From positions 117,702-181,701 of the forward strand of contig CAUYUJ010015709.1 in assembly GCA_963575745.1 (NCBI GenBank): a stretch of 64,000 nt of DNA, written 5' to 3'. The stretch is from Prorocentrum cordatum. Lineage: Eukaryota; Sar; Dinophyceae; Prorocentrales; Prorocentraceae. Made by a program: the position numbers and the translations under genes. Positions within the stretch are counted from its first letter, which is position 1. The number at the start of each line of letters is the position of its first letter. Below, piece after piece: positions 1-64,000 of this stretch. The notes below the pieces were generated by a model. The model saw only the letters and a list, made by a program, of their open reading frames with translations. It was not told where the DNA came from and did not search any database.

Positions 1-230
1 AGGAAATCCACAGCGAGAGCGTGACTCCCGAACGTCGAGGGCGCGGCGTCCGAATAAGTTGCGAGGAGATCCTCCGCGAGAGCGCAATTCCATAATAAAT
101 TGTGAGGAAGTCCCGCGCGAGAGCGCGATCTGGGAATACATAGTGAGGAAGTATCAGGCGAGAGCCGTTGTTGTTGTAGTTCGGGGGCGAACATTGTTTT
201 ACCCTAGCGACTTCTCCTTTGTAGAAAAAC
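1..230. repeat. Degenerate satellite relic (GAGGAAGT...GCGAGAGC units)
   Basis: Three to four imperfect units of about 50-60 bp each contain a GAGGAAGT/GAGGAGAT core followed 10-15 bp later by GCGAGAGC. The same core (GAGGAAGT...GGCGGGAGCC) builds the 160-bp satellite near 62.1-63.0 kb, so the two window ends carry related satellite DNA. Confidence 0.6.
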
Positions 231-3200
231 AGGAAGCGAGCCCTTGGGGACGCACTTCAATTGAAAAAGCACGATGATCACCGGAGGGCGGGGATCAACA
301 ATCATTTTTCTTCAGTAGTGAGAGTTCAACAGCAACACAGCTTCAGTTTCTAAGCACGAGGCTCAGAAACACACCAGGTTCAGTTTCGCCGCGCTGGGCG
401 TGAAGTCTAGCATGGATGGTGGTCTCCACAGTCAAGCAGCATCCGGTGTGCGTGCAACGGTTCATCGCGATCGAAGCGGCGCTCATTATGACGAAGAGCC
501 CGTTCCTGTTGTTCGGACCTGGGGCTTTGTTTTTCGATGCCCGTTCTGACGGGTAAGATGGCCATTGTCTTCGTTTTCGCCGAGTTCGCAACAGGCGTGT
601 TCCATCGAGGGATGGCTGCTTTGTTTGGCCGCTTGTCGGCGGCGAGCTGGGACAGCATTTCTGAGAGAGAGAGAGAGAGAGGAGAAAAAAACAAACAAAA
701 AAAAAACAACGAGAGAGACAAACAAAAAAGACGATGTTGCTCATGGCACGGCCGTGCCAGGAGCTGCTGTTGATGCGGATTGTTGAAGGCGGGGCGCGCG
801 CGGCGGTGCCAATTGCATTCGTTGTCCTGGTGGCCGCGTGATGCCACACTGGACCGGGGGCGGCGAGCAGGACCCTCATTACGTGTATTGTTGCGGTCGC
901 ACACGCAACCGCGCCAGCGAGATTGACAGCGGCCACTACATTAATGTTTAACGCGCTGCGAGCTGCCGCTCAACATCCCGTTCGGTGGACATCGGGGCTC
1001 AAGTCCAGGACGAGTGCTAGTTGCACGCGGATATGGTGCTTGTGTTGACCACCGAGGGCACCTGAGCCACCAGTGCTATTGTTGGGTACGCTGCGGTGCC
1101 AGACGCGCTGGGGGATGAACGCGCCAACATGCATGATTTGGGCAATGCGCTGTGCAAGTTGGAGGCTGGCAAGGAGGAGTTGAACGAGGATGATTTGACA
1201 AGTCCGAAGTTCACGGCAGAGGCCCCAATGAGAAGAAAGAGCGCCAGCAAGGACGCGGCAATCGAGCACAAAGCGGAAGAATTGGGCCAGGAGGCCGTAG
1301 GGTCGGCGCATGGAAAGCGAGTGTGCGAGGGTTTGTCATCGCGCCGCCCAGAGTTTGACGCCTTCATTTATTATTTCGCCTTCGGCGCGGCGAACGCGAC
1401 GCGCCGAACGGGCAAATCAAATTCATCGACGCCATCGCGGTTTCAGGAGGCGTCGCCGTCGCGATGCACCAGCGCGCCCTTCACAATGTTCGAGTTTCCG
1501 AAGAAGTGGCGGCCCCTGGACGAGTCACCTCGCCATTCGTCACGTGCAACCAGTGGGGGGCTCCGCGCGATCGAAATGCTTCCGCAGCGCTGGGCTCGCA
1601 ATGGCCGGATTTTTCAGAACCTACATCGATCCGCCGTGGCGTCCAGCGAAATCTTGACCCTTGGCGAGCGTCCTGGGCGACGCTGGGCCCCCTGGACATT
1701 TTCGAGGAGGCGCAGCAGCTGCTTCGAAATCCCCCAGGGACTTAAAACAACCGAAGTCCTTCTCCCCCGCCCACCTGCCCCCCGCCCCCATCCCCACTGT
1801 TGCAGCTCATCCAGATGACGCAGACGCAGCCAGACAGCTCTCGGGGTGCTACTGGGGCGCCTTTCCAGGGCACGGCCAAGAGATGCGTTGAGCTGCACCC
1901 GCCGCGCAGCTCACCGTGTTCCAGGGATCCTGATTGCATGGTCCTTATGAGGCCCAACATTGACCATGACCAGGTTCGTCGCCATTCTAAACGCGGATGT
2001 CTTCGGTTGCGCGGATGGCGCAGCATGCGTCGTCTTGGACTTCCGCATTTTCGTGGGCGTCGCCGCGGTGGCCCGCGCCGTGGAACAGTTCGCGCTCTGT
2101 CGGGTAAAGCCCGCCGTGCGCTCGCAGCTCCTCAGCTGCGGGCCGAAGCCGAGGTCCTTCACCGCCCCAGGTGCCGCGCGAGTTTGCCGGCCGCTGCCGG
2201 AGACGCAGCGGGCGGCGCGCCCCGAGACCAGGATGGGCATCGCGGAGGATGGCGCGTGCCACAGCCTGGTTGGGGCATAGCCAGAACCCTTGTAAACATT
2301 GTACTCCGAAGCCTAACATATGATTGAAACCGTTGCGGCAGGTCTGCCGCAGTTTGTTTTTCTTCGCGAAACGGCTGTTCCAGCGTGCGGAATGTGGCGG
2401 GGGGAGGGGGGGCACCCCCCGGCGCGCGCGGCTGAGACGGGCCCCGCCAGTGCCCGACTGGAGAAGGGCGCGCGGCAGGGCGCGGGGGCGGCCGAGGCGG
2501 TCGCGGGCAAGCCGCGGAAGACAGGCGCGGGACAGCCCGGCGCGATCACCAGCGCAGCCTGCCTCTGCCCGCGCACTGGCGAGGAGGCGCCCGTGGGATT
2601 TGCGCGGCGCGCCGCGCCCATTGGGAGCTGGGTGACGCCATCGGCGACCATGTGCCATCGCTCGCCGACGCGGCGGAGGGGGTCCGGATGGGGTACGAAG
2701 CCGGCGGCGACGGGGCCCCCCAGCTCGCCCTGGTGGCGACATGGCGCCGCCATGCGCCGCCGCCAGGGGCGCGCCCCCCGCGCCCCGGGATTTTTGCAAC
2801 GGAGCACGAGCGGCTCCTCCTCCAGATCTACACGGAGAAAACCAGCACGGAAGCGTTTTCTCGCGTAGTTCAGCGCGGCGCAAGCTGGCGCTCGCGCCGA
2901 GACGCAGGGGCAGCGCGGCGGTGGTAGAACGCCTGAAGCTTGGTCCGCGACGTGGTTGGCCTGATCTTGATGGCCTTCCTGCCGATGGAGTCCCGCGCCG
3001 ATGCAGGCCCCGCTGGTGCGTGGGCGCCGCGCCTCGCCGGTTGCCTCTTCAGCGCGCTATGCCCCGTGGGGCTCTGGCCGAAGATGCGGACTTCAACGAG
3101 CTTGACCACGCGGGCCAAGAACCAGGAGCTCGCAGAGCAGCTCGCCGTTTTCGGGACAGACGCGGCCAATCATGCCTGCGAGTCGCTGGAGATGGACGCC

Positions 3201-4910
3201 CGCTGGACGCAGGCGCAGGCGCGCCGAGGCGAAGAGGGCAAGCGCGACAGGCTCGGCGAGGCCCAGGGGGGGCAATCGCGACGGGCTCAAGATGATCGCG
3301 GCGGCAAAGCCGCGTCTGCAGCTCGGCGACTCCGATTCGAGCGCGACGATGGGCAAACGTCGGGGGGTGGGGAACCACCCCGACCATTATATTCGACGTT
3401 TGCCTCGCGGCCCTGGGCGTTTACTGAGCGGCCCTGTCCAGTTCGACTGCTCTCTTGGGCGCGTTGACCTGGCGGCTTCGCCTGTCGGGGGGCTTCTTTC
3501 GAGGGTGGATGTTTAGAACGGCGCCTCGAGTGTGCGAAAGTCAACGCGGGCGCGACGCCGCGGCACCCAGGCGCCACCGCAGGCGCTTGCAGCACCCGGG
3601 GGCCGAGCGGCAGCGCGGAGGAGATGGCTGCCCCGGAGCGAGGCCGCCCGCGGAGCGCCCGGCAGGACTGCAGTCCACGCGCGCCGACGCACCGGGAGAA
3701 GTGACGCTTGTGAGCGGGGCAGAGGGCGGCTGGCAAATTAACGCGCGCGCCTGATCGCGCCCCGTGCAGGAAGAGCGAGGGCGTCTCGGAGCAGGCGTCG
3801 CAGGGTGCGCCGAGGGAGAACGCTCGCATGGACGAGCTGAAGGCGCCGCGCCGACGCCCGCGCGCCCGGGGCCGGGCCCCCGCGCTTCCCGAGGGCGGAA
3901 CCCGCGAGAAAAACTGCGCATTCCGGCCCCTGCTGGGCCTCGGAAGAAAAGAGTCCGCGGGCCGCGCGAGCTGCGAGGGAGCCCGCTGGGCGGCGGCCTG
4001 GTTGATTGCGCGGGGGGAGGGGCGGGGGGGCGCCCATGCGCCTGCGCGTGCTGCCGATCCTTCTCGGCCACTTCCTGGGCTCCTGTGTCCCGCCGGCGGT
4101 TCCAGCGTCGGGCCGCGCCCGCGGCGCGCCCGCGCTGTTTCGCGCTCGCTCGCGCCGCCGGCCCGCGCGGAGTGACCGGGCCCAATTTCCGACGAGCGCG
4201 CGTGGCAGCGGCGGTCGGACGGCGCCCTCGCCCGCGCTCGGCGTCTCAACACCTCCTTCTCCTGGCTTCCGGCCACGGCGGCGGGGCCGCTCAGGCGGCG
4301 CGCAGCCTGGCCAGCGCATCTTGGGATCGCGTGAGATGTTGGAGAGGCTCCCAGCTTTTTTGGAATGATGAAATTCAAACGGCGGTCGGAGAGACCGAGA
4401 GGCCGTTCCCGCGTCGACGCGGGGCCTCCGAGCGCGCGCTCTCCATTTCGTCGGCCGCGGCGCCGCGGGCGGCCGCGACGACGCCGACGTCGACTTCGCG
4501 CGGCTTGGCTGCGGTGCTGACGGGCAGGGGCGGCCTGCAGCGCGAGCCACCGCGCCCCCCCTTGCCGCCGCGCTCCTCTCCCCCACTTGCTGCCCCGCCA
4601 AGGCGGCGCGCGCGCGCGCGCGCCCGTCGACTTCCTTTCTCGGCCGCGCCCCTGTCCCGCGCGGGGGGCGCGCGCGCTGTCCAGGCTGCCCCGCCCTGGC
4701 GGGCCGCGCTCCGCGAGGTGCGCCCGCGCGCCGCGGCCGCCGCGGCGCTCGCGAGGCGCGCGGCCCGGGCGCGCCGCGGCCCCGGGATGGCTGGCGGAGC
4801 CGCCCTCGCTTAAGAGGCGCGGGGCCTCCGTCGCCCCGGGCGTCGTCGCGCTCCTCGTCGCGCCCGCCGCCGGTCAGCAGCGCCGCGAGCCACCAGACCA
4901 TGCGCCAACC
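231..4910. other. GC-rich region with no gene I can establish
   Basis: Long overlapping open frames on both strands are expected from the high GC content, and none has a recognisable domain. The most protein-like stretches are the + strand frame from 1096 (acidic/Lys-rich for about 80 codons, through 1350), the + frame 1960-2280 and the + frame around 3080-3260. They could be exons of a long-intron gene, but no splice chain can be drawn. A short GA run lies at 663-682. Otherwise I see nothing specific here. Confidence 0.4.
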
Positions 4911-4911
4911 C

Positions 4912-4936
4912 TAGACCCTAAACCCTAAACCCTAAA
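4912..4936. repeat. Interstitial telomeric block 1 (CCCTAAA)n
   Basis: Three to four CCCTAAA/CCCTAGA heptamers in a row, the complement of the TTTAGGG telomere repeat used by plants and dinoflagellates. The block is followed by AT-rich sequence and then by the tandem repeats at 5085-5470. Confidence 0.8.
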
Positions 4937-5084
4937 CGATCTTTATCGAATATTAATTTAAATGCTAAAGCGAAGCGGTCTGGAAAGGCTCCCGCGGTTC
5001 CCGACCTCCGTTTTCCCTCGCAAATAATATCATTCGGCGCGCGCGCGCGCCTTGGGGCGCGCGGCGTCTGCTTCACCATCCTCA

Positions 5085-5470
5085 GTTAAAAATGCGGCGC
5101 GGCGCACATCCCCATGCGAAGCTAATTCCTAAGCTCGCACGATCCTAAACTAGAACTGTGGCGCGGGCCACATCCCGCGCGCGCGGCCGAAGGGGGCGAA
5201 CTCCTTGCCCTTCGCGATCCTTCATTAAAAACGTGGCGCGGGGCACATCGCAATGCGACGCTAATTCCTAAACTCGCGCGATCCGTTATTGAAAATGTGG
5301 CGCGGGCCTCATCCCGCGCGCGCGGCCGAAGGGGGCGAACTCCTTGCCCTTCGCGATTCCCATTAGAAATGCGGTGCCGGGCACATCCCTCCCGCGCGGC
5401 TATTCCGCGCCCTTCGCGACCGCACGCGACACATACGGCGCGGGGCACACCCCGCCCACGCGGCGCCCGC
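5085..5470. repeat. Tandem repeat, about 60-130 bp units (GTGGCGCGGG...CTTCGCGATCC)
   Basis: Units containing AATGTGGCGCGGG, CTAATTCCTAA, CGCGCGCGGCCGAAGGGGG and CTCCTTGCCCTTCGCGAT recur at about 5085, 5155, 5220, 5290 and 5365. The repeat lies between the two telomeric blocks, as a subtelomeric repeat might. Confidence 0.6.
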
Positions 5471-5486
5471 TCGAGGGCGGCGCGCG

Positions 5487-5672
5487 GCCAGCCTGGCCAG
5501 CCTGGGGCAGCCTGGGCCAGCCTGGAAACCTTGGCCAGCCTGGTCAGCCCCAGATGTTGGCCGCTTGGGCAGCCTGGGCCAGCCTGGGAGAGCCTCGCCA
5601 GCCTGGCTAGCCCGTGCCAGCCTGACCAGTCTGGGCAAGCTTGGGCAGCCTGGGGCAGCCTGGCCCAGGCAT
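5487..5672. repeat. CAGCCTGG minisatellite
   Basis: About 15-20 degenerate copies of a roughly 10-bp unit (CAGCCTGGGC/GCAGCCTGGC). The open frames across it are low-complexity translations of the repeat. Confidence 0.75.
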
Positions 5673-5811
5673 GCCCAGGCTGCTGCGTCGATTGTAAGCC
5701 TGGCGCGTTATGTGTACCTGCATATGTAATGGGAATCCAGGGTGGGTGGGTATTAGCACCACGGCAGCGTCATATCGAGTGCAGTTGGTTGCGATATGCT
5801 TTCCTTGTTGA

Positions 5812-5834
5812 CCCTAAACCCTAGACCCTAAACC
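5812..5834. repeat. Interstitial telomeric block 2 (CCCTAAA)n
   Basis: CCCTAAACCCTAGACCCTAAA, the same orientation and degeneracy as the block at 4912. The two blocks bracket about 880 bp of tandem repeats, which suggests a moved or fused subtelomeric fragment. Confidence 0.75.
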
Positions 5835-6998
5835 TTCTTTTTGCGCGTCCAAATGCTACCTCCGCCGGCGGGCCATGCGATTTCAGACGCGTGCGGAGTG
5901 GGGGGCGCTGCTTGTCCAGGAGTCACCGGCGCTCCTCCGGCTGTTCCAGGGGCCCGGAGGGAGGCGCAGGTGGCAGGCGATGCGCCTCCGCCATCGGCGC
6001 CGCCATCCCGGCGGGATGGTCCCCCGACATGCTGGCCGGCCCGGCTGCGAGCCAGGCCGAACGTGATTGGGCGACTCCTTGCCCGCCGACGCTCGTCCAG
6101 AGCCTAAGGCGTCGCCTGCCCCGTGGAGCCATCCAGAAGTCGTGCGGAAGTTGAAGATGAGCCAATCGCGACCGCATTTGGGCCCAAGCGAAGATCAGTC
6201 CTCCACAAAGGGGGGTGGAGTTGCCGCTCTCTTCTCGCAGCACAGCTGTGTTGCAGGGCCCAGCGCAGCGCCCTGGGCTGCGCGAGCGCTCCGGCACTCA
6301 GTGGCATTGGAGCCCAGTGGACTTTGTCGGTTCAGGAACTGCCGAGGTTGACGAGGGCGGCCACCCGCCGGTAACATCCCGATGTTGTGTGCATGGGGGT
6401 CCGTCGTCTTCAAGGCAACGCAGTTGTCTCGCAGCGTGTCGCCCCGGTACCTTTGATGAGTCGCCCCCGTCCCGCCCGCTCATGGCCACGTCTCGTCATT
6501 GCGCAGTTTTCGTATTTGGCTGCTGGCTCCCGTGACTTGCCCGGGCTCGTGGGGCGCAGTGCAGTTTTTGTTGTATATGCCTTGCAGCGCGTGGGACCTC
6601 CTGCCTGCTTCGCGGGTCGCCCCTCCGCCCCGCCCTCTTTCGGGCGTCGGCGCCGGTGCGCGTCGCCCGGCGGGGCGATTTTTCTTCGCGCCCTTCAGCC
6701 GCATCTTGCTCGCGGCTCTGGGTTCAGTGCGCTCCACTCTTCAATAATATCGCGCCTGCCTCTTCCCCCTGCCGTCCATCTTGCTTGGGCTAGCGGCAGC
6801 CTGTCAGGTTTGCGATTCTCCTTCGCAAGTGTTACTCCTTTCGCGCAGACAGTTATTCTCCAAGACGCCTACGGCGAATCACCGCCGCCCCTTGCACCTT
6901 TGGAAGCGCCTCCGTGGCCGGCAGCTGGGCCAGAGCTTGGCCAAGCTCTCGGGCCAGTTGTCCCCCGAGTCGGTTTGGAAAGACTTTGGGGAAAGCGT
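5835..6998. other. No gene seen; GC-rich intergenic or intronic DNA
   Basis: Open frames on both strands lack recognisable domains. From about 6855 the sequence (AGACGCCTACGGCGAATCACC and what follows) matches 24548-24690 on the other side of the LTR element. A dispersed repeat therefore overlaps the start of the satellite here. Confidence 0.5.
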
Positions 6999-7005
6999 GG
7001 GGGGG

Positions 7006-7082
7006 CAAGAAGAGGAGGAGGGGGAGGAAGAGGAGAAAAAGAAGAAAAGGAGGAGGAGGAGGAGGAGGAGGAGGAGGAGGAG
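7006..7082. repeat. (GGA)n microsatellite
   Basis: Nearly uninterrupted GAGGAGGAG/AGGAAGAGG. It is translated as poly-Glu or poly-Arg in open frames that I do not consider genes. Confidence 0.85.
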
Positions 7083-7901
7083 TGGGCGAAGCTCGGGGCA
7101 CTCTTGGGGCCTCCTGGGAGCTTCCTGGGGGCCTCTTGGAGGGTTTTTGGGGGGCCTTCGTGGGTTTCTTGGGGGCTTCTTTGGCTGTCTCAGGGCGTAG
7201 CTGGCTTGTCTGACGCTATCGGAAGCCGTTTTGGGAGCCTGTCTGGGTCGTCTTGGGGCCTTTTCAAGGCATATCTGGAGCTCTTAGAGGCCATCCTGGG
7301 CGTCCTGAAGGCCTCTTGGGCCGTTTGGGGGCCCTCTTGGGGTCGTATTGGGGGCCTCTTGGGCCGTCATGGGGCCATCTTGGGGGCCTCGTGGGCGATC
7401 TTGGGGGCCTCCTGGGCCGTCTAGAGGCATCGGAATGCCGAAAAGAACCGAACCAACATCCTTCAAAACTCTAAGGGGAATGAATGATTTTGGCCACTTG
7501 GGGCCCTTCTGGAGGACCTCTTGGAGGCCTCTTGGGCTGTCGTGGACGCCGCTTGGGGGCCTCTTGGGCCGTCGTGGGCCATCTGGAGGCCATATCAGGC
7601 CGTCTTGGGTGCATCTTGGGCCGTCTTGGAGGCATCTTGGGGCTAGCTTAGCCGTCTTGGAGGCCATCTTGGGCGTCTTGGAGGCCTCGTGGGCCGTCTT
7701 GGGGCCCTCGTGGGGGCATCGTGGGGGCCTCTTGGTGTCATGGAGGGACCTCTTGCGCGATTTTGGGGGCGATCTCGGGGGCCTCTTGGGGCGCCGGGCT
7801 GCCGAAAAAACGAAAATGCTCCAAAATCTGTCAACAACCTAAGGGAAATCAGTGATTTTGGGCTCTTCGGGCCTTCCTGGGGGACCTCTTTGAGGCCTCT
7901 T
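7083..7901. repeat. CTTGGGGGCC satellite, left part, with a ~360-bp higher-order unit
   Basis: Short degenerate units such as CTTGGGGGCCTCTTGGGCCGT repeat throughout. Every 360-400 bp a conserved non-satellite block of about 80 bp appears (here near 7432 and 7795), starting GCCGAAAA and containing CCTTCAAAA and AATGATTTTGG. The same array continues at 24271, so the LTR element has split one array. Confidence 0.85.
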
Positions 7902-8187
7902 GACTTTAAACGGAGAAGGTTAAAGGCGAGGTATAAATCGAGCATGTACCGCTGCCGTGCCTGGCTCAAGCCGGGCCCGGCCAAATATATGACTGTGCCT
8001 CACTGAGGCGCACGACTTGCATCAGAGATCGGAAAATACCTTTTCCATTGACGATGCCCATCCTATCCTTTACTCCAGATCCCATGCTTCGTCTTGCACT
8101 CTTGCTCATGCGATATGAGCCAAAGCCTGGGATATGGCAACGCTTAAAGCGTAACACATACCTAAGCTTACCAGCTTGTTTTCGACT
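7902..8187 (+). repeat. 5' LTR (286 bp)
   Basis: Identical over its whole length to 23985-24270. It begins GACTTTAAACGG and ends TTTTCGACT, so it lacks the usual TG...CA ends; the terminal tetranucleotide GACT is instead a direct repeat. The right end is set by the primer-binding site starting at the next base. The ORF1 frame opens inside this LTR. Confidence 0.9.
7932..7938 (+). promoter_or_regulatory. TATA-like box in the 5' LTR
   Basis: TATAAAT lies 122 nt upstream of the first in-frame ATG of ORF1 (8054). A second AT-rich motif, AAATATATGA, is at about 7983. Position fits an LTR promoter, but dinoflagellate core promoters often lack TATA, so the role is inferred. Confidence 0.35.
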
Positions 8188-11100
8188 TGGTAGCGGAGCT
8201 GGCTACACTCTCGTGTGGCTGGCTCTCGCTCTGATTCCTGTAATCCACGGCACAACTTGGTGGACTACTACTACGGTGGAATACCATGTTGCGCCGGCTC
8301 TGCGAGGAGCGGAGCCAGTCCGCGATCGAGCTAGCGGGGCAACCCGCGAACTCGAGACGCTCTCTCCTACTTCACTGCGCTACTTCACTCCCGACTTCCA
8401 CCAGATGCCAATCGGCAACTCGATCGAGAACGTGGTCACCCTGCGGGGCTACCCGCAGCGGGGCCACCTGCATCCCGTGCCAGTCAGGCGCCTCACGGCT
8501 ACTACGCCAGAGCCTGACAAACCACAGCCTAAACCAATCACCGAAGCCGAAATGCACATGCATTGGATCAAGATAACTATATTCGGCATTCTGTGGGTAA
8601 TAATGGGATGTGCTGTGGGATACATGCGGCAGGGGATGGACGACACGCGTACTACTGGCCCTTCATGGGACCCTGCCGGTACTACGCCTTTTCGCGAATA
8701 CGTTCGCGAAGTACATGCATGGTTAAACGTAACGAGTGGCAATATGACACCACCACAACAAGCTGCAGCACTACAACGAGGCCTTCAAGGTCTGGCTCGT
8801 CGTATCGCCATGCAGGTCCCCTCCCAGATCATCAATTATGGTGTAACTGTCAATGGACAGCCAACGGATGCAGTAACATATATACTGTACTTACTGAGCA
8901 CCAAATTTGAAAATCTGGAAGATGAGCGCCAGCTCAACTCTGGCACTGCCCTTATCGACTTCCGCGTCGAAAGGGGCGAGCGAATCGACTCAGTATTAGC
9001 TCGATTCGAGATGGCCCGTGACGAGGCTAACTCTGTTGGCTTTGTCATCCCCAACTTTCAGATCCTAACGCTGATTCTCTTCAGAGCGTTAGGCGTTGGC
9101 GCGTCACGAGCCCAACACCTGCTTGAGCCCTTCAATCATCAGATGCCCCGAACACAAGCAGACTATGACAGGCTGCTGACCAGGATGAGGAACTACGGAC
9201 ATGTTGCCGAGCGCTCTCCTGGCAACATAGCGGGTATCTTCACAGGGCACCACTCACATGCAGGTGTCTACGCCACGACTGCGGGGTCACCCGCTGGTCC
9301 TGGCGAGCCAAATCCCTGGGCTGACCCAGCCGATATGCCCAACGAGGCCACTGCCCTTTTAGGGCAGACTGGCCAGGCATCGGCAGAGGCAGCTGAGGCG
9401 AACGCCTGGTCGAACTACTCGCCAGGCGCCGCCTACACTGCAAGCCCGCCCTCGGGCACAACCCTCTGGGGCCAAGCGGAGTCATCCGCTCAAGGGTCTC
9501 AGCCACCCTCACCGTTTGAATCTGGCACTGACACGGATACCTCATCTGACGATGAGCACAATGGCATAGTCTCTGCTGGTAATGACTACCCAGCGGATGA
9601 CACTCACCTCTCTGAACAACAAAGAGCGGAAGCCGCCTTTATGGCTTATCGCAAATCAAAACGCCGTTGGAGGCGCTTTATGAAGAAACCAGTCAGAAAG
9701 GTGAGACGTGCAGTACGCCGACATTTCAAACGATTTGGAAAGGGTCGTGGCAAAGGGGGTCGCAGACGCCGTATGCATGGTAGGGGTATCACTGCTTTCC
9801 TCACGTCCTTAACTGATATAGCCTTTGAAGAAGTTCTTATCGGAGGCAAAGGTCGGGGTCACAGGCGGACCTCCGGTAAGGGAAAAGGGCGGAGGGGCAA
9901 CCCTAGGGACGCTTCTGGCAATACTATGAAGTGTCATACATGCGGTAGCACAGAGCATTTGCGCGATCAATGCCCGAAGGGGAAAGGAAAGGGATCCGTA
10001 CATTTGGCTCAAAATTCTTTTATGGATGACATAGATTACATTGACTACGAGTTTTACGTCAATCCAGAAGCGGCTCCCGCCGCGGGCTCCTCCACGTATT
10101 ACGTGATGGCCCGCTACGCTGAAGCAACTGTAGCCCTGGAAGACTACGCAGTGACCCTCTTCGACGAGTTCCACGGCTGGGACGAGGTCGACGAGGTCGC
10201 GTACAATGCTTGGTTCGGTCTTCCAGCGGGGCCACCCGCCGGCGACGAGGTCTCCGAAGCCGAGACCGTCCCGGCAACAGAGGAAGAACTCACCGCCGTG
10301 CTGGCCCCGCAAGTGATTGGCATGCCGTTGCTGCCAAATCCTTCGTGGGCTGGTTCGGAGGCGGGAGACGCCGATGACGAAATGCGGGGCCATCCCGCGT
10401 ATTCCGACTCCGAAGAAGCCGAAGAAGATTATAAGGACATGCTCCAAGAGCAGGTCTCAGAAGCAATCCGACTCCTGAGTGCGCCAGCACATCAGCAGAT
10501 GACCATGAACGAACTGCTGTCACACACAGGAGCTGCACGTCTACGTCCATACTTGGATTCGGACATGTCAGCATCTCAGATGCTGACAGCACTCCAAGCT
10601 CTAGCGGGGTCACCCGCCGAAGAAACGCCAGACGCAACAGCGGGGCCACCCGCTTGGTCTATGGATGTATTCATGCAAGGTTGTGATCAAATGGATATTA
10701 ACGACCTCACGATGGAGCAGTTAAACGACATCGGGTACTTCAGAAGCCCGTATCAAAACGTGTTCATGGTCCAGGACAGCTCAGAGGACTCGGAGGACAT
10801 GCGCTACGCCAAGAGGGACAGACGACCGTCGCCTCCCCGAGACTCAGAGCATGACGATCAAAGGCCAATGGCACGCGGTAGTGCGTCAGCGGGGCCAGCC
10901 CGCAGAAGGAGCCGTTCAGCTCCCAGACGCCCTACACATGATGAGTCGGGCTATCCATACAGTACTGAGCACTCCGTCGGAGTATCCGCTCAGCATGTGC
11001 CGGATTGGTGCATCAAATGGTACCCCGGCTACTCGATGGACACGCTTCGCCACTGGTATTCTAAGGAGTACTGCACTAAAAGGGACGAAACTGGCGCGAT

Positions 11101-14100
11101 AATACGTACCAAGGGTGGCAAGACCAAGACGCCAGAGGCTTGGGACAAAAGGGCTAAGAAACAGGAGATCATCAACGATCGCAAGACATACAGGAAACAA
11201 GTATGTCAGTGCGAGCCCTTCAAAGGTCACATGCGCAGGTGTCCGATGGACCGCCCCTCCAGGAGCCCTCATCACGGTGAGACCCCGTGGAATTGGTCTC
11301 ATGGAGATGACGCTGGCAACGTCCATGATCCTAATAAGGAGGTCCCTGGAGGAGGAAAGCGCATCACCGAAGCCGATCGTGTCCCTATGACCGAAGAGGT
11401 GGCCAACATCGTCAGGGAAAATTGGGTACAGCTTCCCAATGACCATCGCCTCAAGGAATGGAACCGCCGATTCCATAAAGAGGCGGGGTCACCCGCAGGA
11501 TCCAGTAAAGAGGCGGGGTCACCCGCAGGATCCAGCAAAGAAGCGGGGTCACCCGCAGACGCGGCGCCAGCCGCTGGGTCCGCGGACGACGATTGGATAG
11601 CTGTTGCATCTGCTGCTGGGTCCGCCGCCGGCACTGACCACACCGAACTGAATGAAGAATGGGCGGCGGAAGACGGCTCAGAGAATCCATTCCCTGATGG
11701 ATGCGCCTGCTGGTACTGCAGCTCTTCGGCGCAGAAGTGGTTTTGCACGAGGGTAATCTATCGCCATGAGAATGGCAAGTACAAGCTGGCCATAAAAGGT
11801 ACTGCCGACATCGACCAGATGAGGCAGGTCATCCATGATCATGGCCAGCCAGAAGGCCCTCCTAGAGACCCTCCTGGTCCACAACCGGGCAAGGGCAGCA
11901 GACCACCTCCAAGACCTAAAGCCGACTCCTCGTCTTCACCGACTCCTGCGAAAAGGCACCCGTCCAAGAGCCCCGAAGGCACACGTGGGCGGGCGAAGGC
12001 CAGAGGGATCGCCAAGACGGACGACCCTGAGCCGGCAGATCCTCCCGGTCTGTCCGTGACAGAGAGGAAGAAGGCTTTTGCTGGACCATCGACCCCGATG
12101 CCACAGGCGACCCAAGGCGATGTCAAGGACGAAGTTCGCGACAAGCCTCAGGCAGCTTTCCGAGGTGACTGGACTCCAACTCTGCATCAGCCGCGCCTTG
12201 CACCACGACCAGGTTCGGCACGAATGAAAGCGCAGCCGAAGCCCGAAGCTGGGATGAGGTCGGTGCGGGCAGAAGCGGCCGCCAAGGCTAAGGAGGACAA
12301 GGGCTCTGCGGGGCCACCCGCTAAAGCGGCGCCAGCCGTAGCAGCGGGGACACCCGCAGAAGGCACTCTCTCAAGGGAAGAACGCTTCAGAGTCCTCAAA
12401 GAATTTGGCGACCAACAGAAACTAACCGATGATGCAGCTGCTGACGAAGGTCACCCGAACCCTGGCGCGGAGTCATCCGCAGGAGCTGCCTCGTCAGCCG
12501 CAGGCTCTGCTGGGCCACCCGTTAAAGCGCCGCCAGCGGCATTAGCGGGGCCACCCGCACACGGGCAGCCAATAATGTCTGTTCTTAGGAACATCCCTCT
12601 GGGAGCCATCGAATACTGGCAAGGCATTGAAGGCAAAGGCCCGAAGCGCACCATAAACCCACGAGTCACTCCAGACGATACTGACCGATACGAGGTCATT
12701 AATTGTCCTGATCGTCGTAACTTCGAGTGCCGCAACGACTGGGAACGTGAACAACAAACCGTGGGAAATATGTTGCGAGACAGGCCGCCACTACGCGTTG
12801 CGCAGCATAAAGCAGAGCTCCTGAAGGTCATGGAGAGGTTCGGCATGGATCCGACTTTGCCGCGTGAAGGGCAGATGACCAAGGTGTCAATATGGTTTTC
12901 CACAGCCCTGCGCCACAGTCCATATTGGAAGGACGGATTCAGCCGACACTTCGAAAAGATCAGCACTTTCGATCCATACGATGGCTGGGTCGTCGTTGAC
13001 GATCTGCTGACAAACTGGACTGAAAATGATCAGTGGAAAGGCTATCGTGAAATGCACGAGGTGCTGATCAAGGGCAGGCCCCACACGTCATACGTGTATT
13101 GGGTGCTGCTAAACTGCTGTGAGATGATTGACCATCACGGCATGCAGAAGGGCAGGCTCCAGATGAAGTGCGTTGAGGACAGCATGCTGCTGCCTCCCAG
13201 GTTTCGACCAAAGGCACGCAGGCCACAGTACTTCATCAGAGCCACGAACGGCCACAGCAGTCCAGGCATCCACTGTCCCGAGTCGCTGTACAAGCCGATC
13301 ACAACATGGATGAAAGAACCAGACGACCCAGTATATTTCATCCACGGGACACAGTGGGAGTATGTCAAGGACATTCTTGCTAATGGCCTTTCATGCCTCG
13401 CACAGGACAACCCTAAGAGGAAGGGGGGGCGCCAATTTGTGCACGGCTGCCCCTACCTCCCGGGCGACCCGAGGATTCAATCGGGCATCCGTCCTGACTC
13501 GGAGGTGCTCATATTCTGCAGCATCAACAAGATGCTGTCCAGTGGCTTCTCCCTATGGAGATCAGCAAATGACATAGTCATGACACGGGGCCACGACGGA
13601 CGTATACCGCCCGATCATATCCTCCAGATTGTGAGCATTGCGAAATATCGGGTCGGCGAAGCCTGGAGCAATCCGCTGGCTTATGACAAGTCGCGGAGGC
13701 GGGGCCAACCCGCGGACAGGATTCGCACCGATGACTACCTGCCACTTAAAATGTGTGACAGAACTCTGGGTGTAATGGAAGATCACGCCATGTACCTAAA
13801 GGGCTGGACTAAGACGGACGGTCGTCCATTCAATTTGGTCATGACCGAGCAAGATGTTGCTCCACGACCGTACGACACACAAACAGTCCTCATGATGAAT
13901 GCCCAGGAGGACGAGGTCATGCCTGAAGCGGGGCCACCCGCAGGTGCGGGGACACCCGCGGTAGACACCTCAGACGGTTCATGGCAACAAGTGGTCACAC
14001 CAGTAGCAACGGTAGCATCTCCTTGGAGGCCGGACCAGCAGTCATGGGTCCAGGCCCTCAACAGCCATTTGACATCAGCCGACGTCTCTGGACTAACCGA

Positions 14101-14524
14101 TCAGCTATACCGTGCTGACCCGTGGGCGGTGCATACAGGTATCCAAGACGCACAGCAGAGGAACCTGCGCCCTCCTGCGGGGCCACCAGGCGTCCTAGGA
14201 CCACAACCACAACGCCCTCCGCAGCAAGCTGGAGGTGCGAGGTTTGTCCCTATGGGCGGTTCAGATGGTGGCTCGCCGTTTCGGACTCCGCCGTCTGAAA
14301 CGAGCGAGAACAGCTTGTGGCAAAGACTCCAGGCGATTCGCGGGAATCCGGCGCTCGCAGCAGCACTCCAGGCGACCACTCCCTTTGGCACTCCGAGGGG
14401 TAGTGAAGGAGGAGTGGCTGCGGGGACACCCGCCGAGCGAACGCCTGCGGAGTCACCGCACATGCGGGGCCACCCGCTGACGGACAGCAAGGTTCAGACT
14501 ACGAACGTCGGGCAGCCAACTTGA
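8054..14524 (+). CDS. Retrotransposon ORF1: Gag with zinc knuckle and embedded RNA 2'-phosphotransferase (Tpt1/KptA) domain
   Basis: 2156 codons from the first in-frame ATG, which lies within the LTR; initiation may be further downstream. The N-terminus has two hydrophobic stretches (near residues 50 and 175). A capsid-like helical region follows (about 210-390). Next come basic stretches and a CCHC zinc knuckle (C627, C630, H635, C640; nt 9932-9973) and a long low-complexity region full of AGPPA/AGSPA/AGTPA pentapeptides encoded by hairpin repeats. At about nt 12880-13660 lies a domain with every Tpt1/KptA signature: LRH (R1620, H1621), DGWVVVDDLL, IRATNGHS, HGT (H1764), GL, R1793 before VHG, and RSAND...GRIPPDHI (R1836). 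These Arg/His residues correspond to the family's catalytic RHRR set. Tpt1 removes an internal 2'-phosphate from ligated RNA using NAD+. The ORF ends in a frame junction with ORF2. Confidence 0.85.
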   Translation: MPILSFTPDPMLRLALLLMRYEPKPGIWQRLKRNTYLSLPACFRLGSGAGYTLVWLALALIPVIHGTTWWTTTTVEYHVAPALRGAEPVRDRASGATRELETLSPTSLRYFTPDFHQMPIGNSIENVVTLRGYPQRGHLHPVPVRRLTATTPEPDKPQPKPITEAEMHMHWIKITIFGILWVIMGCAVGYMRQGMDDTRTTGPSWDPAGTTPFREYVREVHAWLNVTSGNMTPPQQAAALQRGLQGLARRIAMQVPSQIINYGVTVNGQPTDAVTYILYLLSTKFENLEDERQLNSGTALIDFRVERGERIDSVLARFEMARDEANSVGFVIPNFQILTLILFRALGVGASRAQHLLEPFNHQMPRTQADYDRLLTRMRNYGHVAERSPGNIAGIFTGHHSHAGVYATTAGSPAGPGEPNPWADPADMPNEATALLGQTGQASAEAAEANAWSNYSPGAAYTASPPSGTTLWGQAESSAQGSQPPSPFESGTDTDTSSDDEHNGIVSAGNDYPADDTHLSEQQRAEAAFMAYRKSKRRWRRFMKKPVRKVRRAVRRHFKRFGKGRGKGGRRRRMHGRGITAFLTSLTDIAFEEVLIGGKGRGHRRTSGKGKGRRGNPRDASGNTMKCHTCGSTEHLRDQCPKGKGKGSVHLAQNSFMDDIDYIDYEFYVNPEAAPAAGSSTYYVMARYAEATVALEDYAVTLFDEFHGWDEVDEVAYNAWFGLPAGPPAGDEVSEAETVPATEEELTAVLAPQVIGMPLLPNPSWAGSEAGDADDEMRGHPAYSDSEEAEEDYKDMLQEQVSEAIRLLSAPAHQQMTMNELLSHTGAARLRPYLDSDMSASQMLTALQALAGSPAEETPDATAGPPAWSMDVFMQGCDQMDINDLTMEQLNDIGYFRSPYQNVFMVQDSSEDSEDMRYAKRDRRPSPPRDSEHDDQRPMARGSASAGPARRRSRSAPRRPTHDESGYPYSTEHSVGVSAQHVPDWCIKWYPGYSMDTLRHWYSKEYCTKRDETGAIIRTKGGKTKTPEAWDKRAKKQEIINDRKTYRKQVCQCEPFKGHMRRCPMDRPSRSPHHGETPWNWSHGDDAGNVHDPNKEVPGGGKRITEADRVPMTEEVANIVRENWVQLPNDHRLKEWNRRFHKEAGSPAGSSKEAGSPAGSSKEAGSPADAAPAAGSADDDWIAVASAAGSAAGTDHTELNEEWAAEDGSENPFPDGCACWYCSSSAQKWFCTRVIYRHENGKYKLAIKGTADIDQMRQVIHDHGQPEGPPRDPPGPQPGKGSRPPPRPKADSSSSPTPAKRHPSKSPEGTRGRAKARGIAKTDDPEPADPPGLSVTERKKAFAGPSTPMPQATQGDVKDEVRDKPQAAFRGDWTPTLHQPRLAPRPGSARMKAQPKPEAGMRSVRAEAAAKAKEDKGSAGPPAKAAPAVAAGTPAEGTLSREERFRVLKEFGDQQKLTDDAAADEGHPNPGAESSAGAASSAAGSAGPPVKAPPAALAGPPAHGQPIMSVLRNIPLGAIEYWQGIEGKGPKRTINPRVTPDDTDRYEVINCPDRRNFECRNDWEREQQTVGNMLRDRPPLRVAQHKAELLKVMERFGMDPTLPREGQMTKVSIWFSTALRHSPYWKDGFSRHFEKISTFDPYDGWVVVDDLLTNWTENDQWKGYREMHEVLIKGRPHTSYVYWVLLNCCEMIDHHGMQKGRLQMKCVEDSMLLPPRFRPKARRPQYFIRATNGHSSPGIHCPESLYKPITTWMKEPDDPVYFIHGTQWEYVKDILANGLSCLAQDNPKRKGGRQFVHGCPYLPGDPRIQSGIRPDSEVLIFCSINKMLSSGFSLWRSANDIVMTRGHDGRIPPDHILQIVSIAKYRVGEAWSNPLAYDKSRRRGQPADRIRTDDYLPLKMCDRTLGVMEDHAMYLKGWTKTDGRPFNLVMTEQDVAPRPYDTQTVLMMNAQEDEVMPEAGPPAGAGTPAVDTSDGSWQQVVTPVATVASPWRPDQQSWVQALNSHLTSADVSGLTDQLYRADPWAVHTGIQDAQQRNLRPPAGPPGVLGPQPQRPPQQAGGARFVPMGGSDGGSPFRTPPSETSENSLWQRLQAIRGNPALAAALQATTPFGTPRGSEGGVAAGTPAERTPAESPHMRGHPLTDSKVQTTNVGQPT
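8188..8202 (+). other. Primer-binding site, initiator-tRNA-Met type
   Basis: TGGTAGCGGAGCTGG starts exactly at the LTR end. It is complementary to a tRNA 3' end ...GCTCCGCTACCA, close to the classical TGGTANCRGAGC primer-binding site used with initiator methionine tRNA. This placement fixes the LTR boundary and fits the TCTT target duplication. Confidence 0.8.
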
Positions 14525-16962
14525 GAGCACAGGCTACCTTTCTGCAGCAACAAGCTGATAGAGTGCCCAGCCTGTTGCGGAACCGCAACATAGATGTTAC
14601 GAATCATGGCGACTTTCGGCCTCTCTGGAGCTGGACTTCTGAAGATGCTCCAAATGCTGATCCCACGAATCCATATCGACAGGTGTTTATTCCAGGAATA
14701 GCATCACACCCAATATATGGATGGGACAATCATGGACCAGCAGAGGCACAGGCCATGGACGCGCCGATGTACCCGGAGTACTACGCGCAGATGAATAACA
14801 CTCCTATGATTGCGGGGCCACCTGCGAACGAATACACTCGGAATCTTGCCAATGAGATGTTTCGTTTGCAGTTTACACGAGCGGTCGATGCGCAGTCTAT
14901 GCCGCACTACGCCTACATGCCCACGCCGACGGACCCCGAGACCGTGGTTCAGCCAGCTGGTCTCGCGGTGCCAGCCGCTATGGGCAGCATGCCAGACTAC
15001 ATCCGCGACGTGCACGACACGCAGCAGGCGATACTGGCATCTAGGCAGCAGGCTCGGGACAACGCCAGGCTGCGCCAACAACGCGCGATCCAGAGAAGGA
15101 TCGAGCGTGAAAACCAAGCGGGGACACCCGCAGACGCGGGGCCACCCGCTGAACGGACAGATAGACGGCCGCCACCGACGCCATATCGGGAGGGCGAAAC
15201 CACTTTCGAGCGCCAAGCTCGGACTCGCCCAGACGTGCCTGCTCCAGTCATTTCAGACTACAACTTCACACAGTGCCCAATCTGTATGGACACCTACGAG
15301 ATGGGCACCACAGTGTGGAGACTGGCGTGTGGGCACTTCTTCCACGATATATGCTGGGATCGTGTTGCACAGCAGCACGTCCGCAATCAGCGGCCAGGTG
15401 CGCCAAACGAGGCCCCCTGCGCTGTATGTCGTGGGCCGGGCATAATTACAGCACATTTCCCGTATGCTGGACAGCGCGACGCTGAGTCGGAACAAGCGCG
15501 CCAGCAGGAAAGGTACGTGGCAGATGCCCGGGAAATGCGTCGGCTACGGGAAGCAGTGGAGGCACTAGAGGCTCGAGCCGCACACTCGGCGGAGCCATCC
15601 GCACGTGCCCCAGCTGCACAGGCATCCCCCTGGCCAGCGCCAGAGCAAGGCATCCAGATGCCAATCCTGCCTACGCTTCGAGCACAGGAGCCCCCAGCAG
15701 CGGGGCCACCCGCCGAAGCGGCTCCCGCCGCCAAAGCGGGGCCACCCGCAAATGGACCTCCGAATCCAGGATTCCTGAGGGCAATGGAGGCCAACATCAG
15801 GCGGAGTGGCAGGAGCGGAGGCGGCACGCGCAGGCCGACTGGATCATCCAGGACCTCACGTGTGGCAAGCCCGGTCAGCGCTAGGAGCCGGGCAAGCGCT
15901 GAGAGCGCGGAGGCAGCCCAGTTCCACACCACATTCATGATCGATACAAAAGGGCTGACCTATGCACGTGACGACACGGACACGCTGCCGCCAGGAGGTG
16001 AATGGATGTCCACACTCTCTGCGAATTATTGGGTTCTTGAACAGGAACCAATTACCGTAGAGGAGCGCCGCCAATATGAGCAGATGTGGTGCACCGAGTT
16101 AACCATGAGCCAATGGGTGCTTGAACAACGCCTGTTGAAAGGCACACTCGGTTCACAGATTACGTACCACACCGATGACCATGGTACGATGGCTCTGGCA
16201 GCGCGGAATGGGACATTCTTTCCCGACGAAGACGGACTGCCGTGCATCTCGTTCATGCTAGACATTGGCTCCAACGTGAACATCATTGGAGCCAATGCGG
16301 CGCGAACCTTCCAGGAGGCTATGGCCAGGTACAATCACAGACCTGCCATATGCACCCTGAGCAAGACCCTCTACATTAACGGTGTCGGTGAGGGTGCTGC
16401 GATATGTCGGAAAATGGGCAACTTCAAGATCGGGGTGCAATACGCCAATGAGGCAAGCCCCCGTATCGAGGAGTATGCCTCCAACATCGCAGAAGGCTCG
16501 GGTGCCAACCTCCCGGCCATCTGGGGCCTTGGTGCCATGGAAGCACGTGACACGATCATCGTGCTGAAGCCAGGCTACCAGAAGGTTATCTTCCCCAGCG
16601 GTGATTGCACTCTGAAGCTGGGGAGGGGCGCCAAGGTCCTGAGGGCGAAGAAAACTCCCTCAGGACATCTAGCCATTCCCTGCGGTTTGTATGACGGGGC
16701 TAAAAGCCAGACGGTCACGAACACCTTCACAATCCGCAGCAGTCGAGATGGCTACACCGAGACGGAGAACGAAGAGGACCCCGTCAATGCGGGGTCGCCC
16801 GCCGGTGTAGGTGCGGGGCCACCCGCCGGAGTAAGTGCGGGGCCACCCGCCGAGACCACAGCGGGGCAACCCGCGACGGGACAGTCCATGACCGTCACGA
16901 CTGATACGTACATGTCGAGCCGTATCTCGACAAGCAGCTCCTGGAAGACACGACCCGTTTGA
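14521..16962 (+). CDS. Retrotransposon ORF2: RING-H2 finger plus aspartic protease
   Basis: Open in the -1 frame relative to ORF1. There is no ATG until 14755, so it is probably expressed as a continuation of ORF1; numbering here is from codon 14521. A RING-H2 finger occupies residues 252-303 (C252, C255, C270, H272, H275, C278, C300, C303), which suggests E3 ubiquitin-ligase activity or a zinc fold. A coiled, Ala/Glu/Arg-rich stretch follows. A retropepsin-like domain starts at FMLDIGSNVNII (D581, DIGS in place of DTG/DSG), with a later YINGVG and a hydrophobic AIWGLG motif. AGPPA-type hairpin pentapeptides are scattered through it. Related copia elements carry the protease inside one polyprotein; a RING finger is not standard. 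Confidence 0.8.
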   Translation: MRAQATFLQQQADRVPSLLRNRNIDVTNHGDFRPLWSWTSEDAPNADPTNPYRQVFIPGIASHPIYGWDNHGPAEAQAMDAPMYPEYYAQMNNTPMIAGPPANEYTRNLANEMFRLQFTRAVDAQSMPHYAYMPTPTDPETVVQPAGLAVPAAMGSMPDYIRDVHDTQQAILASRQQARDNARLRQQRAIQRRIERENQAGTPADAGPPAERTDRRPPPTPYREGETTFERQARTRPDVPAPVISDYNFTQCPICMDTYEMGTTVWRLACGHFFHDICWDRVAQQHVRNQRPGAPNEAPCAVCRGPGIITAHFPYAGQRDAESEQARQQERYVADAREMRRLREAVEALEARAAHSAEPSARAPAAQASPWPAPEQGIQMPILPTLRAQEPPAAGPPAEAAPAAKAGPPANGPPNPGFLRAMEANIRRSGRSGGGTRRPTGSSRTSRVASPVSARSRASAESAEAAQFHTTFMIDTKGLTYARDDTDTLPPGGEWMSTLSANYWVLEQEPITVEERRQYEQMWCTELTMSQWVLEQRLLKGTLGSQITYHTDDHGTMALAARNGTFFPDEDGLPCISFMLDIGSNVNIIGANAARTFQEAMARYNHRPAICTLSKTLYINGVGEGAAICRKMGNFKIGVQYANEASPRIEEYASNIAEGSGANLPAIWGLGAMEARDTIIVLKPGYQKVIFPSGDCTLKLGRGAKVLRAKKTPSGHLAIPCGLYDGAKSQTVTNTFTIRSSRDGYTETENEEDPVNAGSPAGVGAGPPAGVSAGPPAETTAGQPATGQSMTVTTDTYMSSRISTSSSWKTRPV

Positions 16963-17281
16963 TCGTGGACAGGACGCTGAACAGCTGGTGGGAGGGCCAA
17001 CAGTGTCCCGAAGGGACCTGGCCACATATGAAGGATGCCCTGAAGTCTAAGATATTCTGGGCAGTCCAGGAGGCGGTGAATAAATGGACGCCTGAGACCA
17101 AGCGGGGCCACCCGCGACACCGCCACCACCACCAAGCTACACGGGCGGAGGTTCGTCGGACTCTGCGGGGCCAACCCGCGTGGAGATCGTGAGCGTAGCC
17201 GCACCAGCGACTCCTGCGGAGCCATCCGCTAACAGCACGCCCCCGAGTCAGACGGCAACGTGGTCACACGACCGCCGCTGA
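16905..17281 (+). CDS. Frame-shifted continuation of ORF2 toward ORF3
   Basis: After the ORF2 frame runs out at 16962, protein-like sequence continues in two other frames. From about 16905 to 17101 one frame reads VEPYLDKQLLED and then LNSWWEGQQCPEGTWPHMKD. From the hairpin at 17102 the next frame reads a Pro-rich tail that ends at a TGA (17279-17281). The ORF3 frame is open immediately after that TGA. Each step is a -1 shift. The 17102 step disappears if the 14-nt hairpin is subtracted; the step near 16905 looks like a one-base deletion. The region may be translated by recoding or may be slightly damaged. Confidence 0.5.
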
Positions 17282-17482
17282 CGGGGGCAGGCGGGCGCGC
17301 CGGCGGCGCTCGCTTGCGAAGAGAAGCCGAATACCGGCCTCCTCGCGACATACGTTGGCCGCGCTGAGGCCCGAGAAGAAAAATATCATTCAAAATGTCT
17401 CGTCATCGAAGATATTCGCACAGCTTGCGCTGAACTCCGAACCCGTGGATATATATGCGACCGGATTACCCATAATGAGGTA

Positions 17483-20400
17483 ATGACTTCAACTGGAACA
17501 CAGTATTTGGGAAATTTGTTGGCAGGAGACTACAATATGTTGTGGGTGGCCACACCCTCTGATTGGTACGTTCGTACTCCAGGAAAGAGGGCGGGACCAC
17601 ATTATCAACGTATACAAAATCTCCTGATCAAAGCGCGTGCTCTGAGAATGCAGATAGTTATCCTGGGGCCACCCGGGTATTTCTGGAAACAGGGTCCGAT
17701 CAAAGATGTTATCGAAGATTTGAAGCTAAGCATTATACGAATCAGACTCTGTCATTTCGGTATCAAGTTTGACCGATCCAGTAAATATCCCAGTGGTTCT
17801 TATATACAAGTTGCTACATCTTGTCCTCATATACCGATAAACTTATGGAAATGTACTTGTGGATCACACAAGGAGCATGATTTGGATTGGTATGGCCAAG
17901 ATCAGCAACGTGCCGAGTTTCGGTATAAAACTTTGGCTATTATTATTGCACGCTTCCTTGATCAACTCGATAAAGCCAACATGATCAGGAATGAGCGGAG
18001 TGCGGTACACCTCAGTGTGTGTACACGCGTTGACAAAAAGGTCAGACACTACGTCCAATGTCCACAAAAGGGCCCTCAATGGGACCATGTGGTTCGTAGA
18101 GTCACGACCGACCTGGACACGAACAAGATCGTTCAAGATATCAGAATCCAGGATCAGCCAACTGGGTACAATTATGTAGCTCCATTACCTGATGGGGTTA
18201 CAAACATCAGTACTCGGCTATACTGGGAGCCTCCGGCTCCAGTTCTTCATGGCAATGGTGAGTCGCGAAGGCCACGCCCAAAGCGTGTGACGATCGTCGA
18301 CGACGATCGATCTCCTCCCCCTTCGATTGAGCGTTGCCAAACGCGACCCACCAACAACCTTCCTGAAATTCCGCCATTTCCTGACTTTACAGCGGATTCC
18401 TCCGCAGCGGATCTCTCCGCGGAAACTGCGTTGCCCACTGATGCCAGGATAAAACAGAAAGAAAAGCAGAAAGCTGACAAAGAAGCCGGCATCAAACCGA
18501 AGAAAGTCCCGAAGAAAGTGGAAGACGGTAACGACGACTGTGGAGAGGACCTCAAAGGGCTTGACTGCTCCACATATTTCAACGACGTTCCTCTTGACGA
18601 CTCGGACTCGGACAGCGAATCAGAGGACATCTTCATGATGTTACCGGCGGGGCAACCCGCTGACTCACATGCTGATGTCTTCTCGATAGTCCAGTCATTA
18701 TGCTACGGCAGAAACAATCAAGTGGACATGCTTGAATTATGTGGGGGCAAGGGTGGTATATCCATATTAGCCTTCAAGAGGGGACTCTCGTCAGGCGGGA
18801 ACCTTGACAAGATATCTATGGTTGACCTTGGAAACTCGGAAGTACAAAGAGCAGTCCTCCACTACCTCAAGACTTGCTTTGTCAAGATCACGATTCTGCA
18901 GCCAAGCTGCAGAACTACTGGACTTCCCTCCTATTTCAACGCACAGGTCAATCATGATACGTGGCTTAAACACCACAAAGAGGACCTGCCTCACATCACG
19001 TTCTGTGGAACAGTCGCTCTATTACAAGACGACCTAAGACGTTTCTTTCTCAGGGAACAACCAATGGGCACGTGGGTGGATGAGATCCAGCCATGGAAGG
19101 AACTGGCACAACGCAAGGTCACTTGCCAAACGATTATTGATCAGTGCACGACTGGTCTCAAAGATTCATTTGGACAATACATCCGCAAGCCAACACAGAT
19201 GATGGCAAACAAAGAAGAGTTGTTGGCACCTTTCAGAGGCAAGCGTTGTCCAGGTAATCATGTGCACGCCAATGCTTGTAATAAAGAACTAGCAAGGGCG
19301 GCACAGTATACCTACAGAATGCAGTCACTGATCGTTGATGCGGTGCAAATCGCCAAAGACCTGTTTGCTTACGGTCGCGATCCATTCGCGAATCGTGAAC
19401 GCAGCTATGCGTTCGTAACAAACAGTGCTGGCTACGACTTGGACGACCCAACAATCCGGAGACACCCAAACGGAGAAATCTGGCGACCACCACCTGGCGG
19501 TCTTGGGTGCCCTGGCTGTGTGGACAACAACTACAAGCAATCACCAAAGCACAGCAGGGATCCGAAGATGTGTCGGTGGTATGATGTTGAACCGTATTAC
19601 TGGGACTGTCCAAGCTGTAAGAAGGAATATCAGAAGAGCAATCCTCACCACACCAAGATATCTGGCCAATGCAGATTCGCCGAAAAATGGAAGCTGCCAG
19701 ATAACTTTGGCCAGCCGCGCCCGGCGGGGCAAGCCGCTCCTGCGGCGCCAGCCGCGGAAGCGGCTCCAGCCGCAGAAGCGGCGCCAGCCGCAAAAGCGGC
19801 GCCGGCCGCGAGAGCGCGCATACGCGCGCCTAGGCCGCCACGGCCTGGTGAGGGCGATCCAACCGCAGGCGCCAGCAGCCATGACATCACCAGAGCCGAA
19901 GGGGCTAATGGTGGCAACACTGGCGCTGGCAGCTCTGACGATCACCGTAGACTGCCACAAGTTGCAGCAAGGCGCGGACGCATGGAGGGAGGAGATCCTC
20001 CACCACCGCCGCAGCCTCAAGCAGAGCCGAGGCCAAGGCCAAGGCTCCCTGATTGGACTCGCTTCGACGTTCAGCTCAGCCTCCAAAACCTGCGCAGCTT
20101 CGACCCAGCTGTAGTGCAGCGAGAACTCCGCAAACTCCACCTGAGATGGTTTCATGCCAAGGAGCCAAAAATGCGGATGATTCTAACCAAGGTTGGTCTG
20201 GGTGAAACCCGTTTGAGTCTGATCAAAGGCATTTGTGACTCGTGTAGAGAATGTCGAGCCTGGGACAAACCAGGCAACACGGTGATGCCTTCTGTGTCAC
20301 TGCCAGGACGTTTCAACGAGGAAGTCGAATGTGATCTTTTCTTTTACAAACAGGAACATATTGTTTTTCACATCATCGACCGTTGTATTCGCTGGGCAGC

Positions 20401-23400
20401 TGGCACAGAGATTCCTGATAAAGCCATGCATACTGTTCTCGATGCCTATCATACGACTTGGATGCAACATGGCCCTGCTAAAATCTTATACTCCGATGGG
20501 GAAGGAGCACTGAATAATGATACAGCAAAGGCCATCCTTAAGGCTAAGGGAACAGAGCTTCGTATTCGAGCGCGTGGCCAACACGCTACAACTATCGAAG
20601 CTAGGAACGGCATCCTGCGACACCTCTTACACGTGATGGGAGAAGAATTGAATAGATTAAATATTCCTCTCAATTTCACTCGTCTCTTACATGAAGCCTT
20701 GTTTGCCAGCAACGCATTTACCTTCTACAATGAAGTGTCTCCGTACAATGCGCTGTATGGCAGACAACCAGCTATGCTTCCCGATTTCCCTGTCTTGGAT
20801 CATGATCAGTCCGCTGAATCATCAGATCACTCAAGGGAGGAAACAATCAGGAGGGTTAGTCTGGAGGCAATCACGCAGGCCACTGCGGTTGCCAAGACGA
20901 ACAGGGCTCTCCGTACGAAGACTACTGCTACGGGTGAATTTCACTACAAAGAGGGAGATCTCGTGGACTATCATCGCCCGACCACCACGAAAGACGACTG
21001 GGGTGGATGGAGTGGTCCATACCCGGTCATCCGCAACGAACCTGACCGAGGCCAGGTCATCGTGAAGGTCGGCAGTCGCGAAGTGCGAGTACAGTATCCT
21101 GACACACGACACACACTGTACATCGAAGCACTTATGGTCCGCGAGATAGGATCGGACAATACGGCCCTTCGGACAGTATTGGCCTTTATTGCCGGTCTGC
21201 CAGCGGGGAAACCCGCCATGACTTTCGGATATCTACCAGCGAAACAGGGTCGGCTGCAGATGACTGCTGCGAGCCGACTTTCGCCTAAGGTGCACTTGGC
21301 TCTTCAGTACCTCATACGCAACTACTTTCGTATTGAAAACGTTGTTGCTGTACGACTTGCCAAGAGCCTGACGAAGTTGCCTGCTGCACCCTATGCAGAC
21401 AGCTGTACACTAGTGCACTATGATAATGATGTGACCCCTGGTTTTCATTACTATGAAGCTGATGGCACTGCCTTGAACATCTATGACATCACAGGATCTA
21501 CACACTCACGCATCATCCAGTGTCTTAAATCCAGGAAGCCGTCTGCTGGATTTGACCAAGACCTCACTAAGTTTGAGGAACTCGCTGATGGTCCACCACC
21601 AAGCGAATCACCTCCAGCAGCTGCTCCTGAGGAGCCTCCTACGGATAACGATGGTCGGCTCCCGACCATCATAGAGGAAACAGAAGAAGATCTGGATGCT
21701 TTTGTCTTGAAGTCGTGGTATGCTGAACTGATGGATGACAGAACACTCCTTGAAGCTGACACAGAGGAAGTCATGCATACAGTTCCCACATACATGACAG
21801 ACACACAGTGTGTGTTAGTCTCTACGACCTGTGAAGATGTGCAAGGCCACTTGCCGGAGCGGGGTCACCCGCCAGGATACGACATGGACACTTCTTACTA
21901 CGTTCCTTTATGCTCCACGGATCCGGATAGCAAATATGATCTGGACTCCGATGAGCACGGGAAGTACATCGAGCTCTGCTTCACTGCAGACATGTCCAAA
22001 GTCGTCCTGTCCGAGCAGCAACACCGATTGTTGGATGACAGCAGCGTCACAACTATGCGAGTATACGTTAGCGCTGCCTCCAAACGCGCCGTGGTCGTCA
22101 AGGAAGACGATCTACTCACGAAGGCCGACATCCAAGCAAATCCGGTCAAAGTTTCCAAAGCCCTCTACACAGAATTGAAGACTTGGCTTGACAACAAATG
22201 CTTCCAGATGACTGACTTAAGCAAGGCGTCTAACATCATGACGTCACGCTACGTATACAAATGGAAGTTTGTCAAGAACGAAAAGGGCGAAATGGAAAGG
22301 ACGATCAGGTTACGCTTGGTACTCCGTGGCTTCATGGACCTTGAAGCCTTTGATGTCGAAACCTTCTCTGGCACGGCAAGGAGGTCAAGCCAGAGACTGC
22401 TCGCAAGTTCTGCTGCATGCAACAAAGCTTGGATCATCGCTTCCCTGGACATCAACATGGCTTTCTTGAAGGGACTGACCTATGGCGAGCTCGCCGCGGC
22501 AACGGGCGAGAAAGAGCGTGTGGTGTGCTTCACACTACCACCTGGGTCAGCAGCTGTCCTTCGCACACTGCCAGGCTTTGAGTCATATGACGAATCAAAG
22601 CATTGTCTCCGGTGTCTGAAACCGGGGACGGGCACGAAGGATGCTCCCAGGGCATTCTCGCTGAAGCTCAGGTCCATCACTAGGAGCTTTGGGCTACAGC
22701 CTACTTCATACGACGAAGAGTTCGAGATGAGCCCAAACCTCTTGACAGCCAAGCACGTTGATGACATCAATATGACTGGGAAGGAAGAGGCTATTGACAA
22801 GTATGTCAAGTGTGTTGAAGATACGTTTGGGAAGTGCAAACTGAACAAGCACACATACACAAACTGTGCCGTTCGGTACAACAAGACCGATGATGGGAGC
22901 GTCACTCTCGATCAGGACGAATACATCAAACAGCTTCGTCCTATCACACATCCAGAACTCACAGGAGCTGATCCTGAGAGCAAAGCGACAAAGACGATTT
23001 CTGATATGTTCGTCAGTCTTCGTGGCGCTCTAGCCTATGCGTTGATCACGCAGGTATGGCTGATGGTCTATGTTGTCTCACTACAACGTATCCAGGAACC
23101 GACAAACATCCAGGTACGACGACTAAACGCGGTTACCAGAAAGCTACAGGCAGGTCCGAAGAAGATCGTGTATCAAGCTATGACCCCAACAGGAGAAGTC
23201 GACCTGCATAGCGATTCTGGCTATCGTCGTCTCAACGGAGATGAAGACGACGAAGTCAAAGGCTATGGTATCCGCGGGGCTAACCTGCTGAGGCGTGGCC
23301 ACACGCAAGCGGGGAAACCCGTCGTGCACCTGGTGGACGCATACTGCAAGTCTCATCGACTGCAGGTGCGTTCGAGCTACTCTGCGGAAACACTGGCAGC

Positions 23401-23881
23401 AGCCCACAACTTGGAAGACTGCTACCCGACCATTGTAACGCTCCACGAGCTACACTCGGGACCATTGACCCCCACACAGTTAAAGAACATATTGGAAATG
23501 GGTGGTCTATGTATCAAAGTCACTCTGACTATTGATGCCGAGTCTGTCTTCAAGTCTTTGTCTAGCAAAGATCTGAAGAAGCCCACAGAATGTACTCTGC
23601 TTGGGCACATCAGCTGGATCCGCCAGATGATGGAACGCGGAATCGTGGAAAGCGTCCAATGGTGTGACACGCGGGATATGACTGCCGATGGTCATACCAA
23701 AGGTAGTATTGACCGCGCGTTGCTCCTACAAGTAATGGCCGGCCAGCAATCCTTCAAGCACGAGCTGAAGAAACATACACCGTATAGGGCGGGCAGGTCG
23801 TCTCAGGACGGCCCTGCCTCCCGAGCCAGCGGGGAAACCCGCAGGCAGGTGCGCTCTAGTAGCGAGGAAACTCGCCGGTAG
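17483..23881 (+). CDS. Retrotransposon ORF3: Pol (N-terminal domains, integrase, reverse transcriptase, RNase H)
   Basis: 2132 codons from the first ATG; the same frame is open back to 17282. An N-terminal region contains ILGPPGYF (about residue 62) and, near nt 18730, LELCGGKGG...MVDLG. That resembles the glycine-rich nucleotide or SAM-binding part of a Rossmann methyltransferase. A zinc-binding HHCC-like segment (nt ~20130-20265) precedes the integrase core with D951, D1005 and E1039 (CDLFF, YSDGEG, TIEARN). The copia-type reverse transcriptase has SLDINMAFLKG (D1656) and HVDD (1759-1761) in place of YVDD. RNase H follows with LHSDSGY and SYSAETLAAAHN, ending ADGHTKGS near the C-terminus. 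The last 40 codons contain GAAA-loop hairpins. Confidence 0.92.
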   Translation: MTSTGTQYLGNLLAGDYNMLWVATPSDWYVRTPGKRAGPHYQRIQNLLIKARALRMQIVILGPPGYFWKQGPIKDVIEDLKLSIIRIRLCHFGIKFDRSSKYPSGSYIQVATSCPHIPINLWKCTCGSHKEHDLDWYGQDQQRAEFRYKTLAIIIARFLDQLDKANMIRNERSAVHLSVCTRVDKKVRHYVQCPQKGPQWDHVVRRVTTDLDTNKIVQDIRIQDQPTGYNYVAPLPDGVTNISTRLYWEPPAPVLHGNGESRRPRPKRVTIVDDDRSPPPSIERCQTRPTNNLPEIPPFPDFTADSSAADLSAETALPTDARIKQKEKQKADKEAGIKPKKVPKKVEDGNDDCGEDLKGLDCSTYFNDVPLDDSDSDSESEDIFMMLPAGQPADSHADVFSIVQSLCYGRNNQVDMLELCGGKGGISILAFKRGLSSGGNLDKISMVDLGNSEVQRAVLHYLKTCFVKITILQPSCRTTGLPSYFNAQVNHDTWLKHHKEDLPHITFCGTVALLQDDLRRFFLREQPMGTWVDEIQPWKELAQRKVTCQTIIDQCTTGLKDSFGQYIRKPTQMMANKEELLAPFRGKRCPGNHVHANACNKELARAAQYTYRMQSLIVDAVQIAKDLFAYGRDPFANRERSYAFVTNSAGYDLDDPTIRRHPNGEIWRPPPGGLGCPGCVDNNYKQSPKHSRDPKMCRWYDVEPYYWDCPSCKKEYQKSNPHHTKISGQCRFAEKWKLPDNFGQPRPAGQAAPAAPAAEAAPAAEAAPAAKAAPAARARIRAPRPPRPGEGDPTAGASSHDITRAEGANGGNTGAGSSDDHRRLPQVAARRGRMEGGDPPPPPQPQAEPRPRPRLPDWTRFDVQLSLQNLRSFDPAVVQRELRKLHLRWFHAKEPKMRMILTKVGLGETRLSLIKGICDSCRECRAWDKPGNTVMPSVSLPGRFNEEVECDLFFYKQEHIVFHIIDRCIRWAAGTEIPDKAMHTVLDAYHTTWMQHGPAKILYSDGEGALNNDTAKAILKAKGTELRIRARGQHATTIEARNGILRHLLHVMGEELNRLNIPLNFTRLLHEALFASNAFTFYNEVSPYNALYGRQPAMLPDFPVLDHDQSAESSDHSREETIRRVSLEAITQATAVAKTNRALRTKTTATGEFHYKEGDLVDYHRPTTTKDDWGGWSGPYPVIRNEPDRGQVIVKVGSREVRVQYPDTRHTLYIEALMVREIGSDNTALRTVLAFIAGLPAGKPAMTFGYLPAKQGRLQMTAASRLSPKVHLALQYLIRNYFRIENVVAVRLAKSLTKLPAAPYADSCTLVHYDNDVTPGFHYYEADGTALNIYDITGSTHSRIIQCLKSRKPSAGFDQDLTKFEELADGPPPSESPPAAAPEEPPTDNDGRLPTIIEETEEDLDAFVLKSWYAELMDDRTLLEADTEEVMHTVPTYMTDTQCVLVSTTCEDVQGHLPERGHPPGYDMDTSYYVPLCSTDPDSKYDLDSDEHGKYIELCFTADMSKVVLSEQQHRLLDDSSVTTMRVYVSAASKRAVVVKEDDLLTKADIQANPVKVSKALYTELKTWLDNKCFQMTDLSKASNIMTSRYVYKWKFVKNEKGEMERTIRLRLVLRGFMDLEAFDVETFSGTARRSSQRLLASSAACNKAWIIASLDINMAFLKGLTYGELAAATGEKERVVCFTLPPGSAAVLRTLPGFESYDESKHCLRCLKPGTGTKDAPRAFSLKLRSITRSFGLQPTSYDEEFEMSPNLLTAKHVDDINMTGKEEAIDKYVKCVEDTFGKCKLNKHTYTNCAVRYNKTDDGSVTLDQDEYIKQLRPITHPELTGADPESKATKTISDMFVSLRGALAYALITQVWLMVYVVSLQRIQEPTNIQVRRLNAVTRKLQAGPKKIVYQAMTPTGEVDLHSDSGYRRLNGDEDDEVKGYGIRGANLLRRGHTQAGKPVVHLVDAYCKSHRLQVRSSYSAETLAAAHNLEDCYPTIVTLHELHSGPLTPTQLKNILEMGGLCIKVTLTIDAESVFKSLSSKDLKKPTECTLLGHISWIRQMMERGIVESVQWCDTRDMTADGHTKGSIDRALLLQVMAGQQSFKHELKKHTPYRAGRSSQDGPASRASGETRRQVRSSSEETRR

Positions 23882-23966
23882 CGAGGCTACTCGCGCGCCC
23901 TTTCCTTGTAGGCAGCCGCTGCTGCTTAGCGCTGTTTTTCCGCATAATGTAGAAGTGCGGTACCTG

Positions 23967-23984
23967 CTCGTCTCCTCCCCCTCC
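23967..23984 (+). other. Polypyrimidine tract abutting the 3' LTR
   Basis: CTCGTCTCCTCCCCCTCC directly precedes the 3' LTR. LTR elements normally have a polypurine tract on the coding strand here as the plus-strand primer; this one is pyrimidine-rich on that strand. Either priming differs or the true primer is elsewhere. Confidence 0.6.
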
Positions 23985-24270
23985 GACTTTAAACGGAGAA
24001 GGTTAAAGGCGAGGTATAAATCGAGCATGTACCGCTGCCGTGCCTGGCTCAAGCCGGGCCCGGCCAAATATATGACTGTGCCTCACTGAGGCGCACGACT
24101 TGCATCAGAGATCGGAAAATACCTTTTCCATTGACGATGCCCATCCTATCCTTTACTCCAGATCCCATGCTTCGTCTTGCACTCTTGCTCATGCGATATG
24201 AGCCAAAGCCTGGGATATGGCAACGCTTAAAGCGTAACACATACCTAAGCTTACCAGCTTGTTTTCGACT
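23985..24270 (+). repeat. 3' LTR (286 bp)
   Basis: Identical to 7902-8187 by eye. It is followed by TCTT (24271-24274), which matches the TCTT before the 5' LTR. The ORF that starts in it and runs into the satellite (to 24733) is an accident of the shared LTR start codon. Confidence 0.9.
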
Positions 24271-24399
24271 TCTTGGGCTGTCGTGGAGACCTCTTGGGGG
24301 GCTCTTCTTAGCCGTCTTGGAGTCCATCTTGGCCATCATGGGTGATCTTGGAGGCCATCTGGGGCCGTCTTGGAGCCGTCTGGAGCAGGAAAAACCCTT

Positions 24400-24690
24400 T
24401 GGAACCGGGTCTGGAAGATCTATCCGGGACCCCGGCGGGACGCGCCGGAGCCCCAGGGGGAGTTCTTTGGGAAAAAGATCCCAAATTAAACCAAAACCGA
24501 AAGGATCCAGCACGCCAGGCACCCCTGCGATGAATCGACAGGGGGCGGCGGATCAAAGACGCCTACGGCGAATCACCGCCGCCCCCTGCCTTTTTGGAAG
24601 CGCCTATGTGGCAGAACGTAGGGGCCAGACCTGCCAAGCTATCGGACCATGTGTTCCCCGAATCGGTTTGGAAAGCCTTCGGGGAACACG
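24400..24690. repeat. Dispersed repeat inside the satellite (copy 1)
   Basis: A ~150-bp segment (GGCGGGACGCGCCGGAGCCCC onward, with CCAAAACCGAAAGGATCCAG and GCGATGAATCGACAGGGGGC) recurs at about 25930-26055. The following part (GACGCCTACGGCGAATCACC...GAATCGGTTTGGAAAG) matches 6855-6985. The pieces are fragments of one dispersed element. Confidence 0.7.
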
Positions 24691-25929
24691 TGGGCATCTT
24701 GAAGGTCATCTTGGCCGTCTGGAGGCCATTTGACTCATTCTGGCCTTCTTGGAGGACGTCTTGGATGGCTCCTGGACCGTCTTGGAGGCCATTTTGAGCG
24801 TCTTGGAGACCTCTTGGGCCGTCTTGGGGGCCTCTTGGGAAGGTGTCTTGGGGGCACTTGGGCCGTCTCGGGCCGTCGGAAGGCAGAAAAAAAGCAAATG
24901 CCACAATCCTTCAAAAACCCATGGGTCATCAATGATTTTGGCCTTTTCGGGCCTTCCTGGAGGCCCTCTTGGAGGCCTCTTGGGTCGTCTTGGGCCATCT
25001 TAGGGCCATGTTCGGCCGTCTTGGTGGGCTACTGGTCTGTCTGACGCCGTCTGAAGCCGTTTGGGGGGGCCTCTACGGGCCGACTTGGGGCCCTCTTGGA
25101 ATGCTCCAGGGCAGTCTTGGAGGCCATCTTGAGCGTCTTAAAGGCCTCCTGTGCCGTCTTGGGGGCCTCTTGAGGCCGTCTTGGGGGCCTCTTGAGGCCG
25201 TCTTGGGGCCCTCTTGGGCCGTTCTGGGGCCATCTTGGAGGCCTCTTGGGTGATCTTTGGGGGCTCTTGGGCCGTCTCGGGCCGTCGGAAGGCCGAAACG
25301 AAGGAAATGTCAAACACCGTCAGCAACCTTAGGAAAATCCATGTTTCTGGCCTCTTCTGGCCTGCCTGGAGGCCCACTTGGGGGCCTCTTGGGCCGTCTT
25401 GGGCCAGCTTCGAGCCAACTTCGGCCATCTTGGCGGGTTCCTGGCACGTCTGACGCCGTCGGGGCCGTCTTGGAGGCCATCTTGGGCGCCTTGGAGGCCA
25501 TCTTGGGCGTGTTGGAGGCCTCTTGGGCCGTCTTAGAGCCCTCTTGGGGCCATCTTGGGGGCCACTTGGGCCGTCATGGAGCCCTCTTGGGGGCCTCTTG
25601 GGCGGTCTTGGGGGCCTCTTGGGCCGTCTTGAGCCGTTCGAATGCCAACAAGAGGCAAATGCCAAAATCCTTCAAAAACCTACGGAAAATGAATGATTGT
25701 GGTCTCTTCGAGCCCTCCTGGAGGACCTCTTGGAGGCCCCTTGGGCCGTCTAGGAGGCGTCTGGGGGGCCTCTTGGGCCGTCTTGGGCCGTCTTGGACTC
25801 TCTTGGGCCGTCTTGGATCCCGTTTTGGACCATCTTGGGCGGACTTGGAGGCCATCTTGGGCCATCTTCGCGATTGTTTGAGGATGTCCCGAGCGAAACG
25901 GCCGTTTCAGGCATTGACTGATGCACTTT

Positions 25930-26110
25930 CCGGGTGGCCGGCGGGACGGGCCGAAACCCCAGGGGGAGTTCTTTTGGAAAAACAACCAAAACCAAAACCG
26001 AAAGGATCCAGCACGCCAGGCACCCCTGCGATGAATCGGCAGGGGGCGGCGGATCTAAAGGCCTTCGGCCCATCCCGCCACCGTGCCTGGGTTGTGGGTC
26101 TGACGCCTAT
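25930..26110. repeat. Dispersed repeat inside the satellite (copy 2)
   Basis: Matches 24425-24560 over the CCAGGGGGAGTTCTTT...GGATCCAGCACGCCAGG...AGGGGGCGGCGGATC portion. It then diverges. Confidence 0.7.
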
Positions 26111-26600
26111 TGGATGTTCGTTGGGATTTCGGTGGAGGCCTCCTGGGGGGTTCTTGGAGGCAGTTTGGGCCTCTTGGATGCTTCTTGGTTCCTCTTTTGG
26201 GCCTCTTGGGGGCCTCTTTTGGGCCTCTTTTGGGCCTCTTGGGTGCTTCTTTGGGCCTCTTGGATGCCTCTTGGTTCCTGGGGGCCTCGGAAGGCTCGGA
26301 GTCTTGGTTCGTGTTCCCTCTCTTTGGATTTGGTGGCCTCTTGGGCCGTCTCGGAGCGTCGGGAAGCCGAAAAGGCGAGATCGCGACCAACGTTTACACA
26401 TTTTATTGGAAATGCATTATGGTTGCCTCTTTGGGCCCTCTTGGGAGCTCTCTTGGCGGCCTCTTGGGGCGTCTTGGAGGCCTCTTGGGCCGTCTGGGGT
26501 CCGTCTTGTGCGTCTTGTAGCGATCCTTAGGCGACCCGGAACCCCTTTGGACCGTCTTCGGGGCCTCTTGGGGCCCTCTTGGCCCGTCTCGGAGCCTTGT

Positions 26601-27394
26601 TGGGCCCGAAGTAGACATGCGACAAGCCGCGGGGCAGCCCACAGGGCACGCGTCAAACCCCAAGGGATGTTGGAGTTTGGGGCCCAGGCCCCATCAAGGA
26701 CTCCTCAGTCAGGATTGAGGATTGAGCCTCCAGGGGTTAGGCAAAGGACCTGAGGACACGCCCATTTCGTGTCCAGAGGCACGGTGGCGGATGAGATAGA
26801 TTCGCCGCGCCGCCCGCCTTCGTCTTTCCTACAGCTTTGTGAATTATGGCATTGGGCCCGAGTTCGTCTTTCCTACAGCTGTGTTGAAGTTGACAAACTT
26901 GCGGCTGCTTTGCGGGTTGAGGGCGGGCCGTTTTCAAAATGCAATTGTCACATTAACGCCGCTCGCGACACGCGGGCAATTTTTCGCAGCTCCTGCACTT
27001 GTTGACGGCGGCTCCTTTTCAATACGGGCCTCTCATTTCAGACCCCATTGGGTTGCGATTTTGTAGATTGACTCCCTCTATTGCCGCTGGAAGGATGGCG
27101 GGCAGCTCACTTTTTCGAGCACCGTTTTATCATTTGAGTGGCAAGGCCATGGCCCGCCCGTGTTTCAACGGGGCGTCCCCCGCAACGCAGGGGAATCCCT
27201 GCAAGGACCTGAGAAGAAGGATAGTGGTTTGGGCGGAAGGGTGCATGCTGCATTGTCGACGCATCCTTGGTAAACCCTGACCCTCTTCCACGATGTACCA
27301 TGCAGTTACACATACACCTCATGCGTAGTTCAAGGCAACGTGACACCGTGGTAGTGCTTATGCAACGCTGGATGAAGAGAGCACGTCGAGATAT
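26601..27394. other. No gene seen; short internal duplication
   Basis: A roughly 25-bp motif containing TTCGTCTTTCCTACAGCT occurs twice, at about 26819 and 26866. Otherwise the stretch holds no domain-bearing ORF. Confidence 0.5.
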
Positions 27395-27575
27395 GTCAGG
27401 AGGGGAAAAACACACAGACACAATGAATCGTCGACTCCAAAGAAAAGATCGGAAATTATGGGAAGTGGGGGGGAAGACGGACACCCAGAAAATATCGGGA
27501 AATACGGGGAGTCCTGAAAGTTGTGTCTATTTGTTTTTGTGTGTGTGTCCCTGGGCCCCTTCAATATGGTTGTCC
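27395..27575. repeat. Dispersed repeat, copy A (partner at 38908-39078)
   Basis: Shares CAGACACAATGAATCGTCGA, AGAAAAGAT, GGGGAAGAC, CAGAAAATAT, GGGAAATA and CCTGGGCCCCTTC in the same order with 38908-39078 (about 75-80 % by eye). The downstream flanks differ. Confidence 0.75.
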
Positions 27576-28094
27576 TCCTCTCGCACCCCCTCCCCCCGCT
27601 TCGAAGCAGGACTGCGTCGACCACCTCAAGTGCGGCTCGAGCACGTGCGGCCCCTTCTTGCTGGGCCCCGATCGGTACAGGTCTCCAGTGCAATCCAGGG
27701 GTGGACCTCAACGGTGTTTTGGCGATTTCGTGGGCCGTTTTCTTTTCGATGTCGTGTTGCGTTAAAGGCGGACTGAAGACAAATCGAGGAACAACGAAAG
27801 CAACACGAAAACAAAACGAAAACGAAAAACACCGCCTAGGTCCTGCCTTGGTGAAATCGTGGGTGTTTTGTGTGTGGGGGCGGGCCGGGCGCAGCGTTTG
27901 AGAGGAAGTCTTGTTGTTCCTCGTGATCTCAAGGAGCCCCCCCCCCAGACACCCGGCAGTCCCCAGGCACCTCTCAGAACCCCCAGCAAAAACTCCGAGG
28001 ACCCTCAAACCCCCCCCCTCCCCCCCTCCCCTCCCCTCCCCCTCCCCTCCTCCCCCCTCCTCCCTCCCCCCCCTCCCCCTCCCCTTCCCCTTCC
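27576..28094. other. Possible exon and poly-C tract
   Basis: Between CGAAGCAG (27608) and GTACAG (27674), a short segment reads LRRPPQVRLEHVRPLLAG in one frame. It could be an exon. The rest is an A-rich patch (27785-27830) and a C-rich tract (27935-28090). I cannot assign a function. Confidence 0.25.
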
Positions 28095-28409
28095 ACAATT
28101 ATTCAATATGAATACTACTCTCCCTCTTCCCCTGATGGCGTGCTGGGAGTGGCCGACCCCCCCCCGGCGTATTGTTTTTTACACAGGATTCCCGGCAGTT
28201 GGGTTTTCGCTTGCGTTTTTTTTCAACATGCTGCTCTCGCTGAGGCGCCGGCCTCATTTCTGCTCCCGAATCGTTCCGAATCGTGCTCCCGCTGCAGCGT
28301 GGGCCTCATTTTCGGATCGGTGTTTGGCCTCCGTCGTTCAGGATGGCGTTCTCGCCCCAGCGCGGGCCTCTTTCTCGCGCGCCCATCCGCCCGCCACCAC
28401 CGCGCCGCA

Positions 28410-28505
28410 CCACCACCACCACCACCACCACCACACCCACCACCACCACCACCACCACCACCACCACCACCACCACCACCACCACCACCACCACCACCAC
28501 CACAC
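28410..28505. repeat. (CCA)n microsatellite
   Basis: Roughly 30 CAC/CCA triplets, nearly perfect, followed by CACACGCACGCACGC repeats to about 28560. The poly-His, poly-Thr and poly-Pro ORFs across it are artefacts. Confidence 0.9.
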
Positions 28506-28570
28506 CACGCACACACGCACGCACGCACGCACGCGCACCACCACCCACTACGCACGCGCGCGCGGAGCCA

Positions 28571-28617
28571 CAGGTCCGCTACGACACGCGTCCGCGGATA
28601 GAGAAAATCAGCGCCAT
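28571..28617 (+). other. Possible small exon
   Basis: A segment bounded by CACAG on the left and |GTAAGG on the right reads VRYDTRPRIEKISAM. The splice-like borders and non-repetitive composition make an exon plausible. No partner exon is certain. Confidence 0.3.
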
Positions 28618-29751
28618 GGTAAGGGATGGGTGGGAGGGGTAGGACGTCAGATATGACGCGAGCGCACCTAGCTTGCCCCCCTCCCCCTCCCCCCTTCACC
28701 CTCCACAATTACACAATATGAATACTACTCTCCCACTTCCCCTGATGGCGTCCGGAAGATGTTCGGCACCCCCCCGCGTACTGTTTTTTTACACACAGGA
28801 TTCCCCGGAGTTGGGTTTTCGCTTGTGTTTTTTTCTAAAATGCTGCTCTCGCTGAGGCGCTGGCCTAATTTTCGGGCTCCCGCTCCTTCCGAATCGTGTT
28901 CCCGCTGCAGCGCTGGCCTCATTTCCGCGCTCCCGCTCGTTCCGAATCGTGCTCCCGCTGCAGCGCTGGCCCAATTTCTGCGCCTCTCGTTGTTCCAAAA
29001 CGTGCTCCCGCTGCAGCGCCGACGTTTTCGATCCTTTTTAAGAAGCCCCAAATCTAGAAAATGATCCCCGGCAAAAACATTGGAGGTGATTACACATCCG
29101 GTGTCGATTCGTTGATTTTTGGGGCCGCAGAAAGCCCCCCCCCTTTTGGGCGGCGTCCTTTTCCGCACAGGATTCCCGGGAGTTTGGTTTTCATCTATGT
29201 TTTTTGAAAATCCGAGTCTTTCCGGTCCTTCAGAATGTTGCTCCCGCTGCAGCGTTCGTCCTATTTTCCGCGCCGCTGGTCGTTCCAAATCGTGCTGCCG
29301 CTGCAGTGCAACGGTCCCCGGCCCCATGCTATGATATGCTCCGCTCCAGTGGCGTTCTTCGGCTCTTCAACAATGGTGCTCCCGCTGCAGCGTTGGTCCC
29401 ATGTCTGCGCCTCTGCTCATTCCAAATCGTGCTGCCGTATTGTTTTCTTGGCACTACGGCACTCTTCGGCTCTTCAACATGTCGCTCCCGCTGCAGCGTC
29501 GGTCCCATTTCTGCGCCTCTGGTCGTTCCAGATCGTGCTGCCGCTGCAGCGCATGCGTCCCGCGTCCGCGATTGGCAATTTCTACCTCTACCATTACTCA
29601 ATATGAATGCACCTGCATCGTCGTCTGCGTCTTTGTCGCGATTGGCAATTTCTACCTCTACCATTACTCAATATGAATGCACTTGCACAACTCTGACATC
29701 GGACCCACTCTACCATTACCCAATATGAATGCTACTCTCCTTTCACCCCTG

Positions 29752-29825
29752 CAGAAATTTGAGATCCGGGTGGGGGACGCGCGTAACGGCAGCGGGCAGC
29801 TGGCGCGGGTGCCGCTCCGGCGCGG
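29752..29825 (+). other. Possible small exon
   Basis: After CTGCAG at 29750 the sequence reads KFEIRVGDARNGSGQLARVP before running into a GTC microsatellite. A further short segment at about 29990-30016, between AG|GTAACAG and GGTGAGAG, could be a following exon. These are candidates for a long-intron gene; family not recognised. Confidence 0.3.
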
Positions 29826-29957
29826 TCGCGTCGTCGTCGTCGTCGTCTTCGTCGCCGGTCGTCCTCATCGTCGTCGTCGTCGTCGTCGCCGCCGTCGTCG
29901 TCGTCGTCGTGGTTGTCGTCGTCGTCGTCTTCGTCGTCGTCGTCTTCGTTTTCATCG
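29826..29957. repeat. (GTC)n microsatellite
   Basis: Nearly continuous GTC/GCC triplets. Antisense poly-Thr and sense poly-Val frames are artefacts. Confidence 0.85.
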
Positions 29958-30029
29958 CGCCGTCGTCCTCCTCCTTTCCCTCTTAGGTAACAGGGTCAGA
30001 TGCGAAGCCCGATTCGGTGAGAGGACAAT

Positions 30030-30417
30030 GAAGTAGCTCAATGGGAAGGGATGGGAGGGAGGGGTAGGATGTCAGATGTTGACGCGAGCGCACCTAGCTT
30101 GCCCCTTCCCCCTCCCCCGTCCCCCCTCCCCTTCGCCGCTCTCCCCACTCATGAACGTGCGCCACCCTCCCCGCTCCCCGCCACTCTCCCCGCTCCTCCC
30201 TACTTCTCCACTCGCCACCCTCCCGACTCCTCGCCGCTCGCCCCATTTTTCCCACACGTCCAGTCTTAAATCCGGCCTGTCCCTCTGCAGGAGGAGCATT
30301 CAAAAATAGTCAAACAATAGTCTGGGGACGACTTCTCGACTATTAGTTACCGCTTTGGGGGGTATTTTTTGCTTCCCAAATCCGCCTCTGGGAGGACATG
30401 CCCGACCTTTGTCCATT
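30030..30417. other. C-rich intergenic DNA with a copy of the 28620 segment
   Basis: GGGTAGGATGTCAGAT...GACGCGAGCGCACCTAGCTTGCCCC at about 30060 repeats 28637-28680. The remainder is a CTCC-rich pyrimidine stretch with no gene. Confidence 0.5.
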
Positions 30418-30954
30418 CCTCCTCGCCACTCCCCCCGCTCCTCCTCGCCACTCCCCCCTCCTCCCCTCCTACTCCTCCTCCTCCTCCTCCTTCTCCTGCT
30501 CCCTTCTACCGCTTCTCCTCCTCCTCTCCTCCTCCTCCGACTCCGCCTCCTCCTCCTCATCCTCCTCCTCCTCCTCTCCCTCCTCCTCCTCCTCCTCCTT
30601 CTCCTCCTCCTCCCTTCCTCCTCCTCCTCCTCCCCTCCTCCGCCTCCTCCTCCTCCTCCCCTCCGCCTCTCCTCACCCTCCGCTTCTCTCCTCTCCTCCC
30701 TCCCCTCCTCCTCCTCCTCCTCCTCCTCCTCCTCCTCCTCCTCCTCCTTACCCTCCTCCTCCTCCTCCTCCTCCCTCCTCCTCCTCCTTCCTCCTCACTC
30801 CTCCTCCTCTCCTCCTCTCCTCCTCCTCCTCGCTCCTCCTGCCTCCTCCTCCTCCATCCTCCTCCTCCTCTGACTCCTCCTCCTCTTCCTCCTCCTCCTC
30901 CTCCTCTTCCTTCCTCCTCTCCTACTCCTCCTCCTCCTCCTCCTCTCCTCCTCC

Positions 30955-30989
<35 letters not shown>

Positions 30990-31033
30990 CTCCTCCTCCT
31001 CCTCCCTCCTCCTCCTCCTCCTTCTCCTCCTCC

Positions 31034-31067
<34 letters not shown>

Positions 31068-31069
31068 TT
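30418..31069. repeat. (TCC)n microsatellite, left arm (~650 bp)
   Basis: Almost pure CTC/TCC triplets with occasional interruptions. It ends exactly at the spliced leader that begins the LINE. A second TCC array follows the LINE at 37420, which suggests insertion into one microsatellite. Confidence 0.9.
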
Positions 31070-31091
31070 TCCGTAGCCATTCTGGCTCAAG
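31070..31091 (+). promoter_or_regulatory. Relict dinoflagellate spliced-leader sequence
   Basis: Reads TCCGTAGCCATTCTGG then CTCAAG. It matches the 22-nt dinoflagellate spliced leader (DCCGTAGCCATTTTGGCTCAAG) at 21 of 22 positions, with one T to C change. A genomic SL at a retroelement's 5' end means that a trans-spliced mRNA was reverse-transcribed back into DNA. Confidence 0.92.
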
Positions 31092-31246
31092 ATGTCTGCA
31101 CGAGAGGGCTTCCGCGCCCTCGTGCCAAAGTGGGATTGCTCTGTTTCCCGAGCAAGTCAAGGCAGTTTTGCCTGGCGCCGCCCGACGCGTGCGTTTCTCT
31201 TGGCCTTGTGGCTGGCCTCGTTGTTCTCCCGAGCAGGCGAGGGACC

Positions 31247-32340
31247 ATGGCGCCTGGGGGCCGCGGCGGTGGCGAGGCCAAGCCCGACTGGTACTGCCGC
31301 TTCTGCAAGTACGAGCGTGGGCCCAAGGTCGGGATGCCCTGCATCACATTCGGCACCAAGCAGCTCTGCCAAGGACCGCACCTTCCTGGGCCACGTCCGC
31401 GGGGAGGAGGGGCTGCGCCGCGGCCACAGCGGCACCGCGGGTGGTGGTGGCGGCGCAGGGGCCGCTGGGCAGCACCTGGCCAGGCAGAGGGAGCTCACCA
31501 GGCTGCGTGAGGAGCTCAAGACTCTGCGGGCGGAGGGCAAGAAGGGCCCCGTGGCGGAGGCACCCAGTGGCGCCGACGCTGAGGAGGGCTCCGATGGGGG
31601 CGACGAGCAGCGCAAACTTGAACATCTTGATGGCCAGCTACGTGCACTGCGCGGCATCTCCGACCTAGGGAAGGACATTCTCGACACGATCGAGCGGATG
31701 GCGGCCCAGCGGCAGGCAATTGGCAGAGCAGGTGCGTGCCAAGAAGCCCGTTGTGGCGCAGCTGCTCACTCTCCAGAAGAAGCTCAAGTCCGAGCAGGAC
31801 GCCATCGGCAGGCAGGACGCGGCTGTGGCCAAGGCGCAGGAGGCTGTCACCGCGGCGCAGGCTGCGCTGGAGGCCGAACGCGAGAAGGGCACGAAGCTGC
31901 GCGCCGACGCTGCTGAGCTGGAGGAGCAGGTGCGGGCGCTCAGCGCCCAGGTGCCCAAGCCTCCCGAGGCGAAGGAGTCCGTGGGGGCCCCAGGCGTGGC
32001 GCCGAACCTCGATGGCTTGGCCGACCTGCTCAAGGAGCTTGGGGCGTCGGGTGAGGTTGCCGAGAAGTTCTTGGCCCACCCCAAGATCGCGGCGTCGTTC
32101 GGCCCCAAGGCTCCTGCGGCGCTCGTTCGGCCTGCTGGTGATGGGGGTCCTGGTGATGCTGCGGCGCCGCCGCCCGACGCCAAGAGGCTGCGCATTGCGG
32201 CTGACAAGGCGCCCCTCGAGCAGCTGCGCGACAGCGTCGCGGCCGCTGGAGTCCAGGTCCCCACCGAGGAGGCGGAAATCAGGGCCAAGGCGCACCAGAT
32301 CGCCGCTGCCGCCAGCGCGTGGGCCTACCGTGCCTACTAG
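31247..32340 (+). pseudogene. LINE ORF1 relic: zinc ribbon plus coiled coil
   Basis: The ATG at 31247 opens MAPGGRGGGEAKPDWYCRFC, a zinc-ribbon-like start (CxxC at the WYCRFC motif). The frame breaks near 31370, resumes as KDRTFLGHVRGEEG in another frame and breaks again near 31712. It then runs as LAEQVRAKKPVVAQLL to a TAG at 32338-32340. The middle is a long Ala/Glu/Lys/Arg-rich coiled coil, and the end is an Ala-rich helix. This is the usual make-up of a LINE RNA-binding ORF1 protein. Two frameshifts make this copy non-coding as it stands. Confidence 0.65.
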
Positions 32341-32449
32341 GCGCCGGGGGCTGTGGCTTTGGCTGTTTTGGATTTCCATGCTCAGTAGGATGACGGGTGT
32401 TTCAGGTAATGACAAGTGCGGTGGCAGTTCGGATACTGCCAAGGGTGTG

Positions 32450-35400
32450 TAAACCACGGTCAACGTTTCATGTGCGCGAGGGCTGACCGAGTACCTCGCA
32501 GAGGCCCCGAAGGGCGACATTTTCGGCGTGCAGGAGCATCGCGTCTTGGGTGACAAGTTGAGCTCGATGCAGGGCCAGGTGCGGGACTTGGGCTTCCACG
32601 GCCTGTGGGCCCCAGGCGTGGCCACAGGCGGCGGCCCGCTGGACGTCTCGAGCGGCGTCGCGCTCCTTACGCGCAACGTCATCCCCGTGACGGTGCCGCC
32701 CTTCGCGCCCTCCCATGTCCTGGAGGAGGCGCGCGTGTTGGCTGGCCACGTGCACTGGGGTGTGAAGGGCGGCCTCATTGCCGCAGTGGTCTACTTGAGG
32801 CACTCCGTCGGCATGGACGACGACAACTCGGACACGATCCACGAGCTGCAGCGCTACCTCAGGGTGCTCAACGCACGCGGGCTGGACTGGGTTGCCCTGG
32901 GCGACTGGGCATGGAGCTGGAGGAGCTGAAGGGGCCATGGCTCGAGCAGGTACGTGGCGCCCCGATCGCCCCGACTGGGCCGACCTGCTGGCAGACGGTG
33001 GAGGGCTCCTGCTTGGACTACCTCATCGCGGCGCCGAACCTGGAGGCTAGGCGAGGCTTGGGTCGCGACGGATGCGACGCTGCACCCGCGCGTCCCCGCG
33101 CACGTGAACCTGGCCACGGTCGACCGCGAGGCCTTTGTCAGGGTCGCCGTCGAGCCGCGGGGGTTCACCGTGGTGCCGTGGCGGGCGCTGCGCCCTTCCC
33201 TCATGACCGAGGGTGGCGGGCGGCGCTGCAGCAGGTCCTCGCGGCGGAGGAGCCTGGCCTCCCGGCGCAGGCGTGGGGCGCCGTCGTCGGCGCGGCGGAG
33301 GCCGAGCTCTGCAGCCGCTGGTACTTCGTGGGGGCTGAGAGGCGGCAGCACACTGGCAGAGGGGGCGAGCCTGTCTTCAAGCTGGTCCAGCCGACGTGGC
33401 AGCCGCCTCGAAGGCGGAAGCTGTGCGACCCGAAGGTCAGCGCCCACGTGGTGGCGGCGCGGTGGGCTCGGCATTTGGATGCCGCTCGCGCGCGCTTGGT
33501 CAAGTTGCTGGCGTGCGACCAGGATGACTGCGTCGAGCTGGCCGTGGAGCTCATCATCGAGACCCACCGCTACTACGGCAACTTGGCGAAGTCGCACCGC
33601 GTGCTCGGCCAGCTCTCCGAGGACGTCGCGCAGTGGCTCTTGGGCGGCGCGGCCCAGATCAGCAGCTGGACGTGGGCCGCCAAGGTCGAGAAGATCGTGG
33701 CGGAGGCCGAGCGGCTCACCAAGCGCTACAATGGCGAGCGCGAAAAGGAGTGGCGCGCGTGGGCCGCCAAGGGCCTCATGGGCGGGGCTAGTGCTGAACG
33801 CCGTTTCACGAGGCTGCCTCCTGAGGCTGAGGTCCGTGGGGCCACCACGCGAGCCAGCCCGCGCCAGCTGGCTGGCCGCGAGCTCGACGGATGGAAGGAC
33901 GTTTGGACCGTCCACGAGCAGGGCGCCCTGGAGAAGCCTCCCGACTTTGACGACTGGGCCGAGCTCCCGCGGATGAGCGTCGGACACCTCCGACGCGCTG
34001 CGCTTCGTTTCAAGGAGCGCACCGCGGTGGGCCAGACGGGCATTGCCCCGCGGGCCCTCTGGCACCTCAGCGACATTGGCCTCTTCGTGCTGTCGGCGCT
34101 TTTCAGCCAGTGCGAGAGGTTGGGGGCGTGGCCGACTGACAGATTGCACACAGTGCTGGTGCGCCTGCCCAAGGCGAGTGGAGGATGCAGGCTGATTGCC
34201 CCGGTGAACTCCTTCCTCCGTCTGTGGGCGAAGGCGCGTTCGACGATATCGCGTGCCTGGCTCGACCAGGCGGACGTGCCCAATCTCTGGGGCACTGGTG
34301 GAGCTGGCAGGACCTCGACGGCAGCCGCTTTCCACCGCAACCTGGCGGCTGAGATCATGACCATCAATGGCGGGCACAGCGTCACTGTGCTCCTAGATGC
34401 GTGGAAGGCGTTCGACAGCTTGATTGGGGGCAGGCTGCTGGACGAGGCTCGGGCCATGGGGTTTCCACTCCGCCTCATGTGGGCCATCCTCAGGTACCAC
34501 CATCTGCCGAGGCGCCTCAAGGCGTCCGGCTCGACGTCGAAGAGCTTCACGGCGCACCAGGGCATCCTGGCGGGCTGCTCCCACTCGATGGCGGTGCTGG
34601 TGGTGGCGACGGCGCGAGCCTTGCGGCGGCTGGCGGCGCACGACGTTATCCCGCGCACGCTCGCCGACGACACCTCGGTCCAGTGGATCGGCACGGACCT
34701 GCGAGGCGTGCGCGTCCTGTGGCTGGCCGCCAAGCGCTTCAAGCACGAGGTCGAGGACGTTTGCCTCCTGCTGCAGGAGCTCAAGTCGGGCTACGTGGCG
34801 ACGTCGAGGCAGAGCCGCGCTGCAGCGGCGCCGTTTGCCAAGCGGCTCAGGATGGGCTCGCAGCCGCACGTGCGGAACCTGGGCCATGACCTGAACGGGA
34901 CCAAGGCCTGCAGGACGGTCGTCAAGACCAGGCTCAAGAGCGTGAGGCCGCGGCTGAGGCGCGCGGCGAGGCTGCGCCGAGCTGCTGGAGGGCGTGCGGC
35001 GCGCCTGTGGCAGACGGGCCTGCTGCCTGCTGCCGCCCACGGTGCGGCTGTGAGCGGCGTGGCCCCCTTCCGGGCTGGCCGCGCTGCGCTCGGAGGCGGC
35101 CCGACTTGCTGGGGCTAAGGGGCGCGGCGGCAGCAGCGCGCTCTACCTGGCCAGCGAGCGCAACCCGTGGCACGACCCAGTCTACGCGGCGACCGTCGAG
35201 CCGCTCATGCACTACGCCACGGTCGTGTGGCAGCAGGCTGTGTCCATGAGTGCTCTGGAGAAGGCCTGGCGCGTGACGCTGGACAGAGTCGAGGCGGGCA
35301 ATGACAAGCTGACGTGGGCGTCGGCACGCGGGCCGCTCAAGGTGGTCGTCCTGTCGCTCAAGCGGATCGGCTGGGTGATGCTGTCGTCGGTGCTGATCCA

Positions 35401-37235
35401 ACCTGACGCGGGGCCAGTGATTTCGCTCCTGGCCACTTCGCCTCGCTTTGTTTTGCGATCTCCTGCGGCAGGGGATTCAGCGTTGGCAGATGCGCCAGAT
35501 TGCCTCTCACCATGATGCGCCCGCGCCGTTATGGCCGCGAGGCCTGCGGGCTTGTGTGGGCGGGAGGGGGGCGACGGTTACTGGGGCGGGGAGGGCCGGA
35601 GCTCTGCGCAGCCTGTGGTCTGGCTCCCTCTGGCCAAAAGCGAAGTTGTATAGCAGAGGAATGTGCGATGATCAGAAATGTCGAGCGTGCCCGCATGAGG
35701 CCGAGACGCTTGGCCATTGCTTCGTCGAATGCCCAGCGCTTACACAGCGTTTGTTGGATGATGAGGAGGATTGTGGTCTCGATCCCAAGTTGGCCGCAGC
35801 TCGCGACGCCATGTTGGAGCATGGGCCGATTGGAGAGGGCCGCCAGGATGTTGATTCGTTCGCCCTCTCGGTCGGGATCCGTAGGTGGCCCAAGATTGAG
35901 GTGCCGCCGCCTCCTGAGTCGCCTCCATGCTTCTTTTGGGGAGATTGGGAGTCGGATCCCGAACAGTGGAGTGATTGTGTTTTTACCGATGGCTCGGGAT
36001 ACCACAACGAGTATCCTGAGCTCCGTCGGTGTGGATTGTCTGCGGTCATGTTGAATGCCAATGGAGCCCCCGCTCGTGCGCTGCATGGCGGGCTCGCGGG
36101 TGCGCAGCAGACCGTAGGCCGTGCAGAGCGGGTCGCGGGCCTCAAGACCCTTCAGCATATGCCCTCGGTCCAATGCGTTATTTCTGAGTTGTTGGAATTT
36201 GTGCAGGAAGGCAAGCTGTGGGGCCAAGGAGAGAATGACGCCCTCACCGATGCCAGCCGTGCATACCCTGCAGTGTGGCGCCAGCTCGTGGCGCTGCCTG
36301 CCTTTGCATGGATTCCGTCCCACAGGACCGAGGATGAGGTTCTCTTCCCCGCTCCTGAGGACCCTCCGCCTCCCCCCTACCTCTGGGTCGGGGGCAACAG
36401 CTGGGCCGATTTTTTCGCTAAGCTGGGAGCTCTCTCGGTTAAGCTCCCAGAGGCCCACGCTAGGTTATATAAGGAGTCGCTGTCAGGGGCTGCCCAGTAT
36501 GCCAAGTACTTGTCTTGGGCGGTCCAGAGAAGCTGTCAGCTCGAGCTGTGGTCCGAGAAGGCCGTTCTGACGCCCGCCCCGATCAGGCCTCCCAAGTCTG
36601 TCGGAGCTGGAGTGGTTTTGCTGATACATGAGCACGACCTCGTCGAGATTCGGGGGAGGCTCATGTGCAGAAGATGCCGCCGCACTGCGAAGACCGCCGG
36701 GGCTCTCAGGCAGTTGACAGGAGGCACTGATCGACGGTGTGTGCCTTCTGCGATTTCCCGAATGCAGGCGAATCTGATCGAGGCTGCCGCCAGCGCCGCT
36801 GCGAGGCCGCCGACGGCCCGTTGGGGTCATGTGGGGGGGCTGCCTGGTGGCCTTGTGGGTGCCCGTGGGGATGGGGCCTCGGCTGGGTCGGTTCCTGCTG
36901 CCGCTGGGCTGGGGTCGGCTGCGGCTAGTTGCTCGGCTGGGGCGCTCTGGGGGGGGGCCTGTGCCTGCCCGCGAGGGCGGGGCTGGGGCTTCCGTGGTGG
37001 CTGGGCCTGGGGGCTCGGCGTCTTCGGCCTCTGCGGGGGCCGTGCGGGAGGGGCCTGCGCCTGCCTGCGAGGGCGAGGCTGGGGCTCCCGTTGGGGGTGC
37101 CGCGGGCTCTGGGGAGCCCGCGGTGGCGGAGAGGCGTCGCGCGCCTGGGGGACACGACGTCACCGCCACGGGTACGGTCGTCTGGCGTCGGCGGTGCGGG
37201 GCCTATGGGTCCGTCAGGGTGGGGGCGGCCTTTAG
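32450..37235 (+). pseudogene. LINE ORF2 relic: endonuclease, reverse transcriptase, RNase H
   Basis: The endonuclease part (32450-33020) has VQEH, SGVALLTRN, ALGDW and a displaced CLDYLI motif; the frame changes near 32910, 33050 and 33205. The RT core (33800-35030) is in one frame, with VLLDAWKAFDS (first Asp at 34396), a HQGILAGCSHSM region and LADDTS (34666-34671). The frame shifts again near 35060 and 35440. A CRACPHEAETLGHCFVEC zinc-like motif (~35685) precedes RNase H, with FTDGSG (Asp at 35988), an AERVAGL helix, WIPSH and GNSWADFFA. A C-terminal HDLVEIRGRLMCRRC motif (~36640) resembles the tail of other dinoflagellate LINEs. Confidence 0.8.
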
Positions 37236-37419
37236 CCCCCCTTGTCCTGACCCCAAAGACTTGCCCAAGAGCAGGAGGTCAGTCCTCAGTGCTCTCTTGA
37301 GGGGCAAGCACCCCAAGACTGGGAAGTCACTCACTGGGTGACTGACGGTTTGGGTGTTTCAATTTCCCTCTTAGGAGTGGTGTCTGTGAGCAGACGCTTC
37401 CCCTTTAGTGCTTCCCTGC

Positions 37420-37978
37420 TTCCCTCTTCCTCCTCCTCCTCCTCCTCCTCCTCCTCCTCCTCCTCCTCCTCCTCCTCCTCCTCCTCTCCTCCTCACCCTC
37501 CTCCTCTCCTTCTCCTCCTCCTCCTTTTCCTCCTCCTCGTCCTCCTCCGCCTCCTCCTTGCTACTTCTCCCTGCTCGGCCAGCGGCGCCGCCCTGCTCAA
37601 AGTCCTCGGCCGCCCCAGGGCCACCAAGAAAGACGCCCAGACCAAGTTCGACCCTCCTCCTCGTCGTTCCCCTCCTCGTCGTCGTTCTCCTCGTCTTTCT
37701 CTTCCTCCTCCTCCTCCTCCTTCTCCTCCTCCTCCTCCTCCTCCTCGTGTTCTCCTCCTCTTCCTCCTCGTCTCCTCTCTCCCCTCCTCCTCCTCCCCCC
37801 TCCTCCTCCTCATCCCCCTCCTCGTGCTCCTACCTCCTCCTCCTCGTCCTCCTCCTCCTCGTTATCCTTGTTCCTCCTCCTCCTCCTCCTCCTCCTCCTC
37901 GTCGTTCTCCTCCTCCTCCTCCTCCTCCTCCTCCTCCTCCTCGTTCTCCTCCTCGTCGTCTCCTCCTCTTCCTCGTCT
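37420..37978. repeat. (TCC)n microsatellite, right arm
   Basis: CTC/TCC triplets with CGT and CTT interruptions, plus a unique ~100-bp island at 37575-37660 (GGCCAGCGGCGCCGCCCTGC...). With 30418-31069 it brackets the LINE. Confidence 0.85.
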
Positions 37979-38025
37979 GGTCTGGGGATGTCCAGAGTGC
38001 GCTGGGCAGCCTCAGCGAGGTTCAG

Positions 38026-38110
38026 ATGGCCGCACTACTCCGGCAACATGTGGTGGGCGCGGTGCGACTACATCAAGTCGCTTCCCAGGCGGGACGGGAA
38101 GCAGAGGAGC
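38026..38110 (+). other. Possible exon of a glycosyltransferase-like protein
   Basis: After GGTTCAG (38019-38025), one frame reads WPHYSGNMWWARCDYIKSLP and then RRDGK. I recognise HxSGNFWWAxxxYIxxLP as a motif of a family of glycosyltransferase-like proteins; this recollection is not checked. The AG immediately before could be a splice acceptor, with the TCC array as the intron end. No neighbouring exon is identified. It may also be a gene relic. Confidence 0.4.
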
Positions 38111-38907
38111 AGGGGGGGACGTTCGAGATGCAGTGGCCGAGGTCGCAGGACGGATGTTTTGTAGGGCGCTCTGGCCCTTTCCTGGCGTATGCCGGCGTCC
38201 AGAGGCCCACGGAGACGTCCAGGACCTCTCCGAATCTCCGGGGAGCGCCAGAGACAGCTGAAGACCGCCCGCGGGGCAACAACAATAGTCGGAGGTGGTC
38301 AGAGCTTTTGTGGGCCCCGGAAGCGGCAGGGCCGTTTTTTCACCGTTTCCGAAACAATGTCCCTTCAAAATGGAAACGGCAAAAAAACGGCGACCGGAAA
38401 CGGCAACAAAAACGGCTCCGGGATCGGAGCCGGAGCCGGAGCCGGAACCGGTCAAAAAACGGCGACGGAACCGGCAAACAAACGGCGTCGGAACTGGCAA
38501 AAAAAACGGCAAAACGGAACCGGTAAAAAACGGGCCTGTTGTTTCCAGGGCCCACTAAGGTCAGAGCCCCCATCCTGACACGTCGAGTTGTGAATTGTCC
38601 GTTTTCGGTTCTCGAGAGGGCGCCGCGGCCGTCGTTTTCCAGGCTTGCGCCCGCCAGATTTGGGCCCAAGGTCGTCTTCATTAAACCTCGTTTTGCTAAA
38701 AGGGGGGTATGTCCATCCCCGAAATAGGAGGAGCACGAGGCCAGGCGGATGAAATCGCACGCGGAGGGTTCGAAGGCTTGAGGGTAATTAGAAGGGGGGT
38801 GGTCCCGTGGGGGTCGGAGGAGGTTCCCAGCAGGAGAGGCCCAGTGGGAGGTATGGGGGGAGACCCAGCGCTGGGACGGCAGTCCGAGGAGCACTGGGGC
38901 AGGAACG
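38111..38907. other. No gene seen; CGGAA/CGGCAA-rich simple-sequence patch
   Basis: 38330-38530 consists of degenerate AACGGCAAAAAACGGCGACCGGAA repeats. The rest has only short open frames without domains. Confidence 0.5.
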
Positions 38908-39078
38908 TTCAGGAGGGGAAACAACACACACACAGACACAATGAATCGTCGATTCCCCAGAAAAGATGGGCAGTGGCGGGGAAGACATGAACCAGAAAAT
39001 ATGGGAAAATGTAGGGAATCCTTTCCTTTGTGTGTATTTATTTGCGTGTCCCAGGGCCCCTTCGAATCTGTGGAGCCC
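38908..39078. repeat. Dispersed repeat, copy B (partner at 27395-27575)
   Basis: Same ordered motifs as copy A, ending at CCCAGGGCCCCTTCGAAT. It lies 100 bp outside the left end of the 17.9-kb element. Confidence 0.75.
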
Positions 39079-39178
39079 GTGCAGGCCGTCCTTTTTGACT
39101 GGGCGCCTTGCTGCACGCCTTGCGTCGCCTCCTTGGCCGCGCGCCCCATCGCGCAGCTGCCCAGACTTCCTCCTGTTT

Positions 39179-39207
39179 AAGGCTTCAAGATCTTAGGCGT
39201 ACTTACG
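39179..39207 (+). repeat. Left terminal inverted repeat
   Basis: AAGGCTTCAAGATCTTA followed by GGCGTACTTACG. It pairs with 57080-57108, with two mismatches in 29 bp. Confidence 0.85.
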
Positions 39208-39226
39208 AGCTACCTACAGCTGGGTG

Positions 39227-39470
39227 TAAGTTACTTCTGTTCTGTGTTAAGTAATAGTATATGTTGAGTATGTTCCCTAATTAAGGGCATTGTTTTTAAG
39301 TGCTCCTCTTGCGGAACCAAGTCACTTGCGCTACTTCTAATTATTTTCCATCCATCGCCGAGCGGGGTAAGTTACATATAAGTGCTTGTTGTAAGTTACT
39401 TAACACATTTTAGGCACCATCACTTAGTATTACCTATTATATTTACTTATAATTAACTTGTGTAAGTTAC
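39227..39470 (+). repeat. Left subterminal TAAGTTACTT motifs
   Basis: Exact copies at 39227 and 39392, with shorter forms TAAGTTACA (39367) and TAAGTTACC (39463), in an AT-rich stretch unlike the surroundings. Orientation is opposite to the right-end copies, as expected for symmetric binding sites. Confidence 0.7.
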
Positions 39471-39548
39471 CTCCTTCCCTCCCTCCCTCCCCCTCCCTCC
39501 CTCCCCCTCCGCGCCGCGCGCGCGCAAAAGGAGAGAATTGGGGGAGGT

Positions 39549-40880
39549 AGCGATGGCGATCGCTTGGGGAAGGAGGAGGAAGAGTGGGGGAGGTAGCGAT
39601 GGCGATCGCTTGGGGAAGGAGGAGGAGGAGGAGGAGGAGGAGGAGGAGGAGGAGGAGGAGGAGGAGGAGGAGGAGGAAGAGGAGTGGGGGAGGCAGCGAT
39701 GGCGATCGCTTGGGTAACGATGGACGCGGTGACGCGCATGATGGCGATAACGACGATGACGATGACGACCTATTACGACGACGATGATTATGATACTGGC
39801 CATACTGACGACACTGACGACACTGACGATGATCCTGCCGACGATGACGACGATTGCCGACGATGACGACGATTGCCGACGATCCTGACAATGATGACGA
39901 CGACTACGGCAATGATGATGACGTCGCTGATGATGACGTTGACGACGCTGATGATGATGATGGCGACGACGATGGTGATGATGACAGGCGATGACGATGA
40001 TGGCGATGATAATGACGATCATGATGATGATCATGACGGCGATGATGATGATGGCGATGAGGCTGCCTCAGACGACGGTGACGACGACGATGGCAGGAAC
40101 CCGCCCAGGACTCCAGAACAAGGACTTCCTTGTGTTGGAGCTGAGGCTATCCAGCCTATGGGTGAGTGGACGGCGCCCTCGTCGTCGTCGAGGTTGGTTT
40201 GAGGAGGTTTGGGGTTCTTGAGGTTTTGGGTTTCGGTTTTGGATTATGGTGGTTTTGGGTGCGCCGAAGTTGTTTTGGTGAGGTTTTGGTATCTGGATGT
40301 TTTAGGTTTAGGTATTGGGTTCTCTCTCCCCCGTCCCCCATCATCTCCCCCGTCCCCCATCATCTCCCCCGTCCCCCATCAACTCTCCCGTCCCCCATCG
40401 CCTCTCCCGTCCCCCATCGTCTCTCCCGCCCCCCCCCTCGGGCGATGCAGGAGGTTGGGGCTTCTCGGAGGCGCCTTCGGCTGACGCAGGGGGTCGGAGC
40501 GTCTGGGAAGCGCTTTCGGGTGATGCAGGAGGTTGGGGCCTCTCGGAGGCGCTTTCGGCCCGCTGGGCGGGCGTTCTTGGGAGCGATGGAGATCGCTGGG
40601 GCGAGCGGGGCGTGGCTTGGGAGGTAGCGATGGCGATCGCTTGGGCGAAGGGGCGAGGGGGGGCGGGGGCGGGGGTGCACGGGGAGGTAGCGATGGAGAT
40701 CGCTTGGGCGAGGAGGGCGTGGATTGGGAGGTAGCGATGGCGATCGCTTGGGCGAAGGGGCGAGGGGGGGGAGGTAGCGATGGAGATCGCTTGGGCGAGG
40801 GGGGCGTGGATTGGGGGGTAGCGATGGAGATCGCTTGGGCGAGGGGGGGCGTGGATTGGGAGGTAGCGATGGAGATCGCT
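39549..40880. repeat. Array of AGCGAT-N4-ATCGCT hairpins and spacers, gene-free
   Basis: Hairpins start at 39549, 39595, 39695, 40626, 40689, 40733, 40776, 40820 and 40865, mostly with loop GGCG or GGAG. The last six are in a tandem 44-47-bp array with the spacer TTGGGCGAGGGGG. Between them lie GGA (39617-39675) and GAC/GAT trinucleotide runs (39720-40080) and a CCCCCGTCCCCCATC array (40328-40430). No gene is seen. Confidence 0.8.
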
Positions 40881-40914
40881 TGGGCGAGGGGGCGAGGGGG
40901 CGGAGGTGATGGGG

Positions 40915-41540
40915 GGTGGTGGTGGGTGGGTGTGGGGTGGGGGTGGTGGTGGTGGTGGTGGTGGTGGTGGTGGTGGGGTGGTGGTGGTGGTGGTGGTGGT
41001 GGTGGTGGTGGTGGTGGTGGTGGTGGTGGTGGTGGTGGTGGTGGTGGTGGTGGTGGTGGTGGTGGTGGTGGTGGTGGTGGTGTGGTGGTGGTGGTGGTGG
41101 TGGTGGTGGTGGTGGTGGTGGTGGTGTGGTGGTGGTGGTGTGGTGGTGGTGGTGGTGGTGGTGGTGGTGTGTGGTGTGTGGTGTGGTGTGTGGTGGTGGT
41201 GGTGGTGGTGGTGGTGGTGGTGGTGGTGTGTGTGTGGTGGTGTGGTGGTGGTGTGGTGGTGGTGGTGTGGTGGTGGTGGTGGTGGTGGTGGTGGTGGTAG
41301 GTGGTGGTGTGGTGGTGGTGGTGGTGGTGTTGGTGGTGGTGGTGGTGGTGGTGGTGGTGGTGGTGGTGGTGGTGGTGGTGGTTGGTGGTGGTGGTGGTGT
41401 GGTGGTGTTGTGGTGGTGGTGGTGGTGGTGGTGGTGGTGGTGGTGGTGGTGGTGGTGGTGGTGGTGGTGGTGGGTGGGTGTGGTGGTGGTGGTGGTGGTG
41501 TGGTGGTGGTGGTGGGTGGTGGTGTGGTGGTGGGTGGGTG
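40915..41540. repeat. (GGT)n microsatellite, ~620 bp
   Basis: Nearly uninterrupted GGT triplets. The poly-Gly, poly-Val, poly-Trp and antisense poly-His frames of up to 524 codons are artefacts. Confidence 0.95.
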
Positions 41541-41900
41541 GCGCGGGGGTGGGGGGGGCGGGAAATAGCGATGGCGACCGCTTGGGCGAGGGGGAGTGTA
41601 TGGGGAGGTAGTAGCGATGGCGATCGCTCGGGAGTGGGTAAGGAGGATGGTATAGAGGAGGGGGTGATGAGGCGGAGGATGAGGCTTATTCGACCAGAGA
41701 GCGGATGGAAGTGGTGGATTGGGTGAAGAGCATCAGGGAGGGGGAGGGTGGGGAGGGGGGGGGGAGTCGGAGGCGGTGGAGGGCAAAGCGATCTCGATCG
41801 CTGTGCGGTCATTGCCGCTAGCTTAGCCGTCCACTGGTTAGCCGTTGCTGGCCCTGGCGGGTGCGCGCGCGCGCCCCCCCGTTGCCGCCGCGCTAGCATC

Positions 41901-43457
41901 ATGGCGGCCAGCGCGCTGGTGGAGCAGCTGAAGGCCGCCGCATCGTTCCTCACTCAGCTTGAGAAGGGGGGCAATGCATATAAGGAGGTCGTGACGGCAC
42001 AGTGCTGCATGGCGATGGGCGTTATGGAGCCGAGGACCTTCGTCTCCGCCGAGGACTCGGCCGCGCTGATCTTGCAGATCGGCAAGATGCCATTCGGCAA
42101 GAAGAAGATGGCCACGCTGCTTGGCCGCGTCACGGAGTCAGCCACAACGTCGGCGAATATGTTGGTTGCCAGCGCTGCCGCGGGCGCAGAGCTGATGTCG
42201 GTGACCAGGGCGCCCATGCAGGACTTCACGTCGATCACATCATACCTGACGGCGGCGCAGTGGGCGGAAATACTGGATAAGGACAGCGACTTCATGGACC
42301 GAGTTGCGGCCATGATGCAGGCGTGCAAAACAAAAAAAAAACTCGGGTTGTGCACGTTGCATGAGCCGACGATCCAAATGGCGACGTGCACCGCCCTCGC
42401 GGTGGAGGGCTTCGAGCGGGCAGCGCGCCAGCCCCCGTTGGCCCTGTCCGGCTATTTTCAAGAGGGCGAAGTCGTACACCAAGAAGCTCCCCCCGTGGAG
42501 TGCAAGCGCCCTGCCGAGGTGGGGCCGTCGTTCGTCGATAAGCTCCCCGAGGACGCGGTTGCCATGCGGAGGGCGCGCCGAGACGTCTATTCCCGCGTGT
42601 GCGCCGAAAGTGGCGATGTCCCAGTCAAGTGCCCGCTGGACGTCACCCAGCTGCTCGTGTTGAGCGACGCGGTCCCGATGCGGGAGAACAAAGCTCGCCT
42701 GGAGAGCTCTCCTGAGCAATCGAGCGTCGACATGGCGCTGCAGCTCGCCGACAGGGCGATTGCGCTGAATCGCGGGCGCGAGGACAGCGGTGCGTTGCGC
42801 GACCGCGACGTTCCCTTCAGGCGATGCACGCCCAACCAGGCCGGGCCGCCGCCGCTCGCCGACGCGGCGCCCGCGCCCGCCGCGTCGGCCGATGCCGAGA
42901 CGCCGTCGAAGCACAGCGTGGAGGAGGCAAGGGACAATATCCACGCGCAGCTGGGGGGCAAGACGCCGAGCGTGTCCCACAAACCGCCGTCGCAGAGCGA
43001 CGGCGAGTCGGATGACGACGGCAGCGACGACGACTCCGACTCCGAGAGCGAGGGCGGCGCCCCCGCGGCCAGCGCGGCTGGCGATAAGAAGAGGAAGGCC
43101 GATGAGGCGAAGGCGGAGGAGGCGAAAGGGAAGAATAATAAGAAGAAGAACAAGAATAACAAGAAGACCAAGACGGCGACGAAGGAGACTGCCGCTGCGG
43201 CGAAGGCGGCGGACGATAAGAAGACTAAGCAGAAGAAGAAGGCGAATGCGGGCAAGAAGTCCCCGAAGCCATCGTGCTCGATGGAGTGGTCCCGCGACCA
43301 GGTCTTGTGCCGAACTGGCCTTAAAGGCGCAGGCCAGTCGGTTGCATACAAGGTCGCCGACTACGGCGGCAGCAGCGACAAGGCGATCTCTGCGGCCAAG
43401 AAGTGGGTGGCCACGCAGACGAAGAAGTGCGTCGCGGGCTGGTTCGCGCGCTACTGA
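41901..43457 (+). CDS. Element gene a: unrecognised 518-aa protein with acidic/basic linker
   Basis: Starts at MAASALVEQLKAAASF. This is the first ATG after a hairpin (41787-41802, loop CTCG) 98 nt upstream. Residues 1-180 look globular and helical. About 355-450 is a low-complexity stretch, first Asp/Ser/Glu and then Lys/Asn/Ala. The C-terminal 60 residues (from MEWSRDQVLCRTGLKG to KKWVATQTKKCVAG) form a compact, basic module that might bind nucleic acid. The stop is TGA 43455. It is the first gene of a co-oriented set. I do not recognise a family; an accessory or DNA-binding role in the transposon is inference only. Confidence 0.75.
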   Translation: MAASALVEQLKAAASFLTQLEKGGNAYKEVVTAQCCMAMGVMEPRTFVSAEDSAALILQIGKMPFGKKKMATLLGRVTESATTSANMLVASAAAGAELMSVTRAPMQDFTSITSYLTAAQWAEILDKDSDFMDRVAAMMQACKTKKKLGLCTLHEPTIQMATCTALAVEGFERAARQPPLALSGYFQEGEVVHQEAPPVECKRPAEVGPSFVDKLPEDAVAMRRARRDVYSRVCAESGDVPVKCPLDVTQLLVLSDAVPMRENKARLESSPEQSSVDMALQLADRAIALNRGREDSGALRDRDVPFRRCTPNQAGPPPLADAAPAPAASADAETPSKHSVEEARDNIHAQLGGKTPSVSHKPPSQSDGESDDDGSDDDSDSESEGGAPAASAAGDKKRKADEAKAEEAKGKNNKKKNKNNKKTKTATKETAAAAKAADDKKTKQKKKANAGKKSPKPSCSMEWSRDQVLCRTGLKGAGQSVAYKVADYGGSSDKAISAAKKWVATQTKKCVAGWFARY

Positions 43458-43470
43458 TCGGCGCGGGCGC

Positions 43471-43599
43471 GATGATGCTGATGCTATTTCGCATCTTGGG
43501 GTCCTCCGACCCTGCGGCTCGCAGCAAGTCCATCCTCTTGGTGGCAACTGTGGCGGGCCAGCTGTTCGCCTTCGTCCAGCAGCTGGGGATGCTGGGCTG
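43471..43599 (+). CDS. Small hydrophobic ORF (42 aa)
   Basis: The ATG lies 14 nt after the stop of gene a. The product begins MMLMLFRILGSSDP and has a hydrophobic stretch ILLVATVAGQLFAFVQQLGM, like a single membrane segment. It is short enough to be chance or the 3' UTR of gene a. Confidence 0.25.
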
Positions 43600-44081
43600 A
43601 GCCTGGTCGGCGATAATTCGCGCGCGGGTGCTGCAACGGCGCAGCATGCATGCGTTGTCGAACACGCCTCGTCGACTGCGCCGCCGAGGATGGGGGCGGG
43701 AAAAATATGGAGGAGGGTAGCGATGGCGATCGCTCGGGGAAGGATGAGGAAGAGTGGGCGAGGTAGCGATGGCGATCGCTCGGGGAAGGAGGAGGAGGAG
43801 GAGGAGGAGGAGGAGGAGGAGGAGGAGGAGGAGTGGGGGGGGTAGCGATGGCAATCGCCTGGGGAAGGAAGGGGAGGAGGAGGCGAAGATGGCGGCGACG
43901 CGATGGTGGCAACTTGGATGGGGGACGGGGTGCCCTCAGGACGAGGGGCGAAGCGACTGCGATCGGATGGGAAGGGAAGGGGATACGGGTCGGCAGTGGG
44001 AGGCAGACGGGGCGGGGGGAAGCGATTTCGATCGCTGGCATTGCGCGCGCATTGCGCATAGCATTTATCGCACGCGTTGGC

Positions 44082-44098
44082 GTAGCCATTTTTTGGCT
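44082..44098 (+). promoter_or_regulatory. Spliced-leader-like sequence before gene b
   Basis: GTAGCCATTTTTTGGCT matches the core of the dinoflagellate spliced leader (GTAGCCATTTTGGCT) with a two-T insertion, 49 nt before the ATG. The hairpin-to-here segment (TGGCATTGCGC...CATAGCA) resembles the one before gene c. Confidence 0.5.
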
Positions 44099-44147
44099 CG
44101 CACGCGGCCGCCCGCCGCGGCTGTGACTGCGGCAACTGCGGCCGAGC

Positions 44148-45536
44148 ATGGCGTCGGACGCCGCGGCGAACGCCGCGGGCGCGTTCTTTCAGGCCGCCAG
44201 CGCGTTCGACGCGTTGTTGGGCCGCCACGAGGGCGAGGAGGCGGCCGACGCCGCAGAGGAGGCGGCCGCTGCGTCGCGTGCCGCCGCGGAGGCGACTGCG
44301 GCCGAGCGCGCGCACTATGCAGATGCCGCCGCCGAGGAGGAGGAGGCGGCTGCCGCTGACGGCGATGAGGAGGCCGCCGCTGAGGACGATGCGCAGGCTT
44401 CCGACGCGGGCACTGAGGAGGCGGCTGCCGCTGCGGGCGCTGCTGAGGCGGAGGAGGCGGAGGAGGCCGCCCACGAGGAGGCGGCTGCCGCTGCGGGCGC
44501 TGAGGAGGCCGCCCACGAGGAGGCGGTGAAGGCGGAGGTGGTGCTGTCGGTCAGCATCGACTCCGAGGACGAATGCGCCGACGCTGCCCTGGCGGCGGTG
44601 TCCGAGGCGCGGGGCGATAGCAGCGGCGCGGCCGTGTCCGAGGCCCCGATCTCGGGCGGCTCGGCCCAGAGCTCGGGGTCGGCCGACGGGAGCTCTCTGG
44701 GCGGCGCGCCGTTGACCATCGAGCTCGGGGTCGGCCGCCGCGTGCGGCAGAGGACAGCGGAGCCGCCGAAGAGTGCGCCACCCGCCTACGCTTCGGTGGA
44801 GGTGTCTGCCGCGTCGCACGCGGCGTACGCGGGGGTGCTGCCGCGCACGTCCTCGAGCGCAGGCAGCGCGCGCGGCCTGGCTCCAGCGTGCGCTGGCGCC
44901 CCTCCCCCGCGGCCATCATCGCAGGTGCGTCCTGCGCGCCCGTTCGTGCCCGTGCCGTCGCAAGTGCGCCCTGCAGGCCCCGCGCCGTCGCAGGGGGTGC
45001 GCCCTGCCGTGCGACCTGCGCCGCATGCGGAGCCGACGGAGGCGGATCGGGTCGCCACGTGGGAGGCTGTGTACAACAACAGGTACACGCCCGATATGAT
45101 AGCGGACCTGCGCGCGGAGTCGGCGGTGGCGAGGAGCATGGGGCTCTCATGGGCTCAGCGCGGCCCCGTCGGCCCAGACGAGGGCGGCCCCATGACGTGG
45201 CGCGGCCAGAACTACCGCTGGAACACGGGGAAGTGGGCCAACAGGGGCGGCAAGAACAAGGCGTACTTCGCGGCGAAGTACGCCCGCGGCGCCTTCGGGC
45301 CAGGGACGCGCCCCCCTGGGTCGCACCCGCAGGTGGCGCCGCCGCAGGTGCGCCCGAAGATGGCGCCGACGCAGGTGGTGCCGCCCCCGCGGGTGGTCCG
45401 CCCGCCGCCACGCGGGCCGCGGCCCGCGGCCGCCGCCCCCGCGGCCGCCGCCCCCGCCGCCGCGCCCGCGGCCGCCGCTCCCGCGGCCGCCCCGTCGACC
45501 GTGGCGAAGCGGCCGCCGCCAACGCGGTTTCTGTGA
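44148..45536 (+). CDS. Element gene b: Ala/Glu-rich protein with conserved-looking C-terminal module
   Basis: 462 codons from MASDAAANAAGAFFQ. A hairpin (44021-44036, loop TTCG) ends 111 nt upstream, and a spliced-leader-like sequence lies at 44082-44098. Residues 1-130 are an Ala/Glu coiled region. 130-270 is Ser/Pro-rich with repeated RPA/SQVRPA. About 300-390 is compact: ATWEAVYNNRYTPDMIADLR, then GPMTWRGQNYRWNTGKWA and KAYFAAKYARG. The tail is Pro/Ala. No family is recognised. The tryptophan/arginine-rich module could contact nucleic acid; that is inference. Confidence 0.7.
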   Translation: MASDAAANAAGAFFQAASAFDALLGRHEGEEAADAAEEAAAASRAAAEATAAERAHYADAAAEEEEAAAADGDEEAAAEDDAQASDAGTEEAAAAAGAAEAEEAEEAAHEEAAAAAGAEEAAHEEAVKAEVVLSVSIDSEDECADAALAAVSEARGDSSGAAVSEAPISGGSAQSSGSADGSSLGGAPLTIELGVGRRVRQRTAEPPKSAPPAYASVEVSAASHAAYAGVLPRTSSSAGSARGLAPACAGAPPPRPSSQVRPARPFVPVPSQVRPAGPAPSQGVRPAVRPAPHAEPTEADRVATWEAVYNNRYTPDMIADLRAESAVARSMGLSWAQRGPVGPDEGGPMTWRGQNYRWNTGKWANRGGKNKAYFAAKYARGAFGPGTRPPGSHPQVAPPQVRPKMAPTQVVPPPRVVRPPPRGPRPAAAAPAAAAPAAAPAAAAPAAAPSTVAKRPPPTRFL

Positions 45537-46370
45537 GGCCGCGTGCTGCGCTCGCGGCCCGCCTGCGGCTGCCCTCGGCCGCTGCGGGCCCGCCCTCGCC
45601 CGCGGCTCGCGGCCGCCTGCTCGCTGCCGCTCCGATCGACTGTACAGGGAATGGGTGGCGAGCCCACCGAGCCTCGCCGAGCTCGGCGCCGAGCTCGGCC
45701 CCCCTGGCGCCCGCTGAGTGCCGCCCTCGGCCGCGGCTCGCGCCCGCGGCCCGCGCGCCGTCCTCGGCTCGCGGCCGCTTTCCTTCGCGCCGCGCGCGGG
45801 CGGCGCGCAAAAGAGGTCGGGCTCGCCTTGGCGCAGGCGGCCATAGTATAAAGTGGCCCATCGTCGTCATCGTCGCCGTCGACGGGTCGCTTTCCAAACT
45901 TGATTGGCAGTGTCAACAGGTTTTTTTGTTGGAGACCTGGGCCAAAAAAAACGCGGATACCTGGACCTAAAACGGGCACAGCGGAGGGCTCATACTGGCT
46001 CCAACGCCCTGCACTGGCGTGGCAGTGGCAACGTGTTTCATCGGCCCTAAGGGCCCTTGGCCGCAGAAATCATATGGGTCAGTGTCCGCTTGTCCTCGTC
46101 TCGTCTCTTGTCTTCAATGCGATTCCCGACGTGTGCGCGTCGTCGCTCCCCCCAGCGATCGCCATCGCTTCCCTGCTCATCGTCGGCGTCATCATCGGCA
46201 TCGTCGCCGTCGTCGTTGCCATCGCCGCGGTCATCGTCGCGATAACGGTCATCAGCGTCGTCGTCGTCATTGTCGCCGTTGCAATCGTCGCAGCCATTGT
46301 CACCGTGATGATCGCCATCGCGGCGACGGCACACAGACGACACTGACGACGACGACGGTGTCTGTTGGGT
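45537..46370. other. Gene-free spacer between genes b and c
   Basis: Holds a 36-bp repeat (45654-45689) found again at 52239-52274, an inverted hairpin AGCGAT-CGCC-ATCGCT at 46154-46169, and GTC/ATC trinucleotide runs (46175-46335). Overlapping open frames have no domain. Confidence 0.6.
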
Positions 46371-46461
46371 AGCGATTCCGATCGCTGGCATGGGTAGCGA
46401 TTCCGATCGCTGGCATGGGTAGCGTTTCCGATCGCTGGCATGGGTAACGATTCCGACCGCT
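46371..46461 (+). repeat. Four tandem 25-bp hairpin units before gene c
   Basis: AGCGATTCCGATCGCT followed by GGCATGGGT, at 46371, 46396, 46421 and 46446. The last two have single or double changes (AGCGTT..., AACGAT...ACCGCT). Confidence 0.9.
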
Positions 46462-46476
46462 GGCATTTGCACATAG

Positions 46477-46496
46477 CATAGCCATTTGTTGGCTCA
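46477..46496 (+). promoter_or_regulatory. Spliced-leader-like sequence before gene c
   Basis: CATAGCCATTTGTTGGCTCA: spliced-leader core with an inserted GT, 16 nt after the last hairpin. It is the counterpart of 44082-44098. Confidence 0.45.
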
Positions 46497-46638
46497 CGAG
46501 GGCGCCCGCTGGCCGCGAGCCGCGGCCGAGGGCGGCACGCCAGCGCCTGCGCCTGCGCCGACGCCAGCACCGACGTCAGCACCGACGCTAGCGCCAACGC
46601 CAGCGCCGACGCCAGCGCCTACACCAGCACCGTCAGCC

Positions 46639-47686
46639 ATGGCCGATGAGACCAAGCCGGAGGCGGAGGAGGAGTGGTACAGGGTGAAGTGCCCTTTACA
46701 CAATGGCGGGATGGTGGCATACAAGTCCTCGCACGACTTGTGCGTCGAATGGCTCGACAACCACTTGCAGAGTAGCACTGTGGAGTCGCGCAAGTTCTAC
46801 CAGGGCGAGCCCGATGCGGAGGGCCACGCGCGGCGCGAAGAAGTCCCCCTGGCGATCCTCGAGGACGAGATGCCGTCTGAAGAGGTGCGGGAGTGGAGGA
46901 AGTACGAGGGCCAGAAGGAGAAGGAGAAGGCCACCGCTGGGCGCGGCAGTGACAGCGCCGCCACCGCCGTCGCCTCTGGGCGGCGCGACCGCCGCAGGTC
47001 GCGCAGCCGCCGCCGCGGCGATCACCGCGCCGATCCCTCCCTCGGCGACAGCCACCGCGGCGACCGCGGTCAGCGCCGCCACCGCGGCGAGCGCCCCGAG
47101 ACGCCGCCGCGCCGCGGGGCGCCGCCGCCGCTCCCGAGCCACCCGCCGCCGCGCTCGGACGGCTCGAGCACGCACGAGGCTCTGCTGAAGACGGCCGAGG
47201 TGCTGCAGGGGACGGTGCAGAGCGTGGCGGCAATCGTGCACTCGGGCAGCAAGGCACCAGGACCTTCGTCGGCGGCCTCGATGTCGCTCGTCATGGCGCC
47301 AATGGCGGGCGGCACTGCTACCTCATCGGTAACCATCTCGGCGGCGAGCTGCAAGGCGGCAGCGGCGACGACGACGACGAGCAGGGAAGCGATGGTGATC
47401 GCTGACGGGGGGATGGAGGCGACGACGCACGCGCGACATGACGACGACGCTGGCGACGAGGATGGCGACGGCGACGACGACGCCGACAACGACGATGACG
47501 AGGCGACGATGGCGGCGACGATGCAAGGCGGTGAACGACTGCATCAAGCGGGCGGAGGCATGTGCCAGCACGGCGGCGGACGTGTGCGCCAAGGCGGCCG
47601 CCGCGTTCCGCGCCGAGTCGCAGTCCCTGGCGTCGGCGAGGGCAGACGTGGAGGCAGCGCTGGCGAACGCGACGAGGTCGAGCTGA
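46639..47686 (+). CDS. Element gene c: Arg/Ser-rich protein, two exons
   Basis: Starts MADETKPEAEEEWYRVKCPL. Exon 1 is 46639-47355 and exon 2 is 47528-47686 (TGA). Joining AASCK to AVNDCIKRAEACASTAAD keeps one frame. The 172-nt intron (47356-47527) begins GC and ends AG and is bounded by the direct repeat TGCAAGGCGG. Residues 1-95 look globular with a conserved-looking CPLHNGGMVAYKSSHDLCVEWL segment. 105-175 is Arg/Ser/Pro-rich, RS-like, suggesting RNA binding. The end is an Ala-rich coiled coil. The unspliced frame runs to 47694 but turns low-complexity in the intron. Family unknown. Confidence 0.7.
47356..47527 (+). other. GC-AG intron of gene c, carrying a hairpin
   Basis: Bounded by copies of TGCAAGGCGG at 47350-47359 and 47522-47531. 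It starts GCGGCAGCGG and ends GATGCAAG, and contains the hairpin AGCGATGGTGATCGCT at 47388-47403 and GAC/GAT triplet runs. Direct repeats at splice borders are typical of dinoflagellate introns and of introner elements. Confidence 0.75.
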
Positions 47687-47699
47687 CGGCCTGACGGGT

Positions 47700-48341
47700 G
47701 CGCCGCCGTCCGCGGGCGGAGTGCGGGCCGCGTGCCCCGCCCGCGCCGCGCGCCCCGCGCGGCCCGCGCCCCTTCGCGGGAGCGCGGCCCGCGCCTCGCG
47801 CGGCCCGCGCCCCGCGCGCCCCGCGCCCCGCGCGGCCCGTCTGCGCGCCCGCGGGAGAGCGCGGGCATTCGTTGTATAACATGACAGCAATGGGGATCGC
47901 TCGGGCGAGTAGAAGGGGATATGCGATGTAGCGATGGTGATCGCTTGGGCGAGGATGATGGGGATTGGGTAGCGATGGCAATCGCTCGGGGAGGGATGGG
48001 TGTCAGGGCGGGTGGGGGTGATGCGGATGCGTTGTTTGTATATTACGTCGGTATCGTTCCTGCCGTGGGCGGGGCGGGGAGCTGGCATGAGGAGGAGGGT
48101 ACGGATGTGCAGCGATGGCGATCGCTTTTGGGCTTTGGGGAAGTAGCGATGGCGATCGCTTTTGGGCTTTGGGGAAGTAGCGCTGGCGATCGCTTTTGGG
48201 CTTTGGGGAAGTAGCGATGGCGATCGCTTTTGAGCATTGGGGAAGTAGCGATGGCGATCGCTCGTTGGAGGAAGACGAGAATAATGATGGGATAGCGAGG
48301 CCAATCGCTTGGGTAAGTGCTGCTAGGTGTAGGATAAGGTC
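47700..48341. repeat. Spacer with GC-rich repeat and hairpin array (34-bp period)
   Basis: 47700-47870 is CGCGCCCCGCGCGGCCCG-type simple sequence. Hairpins follow at 47930 (loop GGTG) and 47971 (GGCA). Five more at 48111, 48145, 48179, 48213 and 48247 are spaced exactly 34 bp, with spacer TTTGGGCTTTGGGGAAGT. No gene. Confidence 0.8.
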
Positions 48342-48725
48342 CATAAGTGACTTAAGTAGCACCCAGTGTTATCCTTTTTTTATATCCTTTTGTTATCCTT
48401 TGTTATCCTTTTGTTATCCTGGGATCAGGGCCGATAGGATAACAAAAGGTTATCAAAAAGGATAACAAAATGATAACAAGGGTCAAATAGGATAACAAAA
48501 GGATAACAAAAGGATAACCTGTTATCCTATCTGACCCGTGTTATCCTTTTGTTATCTTTTTGTTATCATGTTATTATCCTTTTGTTTTCCTATTTGACCC
48601 TTGTTATTATTTTGTTATCCTTTTGCTATCCTATCTGGCCCCGATCCCTGGATAACAAAAGGATAACGAAGGATAACAAAATGATAACAAAAGGATAACA
48701 CGGGGTGCTACTTAAGTCAGTTATG
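48342..48725. mobile_element. MITE-like palindromic insertion with GGATAACAAAA repeats
   Basis: Terminal inverted repeats of about 36 bp: the left starts CATAAGTGACTTAAGTAGCACCC, the right ends with its complement, with two or three mismatches. The interior is almost entirely GTTATCCTTTT on the left half and GGATAACAAAA on the right half, so the whole 384 bp can fold back. It is AT-rich, unlike its surroundings. No ORF. Confidence 0.75.
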
Positions 48726-48879
48726 CCACTTAGGCGAGCAAGTAACTTAGCGATGGTGATCGCTGACGCATAGAGGCCCCGCGCTTACTGGTGTCAGCCT
48801 CGCGCGGATCAAGCGCGCCCGTTAGCGGGCCCCTCGCGCGGGGCGCGTCCGCGCCCAGGCAACCAGGCAACATCAAGCG

Positions 48880-48949
48880 ATGGCCGACGCTGCGGCCAGC
48901 GACGCGGAGACGCTGCGTCTCGCGGGCCCAGGCGGCGAGGTCAGCGACG

Positions 48950-49009
<60 letters not shown>

Positions 49010-51813
49010 TCTCGGCGTGGTCAGCGACGCGGAGACGCTGCAGCTCGCGGGCCCAGGTGAGGGAGAGATCCAGGAGGCGCCCATCCAAGAGTTGGGCTTG
49101 GGCGCCGAGGGGGCGCCGCGATCCGATGGTGGTCCATCCGCGGCGGCGCCGCCATCCGATGGTGGCCCATCCGCGGCGGCGCCGCCATCCGATGGTGGTC
49201 CATCCGCGGCGGCGCCGCCATCCGAGGCGCCAGCCGCGCTGCAGCCGCCGCCAGAAGATGAGGAGGCCGATGAGGAGGAGGGCGCATCACGGGCCGCGCT
49301 CAGGAGGCCAGCCGCTGCCACCAAGCCAGCTATGAAGCCAGCTATGAAGACGGGGAAGGCCCGCGCTAAGGAGAAGACCGCTGCCGTGGCCAAGGAGAAG
49401 GCCCGCGCTAAGGAGGAGGTGAAAGCAGCCGCCAGGGAGAAGGCCGAGGCCGTGGCCAAGGCAAAGGAGGCCGCCAGGAACAAGGGGACGGGATACGCCG
49501 ACATCGCGAGCTCCATGCGGCCGGCGGTCGCAGCGTCGAAGGGCGCGGCACCGCCGCCGCCGAAGAGGGCGTCGGCGAGCGCGGGCTCCGCGAAGGCGAG
49601 CGGAGGCCCCCCCGCAGGCCGCCGCGTCGGCGAGCGCGAGGCCGAAGGGCGCGGCACCGCCACCGCCGAAGGGTGCGAAGCAGCAGGGCGTGCCGCCGAA
49701 GGCGAAGGGCGTGCCGTCGAAGGCGACGGAGGCGATGTCGCCGCCGAAGGCGAAGGCGGCGGGCACGGCAACCGAGGATGACGGCTGGGGCGAGGGCGCT
49801 CCGGGCGCCAAGTGGAAAGTCGGGGCGTTCGCCCTGAACGGCAGCCCAAGCAAGAGGGCGCAGCAGCTGTGTTTGGAGGAAGCAGAAAGAGCCTACTTGT
49901 GCGACCGATGCCAGCAACCATGCGACGTTATGAAGGCGTACCCCGTCCGCGTCACCAAAAAAGGACAAGTGTTCAGATGCGCGCTGTGCAGCACGAGAGG
50001 GGTGCAGGCCACCGGAGCGCCCGAGTGGAAGGGGGTATCGTCGGGCCTCAAGAGCTTCAGCGTCGAGGAGAGGACGAGCTTCTGGGCCTCGGTGAAGGAC
50101 TGCCCAAATACGTTCGCAGTCAAAAAGTTCTTGAAGGAGACGCTGACGAGCATCAAGGAAAAGGGGGGCAAGCACATGACGAAGGGGGGCTACTACCCGT
50201 TGGGCTGGTACAAGAGGCAGGGGTTCCCGTGCAAGAGGATCCGCAATACGTGCACGGACACGTTATCCCATCCAATTCTGGGAATGTGCTACAAGGTGGA
50301 CATTCACCTGTTCGAGAAGTGGGAGGCCCAGATCGCGAGTCGCTCGAGAGCCGAAGGGGTTGAGGCCGAAGTTTCAGACGAGGGGGATGTTAATGAGAAC
50401 AAGACGATGAAGAAGAAGGCTGCCGCGGCCTCCCAGCATGACGACCAGGGTGACACGGATGATTCTTTCGAACAGGATGAGGACGATGATGAGGTGGAGG
50501 ACGCGCCTGAGGCGAGCACGTGCTCCGACGAGGAGGAGCCCCATTCCGATGAGGCCGATGACGATGATCAGTACGGCACCGATGACAGCATGGGTGAGGG
50601 GGACGGTTCGTATGTGAAGAGTAGCGATTCCGACGATGGCAGCGACGCAAAGAAGGGCAAGGCCAAGGGCAAGGCGAAGGATCAGGATAAGGACGCGCGC
50701 AGGGGTAAAGGCAAGGAGAAGCAAAGGGGCAAGGATAAGGACAAGGATAAGGACAATGATGCGGCCAAGGAAAAGGACGGCGGCAAGCGCAAGGCTAAGG
50801 CCAAGGATAAGGACGGCGGCAAGCACAAGGATAAGGACAGCGGCAACCACAAGGATACGGCGAATGACGGGGGCAAGCATAACGATAAGGCCAAAGAGAA
50901 TAATGCAGATAAAGAGAAGGACGGCGGCAATCATAAGGATAAGGACAGCGGCAAGCATAAGGACAAAGGCGCTGACCAGGACAAGGACAGCGGCAAGCAT
51001 AAGGACAAAGGCAGTGGCAAAGAGAAAATCAAAGGTACCGATAAGGATAACGACGCTGGCAAGAATCGGAGCAAGGATAAGGATGATAGCACGGGTAAAG
51101 ACGGCGGCAAGCACAAGGACAAGGCCAGCGGCAAGAACGCATATAAGAATGCGGACGGCGGCAAGCATAAGGACAAGGACATCGGCAAGCATAAAGATAA
51201 GGACACTGGCAAGGATACGGCCAAGGGCAAGGCTAAGGGCGCTGACAAGGGCAGTGGCACGGGCAAGCGCAAGGGCGCTGAGATGTCCGTTTCGTCTCCT
51301 GCTTCCAAGAAGTCCAAGAAGGTGAAGCCGCCGAGCACCAGCAGCAGCTCGGGCTCGGACAGCGACAGCAGCTCGGACGCCCCGCCTCCGCGCGGGCACG
51401 GACAGCGAGGACCTTCTGCGCCTCCGACCGAGACCGAGAGGGAGCGCAAGGCGCGCGAGAAGGCAGAGAAGCATGAGAAGGCAGACGCAGATAAGAAGGA
51501 GAAAGATCTCAGGCTCCTGGTCACGCGCTCCCTGGCCAAGATCGTGATGCCCATGTTCAAGCTGGGGATGGCGATGCAGTCTGGCACCCCAGGGGTCAGC
51601 AAGATCCCAGAGGCCATCATGACGCAGGCCACTGGGCTGCTGGAGAAGCTGAGCACGATGAAGAATGTCGGGGAGAAGATCAATAAGAACAAGGCCTACC
51701 CGTCGACGTTCACGTGGACCGCGGAGGAGGTCCACGCCTGCGCGCAGCAGGCGGCCGCGCAGGCCCAGGTGGTGAGCACGATGGCCAAGTCGATGGCAGC
51801 TCTCCCTGGCTGA
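48880..51813 (+). CDS. Element gene d: zinc-finger protein with long Lys/Asp-rich repeat tail
   Basis: Starts MADAAASDAETLRLAGPGGE, 115 nt after a hairpin (48749-48764). An 80-nt GTC-rich insert (between 48939 and 49030) is flanked by the repeat GGTCAGCGACGC; removing it restores the frame, so it is probably an intron. The frame changes once more at a C7 run (49607-49613), where six C would keep one frame: an indel or assembly error. From 49690 the frame is open to 51813. Order: Ala/Lys coil; a zinc-binding segment with CDRCQQPC and CALC (nt 49900-49990); a globular stretch to about 50340; an acidic stretch; about 200 residues of KHKDKD/GKHKDKGS repeats (50640-51280); and a helical C-terminus. 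Family unknown. Confidence 0.65.
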
Positions 51814-51948
51814 GCCGACGATGGCCAGGACGTCGCCCCCTGAGGGCGTGATTGCCCGCGGCGCGCCCGCGCTGCGGCGCGCCGCGCCCCGACGGGTGGA
51901 CAGGCGCTCGTCGGCGGGTGCGGTTGGAACCGAAAAGGGAAAATGGTA

Positions 51949-52172
51949 AGCGATGTCGATCGCTCGGCGGGGGTGGAGGGGGCAAGCGATGTCGATCGCT
52001 CGGCGGGGGTGGAGGGGGGAAGCGATGACGATCGCTGGGGCGAGCATGAGAGCGATGTCGATCGCACGGCGGGGGTGGAGGGGGTAAGCGACGTCGATCG
52101 CTCGGCGGAGGTGGAGGGGGGAAGCGATTGCGATCGCTGGAGGGGGGAAGCGATGAAGCGATAGCGATCGCT
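51949..52172. repeat. Hairpin array before the transposase-like gene
   Basis: AGCGATGTCGATCGCT units with a GGCGGGGGTGGAGGGGG spacer at 51949, 51985 and nearby, then loops GACG, GTCG, TGCG and AGCG. The last copy is 52157-52172, 105 nt before the ATG. Confidence 0.9.
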
Positions 52173-52202
52173 TGGGCGGGCGGGGCGAGGCTGGGCACAC
52201 AA

Positions 52203-52219
52203 TAGCCGCGTCGGCTCGA
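52203..52219 (+). promoter_or_regulatory. Spliced-leader-like sequence before gene e
   Basis: TAGCCGCGTCGGCTCGA keeps the TAGCC-N5-GGCTC(A/G)A pairing layout of the spliced leader with a changed loop. It lies 30 nt after a hairpin and 58 nt before the ATG. Weaker than the copies before b and c. Confidence 0.35.
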
Positions 52220-52238
52220 GGCTCGACCGCAGGGGGTT

Positions 52239-52274
52239 GGTGGCGAGCCCACCGAGCCTCGCCGAGCTCGGCGC
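52239..52274. repeat. 36-bp repeat (copies at 45654-45689 and, degenerate, ~54700-54738)
   Basis: GGTGGCGAGCCCACCGAGCC then TCGCCGAGCTCGGCGC is identical at both places. The flanking GAGGCTCGACCGCA...GTTGG also resembles coding sequence inside gene f (54698 onward), so it may be a copied piece of that gene. Confidence 0.7.
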
Positions 52275-52277
52275 GCG

Positions 52278-54323
52278 ATGGCCGCGTCGGCCCGCGCCTC
52301 TGGAACTGCGAGGGGCGCGCGAACGATGGGTGACGTCGTCGGCGACAGCAAGGCCAAGCGGCGCAAAATATCCGAGCTCATCCGCACGAGTGGGATCACG
52401 GGCAGAGCCCTCGCACAGCTCGCCAAGGAGATCTCGCATCAGCCTGACGTTGCCGAGCACGTAACCCGACAAAATACCCGTAACACCTTTGATGGCGTGC
52501 TCAATGCCGTCTCGACGACCATCCAGCTGCCCGTGGACGGCATCGGCGCGCCCTTCGAGTGGACGGTCGCCCGAGTCGACAAGCTCCTGAATTACATGTG
52601 TCGCGAAAGCACATCGTGCAGTGAGCGATTCGCGGAGGCGGTGAGCAGCGCCCGTGGCGCGCCGTTCAATCTGGCGTTGTATGCTGACGAAGTCACGCCA
52701 GGCGACGCATTGGCCCTGCGGCACGATCGGAAATACTGGGTATTTTTCTTTACCTTCACAGAGTTCGGCGTTGCACATCTGCACAACGAAGAGCTGTGGC
52801 TGCCGCTGGGGATTCTGCGGACAACAGTGAGCGACAGCGTGGACGGCGGCATCTCATGCGTTGTTCGGCTCCTCCTTAGGGAGGTGTTCTTCGGGCGCAG
52901 CAGGCTGGCGAGCTCTGGCGCGCCCGTGACGCTTGCCAACGGCACCTCGGTGCTGGCGCGGGCGCGGGTTGGCAAGATTCTCGCCGACATGGACGCTCAC
53001 AAAGGCATCCTATGTTTGAGGGGCGCCAACGGCTGGAGGCCGTGCTTGAAGTGCAAGAACGTGATCATGAAGTCTGCCTCCGTCGGCGGCGACGGCGGCT
53101 ATTTCGTCGACATATGTTGCCACGAGTTCGCGCGCTTCGACGCGCAGTCAGCCGACGACGCGTGGAAGCTGTGGGACGACCTCGCCGCTGCGTGGGCGAC
53201 CGCGGGGTTACCTGGCCATGTATCGAAAGCTGACTTCAAGAAGCTCGACAAGGCCAGCGGTTTCAACTATCATCCCAACGGCCTGCTGGAGGATAAGGAA
53301 TTGCGGGCAGTCGTGAAGCCGTCCGGCATGGCATATGACAGCATGCACAGCCTGTGGAGCAACGGCGCCGTTGGATGGGAGGTGTTTGCGTTTACGACGG
53401 CGTGCAATAGCAGGGCGAGCATCACCTTTCCCGATTTCCACAGGTTCACGCGGCGCTGGCAGTTCCAGCGCGGGCGCCCGCGAGCTGTGCACAATATGTT
53501 CTCGCCTGGGCACGCGACCGCGTGCAGGAAGTCATTCAAGGCAGGCGCGAGCGAGCTGGCATCGCTCATCCACCTCGTGGTGGCGTTCGCCGAGGAGAAA
53601 GCCGTCGGCGTCGAGTCTCTGGAGCGCGAACTGGCGTCCCTCCGCGCGCGCGGCCTGCTGGCGCGCGCGTTCATGGACGTAAAGCGTGGGACAGTCGCCC
53701 CTCGCGGCGACTTCGTTGCATCGGCTGAAGTCCATCTGGACTTGCACAAGCAGGCTTACGGCGCCCGCTACGTGAAGCCCAAGCACCGTTACGTGCTCCA
53801 CAGCGCGGACCAGGAGCCCAAGGAGCTCGACTGCTTCGTGACGGAGCGCCACAACAAGATGGTAAAAGCAGTCGCCGAACCAGTGCTTTGCACCTCGCGC
53901 TTTGAGTGCACGGTGCTCGCGAGCGCAGTGTTGCGCCAAGAGAGGCAACTCGAACCAATGGGGCCGACTGGCAACGCGCTGACGGGGACTGCAGCCGACT
54001 CCGACGAGTTGCGCTCCTTTGTCGGGGACGTCGACGTCTCCGTGTCGGTTTCGCTGCGCTGGGGCGGGCAAACGTACAGCGTGGGCGATGTGGTTCGCTC
54101 GCGCGGTGGCGAGATGTTCGTCCTCGACGCGTGCGCTGCCATCTCTGGCGAACTGCACGTCGTCGCGCGCGGGATCGAAATTTCAGCGCGCTCGCAGGGC
54201 AGGAGTACTGGGCGCGTGATCGACGAGTTCCTCATCATCAAGATGGCCGATGCCTGCCTGGAGCCCACGGCGTGGGCGTGGCGCGTGACGCGCAGAGGCG
54301 ACTACGTAGTCTTGCACTCGTAG
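52278..54323 (+). CDS. Element gene e: putative DDE transposase (681 aa)
   Basis: Starts MAASARASGTARGARTMGDV. LYADEVTPGDAL gives a first Asp (D137). It is followed by a beta-rich FFFTFTEFGVAHLHNEELW block and a CLKCKN pair (C256, C259) with a later CCHEF. AYDSMHSLWSNG supplies a D-x-x-H motif (D354, H357), and DCFVTERHNKMVKAV supplies a Glu (E523). This D...DxxH...E order with an inserted zinc knuckle is the pattern of RNase H-fold transposases of the CACTA/Plavaka/KDZ grouping. A final ~100 residues form a beta-rich domain. It lies in the right half of the element and is the best candidate for the enzyme that acts on the inverted repeats. Assignment rests on motif reading only. Confidence 0.6.
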   Translation: MAASARASGTARGARTMGDVVGDSKAKRRKISELIRTSGITGRALAQLAKEISHQPDVAEHVTRQNTRNTFDGVLNAVSTTIQLPVDGIGAPFEWTVARVDKLLNYMCRESTSCSERFAEAVSSARGAPFNLALYADEVTPGDALALRHDRKYWVFFFTFTEFGVAHLHNEELWLPLGILRTTVSDSVDGGISCVVRLLLREVFFGRSRLASSGAPVTLANGTSVLARARVGKILADMDAHKGILCLRGANGWRPCLKCKNVIMKSASVGGDGGYFVDICCHEFARFDAQSADDAWKLWDDLAAAWATAGLPGHVSKADFKKLDKASGFNYHPNGLLEDKELRAVVKPSGMAYDSMHSLWSNGAVGWEVFAFTTACNSRASITFPDFHRFTRRWQFQRGRPRAVHNMFSPGHATACRKSFKAGASELASLIHLVVAFAEEKAVGVESLERELASLRARGLLARAFMDVKRGTVAPRGDFVASAEVHLDLHKQAYGARYVKPKHRYVLHSADQEPKELDCFVTERHNKMVKAVAEPVLCTSRFECTVLASAVLRQERQLEPMGPTGNALTGTAADSDELRSFVGDVDVSVSVSLRWGGQTYSVGDVVRSRGGEMFVLDACAAISGELHVVARGIEISARSQGRSTGRVIDEFLIIKMADACLEPTAWAWRVTRRGDYVVLHS

Positions 54324-54609
54324 CGCCGCGCCGCGAGGAAAAGGAGAAAAGCGCCGCGCCGCGGGCGGGGGGGGGGGGGGGGACGCAGGGAGCGATGGGG
54401 ATCGCGGGGGTGTGGGGGGGGGAGGCAGGGAGCGATGGGGATCGCTCGGCTGAAGCGATGGCGCTCGCTTGGGAAGGCAGGGGGCGATTGCGATCGCTTG
54501 GGAAGGCAGGGGGCGGTGGGCAAGCGATTGCGATCGCTCGCGACGGCGGCGCCCGCTCCGCTGCACCCCCGCCCCTCCCCGAGCCGCGCGGCAGCGGGCG
54601 CGCGCAGCC
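54324..54609. repeat. Hairpin-bearing spacer between genes e and f
   Basis: Contains a G19-like run (54367-54382) and degenerate hairpins near 54393, 54431 and 54452. A full AGCGATTGCGATCGCT is at 54523-54538, 71 nt before the next ATG. Confidence 0.7.
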
Positions 54610-55665
54610 ATGGGGCCGCGTCAGCCGCGTGGGCCGCCGCCGAGCCACCTGGTCACGAAGGCGGCGGCGCCGCGCTTCGAGGCGCCGCCCGTGGTGCCGT
54701 CGAGGCTCGACCGCATGGAGTTGGCGGCGTGCCCATCGAGGATGACGGCGCCGCCGCCCGTGCCGAAGCCGCCCGTGGCGCCGCCGCCGCGCGTGGCGAG
54801 GCCGCCCGTGGCGCCGCCGCCAGTGGCGAAGCCGCCCGTGGCGTCGTCGGGTGCCGTGGCGCCCGCGCCGCTGCGGCCGCAACGCGCTCGCCGCGACGAC
54901 GAGTTCGCGGCGCCCTCGCTCGATGAGAACGCCGCGGCGTCTCGTCGGTGGCTCCTCCAGCGAGCTCGCGAGCTCTCGGCGGCCCCAGCCGCCGCCGCCG
55001 CCGTCGCTGAGGAGGGCGCCGCCGCCGTCACTGAGGAGGGCGCCGCCGCCGTCACTGAGGAGGGCGGCGGCGCCGAGGAGGGCGCCGCCGCCGTCACTGG
55101 GGAGGGCGCCGCCGTCACTGAGGAGGGCGGCGACGCCGAGGAGGGCGCCGCCGCCGTCACTGAGGAGGCGCCGCGACGCCGCCGCCTCCCGCGTCGGAGG
55201 TGCGGCTTCGGAAGCGGCCGCGGGCCGATATCGAGGCCGAGGCGGCGGCGATCAGGCTGCCGCCTGTTGTGCCTGAGGCGCTGCGCCGTGGCGGGGAGGG
55301 CACCGAGTGGGAGATGGCGCCGTGGTGGCCCGACATCGAGGTCCACCACAGGCGATGCATGCAGTCCCTGGTCCTGGCGTTCCAGTATTGGGTCGAGGCA
55401 TCGGCCCAGTACCATGCCTTTGCGGCAGAAATGCGGAGGCTGGGCCTGGACGGCTATCCTGGCAGCAGCGAAGGCTTCCTACGACCAGGCGTGGGAAGAT
55501 TGGACGGAGCAGGTGCAGTTCGAGGTCGCAGACGACGGCGGGGTCGACTGGTCGTGGCGGCCAGGCAGCCGCTACGACGTGGCGTCGCGGCAGCACGCGG
55601 CGGCGGCAGGAGCGGCAGAGGCAGCCGCCTCTGCGGCGGCGGGAGCGGCAGCACGCCCGCAGTGA
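54610..55665 (+). CDS. Element gene f: Pro/Ala/Glu-rich protein, two compensating frame changes
   Basis: Starts MGPRQPRGPPPSHLVTKAAA. A PPV-rich stretch and repeats of EEGAAAVT follow to about 55165. The most protein-like continuation is then in another frame (RLRKRPRADIEAEAAAIRLP, then EMAPWWPDIEVHHRRCMQSL). It returns to the first frame near 55453 as AILAAAKASYDQAWEDWTEQ and ends with an Ala-rich tail. The two changes cancel, which suggests indels in this copy or assembly errors in GC-rich sequence. The WW/YW-containing middle looks structured. No family recognised. Confidence 0.5.
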   Translation: MGPRQPRGPPPSHLVTKAAAPRFEAPPVVPSRLDRMELAACPSRMTAPPPVPKPPVAPPPRVARPPVAPPPVAKPPVASSGAVAPAPLRPQRARRDDEFAAPSLDENAAASRRWLLQRARELSAAPAAAAAVAEEGAAAVTEEGAAAVTEEGGGAEEGAAAVTGEGAAVTEEGGDAEEGAAAVTEEAPRRRRLPRRRCGFGSGRGPISRPRRRRSGCRLLCLRRCAVAGRAPSGRWRRGGPTSRSTTGDACSPWSWRSSIGSRHRPSTMPLRQKCGGWAWTAILAAAKASYDQAWEDWTEQVQFEVADDGGVDWSWRPGSRYDVASRQHAAAAGAAEAAASAAAGAAARPQ

Positions 55666-56150
55666 GCGCTGGCATGGAGTGCCGCGCGCGGGCGCGGCGC
55701 GCGAAGGGGCGCGGCGGACGCGTCACCGCGCGCGCGCAGAGGTAAAAACAAAGCGATGGGGATCGCTGGGCGGAGGTGAAGCGATGGCAATCGCTTGGGA
55801 AGGCGGGGGGCGATGGGGATCGCGGAGGTGCAGCGATGGCGATCGCTCGGGAGGGGGAGGAGGGGGAGGACGAGCAAGCTGCTTTAACTGTTTTAACGCC
55901 GTTTTTGGCGCCAACTGCTTTAACAGATTTAACGTCGTTTTGGGCGGACGGGGGACAGTAGGAAGTGGAGGGGGAGAGCGATAGCGATCGCTGGGAGGGG
56001 ACAGTAGGAAGTGGAGGAGGAGAGCGATAGCGATCGCTGGGAGGACGAGGAGGATAGCGATAGCAATAGCGATCGCTGATCGCCGCGCGCTGCTCCAGCT
56101 CGCGGGGGCGCCGCCGCGCCGCCGCGCCGCGCGCCGCCGCGCGCCGCCGC
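55666..56150. repeat. Hairpin-bearing spacer between genes f and g
   Basis: Hairpins or close variants at about 55754, 55781, 55833, 55975, 56023 and 56062. A pair of TTTAAC-G-GTTTT-like direct repeats lies near 55885 and 55920 (CTGCTTTAAC...AACGCCGTTTTTGGCG). No gene. Confidence 0.7.
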
Positions 56151-56886
56151 GATGGAGGAGGCGCGGGGGGCTCGCGCGCGGGCGCTGGACCGCCAGGTCG
56201 GCACCTTGCTGGCGCGGCTCGCGGAGGCGGAGACCTCTTCCTCCCAGCGATCGTTATAACTCGCTCTCCCCCGCCTCCTCCTCCGCGTCCTTCCCTTCCC
56301 CCCCCCCCTCGCCTTCCCCCCTTCCTCCCCTTCCTCCTCCTCCCCCCCTCCTCCCCCTCCCCTTTCCTCCTCCCCTTCCCCCTCCTCCTCCTCCCCCCCC
56401 TTTCCCCCCTCTTTCTCCTCTTCCTCTCCTTCCTCCCCTTCCTCCTCCTCCTCCTCCCCTCCTCCCCCCCCCCCCTCCCCCCCTCGTCCTCCTCCTCCCA
56501 GCGATCGTCATCGCTCTCCCCCGCCTCAGGCCGTCAACGCTCAGCAGACGGAGCGGGCCCGCCAGCTCTCGCAATGGCTGGGCGAGGCGGGATGCGACGA
56601 CGACGACGACGTCGACGACGACGGCGACGACGAACGAGGCGGTGGTGGAGCTGAAGAAGGCGATCGAGGAGAGGGGCGCGGCGCTGAAGCGGGATGCGGC
56701 GCTGAGGGGCGAGAGGGGCAAGCTGCTGAAGGAGAATGAGGAGAAGGCGAAGGCGAAGGCGGAGAAAAAAAGAAGAAGGAGAAGAAGGAGAAGAAGGAGA
56801 GGGGGGCGGCGGCGAAGGAGGCGGAGGCGAAGGCCAAGGCGAAGCCGAAGGGCAAGGGCCGCGCGAAGGCAAAGGGCAAGACGTGA
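56151..56886 (+). pseudogene. Element gene g: coiled-coil, Lys-rich protein in pieces
   Basis: The first ATG after the hairpin at 56062-56077 reads MEEARGARARALDRQVGTLL and reaches a stop near 56255. A pyrimidine-rich ~280-nt tract (56245-56525) that includes a hairpin follows, probably an intron. AVNAQQTERARQLSQWLGEA (56530-56590) resumes, then a GAC-rich stretch, then VELKKAIEERGAALKRD in another frame (56645 on). A shift in the A7 run near 56766 leads to a Lys/Ala tail ending TGA 56884. It looks like a two- or three-exon gene with at least one indel. A coiled-coil, basic protein; function unknown. Confidence 0.45.
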
Positions 56887-56951
56887 GCGCCGCGCCTCCT
56901 CCCTCCTCCCCCTCCTCCCTTCCCCCTCAAGCAACAGTTGGGAATACTTAT

Positions 56952-57018
56952 AAGTAACTTATATGTACCCCTTAAGTAACTTACAGCGTGTACGCTATGG
57001 TAACTTATAAGTAACTTA
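56952..57018 (-). repeat. Right subterminal AAGTAACTTA motifs
   Basis: Exact copies at 56952, 56974 and 57009, inverted relative to the left-end TAAGTTACTT copies. A further copy at 48740 lies beside the MITE-like insertion. Confidence 0.7.
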
Positions 57019-57079
57019 TATCTAACTCAGGTAAGTAGCATCAGTACAACTAAGATACTTAGCCTACATATAGCTAGGG

Positions 57080-57108
57080 CGCAAGTACGCTTAAGATCTT
57101 GAAGCCTT
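57080..57108 (-). repeat. Right terminal inverted repeat
   Basis: CGCAAGTACGCTTAAGATCT then TGAAGCCTT, the complement of 39179-39207 with two mismatches. Confidence 0.85.
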
Positions 57109-57790
57109 CAAGTGAGCCAGTACCTTGCTGGGGCGCCGGCGGCCGCGCCGTTTCGCCCTTTGCCCGCGAGTCAAAAATAAAACAAGCAGGCCATTCTTTT
57201 TGAGAGTAGGAGGCAGCTCGCACGACGAAGCAACAACACACACCCATACCTAGAGGGGGGTCGGAGAGGGCTATGGGTGCGCGTTGTCGGATGGGGGGTC
57301 CCCGCTCGAACGGGAGCGTTCCCCAGGATCCGACAACCCGCAGCCAGTCCTCCTCCCAACGACCCCCCTATGGGTATGGGTGTGTGTGTGTGTGTGTGTG
57401 TGTTGTTCGTTCGTCATCGTAAACATCGACGCGCTCGAGAATAAGTTTGCACTCGCGGTGCGTCGCAAGCCGAGCGTGTGGTTTGCAGCGGCTCTCGAGG
57501 GGTCCTCCTGCTCCTCGCTCCCCCTCGCTTCTCGCTCCTCGCTCCTCGCTCCTCGCTCCTCGCTCCTCCCCCTCCTCCTCCTCCTCCTCTCCCTCCTCCT
57601 CTTCCTCCTCCCCTCCTCCTCCTCCTCCTCCTCCTCCTCCTCCTCCGCCCCCTCCTCCTCCTCCCATTCCTCCTCCTCCTCCTCCTCCTCCCCCCTCCTC
57701 CTCCTTCTCCTCCTCCTCCTCCACCTCCTCCTCCCCCTCCTTCTCGCTCCTCGCTCCTCGCTCCTCGCCCCTCCTCATCCTGCTCCTCCT
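57109..57790. repeat. Gene-free flank with (GT)n and (TCC)n microsatellites
   Basis: GT repeat at 57378-57402 and CTC/TCC with CTCGCTCCTCG units at about 57515-57780. The remaining unique sequence shows no domain-bearing ORF. Confidence 0.7.
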
Positions 57791-59130
57791 CCTCCTTCGG
57801 GCGGGAATCGGAGCAAGAGTGAGATGAGGGTTTTGGGGCGGGGAGAAGGCGCACGAGGATGGCGAGGGCACGGAAACGCCCTGGTGAGGAGAAGGAGAAG
57901 GCGAAAAGGCATATCCATGTGACGAAAGGGAGGAACCTGATGATGAGAGAGGCATGTTTTCATGGAAGAAGAGGGGGTGAAGGGATCGCAGCCCTGGAGG
58001 AGGGGAAGCTGAGACAGAAGGTGGAGGGAGAGGCGCAGGTGGCATGTTCCCGTGGAGGAAGAGGGGGAGGACAGTGACCGCAACCCTGCAGGATGGGAAT
58101 GTCTGAGACACGTGAGGCGGAGGGAAGGCCGCGGCAGCAGCAGCCAGACGGACGAAAGGCGGAAAGGGGGGGGAGGAATATCATGGACCAAGAGCCCGGG
58201 GACGATGACATTGGAGTGAAAGGGGTCGAGGAGTTGGGGACAGGTGAGGTGGAGAAGGTGTAGGGATGCTCACGTAGGAGGGATATTGGAATACAATGGG
58301 GGAGGAGAACGTGCCTGGCGAAAAATAATAAGTAATGGAACGTGAGCTTGGCGGGGTAGGAGGAAGAGGAGGAGGAAGAGCAGGCGGAAAAGGAGAACAG
58401 CAAGGAGGAGGATCGAGGCCAGGGATCAAACCTTGGAGGACGTAGACGGAGCACGGAACACACAGGAAGACGAACGAGAGCAGCGCATTCCCCAGGCCGC
58501 GTGCCAACGAGAACGAGGTCAGGGACTACGGCCACAGCCCGACCCTGGACCCTCCTCATCCTTCTTCTCCCGATCGTATCTCTTACCTTTTTTCCTCGTT
58601 TCTCGTTCTCTTTGTCCTCTTTCGACCTCATACAGTCAGCCCGCATATTGGGAAGCCTTCTCGGTCCACCCTCGGTCCATCCTTGGCCACTTTCGTTGGC
58701 CGCGCTCCGCTCGAGAAGCTTCGAAATGGGCCTCCACGGCCCCTGCATTCTCATCGTGCGTCCTTATGATGCGGGCCGGCTGTAATCCTCCTCATCCCCT
58801 TGTGCACTGATCACCCTTCCTCCTGCATAATCTTTCTCCTTTTCTCTCCCTCCCCCCTGTCCTCCTCCACCTCCTCCTGTAGAACCCGTACTTGTCCGAC
58901 CCGCCGCGGGGCCGCAAGAAGGCCGAGTGGTGGCTCCTGGGAACAGACAGGCCGCCGTCGCCCTCGCCGCCGTCGCCACGTGGTCGCCGCCGCCGTCGCC
59001 GTCGCCGAGGGGGACGTCAGCGCAGACTTCTGTCGTCACACACGGACTCATGACGGCCAGCCTCGCCCGAGGTTGGCCTGCATGTTTCCGCTGATCGACC
59101 ACCTGAAACAGCAGGCATCTGCATCCTGTC
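57791..59130. other. No established gene; two-copy ~95-bp repeat and a possible exon
   Basis: GGCATGTT...TGGAAGAAGAGGGGG...CCCTGGAGGAGGGGAA at about 57949 recurs at about 58040. Near 58882, after CTCCTGTAG, one frame reads NPYLSDPPRGRKKAEWWLLG, which could be an exon. Function unknown. Confidence 0.35.
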
Positions 59131-59137
59131 GCGCGGC

Positions 59138-59242
59138 CATTATTCTTCTTCTTATTATGATTATTATTAGTATTATGATTCCTATTATTATTAGTATTAT
59201 TATTAGTATTATTATGATTATTATCGTTCTGATTCTTATTTG
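59138..59242. repeat. (TTA/ATT)n AT-rich microsatellite
   Basis: ATTATTATTAGTATTATTAT-type sequence, a strong composition contrast with the GC-rich surroundings. Confidence 0.85.
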
Positions 59243-61615
59243 TGTGGGGGTGTGCTCGGGGGCAGACCTGCCCCGCGCCTCTGGACGGTCAGCGCTGAGA
59301 TGCGCTCGATTTCATGGGGCACCAGAAAGGGCTTGGCATCGCTCGGGCGTGTGCATTTTTCCTTCGGCGAGGGCCATCGAGGAGCATCCTTGATCATTTG
59401 GCTAAGAAACCACGCACGAAACCGAACAGAAACACAGGGAATGGACGTCCGAGCGATGGATGTCATGGGGCACCAGACAGGGCGCCAAGCCGCTTTCGAC
59501 CCAAGCCCACGCCGCACGTGCCAACACCACCGCAACCACTACTGCACTACGGCGCCCGTTTCATTCGATGACCCTACCGTGTCGACCACCGACGCCATTA
59601 CGAGTACCTCCCCCGCCCCCCGATGCCGCTCTCCGTCACCGCCGGAGCACCATGACTACCTCGATGCCTGGCAACACCACTGGTGTTACCAGGATAATCG
59701 CCACCAGCAGATTCACGATTATTTTTCGACGACTGCGTTGATCCTCAAGATGTTTTTGTATACCACACCCTGTCCGTTTCAGTCAGATTCCACCGCCCAG
59801 GGCAACTTTCTGTATACAAAAACGAAACCCCAGGAAGGGATTCCTTGTATACCAGACCAACGACCAGGACCCTCGCTCGCCCCCTGGGCTCGAGCTTTTG
59901 GGTATTATATACATTTTGTCCTGGCGGAATGGCGACGACTGCGACCCGTGACACTAACTGCGGCCACCGGCAACCGCGGACAGGCATGTCGAGGCCCCTG
60001 ACCAACAGCCCTTGCCAACCCAGCCCCGCCTTCCCCCGCCCCCCCCTTTGGATCCTGCCGCGCACTTCTGCTTCTGATGTTCGCCGCCTCGCCCATCCCC
60101 GGCCCTCCCCTCGCCTTCCCCCATCTTCATCATGCGGTGGCTTTGCCAGCCCCATCGTGACTGTCCCGCCTCTCGGCTGCTGCAGGGTATCCAGTGACGG
60201 TCCCTGTTGCCGTGGTCGCGTGCGTTGGACCCGCTCGCCAGAGCCACGCCCGCCGATTGAACCGAGCGCCCCGGAGAATAAAGCATCCCCCCCTTCACCC
60301 CTGCCCCGAGACCAAAAAATACACCGTGTTTTTCGATCAGTGAGCAGAACCGCGCGGAGGTGCCTTTATGTTTTGTGTGTCGCGTCCGACTGCCCCACCT
60401 CGACAGGCAGTATTCGACGACCCGTCATTTCAAGAATTGCTTCGGAGGCAACATCAGCCTGACGAGCAAGAAGGTCGGGGCCAAAGGGGTCTGGGAGTGC
60501 TTGATCGCGTGGGACCATGTCTCCTCAAAGGACCTGCGATGTTAATTCTGCCTTTTCTTTCCTTGGTGAGAAGAGCCCAAGCGACTGCAGTGTCAAACAC
60601 GGCAGCGCGCTTCGTGGCTTCTTCCCTTGCAGGATTAGCCAAAGAAGGCGCCGAGCCTGCTGTAGCACAGGCAGGAACACTTATCGTGAAAGAGAGCATC
60701 GAGATGCATTTCGAGTGTTGTGTGGTGGAAAAAGTAGCGCAATAGCCAGTATCATCGTCGTCGGCCTCATACTTATTCATATCCGGCGCGTCTTGGACAC
60801 ACCCGTATCTTTCCCCATTGCCATCGCATCACCGTGAATTTTGGGACGACGAGGTCTCCGGATTGTGAACCATGCCTGGTCCCAACGGGCTGCGCAGGCG
60901 TCGTCGCCACCTTCGTCCTCGATGTCTTCCTTCCTCCCTCCTCTTCCTCCTGTAGCCGATTATGGTTCAATCCGTTCTGGGGGGGCTTTCACCTGGGGGG
61001 CCCAGAAATTATCAAAAACGCTGCAACACCGAAGTCGCGACGCGGGTGGGAAGAAAACCAGAACCCCACGAAACATGTGGGGACAAATCAACCAAGACAT
61101 GCGACGTCCAGATTTGTTCAGGACGGCGTCCCTGGAAGTCCCGACCCTTTCCCTGGGACCGGCTTTTCATCCTGAGTCGTTGTTTAACGGCCCCGAGGCA
61201 CGGCGAGGGCTCCCCGGGGCCGAAAATAGCCAAAAGCCTCCCGTCCTGATTTTTTTACGACGCGATCATGTCTGGGAAGACATCGCTCTCAGAGGTCTCG
61301 ACCTGTCCCGCTGGGACCGGTTCTTCCTCCCGCGCGTCTGTTTTTGAGGCCCCCCCCAGGGCCGGCCGAGGGCCCCCAGGGCCGGGCACGACGAGCAACC
61401 GCTCGCTACGACGCTTCTCGCGGCGCGACCGGCCCCGCCTGGGGTTCAGTCGGGCACGTCCCTCTACAGGGGGAATAGTCCAGAACAGTACAACAAGTCC
61501 GGGGACGATGCTTTCCCTTTGTTTCTCATTTGTGGATTTTTCCCCACATCCAAAGTGGGGTTCTTGTTTTCTCTGCACACGCCGCGCAGGATCTCACACA
61601 CCCCCTTTCCTCTCT
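59243..61615. other. No gene I can support
   Basis: A CATGGGGCACCAGA motif occurs twice (59313, 59465). A 60360-60545 frame begins MPLCFVCRVRLPHL with a CxxC...HxxxC arrangement and could be a zinc-finger exon, but it is short and isolated. Two weakly similar segments (30268-30330 and 61460-61515; CAGGRGGA...AATAGTC...GGGGACGA) suggest a dispersed repeat. Confidence 0.35.
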
Positions 61616-61972
61616 TTCTCTCACTCACCATCATCGCCATCATCATCACCATCAACCACCATCATCGTCATCACACGCACACACTCATCATCATTACCAT
61701 CATCATCACCATCATCATCACCATCAACCACCATCACCGTCATCACTAGTCATCATCATCATCCTCAACATCATCGTCACCATCATCACCACTCGATCAC
61801 CCACTCACTCACTCAATTACTCACCCATCCTCAGTAGGCTTCGGAGGCAGTGGTCCTCCGACGGTAGGACCGCAGCCACTCTCAACATCATCGTCACAAT
61901 CTCCATCATAATCTCTCGATCATCCACTCAGTGGCCATCATCATCATCATCATCCTCATCATCATCTTCCTT

Positions 61973-62015
<43 letters not shown>

Positions 62016-62060
62016 CTCATTCATCACACACTCATCATCATCATTCGCTCAGTCATCATG
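61616..62060. repeat. (CAT)n microsatellite
   Basis: CATCATCATCAC-type triplets with interruptions. A unique island lies at 61840-61890. Poly-His, poly-Ile and poly-Ser frames are artefacts. Confidence 0.85.
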
Positions 62061-63020
62061 TCGTCATCAGGCGGGAGCCTCTGAGTGAATTGCGAGGAAG
62101 TCTCAGGCGGGAGCCCCCTCCCTATGGGGCCCGCAGATCATGTAACTAATCCGAGCGGGTCATCGGAACCCTGTAACCGTCGTCACTTTCGGGCTCTTGA
62201 GTCGTGAATATGAAGGAAGTCTCGAGCGGGAGCCTCGTTTGTGAGTGAATTACGAGGAAGTCTCAGGCGGGAGCCCCCTCCCTATGGGGCCCACAGGTCA
62301 TGTAACTAATCCGAGCGGGTGATCGGAACCTTGTAACAGTCGTCACTTCTGGGCCTCTGAGGCTTGAATATGAAGGAAGTCTCGAGCGGGAGCCTCGTCT
62401 GTGAGTGAATTGCGAGGAAGTCTCAGGCGGGAGCCCCCTCCCTATGGGGCCCGCAGATCATGTAATTAATCCGAGCGGGTGATCGGAACCTTATAATTGT
62501 CTTCACTTTTGGGCCTCTGAGGCTTGAATATGCAGGAAGTATCAGGCGGGAGCCTCGTCTGTGAGAGGAAGTCTCGGGCGGGAGCCCCCTCCCTAAGGGG
62601 CCCGCAGATCATGTAACTAATCCGAGCGGGTCATCGGAACCTTGTAACCGTCGTCACTCTTGGGTTCTCGAGGCTTGAATATGGAGGAAGTATCATGCGG
62701 GAGCTTCGTTTCTGAGTGAATTGCAAGGATGTCTCAGGCTGGAGCGCCCTCCTTATGGGGTCCGCAGATCATGTAATTAATCCGAGCGGGTCATCGGAAC
62801 CCTGTAACCGTCGTCACTTTTGGGCTCTTGAGGCTTGAATATGAAGGACGTCTCGAGCGGGAGCCTCGTCTGTGAGTGAATTGCGAGGAAGTCTCAGGCG
62901 GGAGCCCCCTCCCTATGGGGCACGCACTTCATGTTCGAACCCGAGCGGGTCATCCCAGCGAGCTTTTTGGGCTCCTCGGCTCCTGCGGCCTGAACACGGG
63001 GGAAGTATCAAGGGGGAACT
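62061..63020. repeat. 160-bp satellite, about six copies
   Basis: Copies begin GTGAATTGCGAGGAAGTCTC at about 62085, 62245 and 62405, a shortened one near 62565, then about 62714 and 62873. Each holds GGCGGGAGCCCCCTCCCTAT, ATCATGTAAYTAATCCGAGC, GGTCATCGGAACC and GAAGTCTCGAGCGGGAGCCT. The last copy decays. The core matches the relic at the left window end. Confidence 0.9.
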
Positions 63021-63470
63021 TTGTCTGTGGGCGGTGCGGGTAGCCCCGTCAGAGGACCGTCTCCTGTCGTCACTTGGAGGTTTCAGGACGGATTTTAGAA
63101 CTCGCTCCTGCGGCCTGAATACCGGGGAGTTGCCAAGCGGGAGTCTCGTCTGTCTGAAATGGTCGCGGGCAAAATTGTTGTTGTCATGGGCCTGCGTGCC
63201 CGAAAGGGCGATTGAGAAGTCCGGGTAGCATCGTCCGAGCTGGTCGTCGGCAAATTTGTTGTAGTCATGCGACAGCGTGGAGGTCCGAGAGGCTCCGCCG
63301 CCCCACGGCCGCGGCGTCCGAGAGGGCGACTGAGGAGCTGACGATGACGACGACGAGACAGCGGCCGGGCGCAGGGGTAGCCCCTTGCGCCCGGGCCGGG
63401 GGTGGTAACCCATCCTCGGCCGATCCTCTCCCAGCCCACCCTTGCGTCCGGGCCGCGGCCTCCGGCGGGG
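63021..63470. other. Degenerate direct repeat upstream of the helicase exon
   Basis: GCAAAATTGTTGTTGTCATG...CGAAAGGGCGATTGAG (63168-63216) is echoed by GCAAATTTGTTGTAGTCATG...CGAGAGGGCGACTGAG (63249-63335). Otherwise no gene. An antisense 231-codon frame is not supported by any domain. Confidence 0.4.
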
Positions 63471-64000
63471 GCCACCCTGACGCATGCGTCCTACCTGACC
63501 TCCACGCTGTCGCAGGGCCAGACGTTGCGCAAGGGCGTCGCCATCGACTGCGCCAGGGATGAGGACGCTGGCCGCACGGGCATGTCGGACGAGATGTGGT
63601 GGCTGCACCTCTACGTCATGTTCTCCCGCGCCACGCGCATGCGGAACATGCTGATCCTGCGGCCGCCCGCGCGAGAGTTCCTGGAGCGCGGGCCGCCGGC
63701 GTCACTGCGGAAGGCGCTCCAGGAGTTCGACAAGAGAGCGGTGGATTCCAGGGCTGAGGCGGAGCAGCTCGCGGCAGAGCTGGGCTTCGTGCTGCCGCCC
63801 GCCCGAGCGCCGCGGCGCGCACCTAGATGCCCGCGGGGTTGTCCCAGCGGCTGGTTTCCGCGCCCCTGCGGCCTGCGAGGTTGCCCCAACGGCCTGGCCC
63901 GAAGGGTTGCCCCGACGGCTTCGCGATCTAGCCATCGGCAAACGCGCGCGTGTTGGCCGACGCGGCGACGGCGCCGAGGAACATCGAGTTGCTTGCCACG
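63471..64000 (+). CDS. C-terminal part of a PIF1-like helicase (partial, runs off the window)
   Basis: One + frame, open from about 63471 to the window end, reads SQGQTLRKGVAIDCAR, then MSDEMWWLHLYVMFSRATRM and LRPPAREFLERGPP, followed by a helical LRKALQEFDKRAVDSRAEAE. SQGQTL matches helicase motif V (xxGQTL), and the LYVMFSRAT segment corresponds to motif VI (YVAxSRxT) of PIF1/RecD-type superfamily 1 helicases. The upstream motifs are absent here, so this is a last exon or a fragment. After about 63825 the frame becomes low-complexity (CGLRGC-like) and probably non-coding. Confidence 0.55.

Follow-up and report, generated by a model that had tools for sequence, protein, structure and literature searches.

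Cut-and-paste DNA transposons normally require one or two proteins. The TIRs of CACTA/En-Spm elements have the core CACTA, with the variant CACTG, and the target duplication is TTAA in piggyBac and Teratorn and 5-6 bp in Maverick/Polinton elements. Starships carry a tyrosine recombinase (DUF3435) as their first gene, and introners are short elements acting as spliced introns. The closest known system, compared here by description only, is a group of En/Spm (CACTA) families from the red alga Chondrus crispus, which are 16-20 kb long and have 4-5 ORFs (Kojima et al. 2013, as cited in PMC6431247). The published signature of the EnSpm/Plavaka/Transib (CMCT) clade consists of catalytic D, D and E residues with C(2)C and H(3-4)H between the second D and the E (PMC12730594).

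The window, a stretch of 64,000 nucleotides from the dinoflagellate Prorocentrum cordatum, contains an element (Table 1) that resembles the Chondrus families in its size, its nature as a DNA transposon, its several ORFs (rather than one or two) and its algal host. It differs from them in host lineage, in its CTT..AAG ends and in its spacer palindromes, which the passage on Chondrus does not mention. With the CMCT clade the element shares the order D, D, C(2)C, H(4)H, E and a 2-bp duplication (2 bp for PlavakaA, 2-5 bp for the clade); yet the clade ends in CA..TG in most cases, or in TGT..ACA, and the five-gene core is a further difference. As in CACTA elements, TIRs are combined with subterminal repeats over several hundred bases, and a transposase with a second protein, but at least five genes are shared here as against two, and there are intergenic palindrome arrays (PMC8978399). 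Neither of the two families described below, A and B, has TIRs with the CACTA core, and a unit of 17 kb is unlike an introner in size. Literature searches gave no prior description of the element, which is the sole basis for calling it undescribed. We consider it probable, from sequence comparison, that the locus belongs to a dinoflagellate family of giant transposons of the cut-and-paste type carrying multiple genes, and that ORF1-4 would be components of its apparatus and not passengers.

Table 1. Features of the element; positions are those of the window.
Feature	Position	Strand	Remarks
Whole transposon	39176..57112	+	17.94 kb; collinear with 10 other genomic copies
Target site duplication TG, left copy	39174..39175	.	
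Left terminal inverted repeat	39176..39207	+	outermost bases mutated relative to CTTAAAGGCTTCAAGATCTTA of other copies
Left subterminal (W)AAGTTAC cluster	39226..39470	+	4 motifs here; 3-6 in the other ten copies
Palindrome AGCGAT-N4-ATCGCT	39549..56515	+	39 copies; 2-12 per gene spacer; absent from the final 182 bp
ORF1	41901..43457	+	~515 aa; homologues 48-84% identical
ORF2	44148..45536	+	low-complexity N-terminus; conserved C-terminal domain RYTPE..DLRAE..TWRGQ.YR.NTGKWANRGG
ORF3	46639..47694	+	~350-400 aa, of which the N-terminal ~90 are conserved; start assigned by eye from the frame
ORF4	48880..51813	+	~800-900 aa; two frames in the window copy
ORF5, likely DDE transposase	52278..54323	+	681 aa; invariant D137, D237/D239, C256-C259, H503-H508, E523
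ORF6	54610..55665	+	~320-360 aa; frame broken in the window copy
ORF7 (tentative)	56560..56930 (limits approximate)	+	charged coiled-coil-like segment; present in several copies
Right subterminal (W)AAGTTAC cluster, mirrored	56952..57019	-	4 motifs here; 2-4 in the other ten copies
Right terminal inverted repeat	57080..57112	-	

Ends and dispersal of the unit

The element is a defined, dispersed unit with collinear copies, TIRs, mirrored subterminal repeats, a 2-bp target duplication and a co-oriented ORF1-5 core shared with a diverged second family, family B. The first-pass annotation had described a large unit limited by 29-bp TIRs with 27/29 matches. These repeats were found as described at 39179-39207 and 57080-57108, and the ends of other copies moved its limits, 39179..57108, to those of Table 1. 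In other copies of family A, to which the window copy belongs and whose unit measures about 17.3 kb, the ends are CTTAA..TTAAG. Because both outer ends of the window copy are mutated, the flanking TG duplication, whose right copy lies at 57113..57114, had been missed and no target duplication had seemed obvious.

Identical 2-bp flanks, mostly YR dinucleotides, were present at 17 of 20 independent copies; permutations averaged 6.5 and never reached 17, and no direct duplication of 1 or 3-8 bp was found at these 20. In family B, by simple count, 8 of 11 flanks were identical and the remaining three were one transition apart. The ends coincided with the TIRs in all 21 copies read. The interval might instead be a block of segmental-repeat or satellite-like nature that carries inverted ends incidentally, as its heavy simple-sequence and repeat content and the duplicated segment holding two of the copies would allow; this is contradicted by the identical 2-bp ends lying within differing flanks and by the agreement of ends and TIRs, and its probability is negligible. 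A TTAA duplication, hinted at by the family A ends alone, was ruled out by the CTTCG ends of family B and by the 2-bp direct repeats. The piggyBac/Teratorn reading was rejected likewise, TTAA lying inside the family A TIR only.

A search of the 4.13-Gb host assembly with a TIR 17-mer (up to two mismatches) gave 201 + 227 matches versus 97 + 101 for the reversed control, so that about half of the matches may be due to chance; within the window the 17-mer occurs once per strand. Among the 100 of the 428 matches that were listed, 40 places made up 20 convergent pairs with spacings of 15.1-18.2 kb, another 18 belonged to shorter or longer pairs and 42 were without a partner in the list. The search for further TIR-bounded intervals suggested in the first-pass annotation thus yielded them, and the possibility it had raised, that the inverted repeats are merely single dispersed repeats, is contradicted by this pairing. 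Ten fetched copies aligned with one reference copy across 15.9-17.5 of its 17.6 kb, the gaps falling mainly in the right third, and together with the paired TIRs they bear out the claim of a large defined unit. Pairwise identity among the fetched copies was 91.5-97.6%, and 99.7% for C15550a and C15550b, which sit within a duplicated segment. Strong simple-sequence and repeat content was observed in the window element.

The mirrored subterminal motifs noted earlier were also recovered: TAAGTTAC(TT) motifs form mirrored clusters within the outermost few hundred bases at both ends, with one extra internal reverse copy at 48740. Assessed in one copy per family, TAAGT occurs 7 and 6 times (family A) and 6 and 5 times (family B) in the outer 400 bp, and 0.09 and 0.05 times per 400 bp, respectively, inside the element.

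A likely transposase within a conserved gene set

ORF5 corresponds to the transposase-like gene of the first-pass annotation. Four homologue clusters cover 96-98% of its length, and the D, D, C(2)C, H(4)H and E residues are invariant across five sequences whose identity is as low as 42%. At the motif level, ORF5 is likely a DDE transposase of the CMCT clade. Its predicted structure (mean pLDDT 42.7) is too poor for the catalytic fold or the assignment of the acidic residues to be read. No Pfam match to ORF5, including Transposase_21 and related families, was obtained in the element readings and homologues scanned, and a search of the host genome with PF02992 gave no match, the controls being likewise silent. 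In the element as a whole, no similarity to the CMCT clade was seen by Pfam; none of its genes gave a convincing Pfam match in the ten element readings and homologues scanned. The 681-aa frame is open in 6 of 11 copies; at least 68 near-full-length transposase matches were scored in the genome, and 41 of the 68 contain a stop-free frame of 718 or 729 aa (manual count).

Family B has a transposase 66% identical to that of family A and its own 34-bp TIR, ending in CTTCG..CGAAG. It carries ORF1-5 in the same order and orientation, with all five genes open in copy C15353, which indicates a conserved set rather than random cargo and answers the earlier suggestion to look for shared gene sets. Of the seven co-oriented genes previously proposed, ORF1-5 are firm by virtue of family B, ORF6 is likely in view of its homologues, and ORF7, which does not match the ORF in that position of family B, is only tentative.

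Database homologues of ORF1, 2, 4 and 5 were found at 42-53% identity, and between the families dN/dS is 0.38-0.58 for these four genes (0.54 for ORF1, 0.58 for ORF2, 0.38 for ORF4). ORF1 has a basic C-terminal domain predicted to form three strands and a helix, a lead towards an AP2-like fold. ORF2, also present in family B, has homologues 75, 75, 56 and 42% identical over the piece compared. ORF3 gave no match in a protein search; it is 40% identical over 90 aa to the family B sequence at the same place, and its dN/dS of 0.80 is a weak signal of selection. ORF4 comprises a central domain of the CxxC..CxxC type, a KD-rich repeat region and a conserved C-terminus; its homologues are 68 and 49% identical over the central piece, and its counterpart in C15353 is a 905-aa frame. 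The homologues of ORF6 are 88-97% identical over 70-93 aa of a piece and 50-69% over their own length when compared with the window copy. ORF6 is dispensable: it is missing from the sister copies C14100 and C16544, where a second copy of the ORF1 start region takes its place.

We considered the possibility that the element is an ordinary CMC-type transposon of one or two genes (ORF5, alone or together with ORF1) which gained passenger genes once. Chondrus provides a precedent for large En/Spm elements bearing additional ORFs (PMC6431247), ORF6 has been replaced in a subfamily and ORF3 is weakly conserved. Yet the order and orientation of ORF1-5 are kept between families whose transposases are 66% identical and whose TIRs differ, and four of these five genes show the low dN/dS given above, making this explanation unlikely. 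A DNA virus, or a virus-like element of the Maverick/Polinton or another type, that integrated with the help of a transposase would also account for 15-20 kb, TIRs, several genes and near-identical family B copies. It is nevertheless very improbable, since polymerase, integrase, capsid and packaging ATPase are absent by Pfam in the readings and homologues scanned, the duplications are of 2 bp and not 5-6 bp, and viral contigs, searched with two short patterns, contained no relative.

The first-pass annotation had seen no polymerase, integrase or tyrosine recombinase and judged the fit to Maverick or Starship poor. We agree on both points: none of these enzymes was detected by Pfam in the ten element readings and homologues scanned, and the duplication is of 2 bp. 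Maverick/Polinton elements are similar in their 15-25 kb and many genes and different in their PolB, retroviral-type integrase and duplication length (PMC6431247). That reading was rejected, as protein-primed PolB and retroviral-type integrase had no Pfam match in the ten element readings, though very diverged forms could escape, and 0 of 20 copies had a 3-8-bp duplication. Fungal Starship giant transposons are likewise large and rich in genes; in contrast to them, the present element has TIRs and a DDE-like enzyme, and the Starship reading was rejected in the absence of a tyrosine recombinase by Pfam in the ten element readings.

Decay is evident in parts of the window copy: homologues of ORF4 align in two frames, a stretch of ORF1 looks out of frame and ORF6 is broken. 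Comparison of C14100 with each other family A copy gave dN/dS near 1 (mostly 0.6-1.6), similar to a non-coding control stretch, so that the window's family may be dying. The 99.3% identity of two family B copies and the 41 of 68 open transposase frames together make recent activity likely.

Spacer palindromes and a proposed mechanism

In both families, almost all spacers between genes are filled with the palindrome AGCGAT-N4-ATCGCT. With a loop length of 4, there are 39 sites in family A and 52 in family B, of which 1 and 0 are within ORFs; the single exception in the window copy, against 38 sites outside ORFs, is in the 3' part of ORF3 (47388). The confinement of this repeat family to the interval, as first described, holds within the window: GATCGCT occurs 41 times inside the element and not elsewhere, AGCGATN2CGATCGCT 25 times and not elsewhere, and the shorter word CGATCGC 32 times inside and twice elsewhere. 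Arm changes were one-sided in 12 (family A) and 13 (family B) cases and compensated in 0 and 1, a pattern more in keeping with a DNA word bound by protein than with an RNA stem; the RNA-hairpin reading is accordingly improbable.

In En/Spm, TNPA binds the subterminal repeats. By analogy, element-encoded DNA-binding proteins (through the ORF1 C-terminal domain and the zinc-ribbon-like domain of ORF4) may bind the subterminal TAAGT repeats, the spacer palindromes, or both. ORF5 would cut at the CTT..AAG ends and join them to a target with a 2-bp stagger, and binding by the ORF1 and ORF4 proteins would assemble the ends and drive, or couple, the expression of the genes in the array. If so, ORF1-4 would constitute an apparatus for transposition and expression, and not passenger cargo.

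The element possibly represents a new superfamily of DNA transposons. A separate superfamily in which the DDE transposase needs at least four obligate co-encoded proteins, and in which the 16-bp palindrome is read by the element's own alveolate AP2-type protein, with a logic like that of Tn7 and other bacterial transposons that use several proteins, is a tentative proposal that we would not favour at present. Since both the five genes and the spacer palindrome are retained in two families that have diverged, the whole gene set appears, at the level of sequence, to be under selection for transposition or expression. This suggests that DNA may move together with an entire set of helper genes, beyond a single enzyme, and it would provide a testable system for the movement of giant DNA elements, which are a possible contributor to the growth of dinoflagellate genomes. 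Promoters are poorly understood in dinoflagellates, and the palindrome would represent a defined cis-element in these organisms.

Ends and target sites of family A

The terminal inverted repeats (TIRs) proposed for the window element were borne out as a 29-bp pair with 27/29 matches. The 17-mer taken from them occurs at two places in the window, both of them the TIRs, and the GATCGCT-bearing repeat, described as restricted to the interval, was indeed present 41 times inside and 0 times outside it in the window. The tips of other copies of this family (family A) read CTTAAAGGCTTCAAGATCTTA...TAAGATCTTGAAGCCTTTAAG. The first-pass annotation had seen no obvious target duplication, but the window copy is flanked by TG/TG at 39174-39175 and 57113-57114; a 1-bp shift is needed to see it, because the left end seems to have lost one base.

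We searched the host assembly (4,128,499,153 bases in 21,875 contigs; PMC10666404 gives 4.15 Gb and 59.7% G+C for P. cordatum CCMP1329) for other TIR-bounded intervals. With up to two mismatches, the 17-mer had 201 forward and 227 reverse matches, and its reversed control 97 and 101. Among 100 of these 428 places listed, at least 20 convergent pairs, counted by eye and including the window, lay 15.1-18.2 kb apart; five further pairs were spaced at 20.8-37.0 kb and four at 7.3-8.9 kb, and 42 places had no partner among those listed. The four short pairs (C13722, C17667, C18777 and C6778) are possible internally deleted, non-autonomous forms.

Ten of the 20 pairs were taken whole, and the ends only of nine more (besides the window) and of C6778. 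Copies aligned collinearly to the reference copy C15773 over 15.9-17.5 of 17.6 kb, with pairwise identities of 91.5-97.6% (99.7% for C15550a/b), and the 681-aa transposase frame was intact in 6 of 11. C15550a/b (C15550:169604-186519 and 237714-255025) lie 68 kb apart with nearly identical flanks; they would stem either from a segmental duplication that included the transposon or from the assembly itself. In the right third of C14100 and C16544, a sister subfamily, ORF6 is absent and a duplicated ORF1 upstream region and start is found instead. In this G+C-rich sequence, departures from the column majority in the 11 copies have an unusual bias towards GC: A>G changes number 1038 and T>C 957, against 757 for C>T and 661 for G>A.

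In 17 of 20 independent copies the left and right 2-bp flanks were identical; C15550b was not counted, because its flanks match those of C15550a at 99.5 and 100%. When the right flanks were permuted 200000 times, identical pairs averaged 6.5 and never reached 17, and direct repeats of exactly 1 or 3-8 bp were found in 0 of the 20 copies. The non-identical flanks were those of C13456 (ca/gc), C14100 (ta/ca) and C6778 (tg/cg). Pyrimidine-purine (YR) dinucleotides made up 39 of the 40 flanks. The surroundings tend to be C-rich to the left of the dinucleotide and G-rich to its right (C at L-3 in 15/20, G at R+4 in 12/20), a composition that suggests a near-palindromic preferred target.

Gene order and ends of a second family

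A genome search with P0004, a homologue (42%) of the ORF5 transposase, gave at least 68 matches, scored from 3286 candidates; by our count, a frame of 718 or 729 aa was present in 43 of the 68, and was stop-free in 41 of these. Two such copies, on C15353 and C3158, represent this second family (family B). Their identity is 99.3% across about 16.1 kb, and both have the end CTTCGAGAATGGTGGTTCTTATGCTAGTTGCACC, a perfect 34-bp TIR as measured in C15353. The two families share gene sets: ORF1-ORF5 of C15353 have the order and orientation of the window element, and C3158 has homologous matches to them at corresponding places. By eye, the TIRs of both families have the tip CTT and TCTTA at positions 17-21. 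In a survey of C15353, C3158 and the ends of 10 more copies, both ends were found in 11, C2651 having no right end within the fetched stretch. The 2-bp flanks were identical in 8 of these 11 and one transition apart in the other 3; those of C15353 are AA/AA, i.e. not YR.

Family B genes in C15353, dN/dS between families (family A, C14100/C10402, versus C15353; NG86, alignment windows with an identity of 30% or more, a filter that favours conserved stretches, without a wrong-frame control) and identity of homologues of the window genes in the protein database (ORF2, ORF4 and ORF6 values refer to pieces of a chimeric query, shorter pieces giving fewer search words)
Gene	Family B, C15353	dN/dS, A versus B	Homologues, % identity
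ORF1	495 aa	0.54	48-84
ORF2	inside 500-aa frame	0.58	75, 75, 56, 42
ORF3	362 aa	0.80 (115 codons)	none found in this search (piece of chimeric query)
ORF4	905 aa	0.38	68, 49
ORF5	703 aa	0.49	88, 84, 66, 42
ORF6			88-97

Homologues and type of the transposase

Among the homologues, P0003 (92%) and P0011 (96%) come from family B itself, and Prorocentrum cordatum is the named source of P0013 (ORF4) and of P0021 and P0022 (ORF6; 96-97% over 70-76 aa). P0002 (ORF5) and P0014 (ORF6), for each of which a longest contig of 7,046 bp is given, may lie on one contig.

Pfam scans of ten readings of the element gave no family at E 0.1 for eight; ORF1 weakly matched DUF7297 (0.026). The tenth, a reverse-strand reading of low complexity (39453-40034), had 20 weak matches, the best to Frizzled (8.5e-5; 22.4 bits, cut-off 22.3), which we take as an effect of composition. 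Five transposases gave one match (E 0.22), the ORF1 set 16 families (best 0.019), and seven further homologues one with a match (0.27); the scans covered homologues other than P0015, P0016, P0018 and P0020-22. Elsewhere in the window, 7937-23878 holds three successive open frames, the first two spanning about 2200 aa each and the third 851 aa, with, in turn, a Tpt1/KptA RNA 2'-phosphotransferase domain (1.6e-15), a RING finger (9.3e-8) and an RVT_2 reverse transcriptase (2.4e-10); this is possibly a copia-type retroelement adjoining or carrying unusual genes.

The transposase-like gene recognized earlier, ORF5, proved to be conserved among its homologues. In an alignment of five such transposases, D137, D237, D239, C256, C259, H503, H508 and E523 are invariant, in the order of the EnSpm/Plavaka/Transib-like clade (CMCT); many other residues are invariant as well, and the likeness is therefore a match of pattern. 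This pattern agrees with CMCT; the element's ends do not fit. We therefore propose that the element would work in the manner of CMCT transposons, without assigning it to EnSpm.

Among the listed titles and abstract beginnings on dinoflagellates, Prorocentrum, CACTA/EnSpm and giant transposons, we found no description of this element; calling it undescribed is provisional, because subscription journals and Repbase lay outside this search. The nearest precedent, reported in PMC6431247, is the En/Spm families of 16-20 kb with 4-5 ORFs in Chondrus crispus.

Selection within family A

When C14100 was compared with each of 10 family A copies, dN/dS was near 1 for the five ORFs, reaching 3.4 for ORF3, where silent changes are very few; a non-coding control stretch gave 0.6-2.1. 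Copies thus seem to degenerate once a burst is over. On our reading, selection would be felt by moving lineages rather than by the copies already resident.
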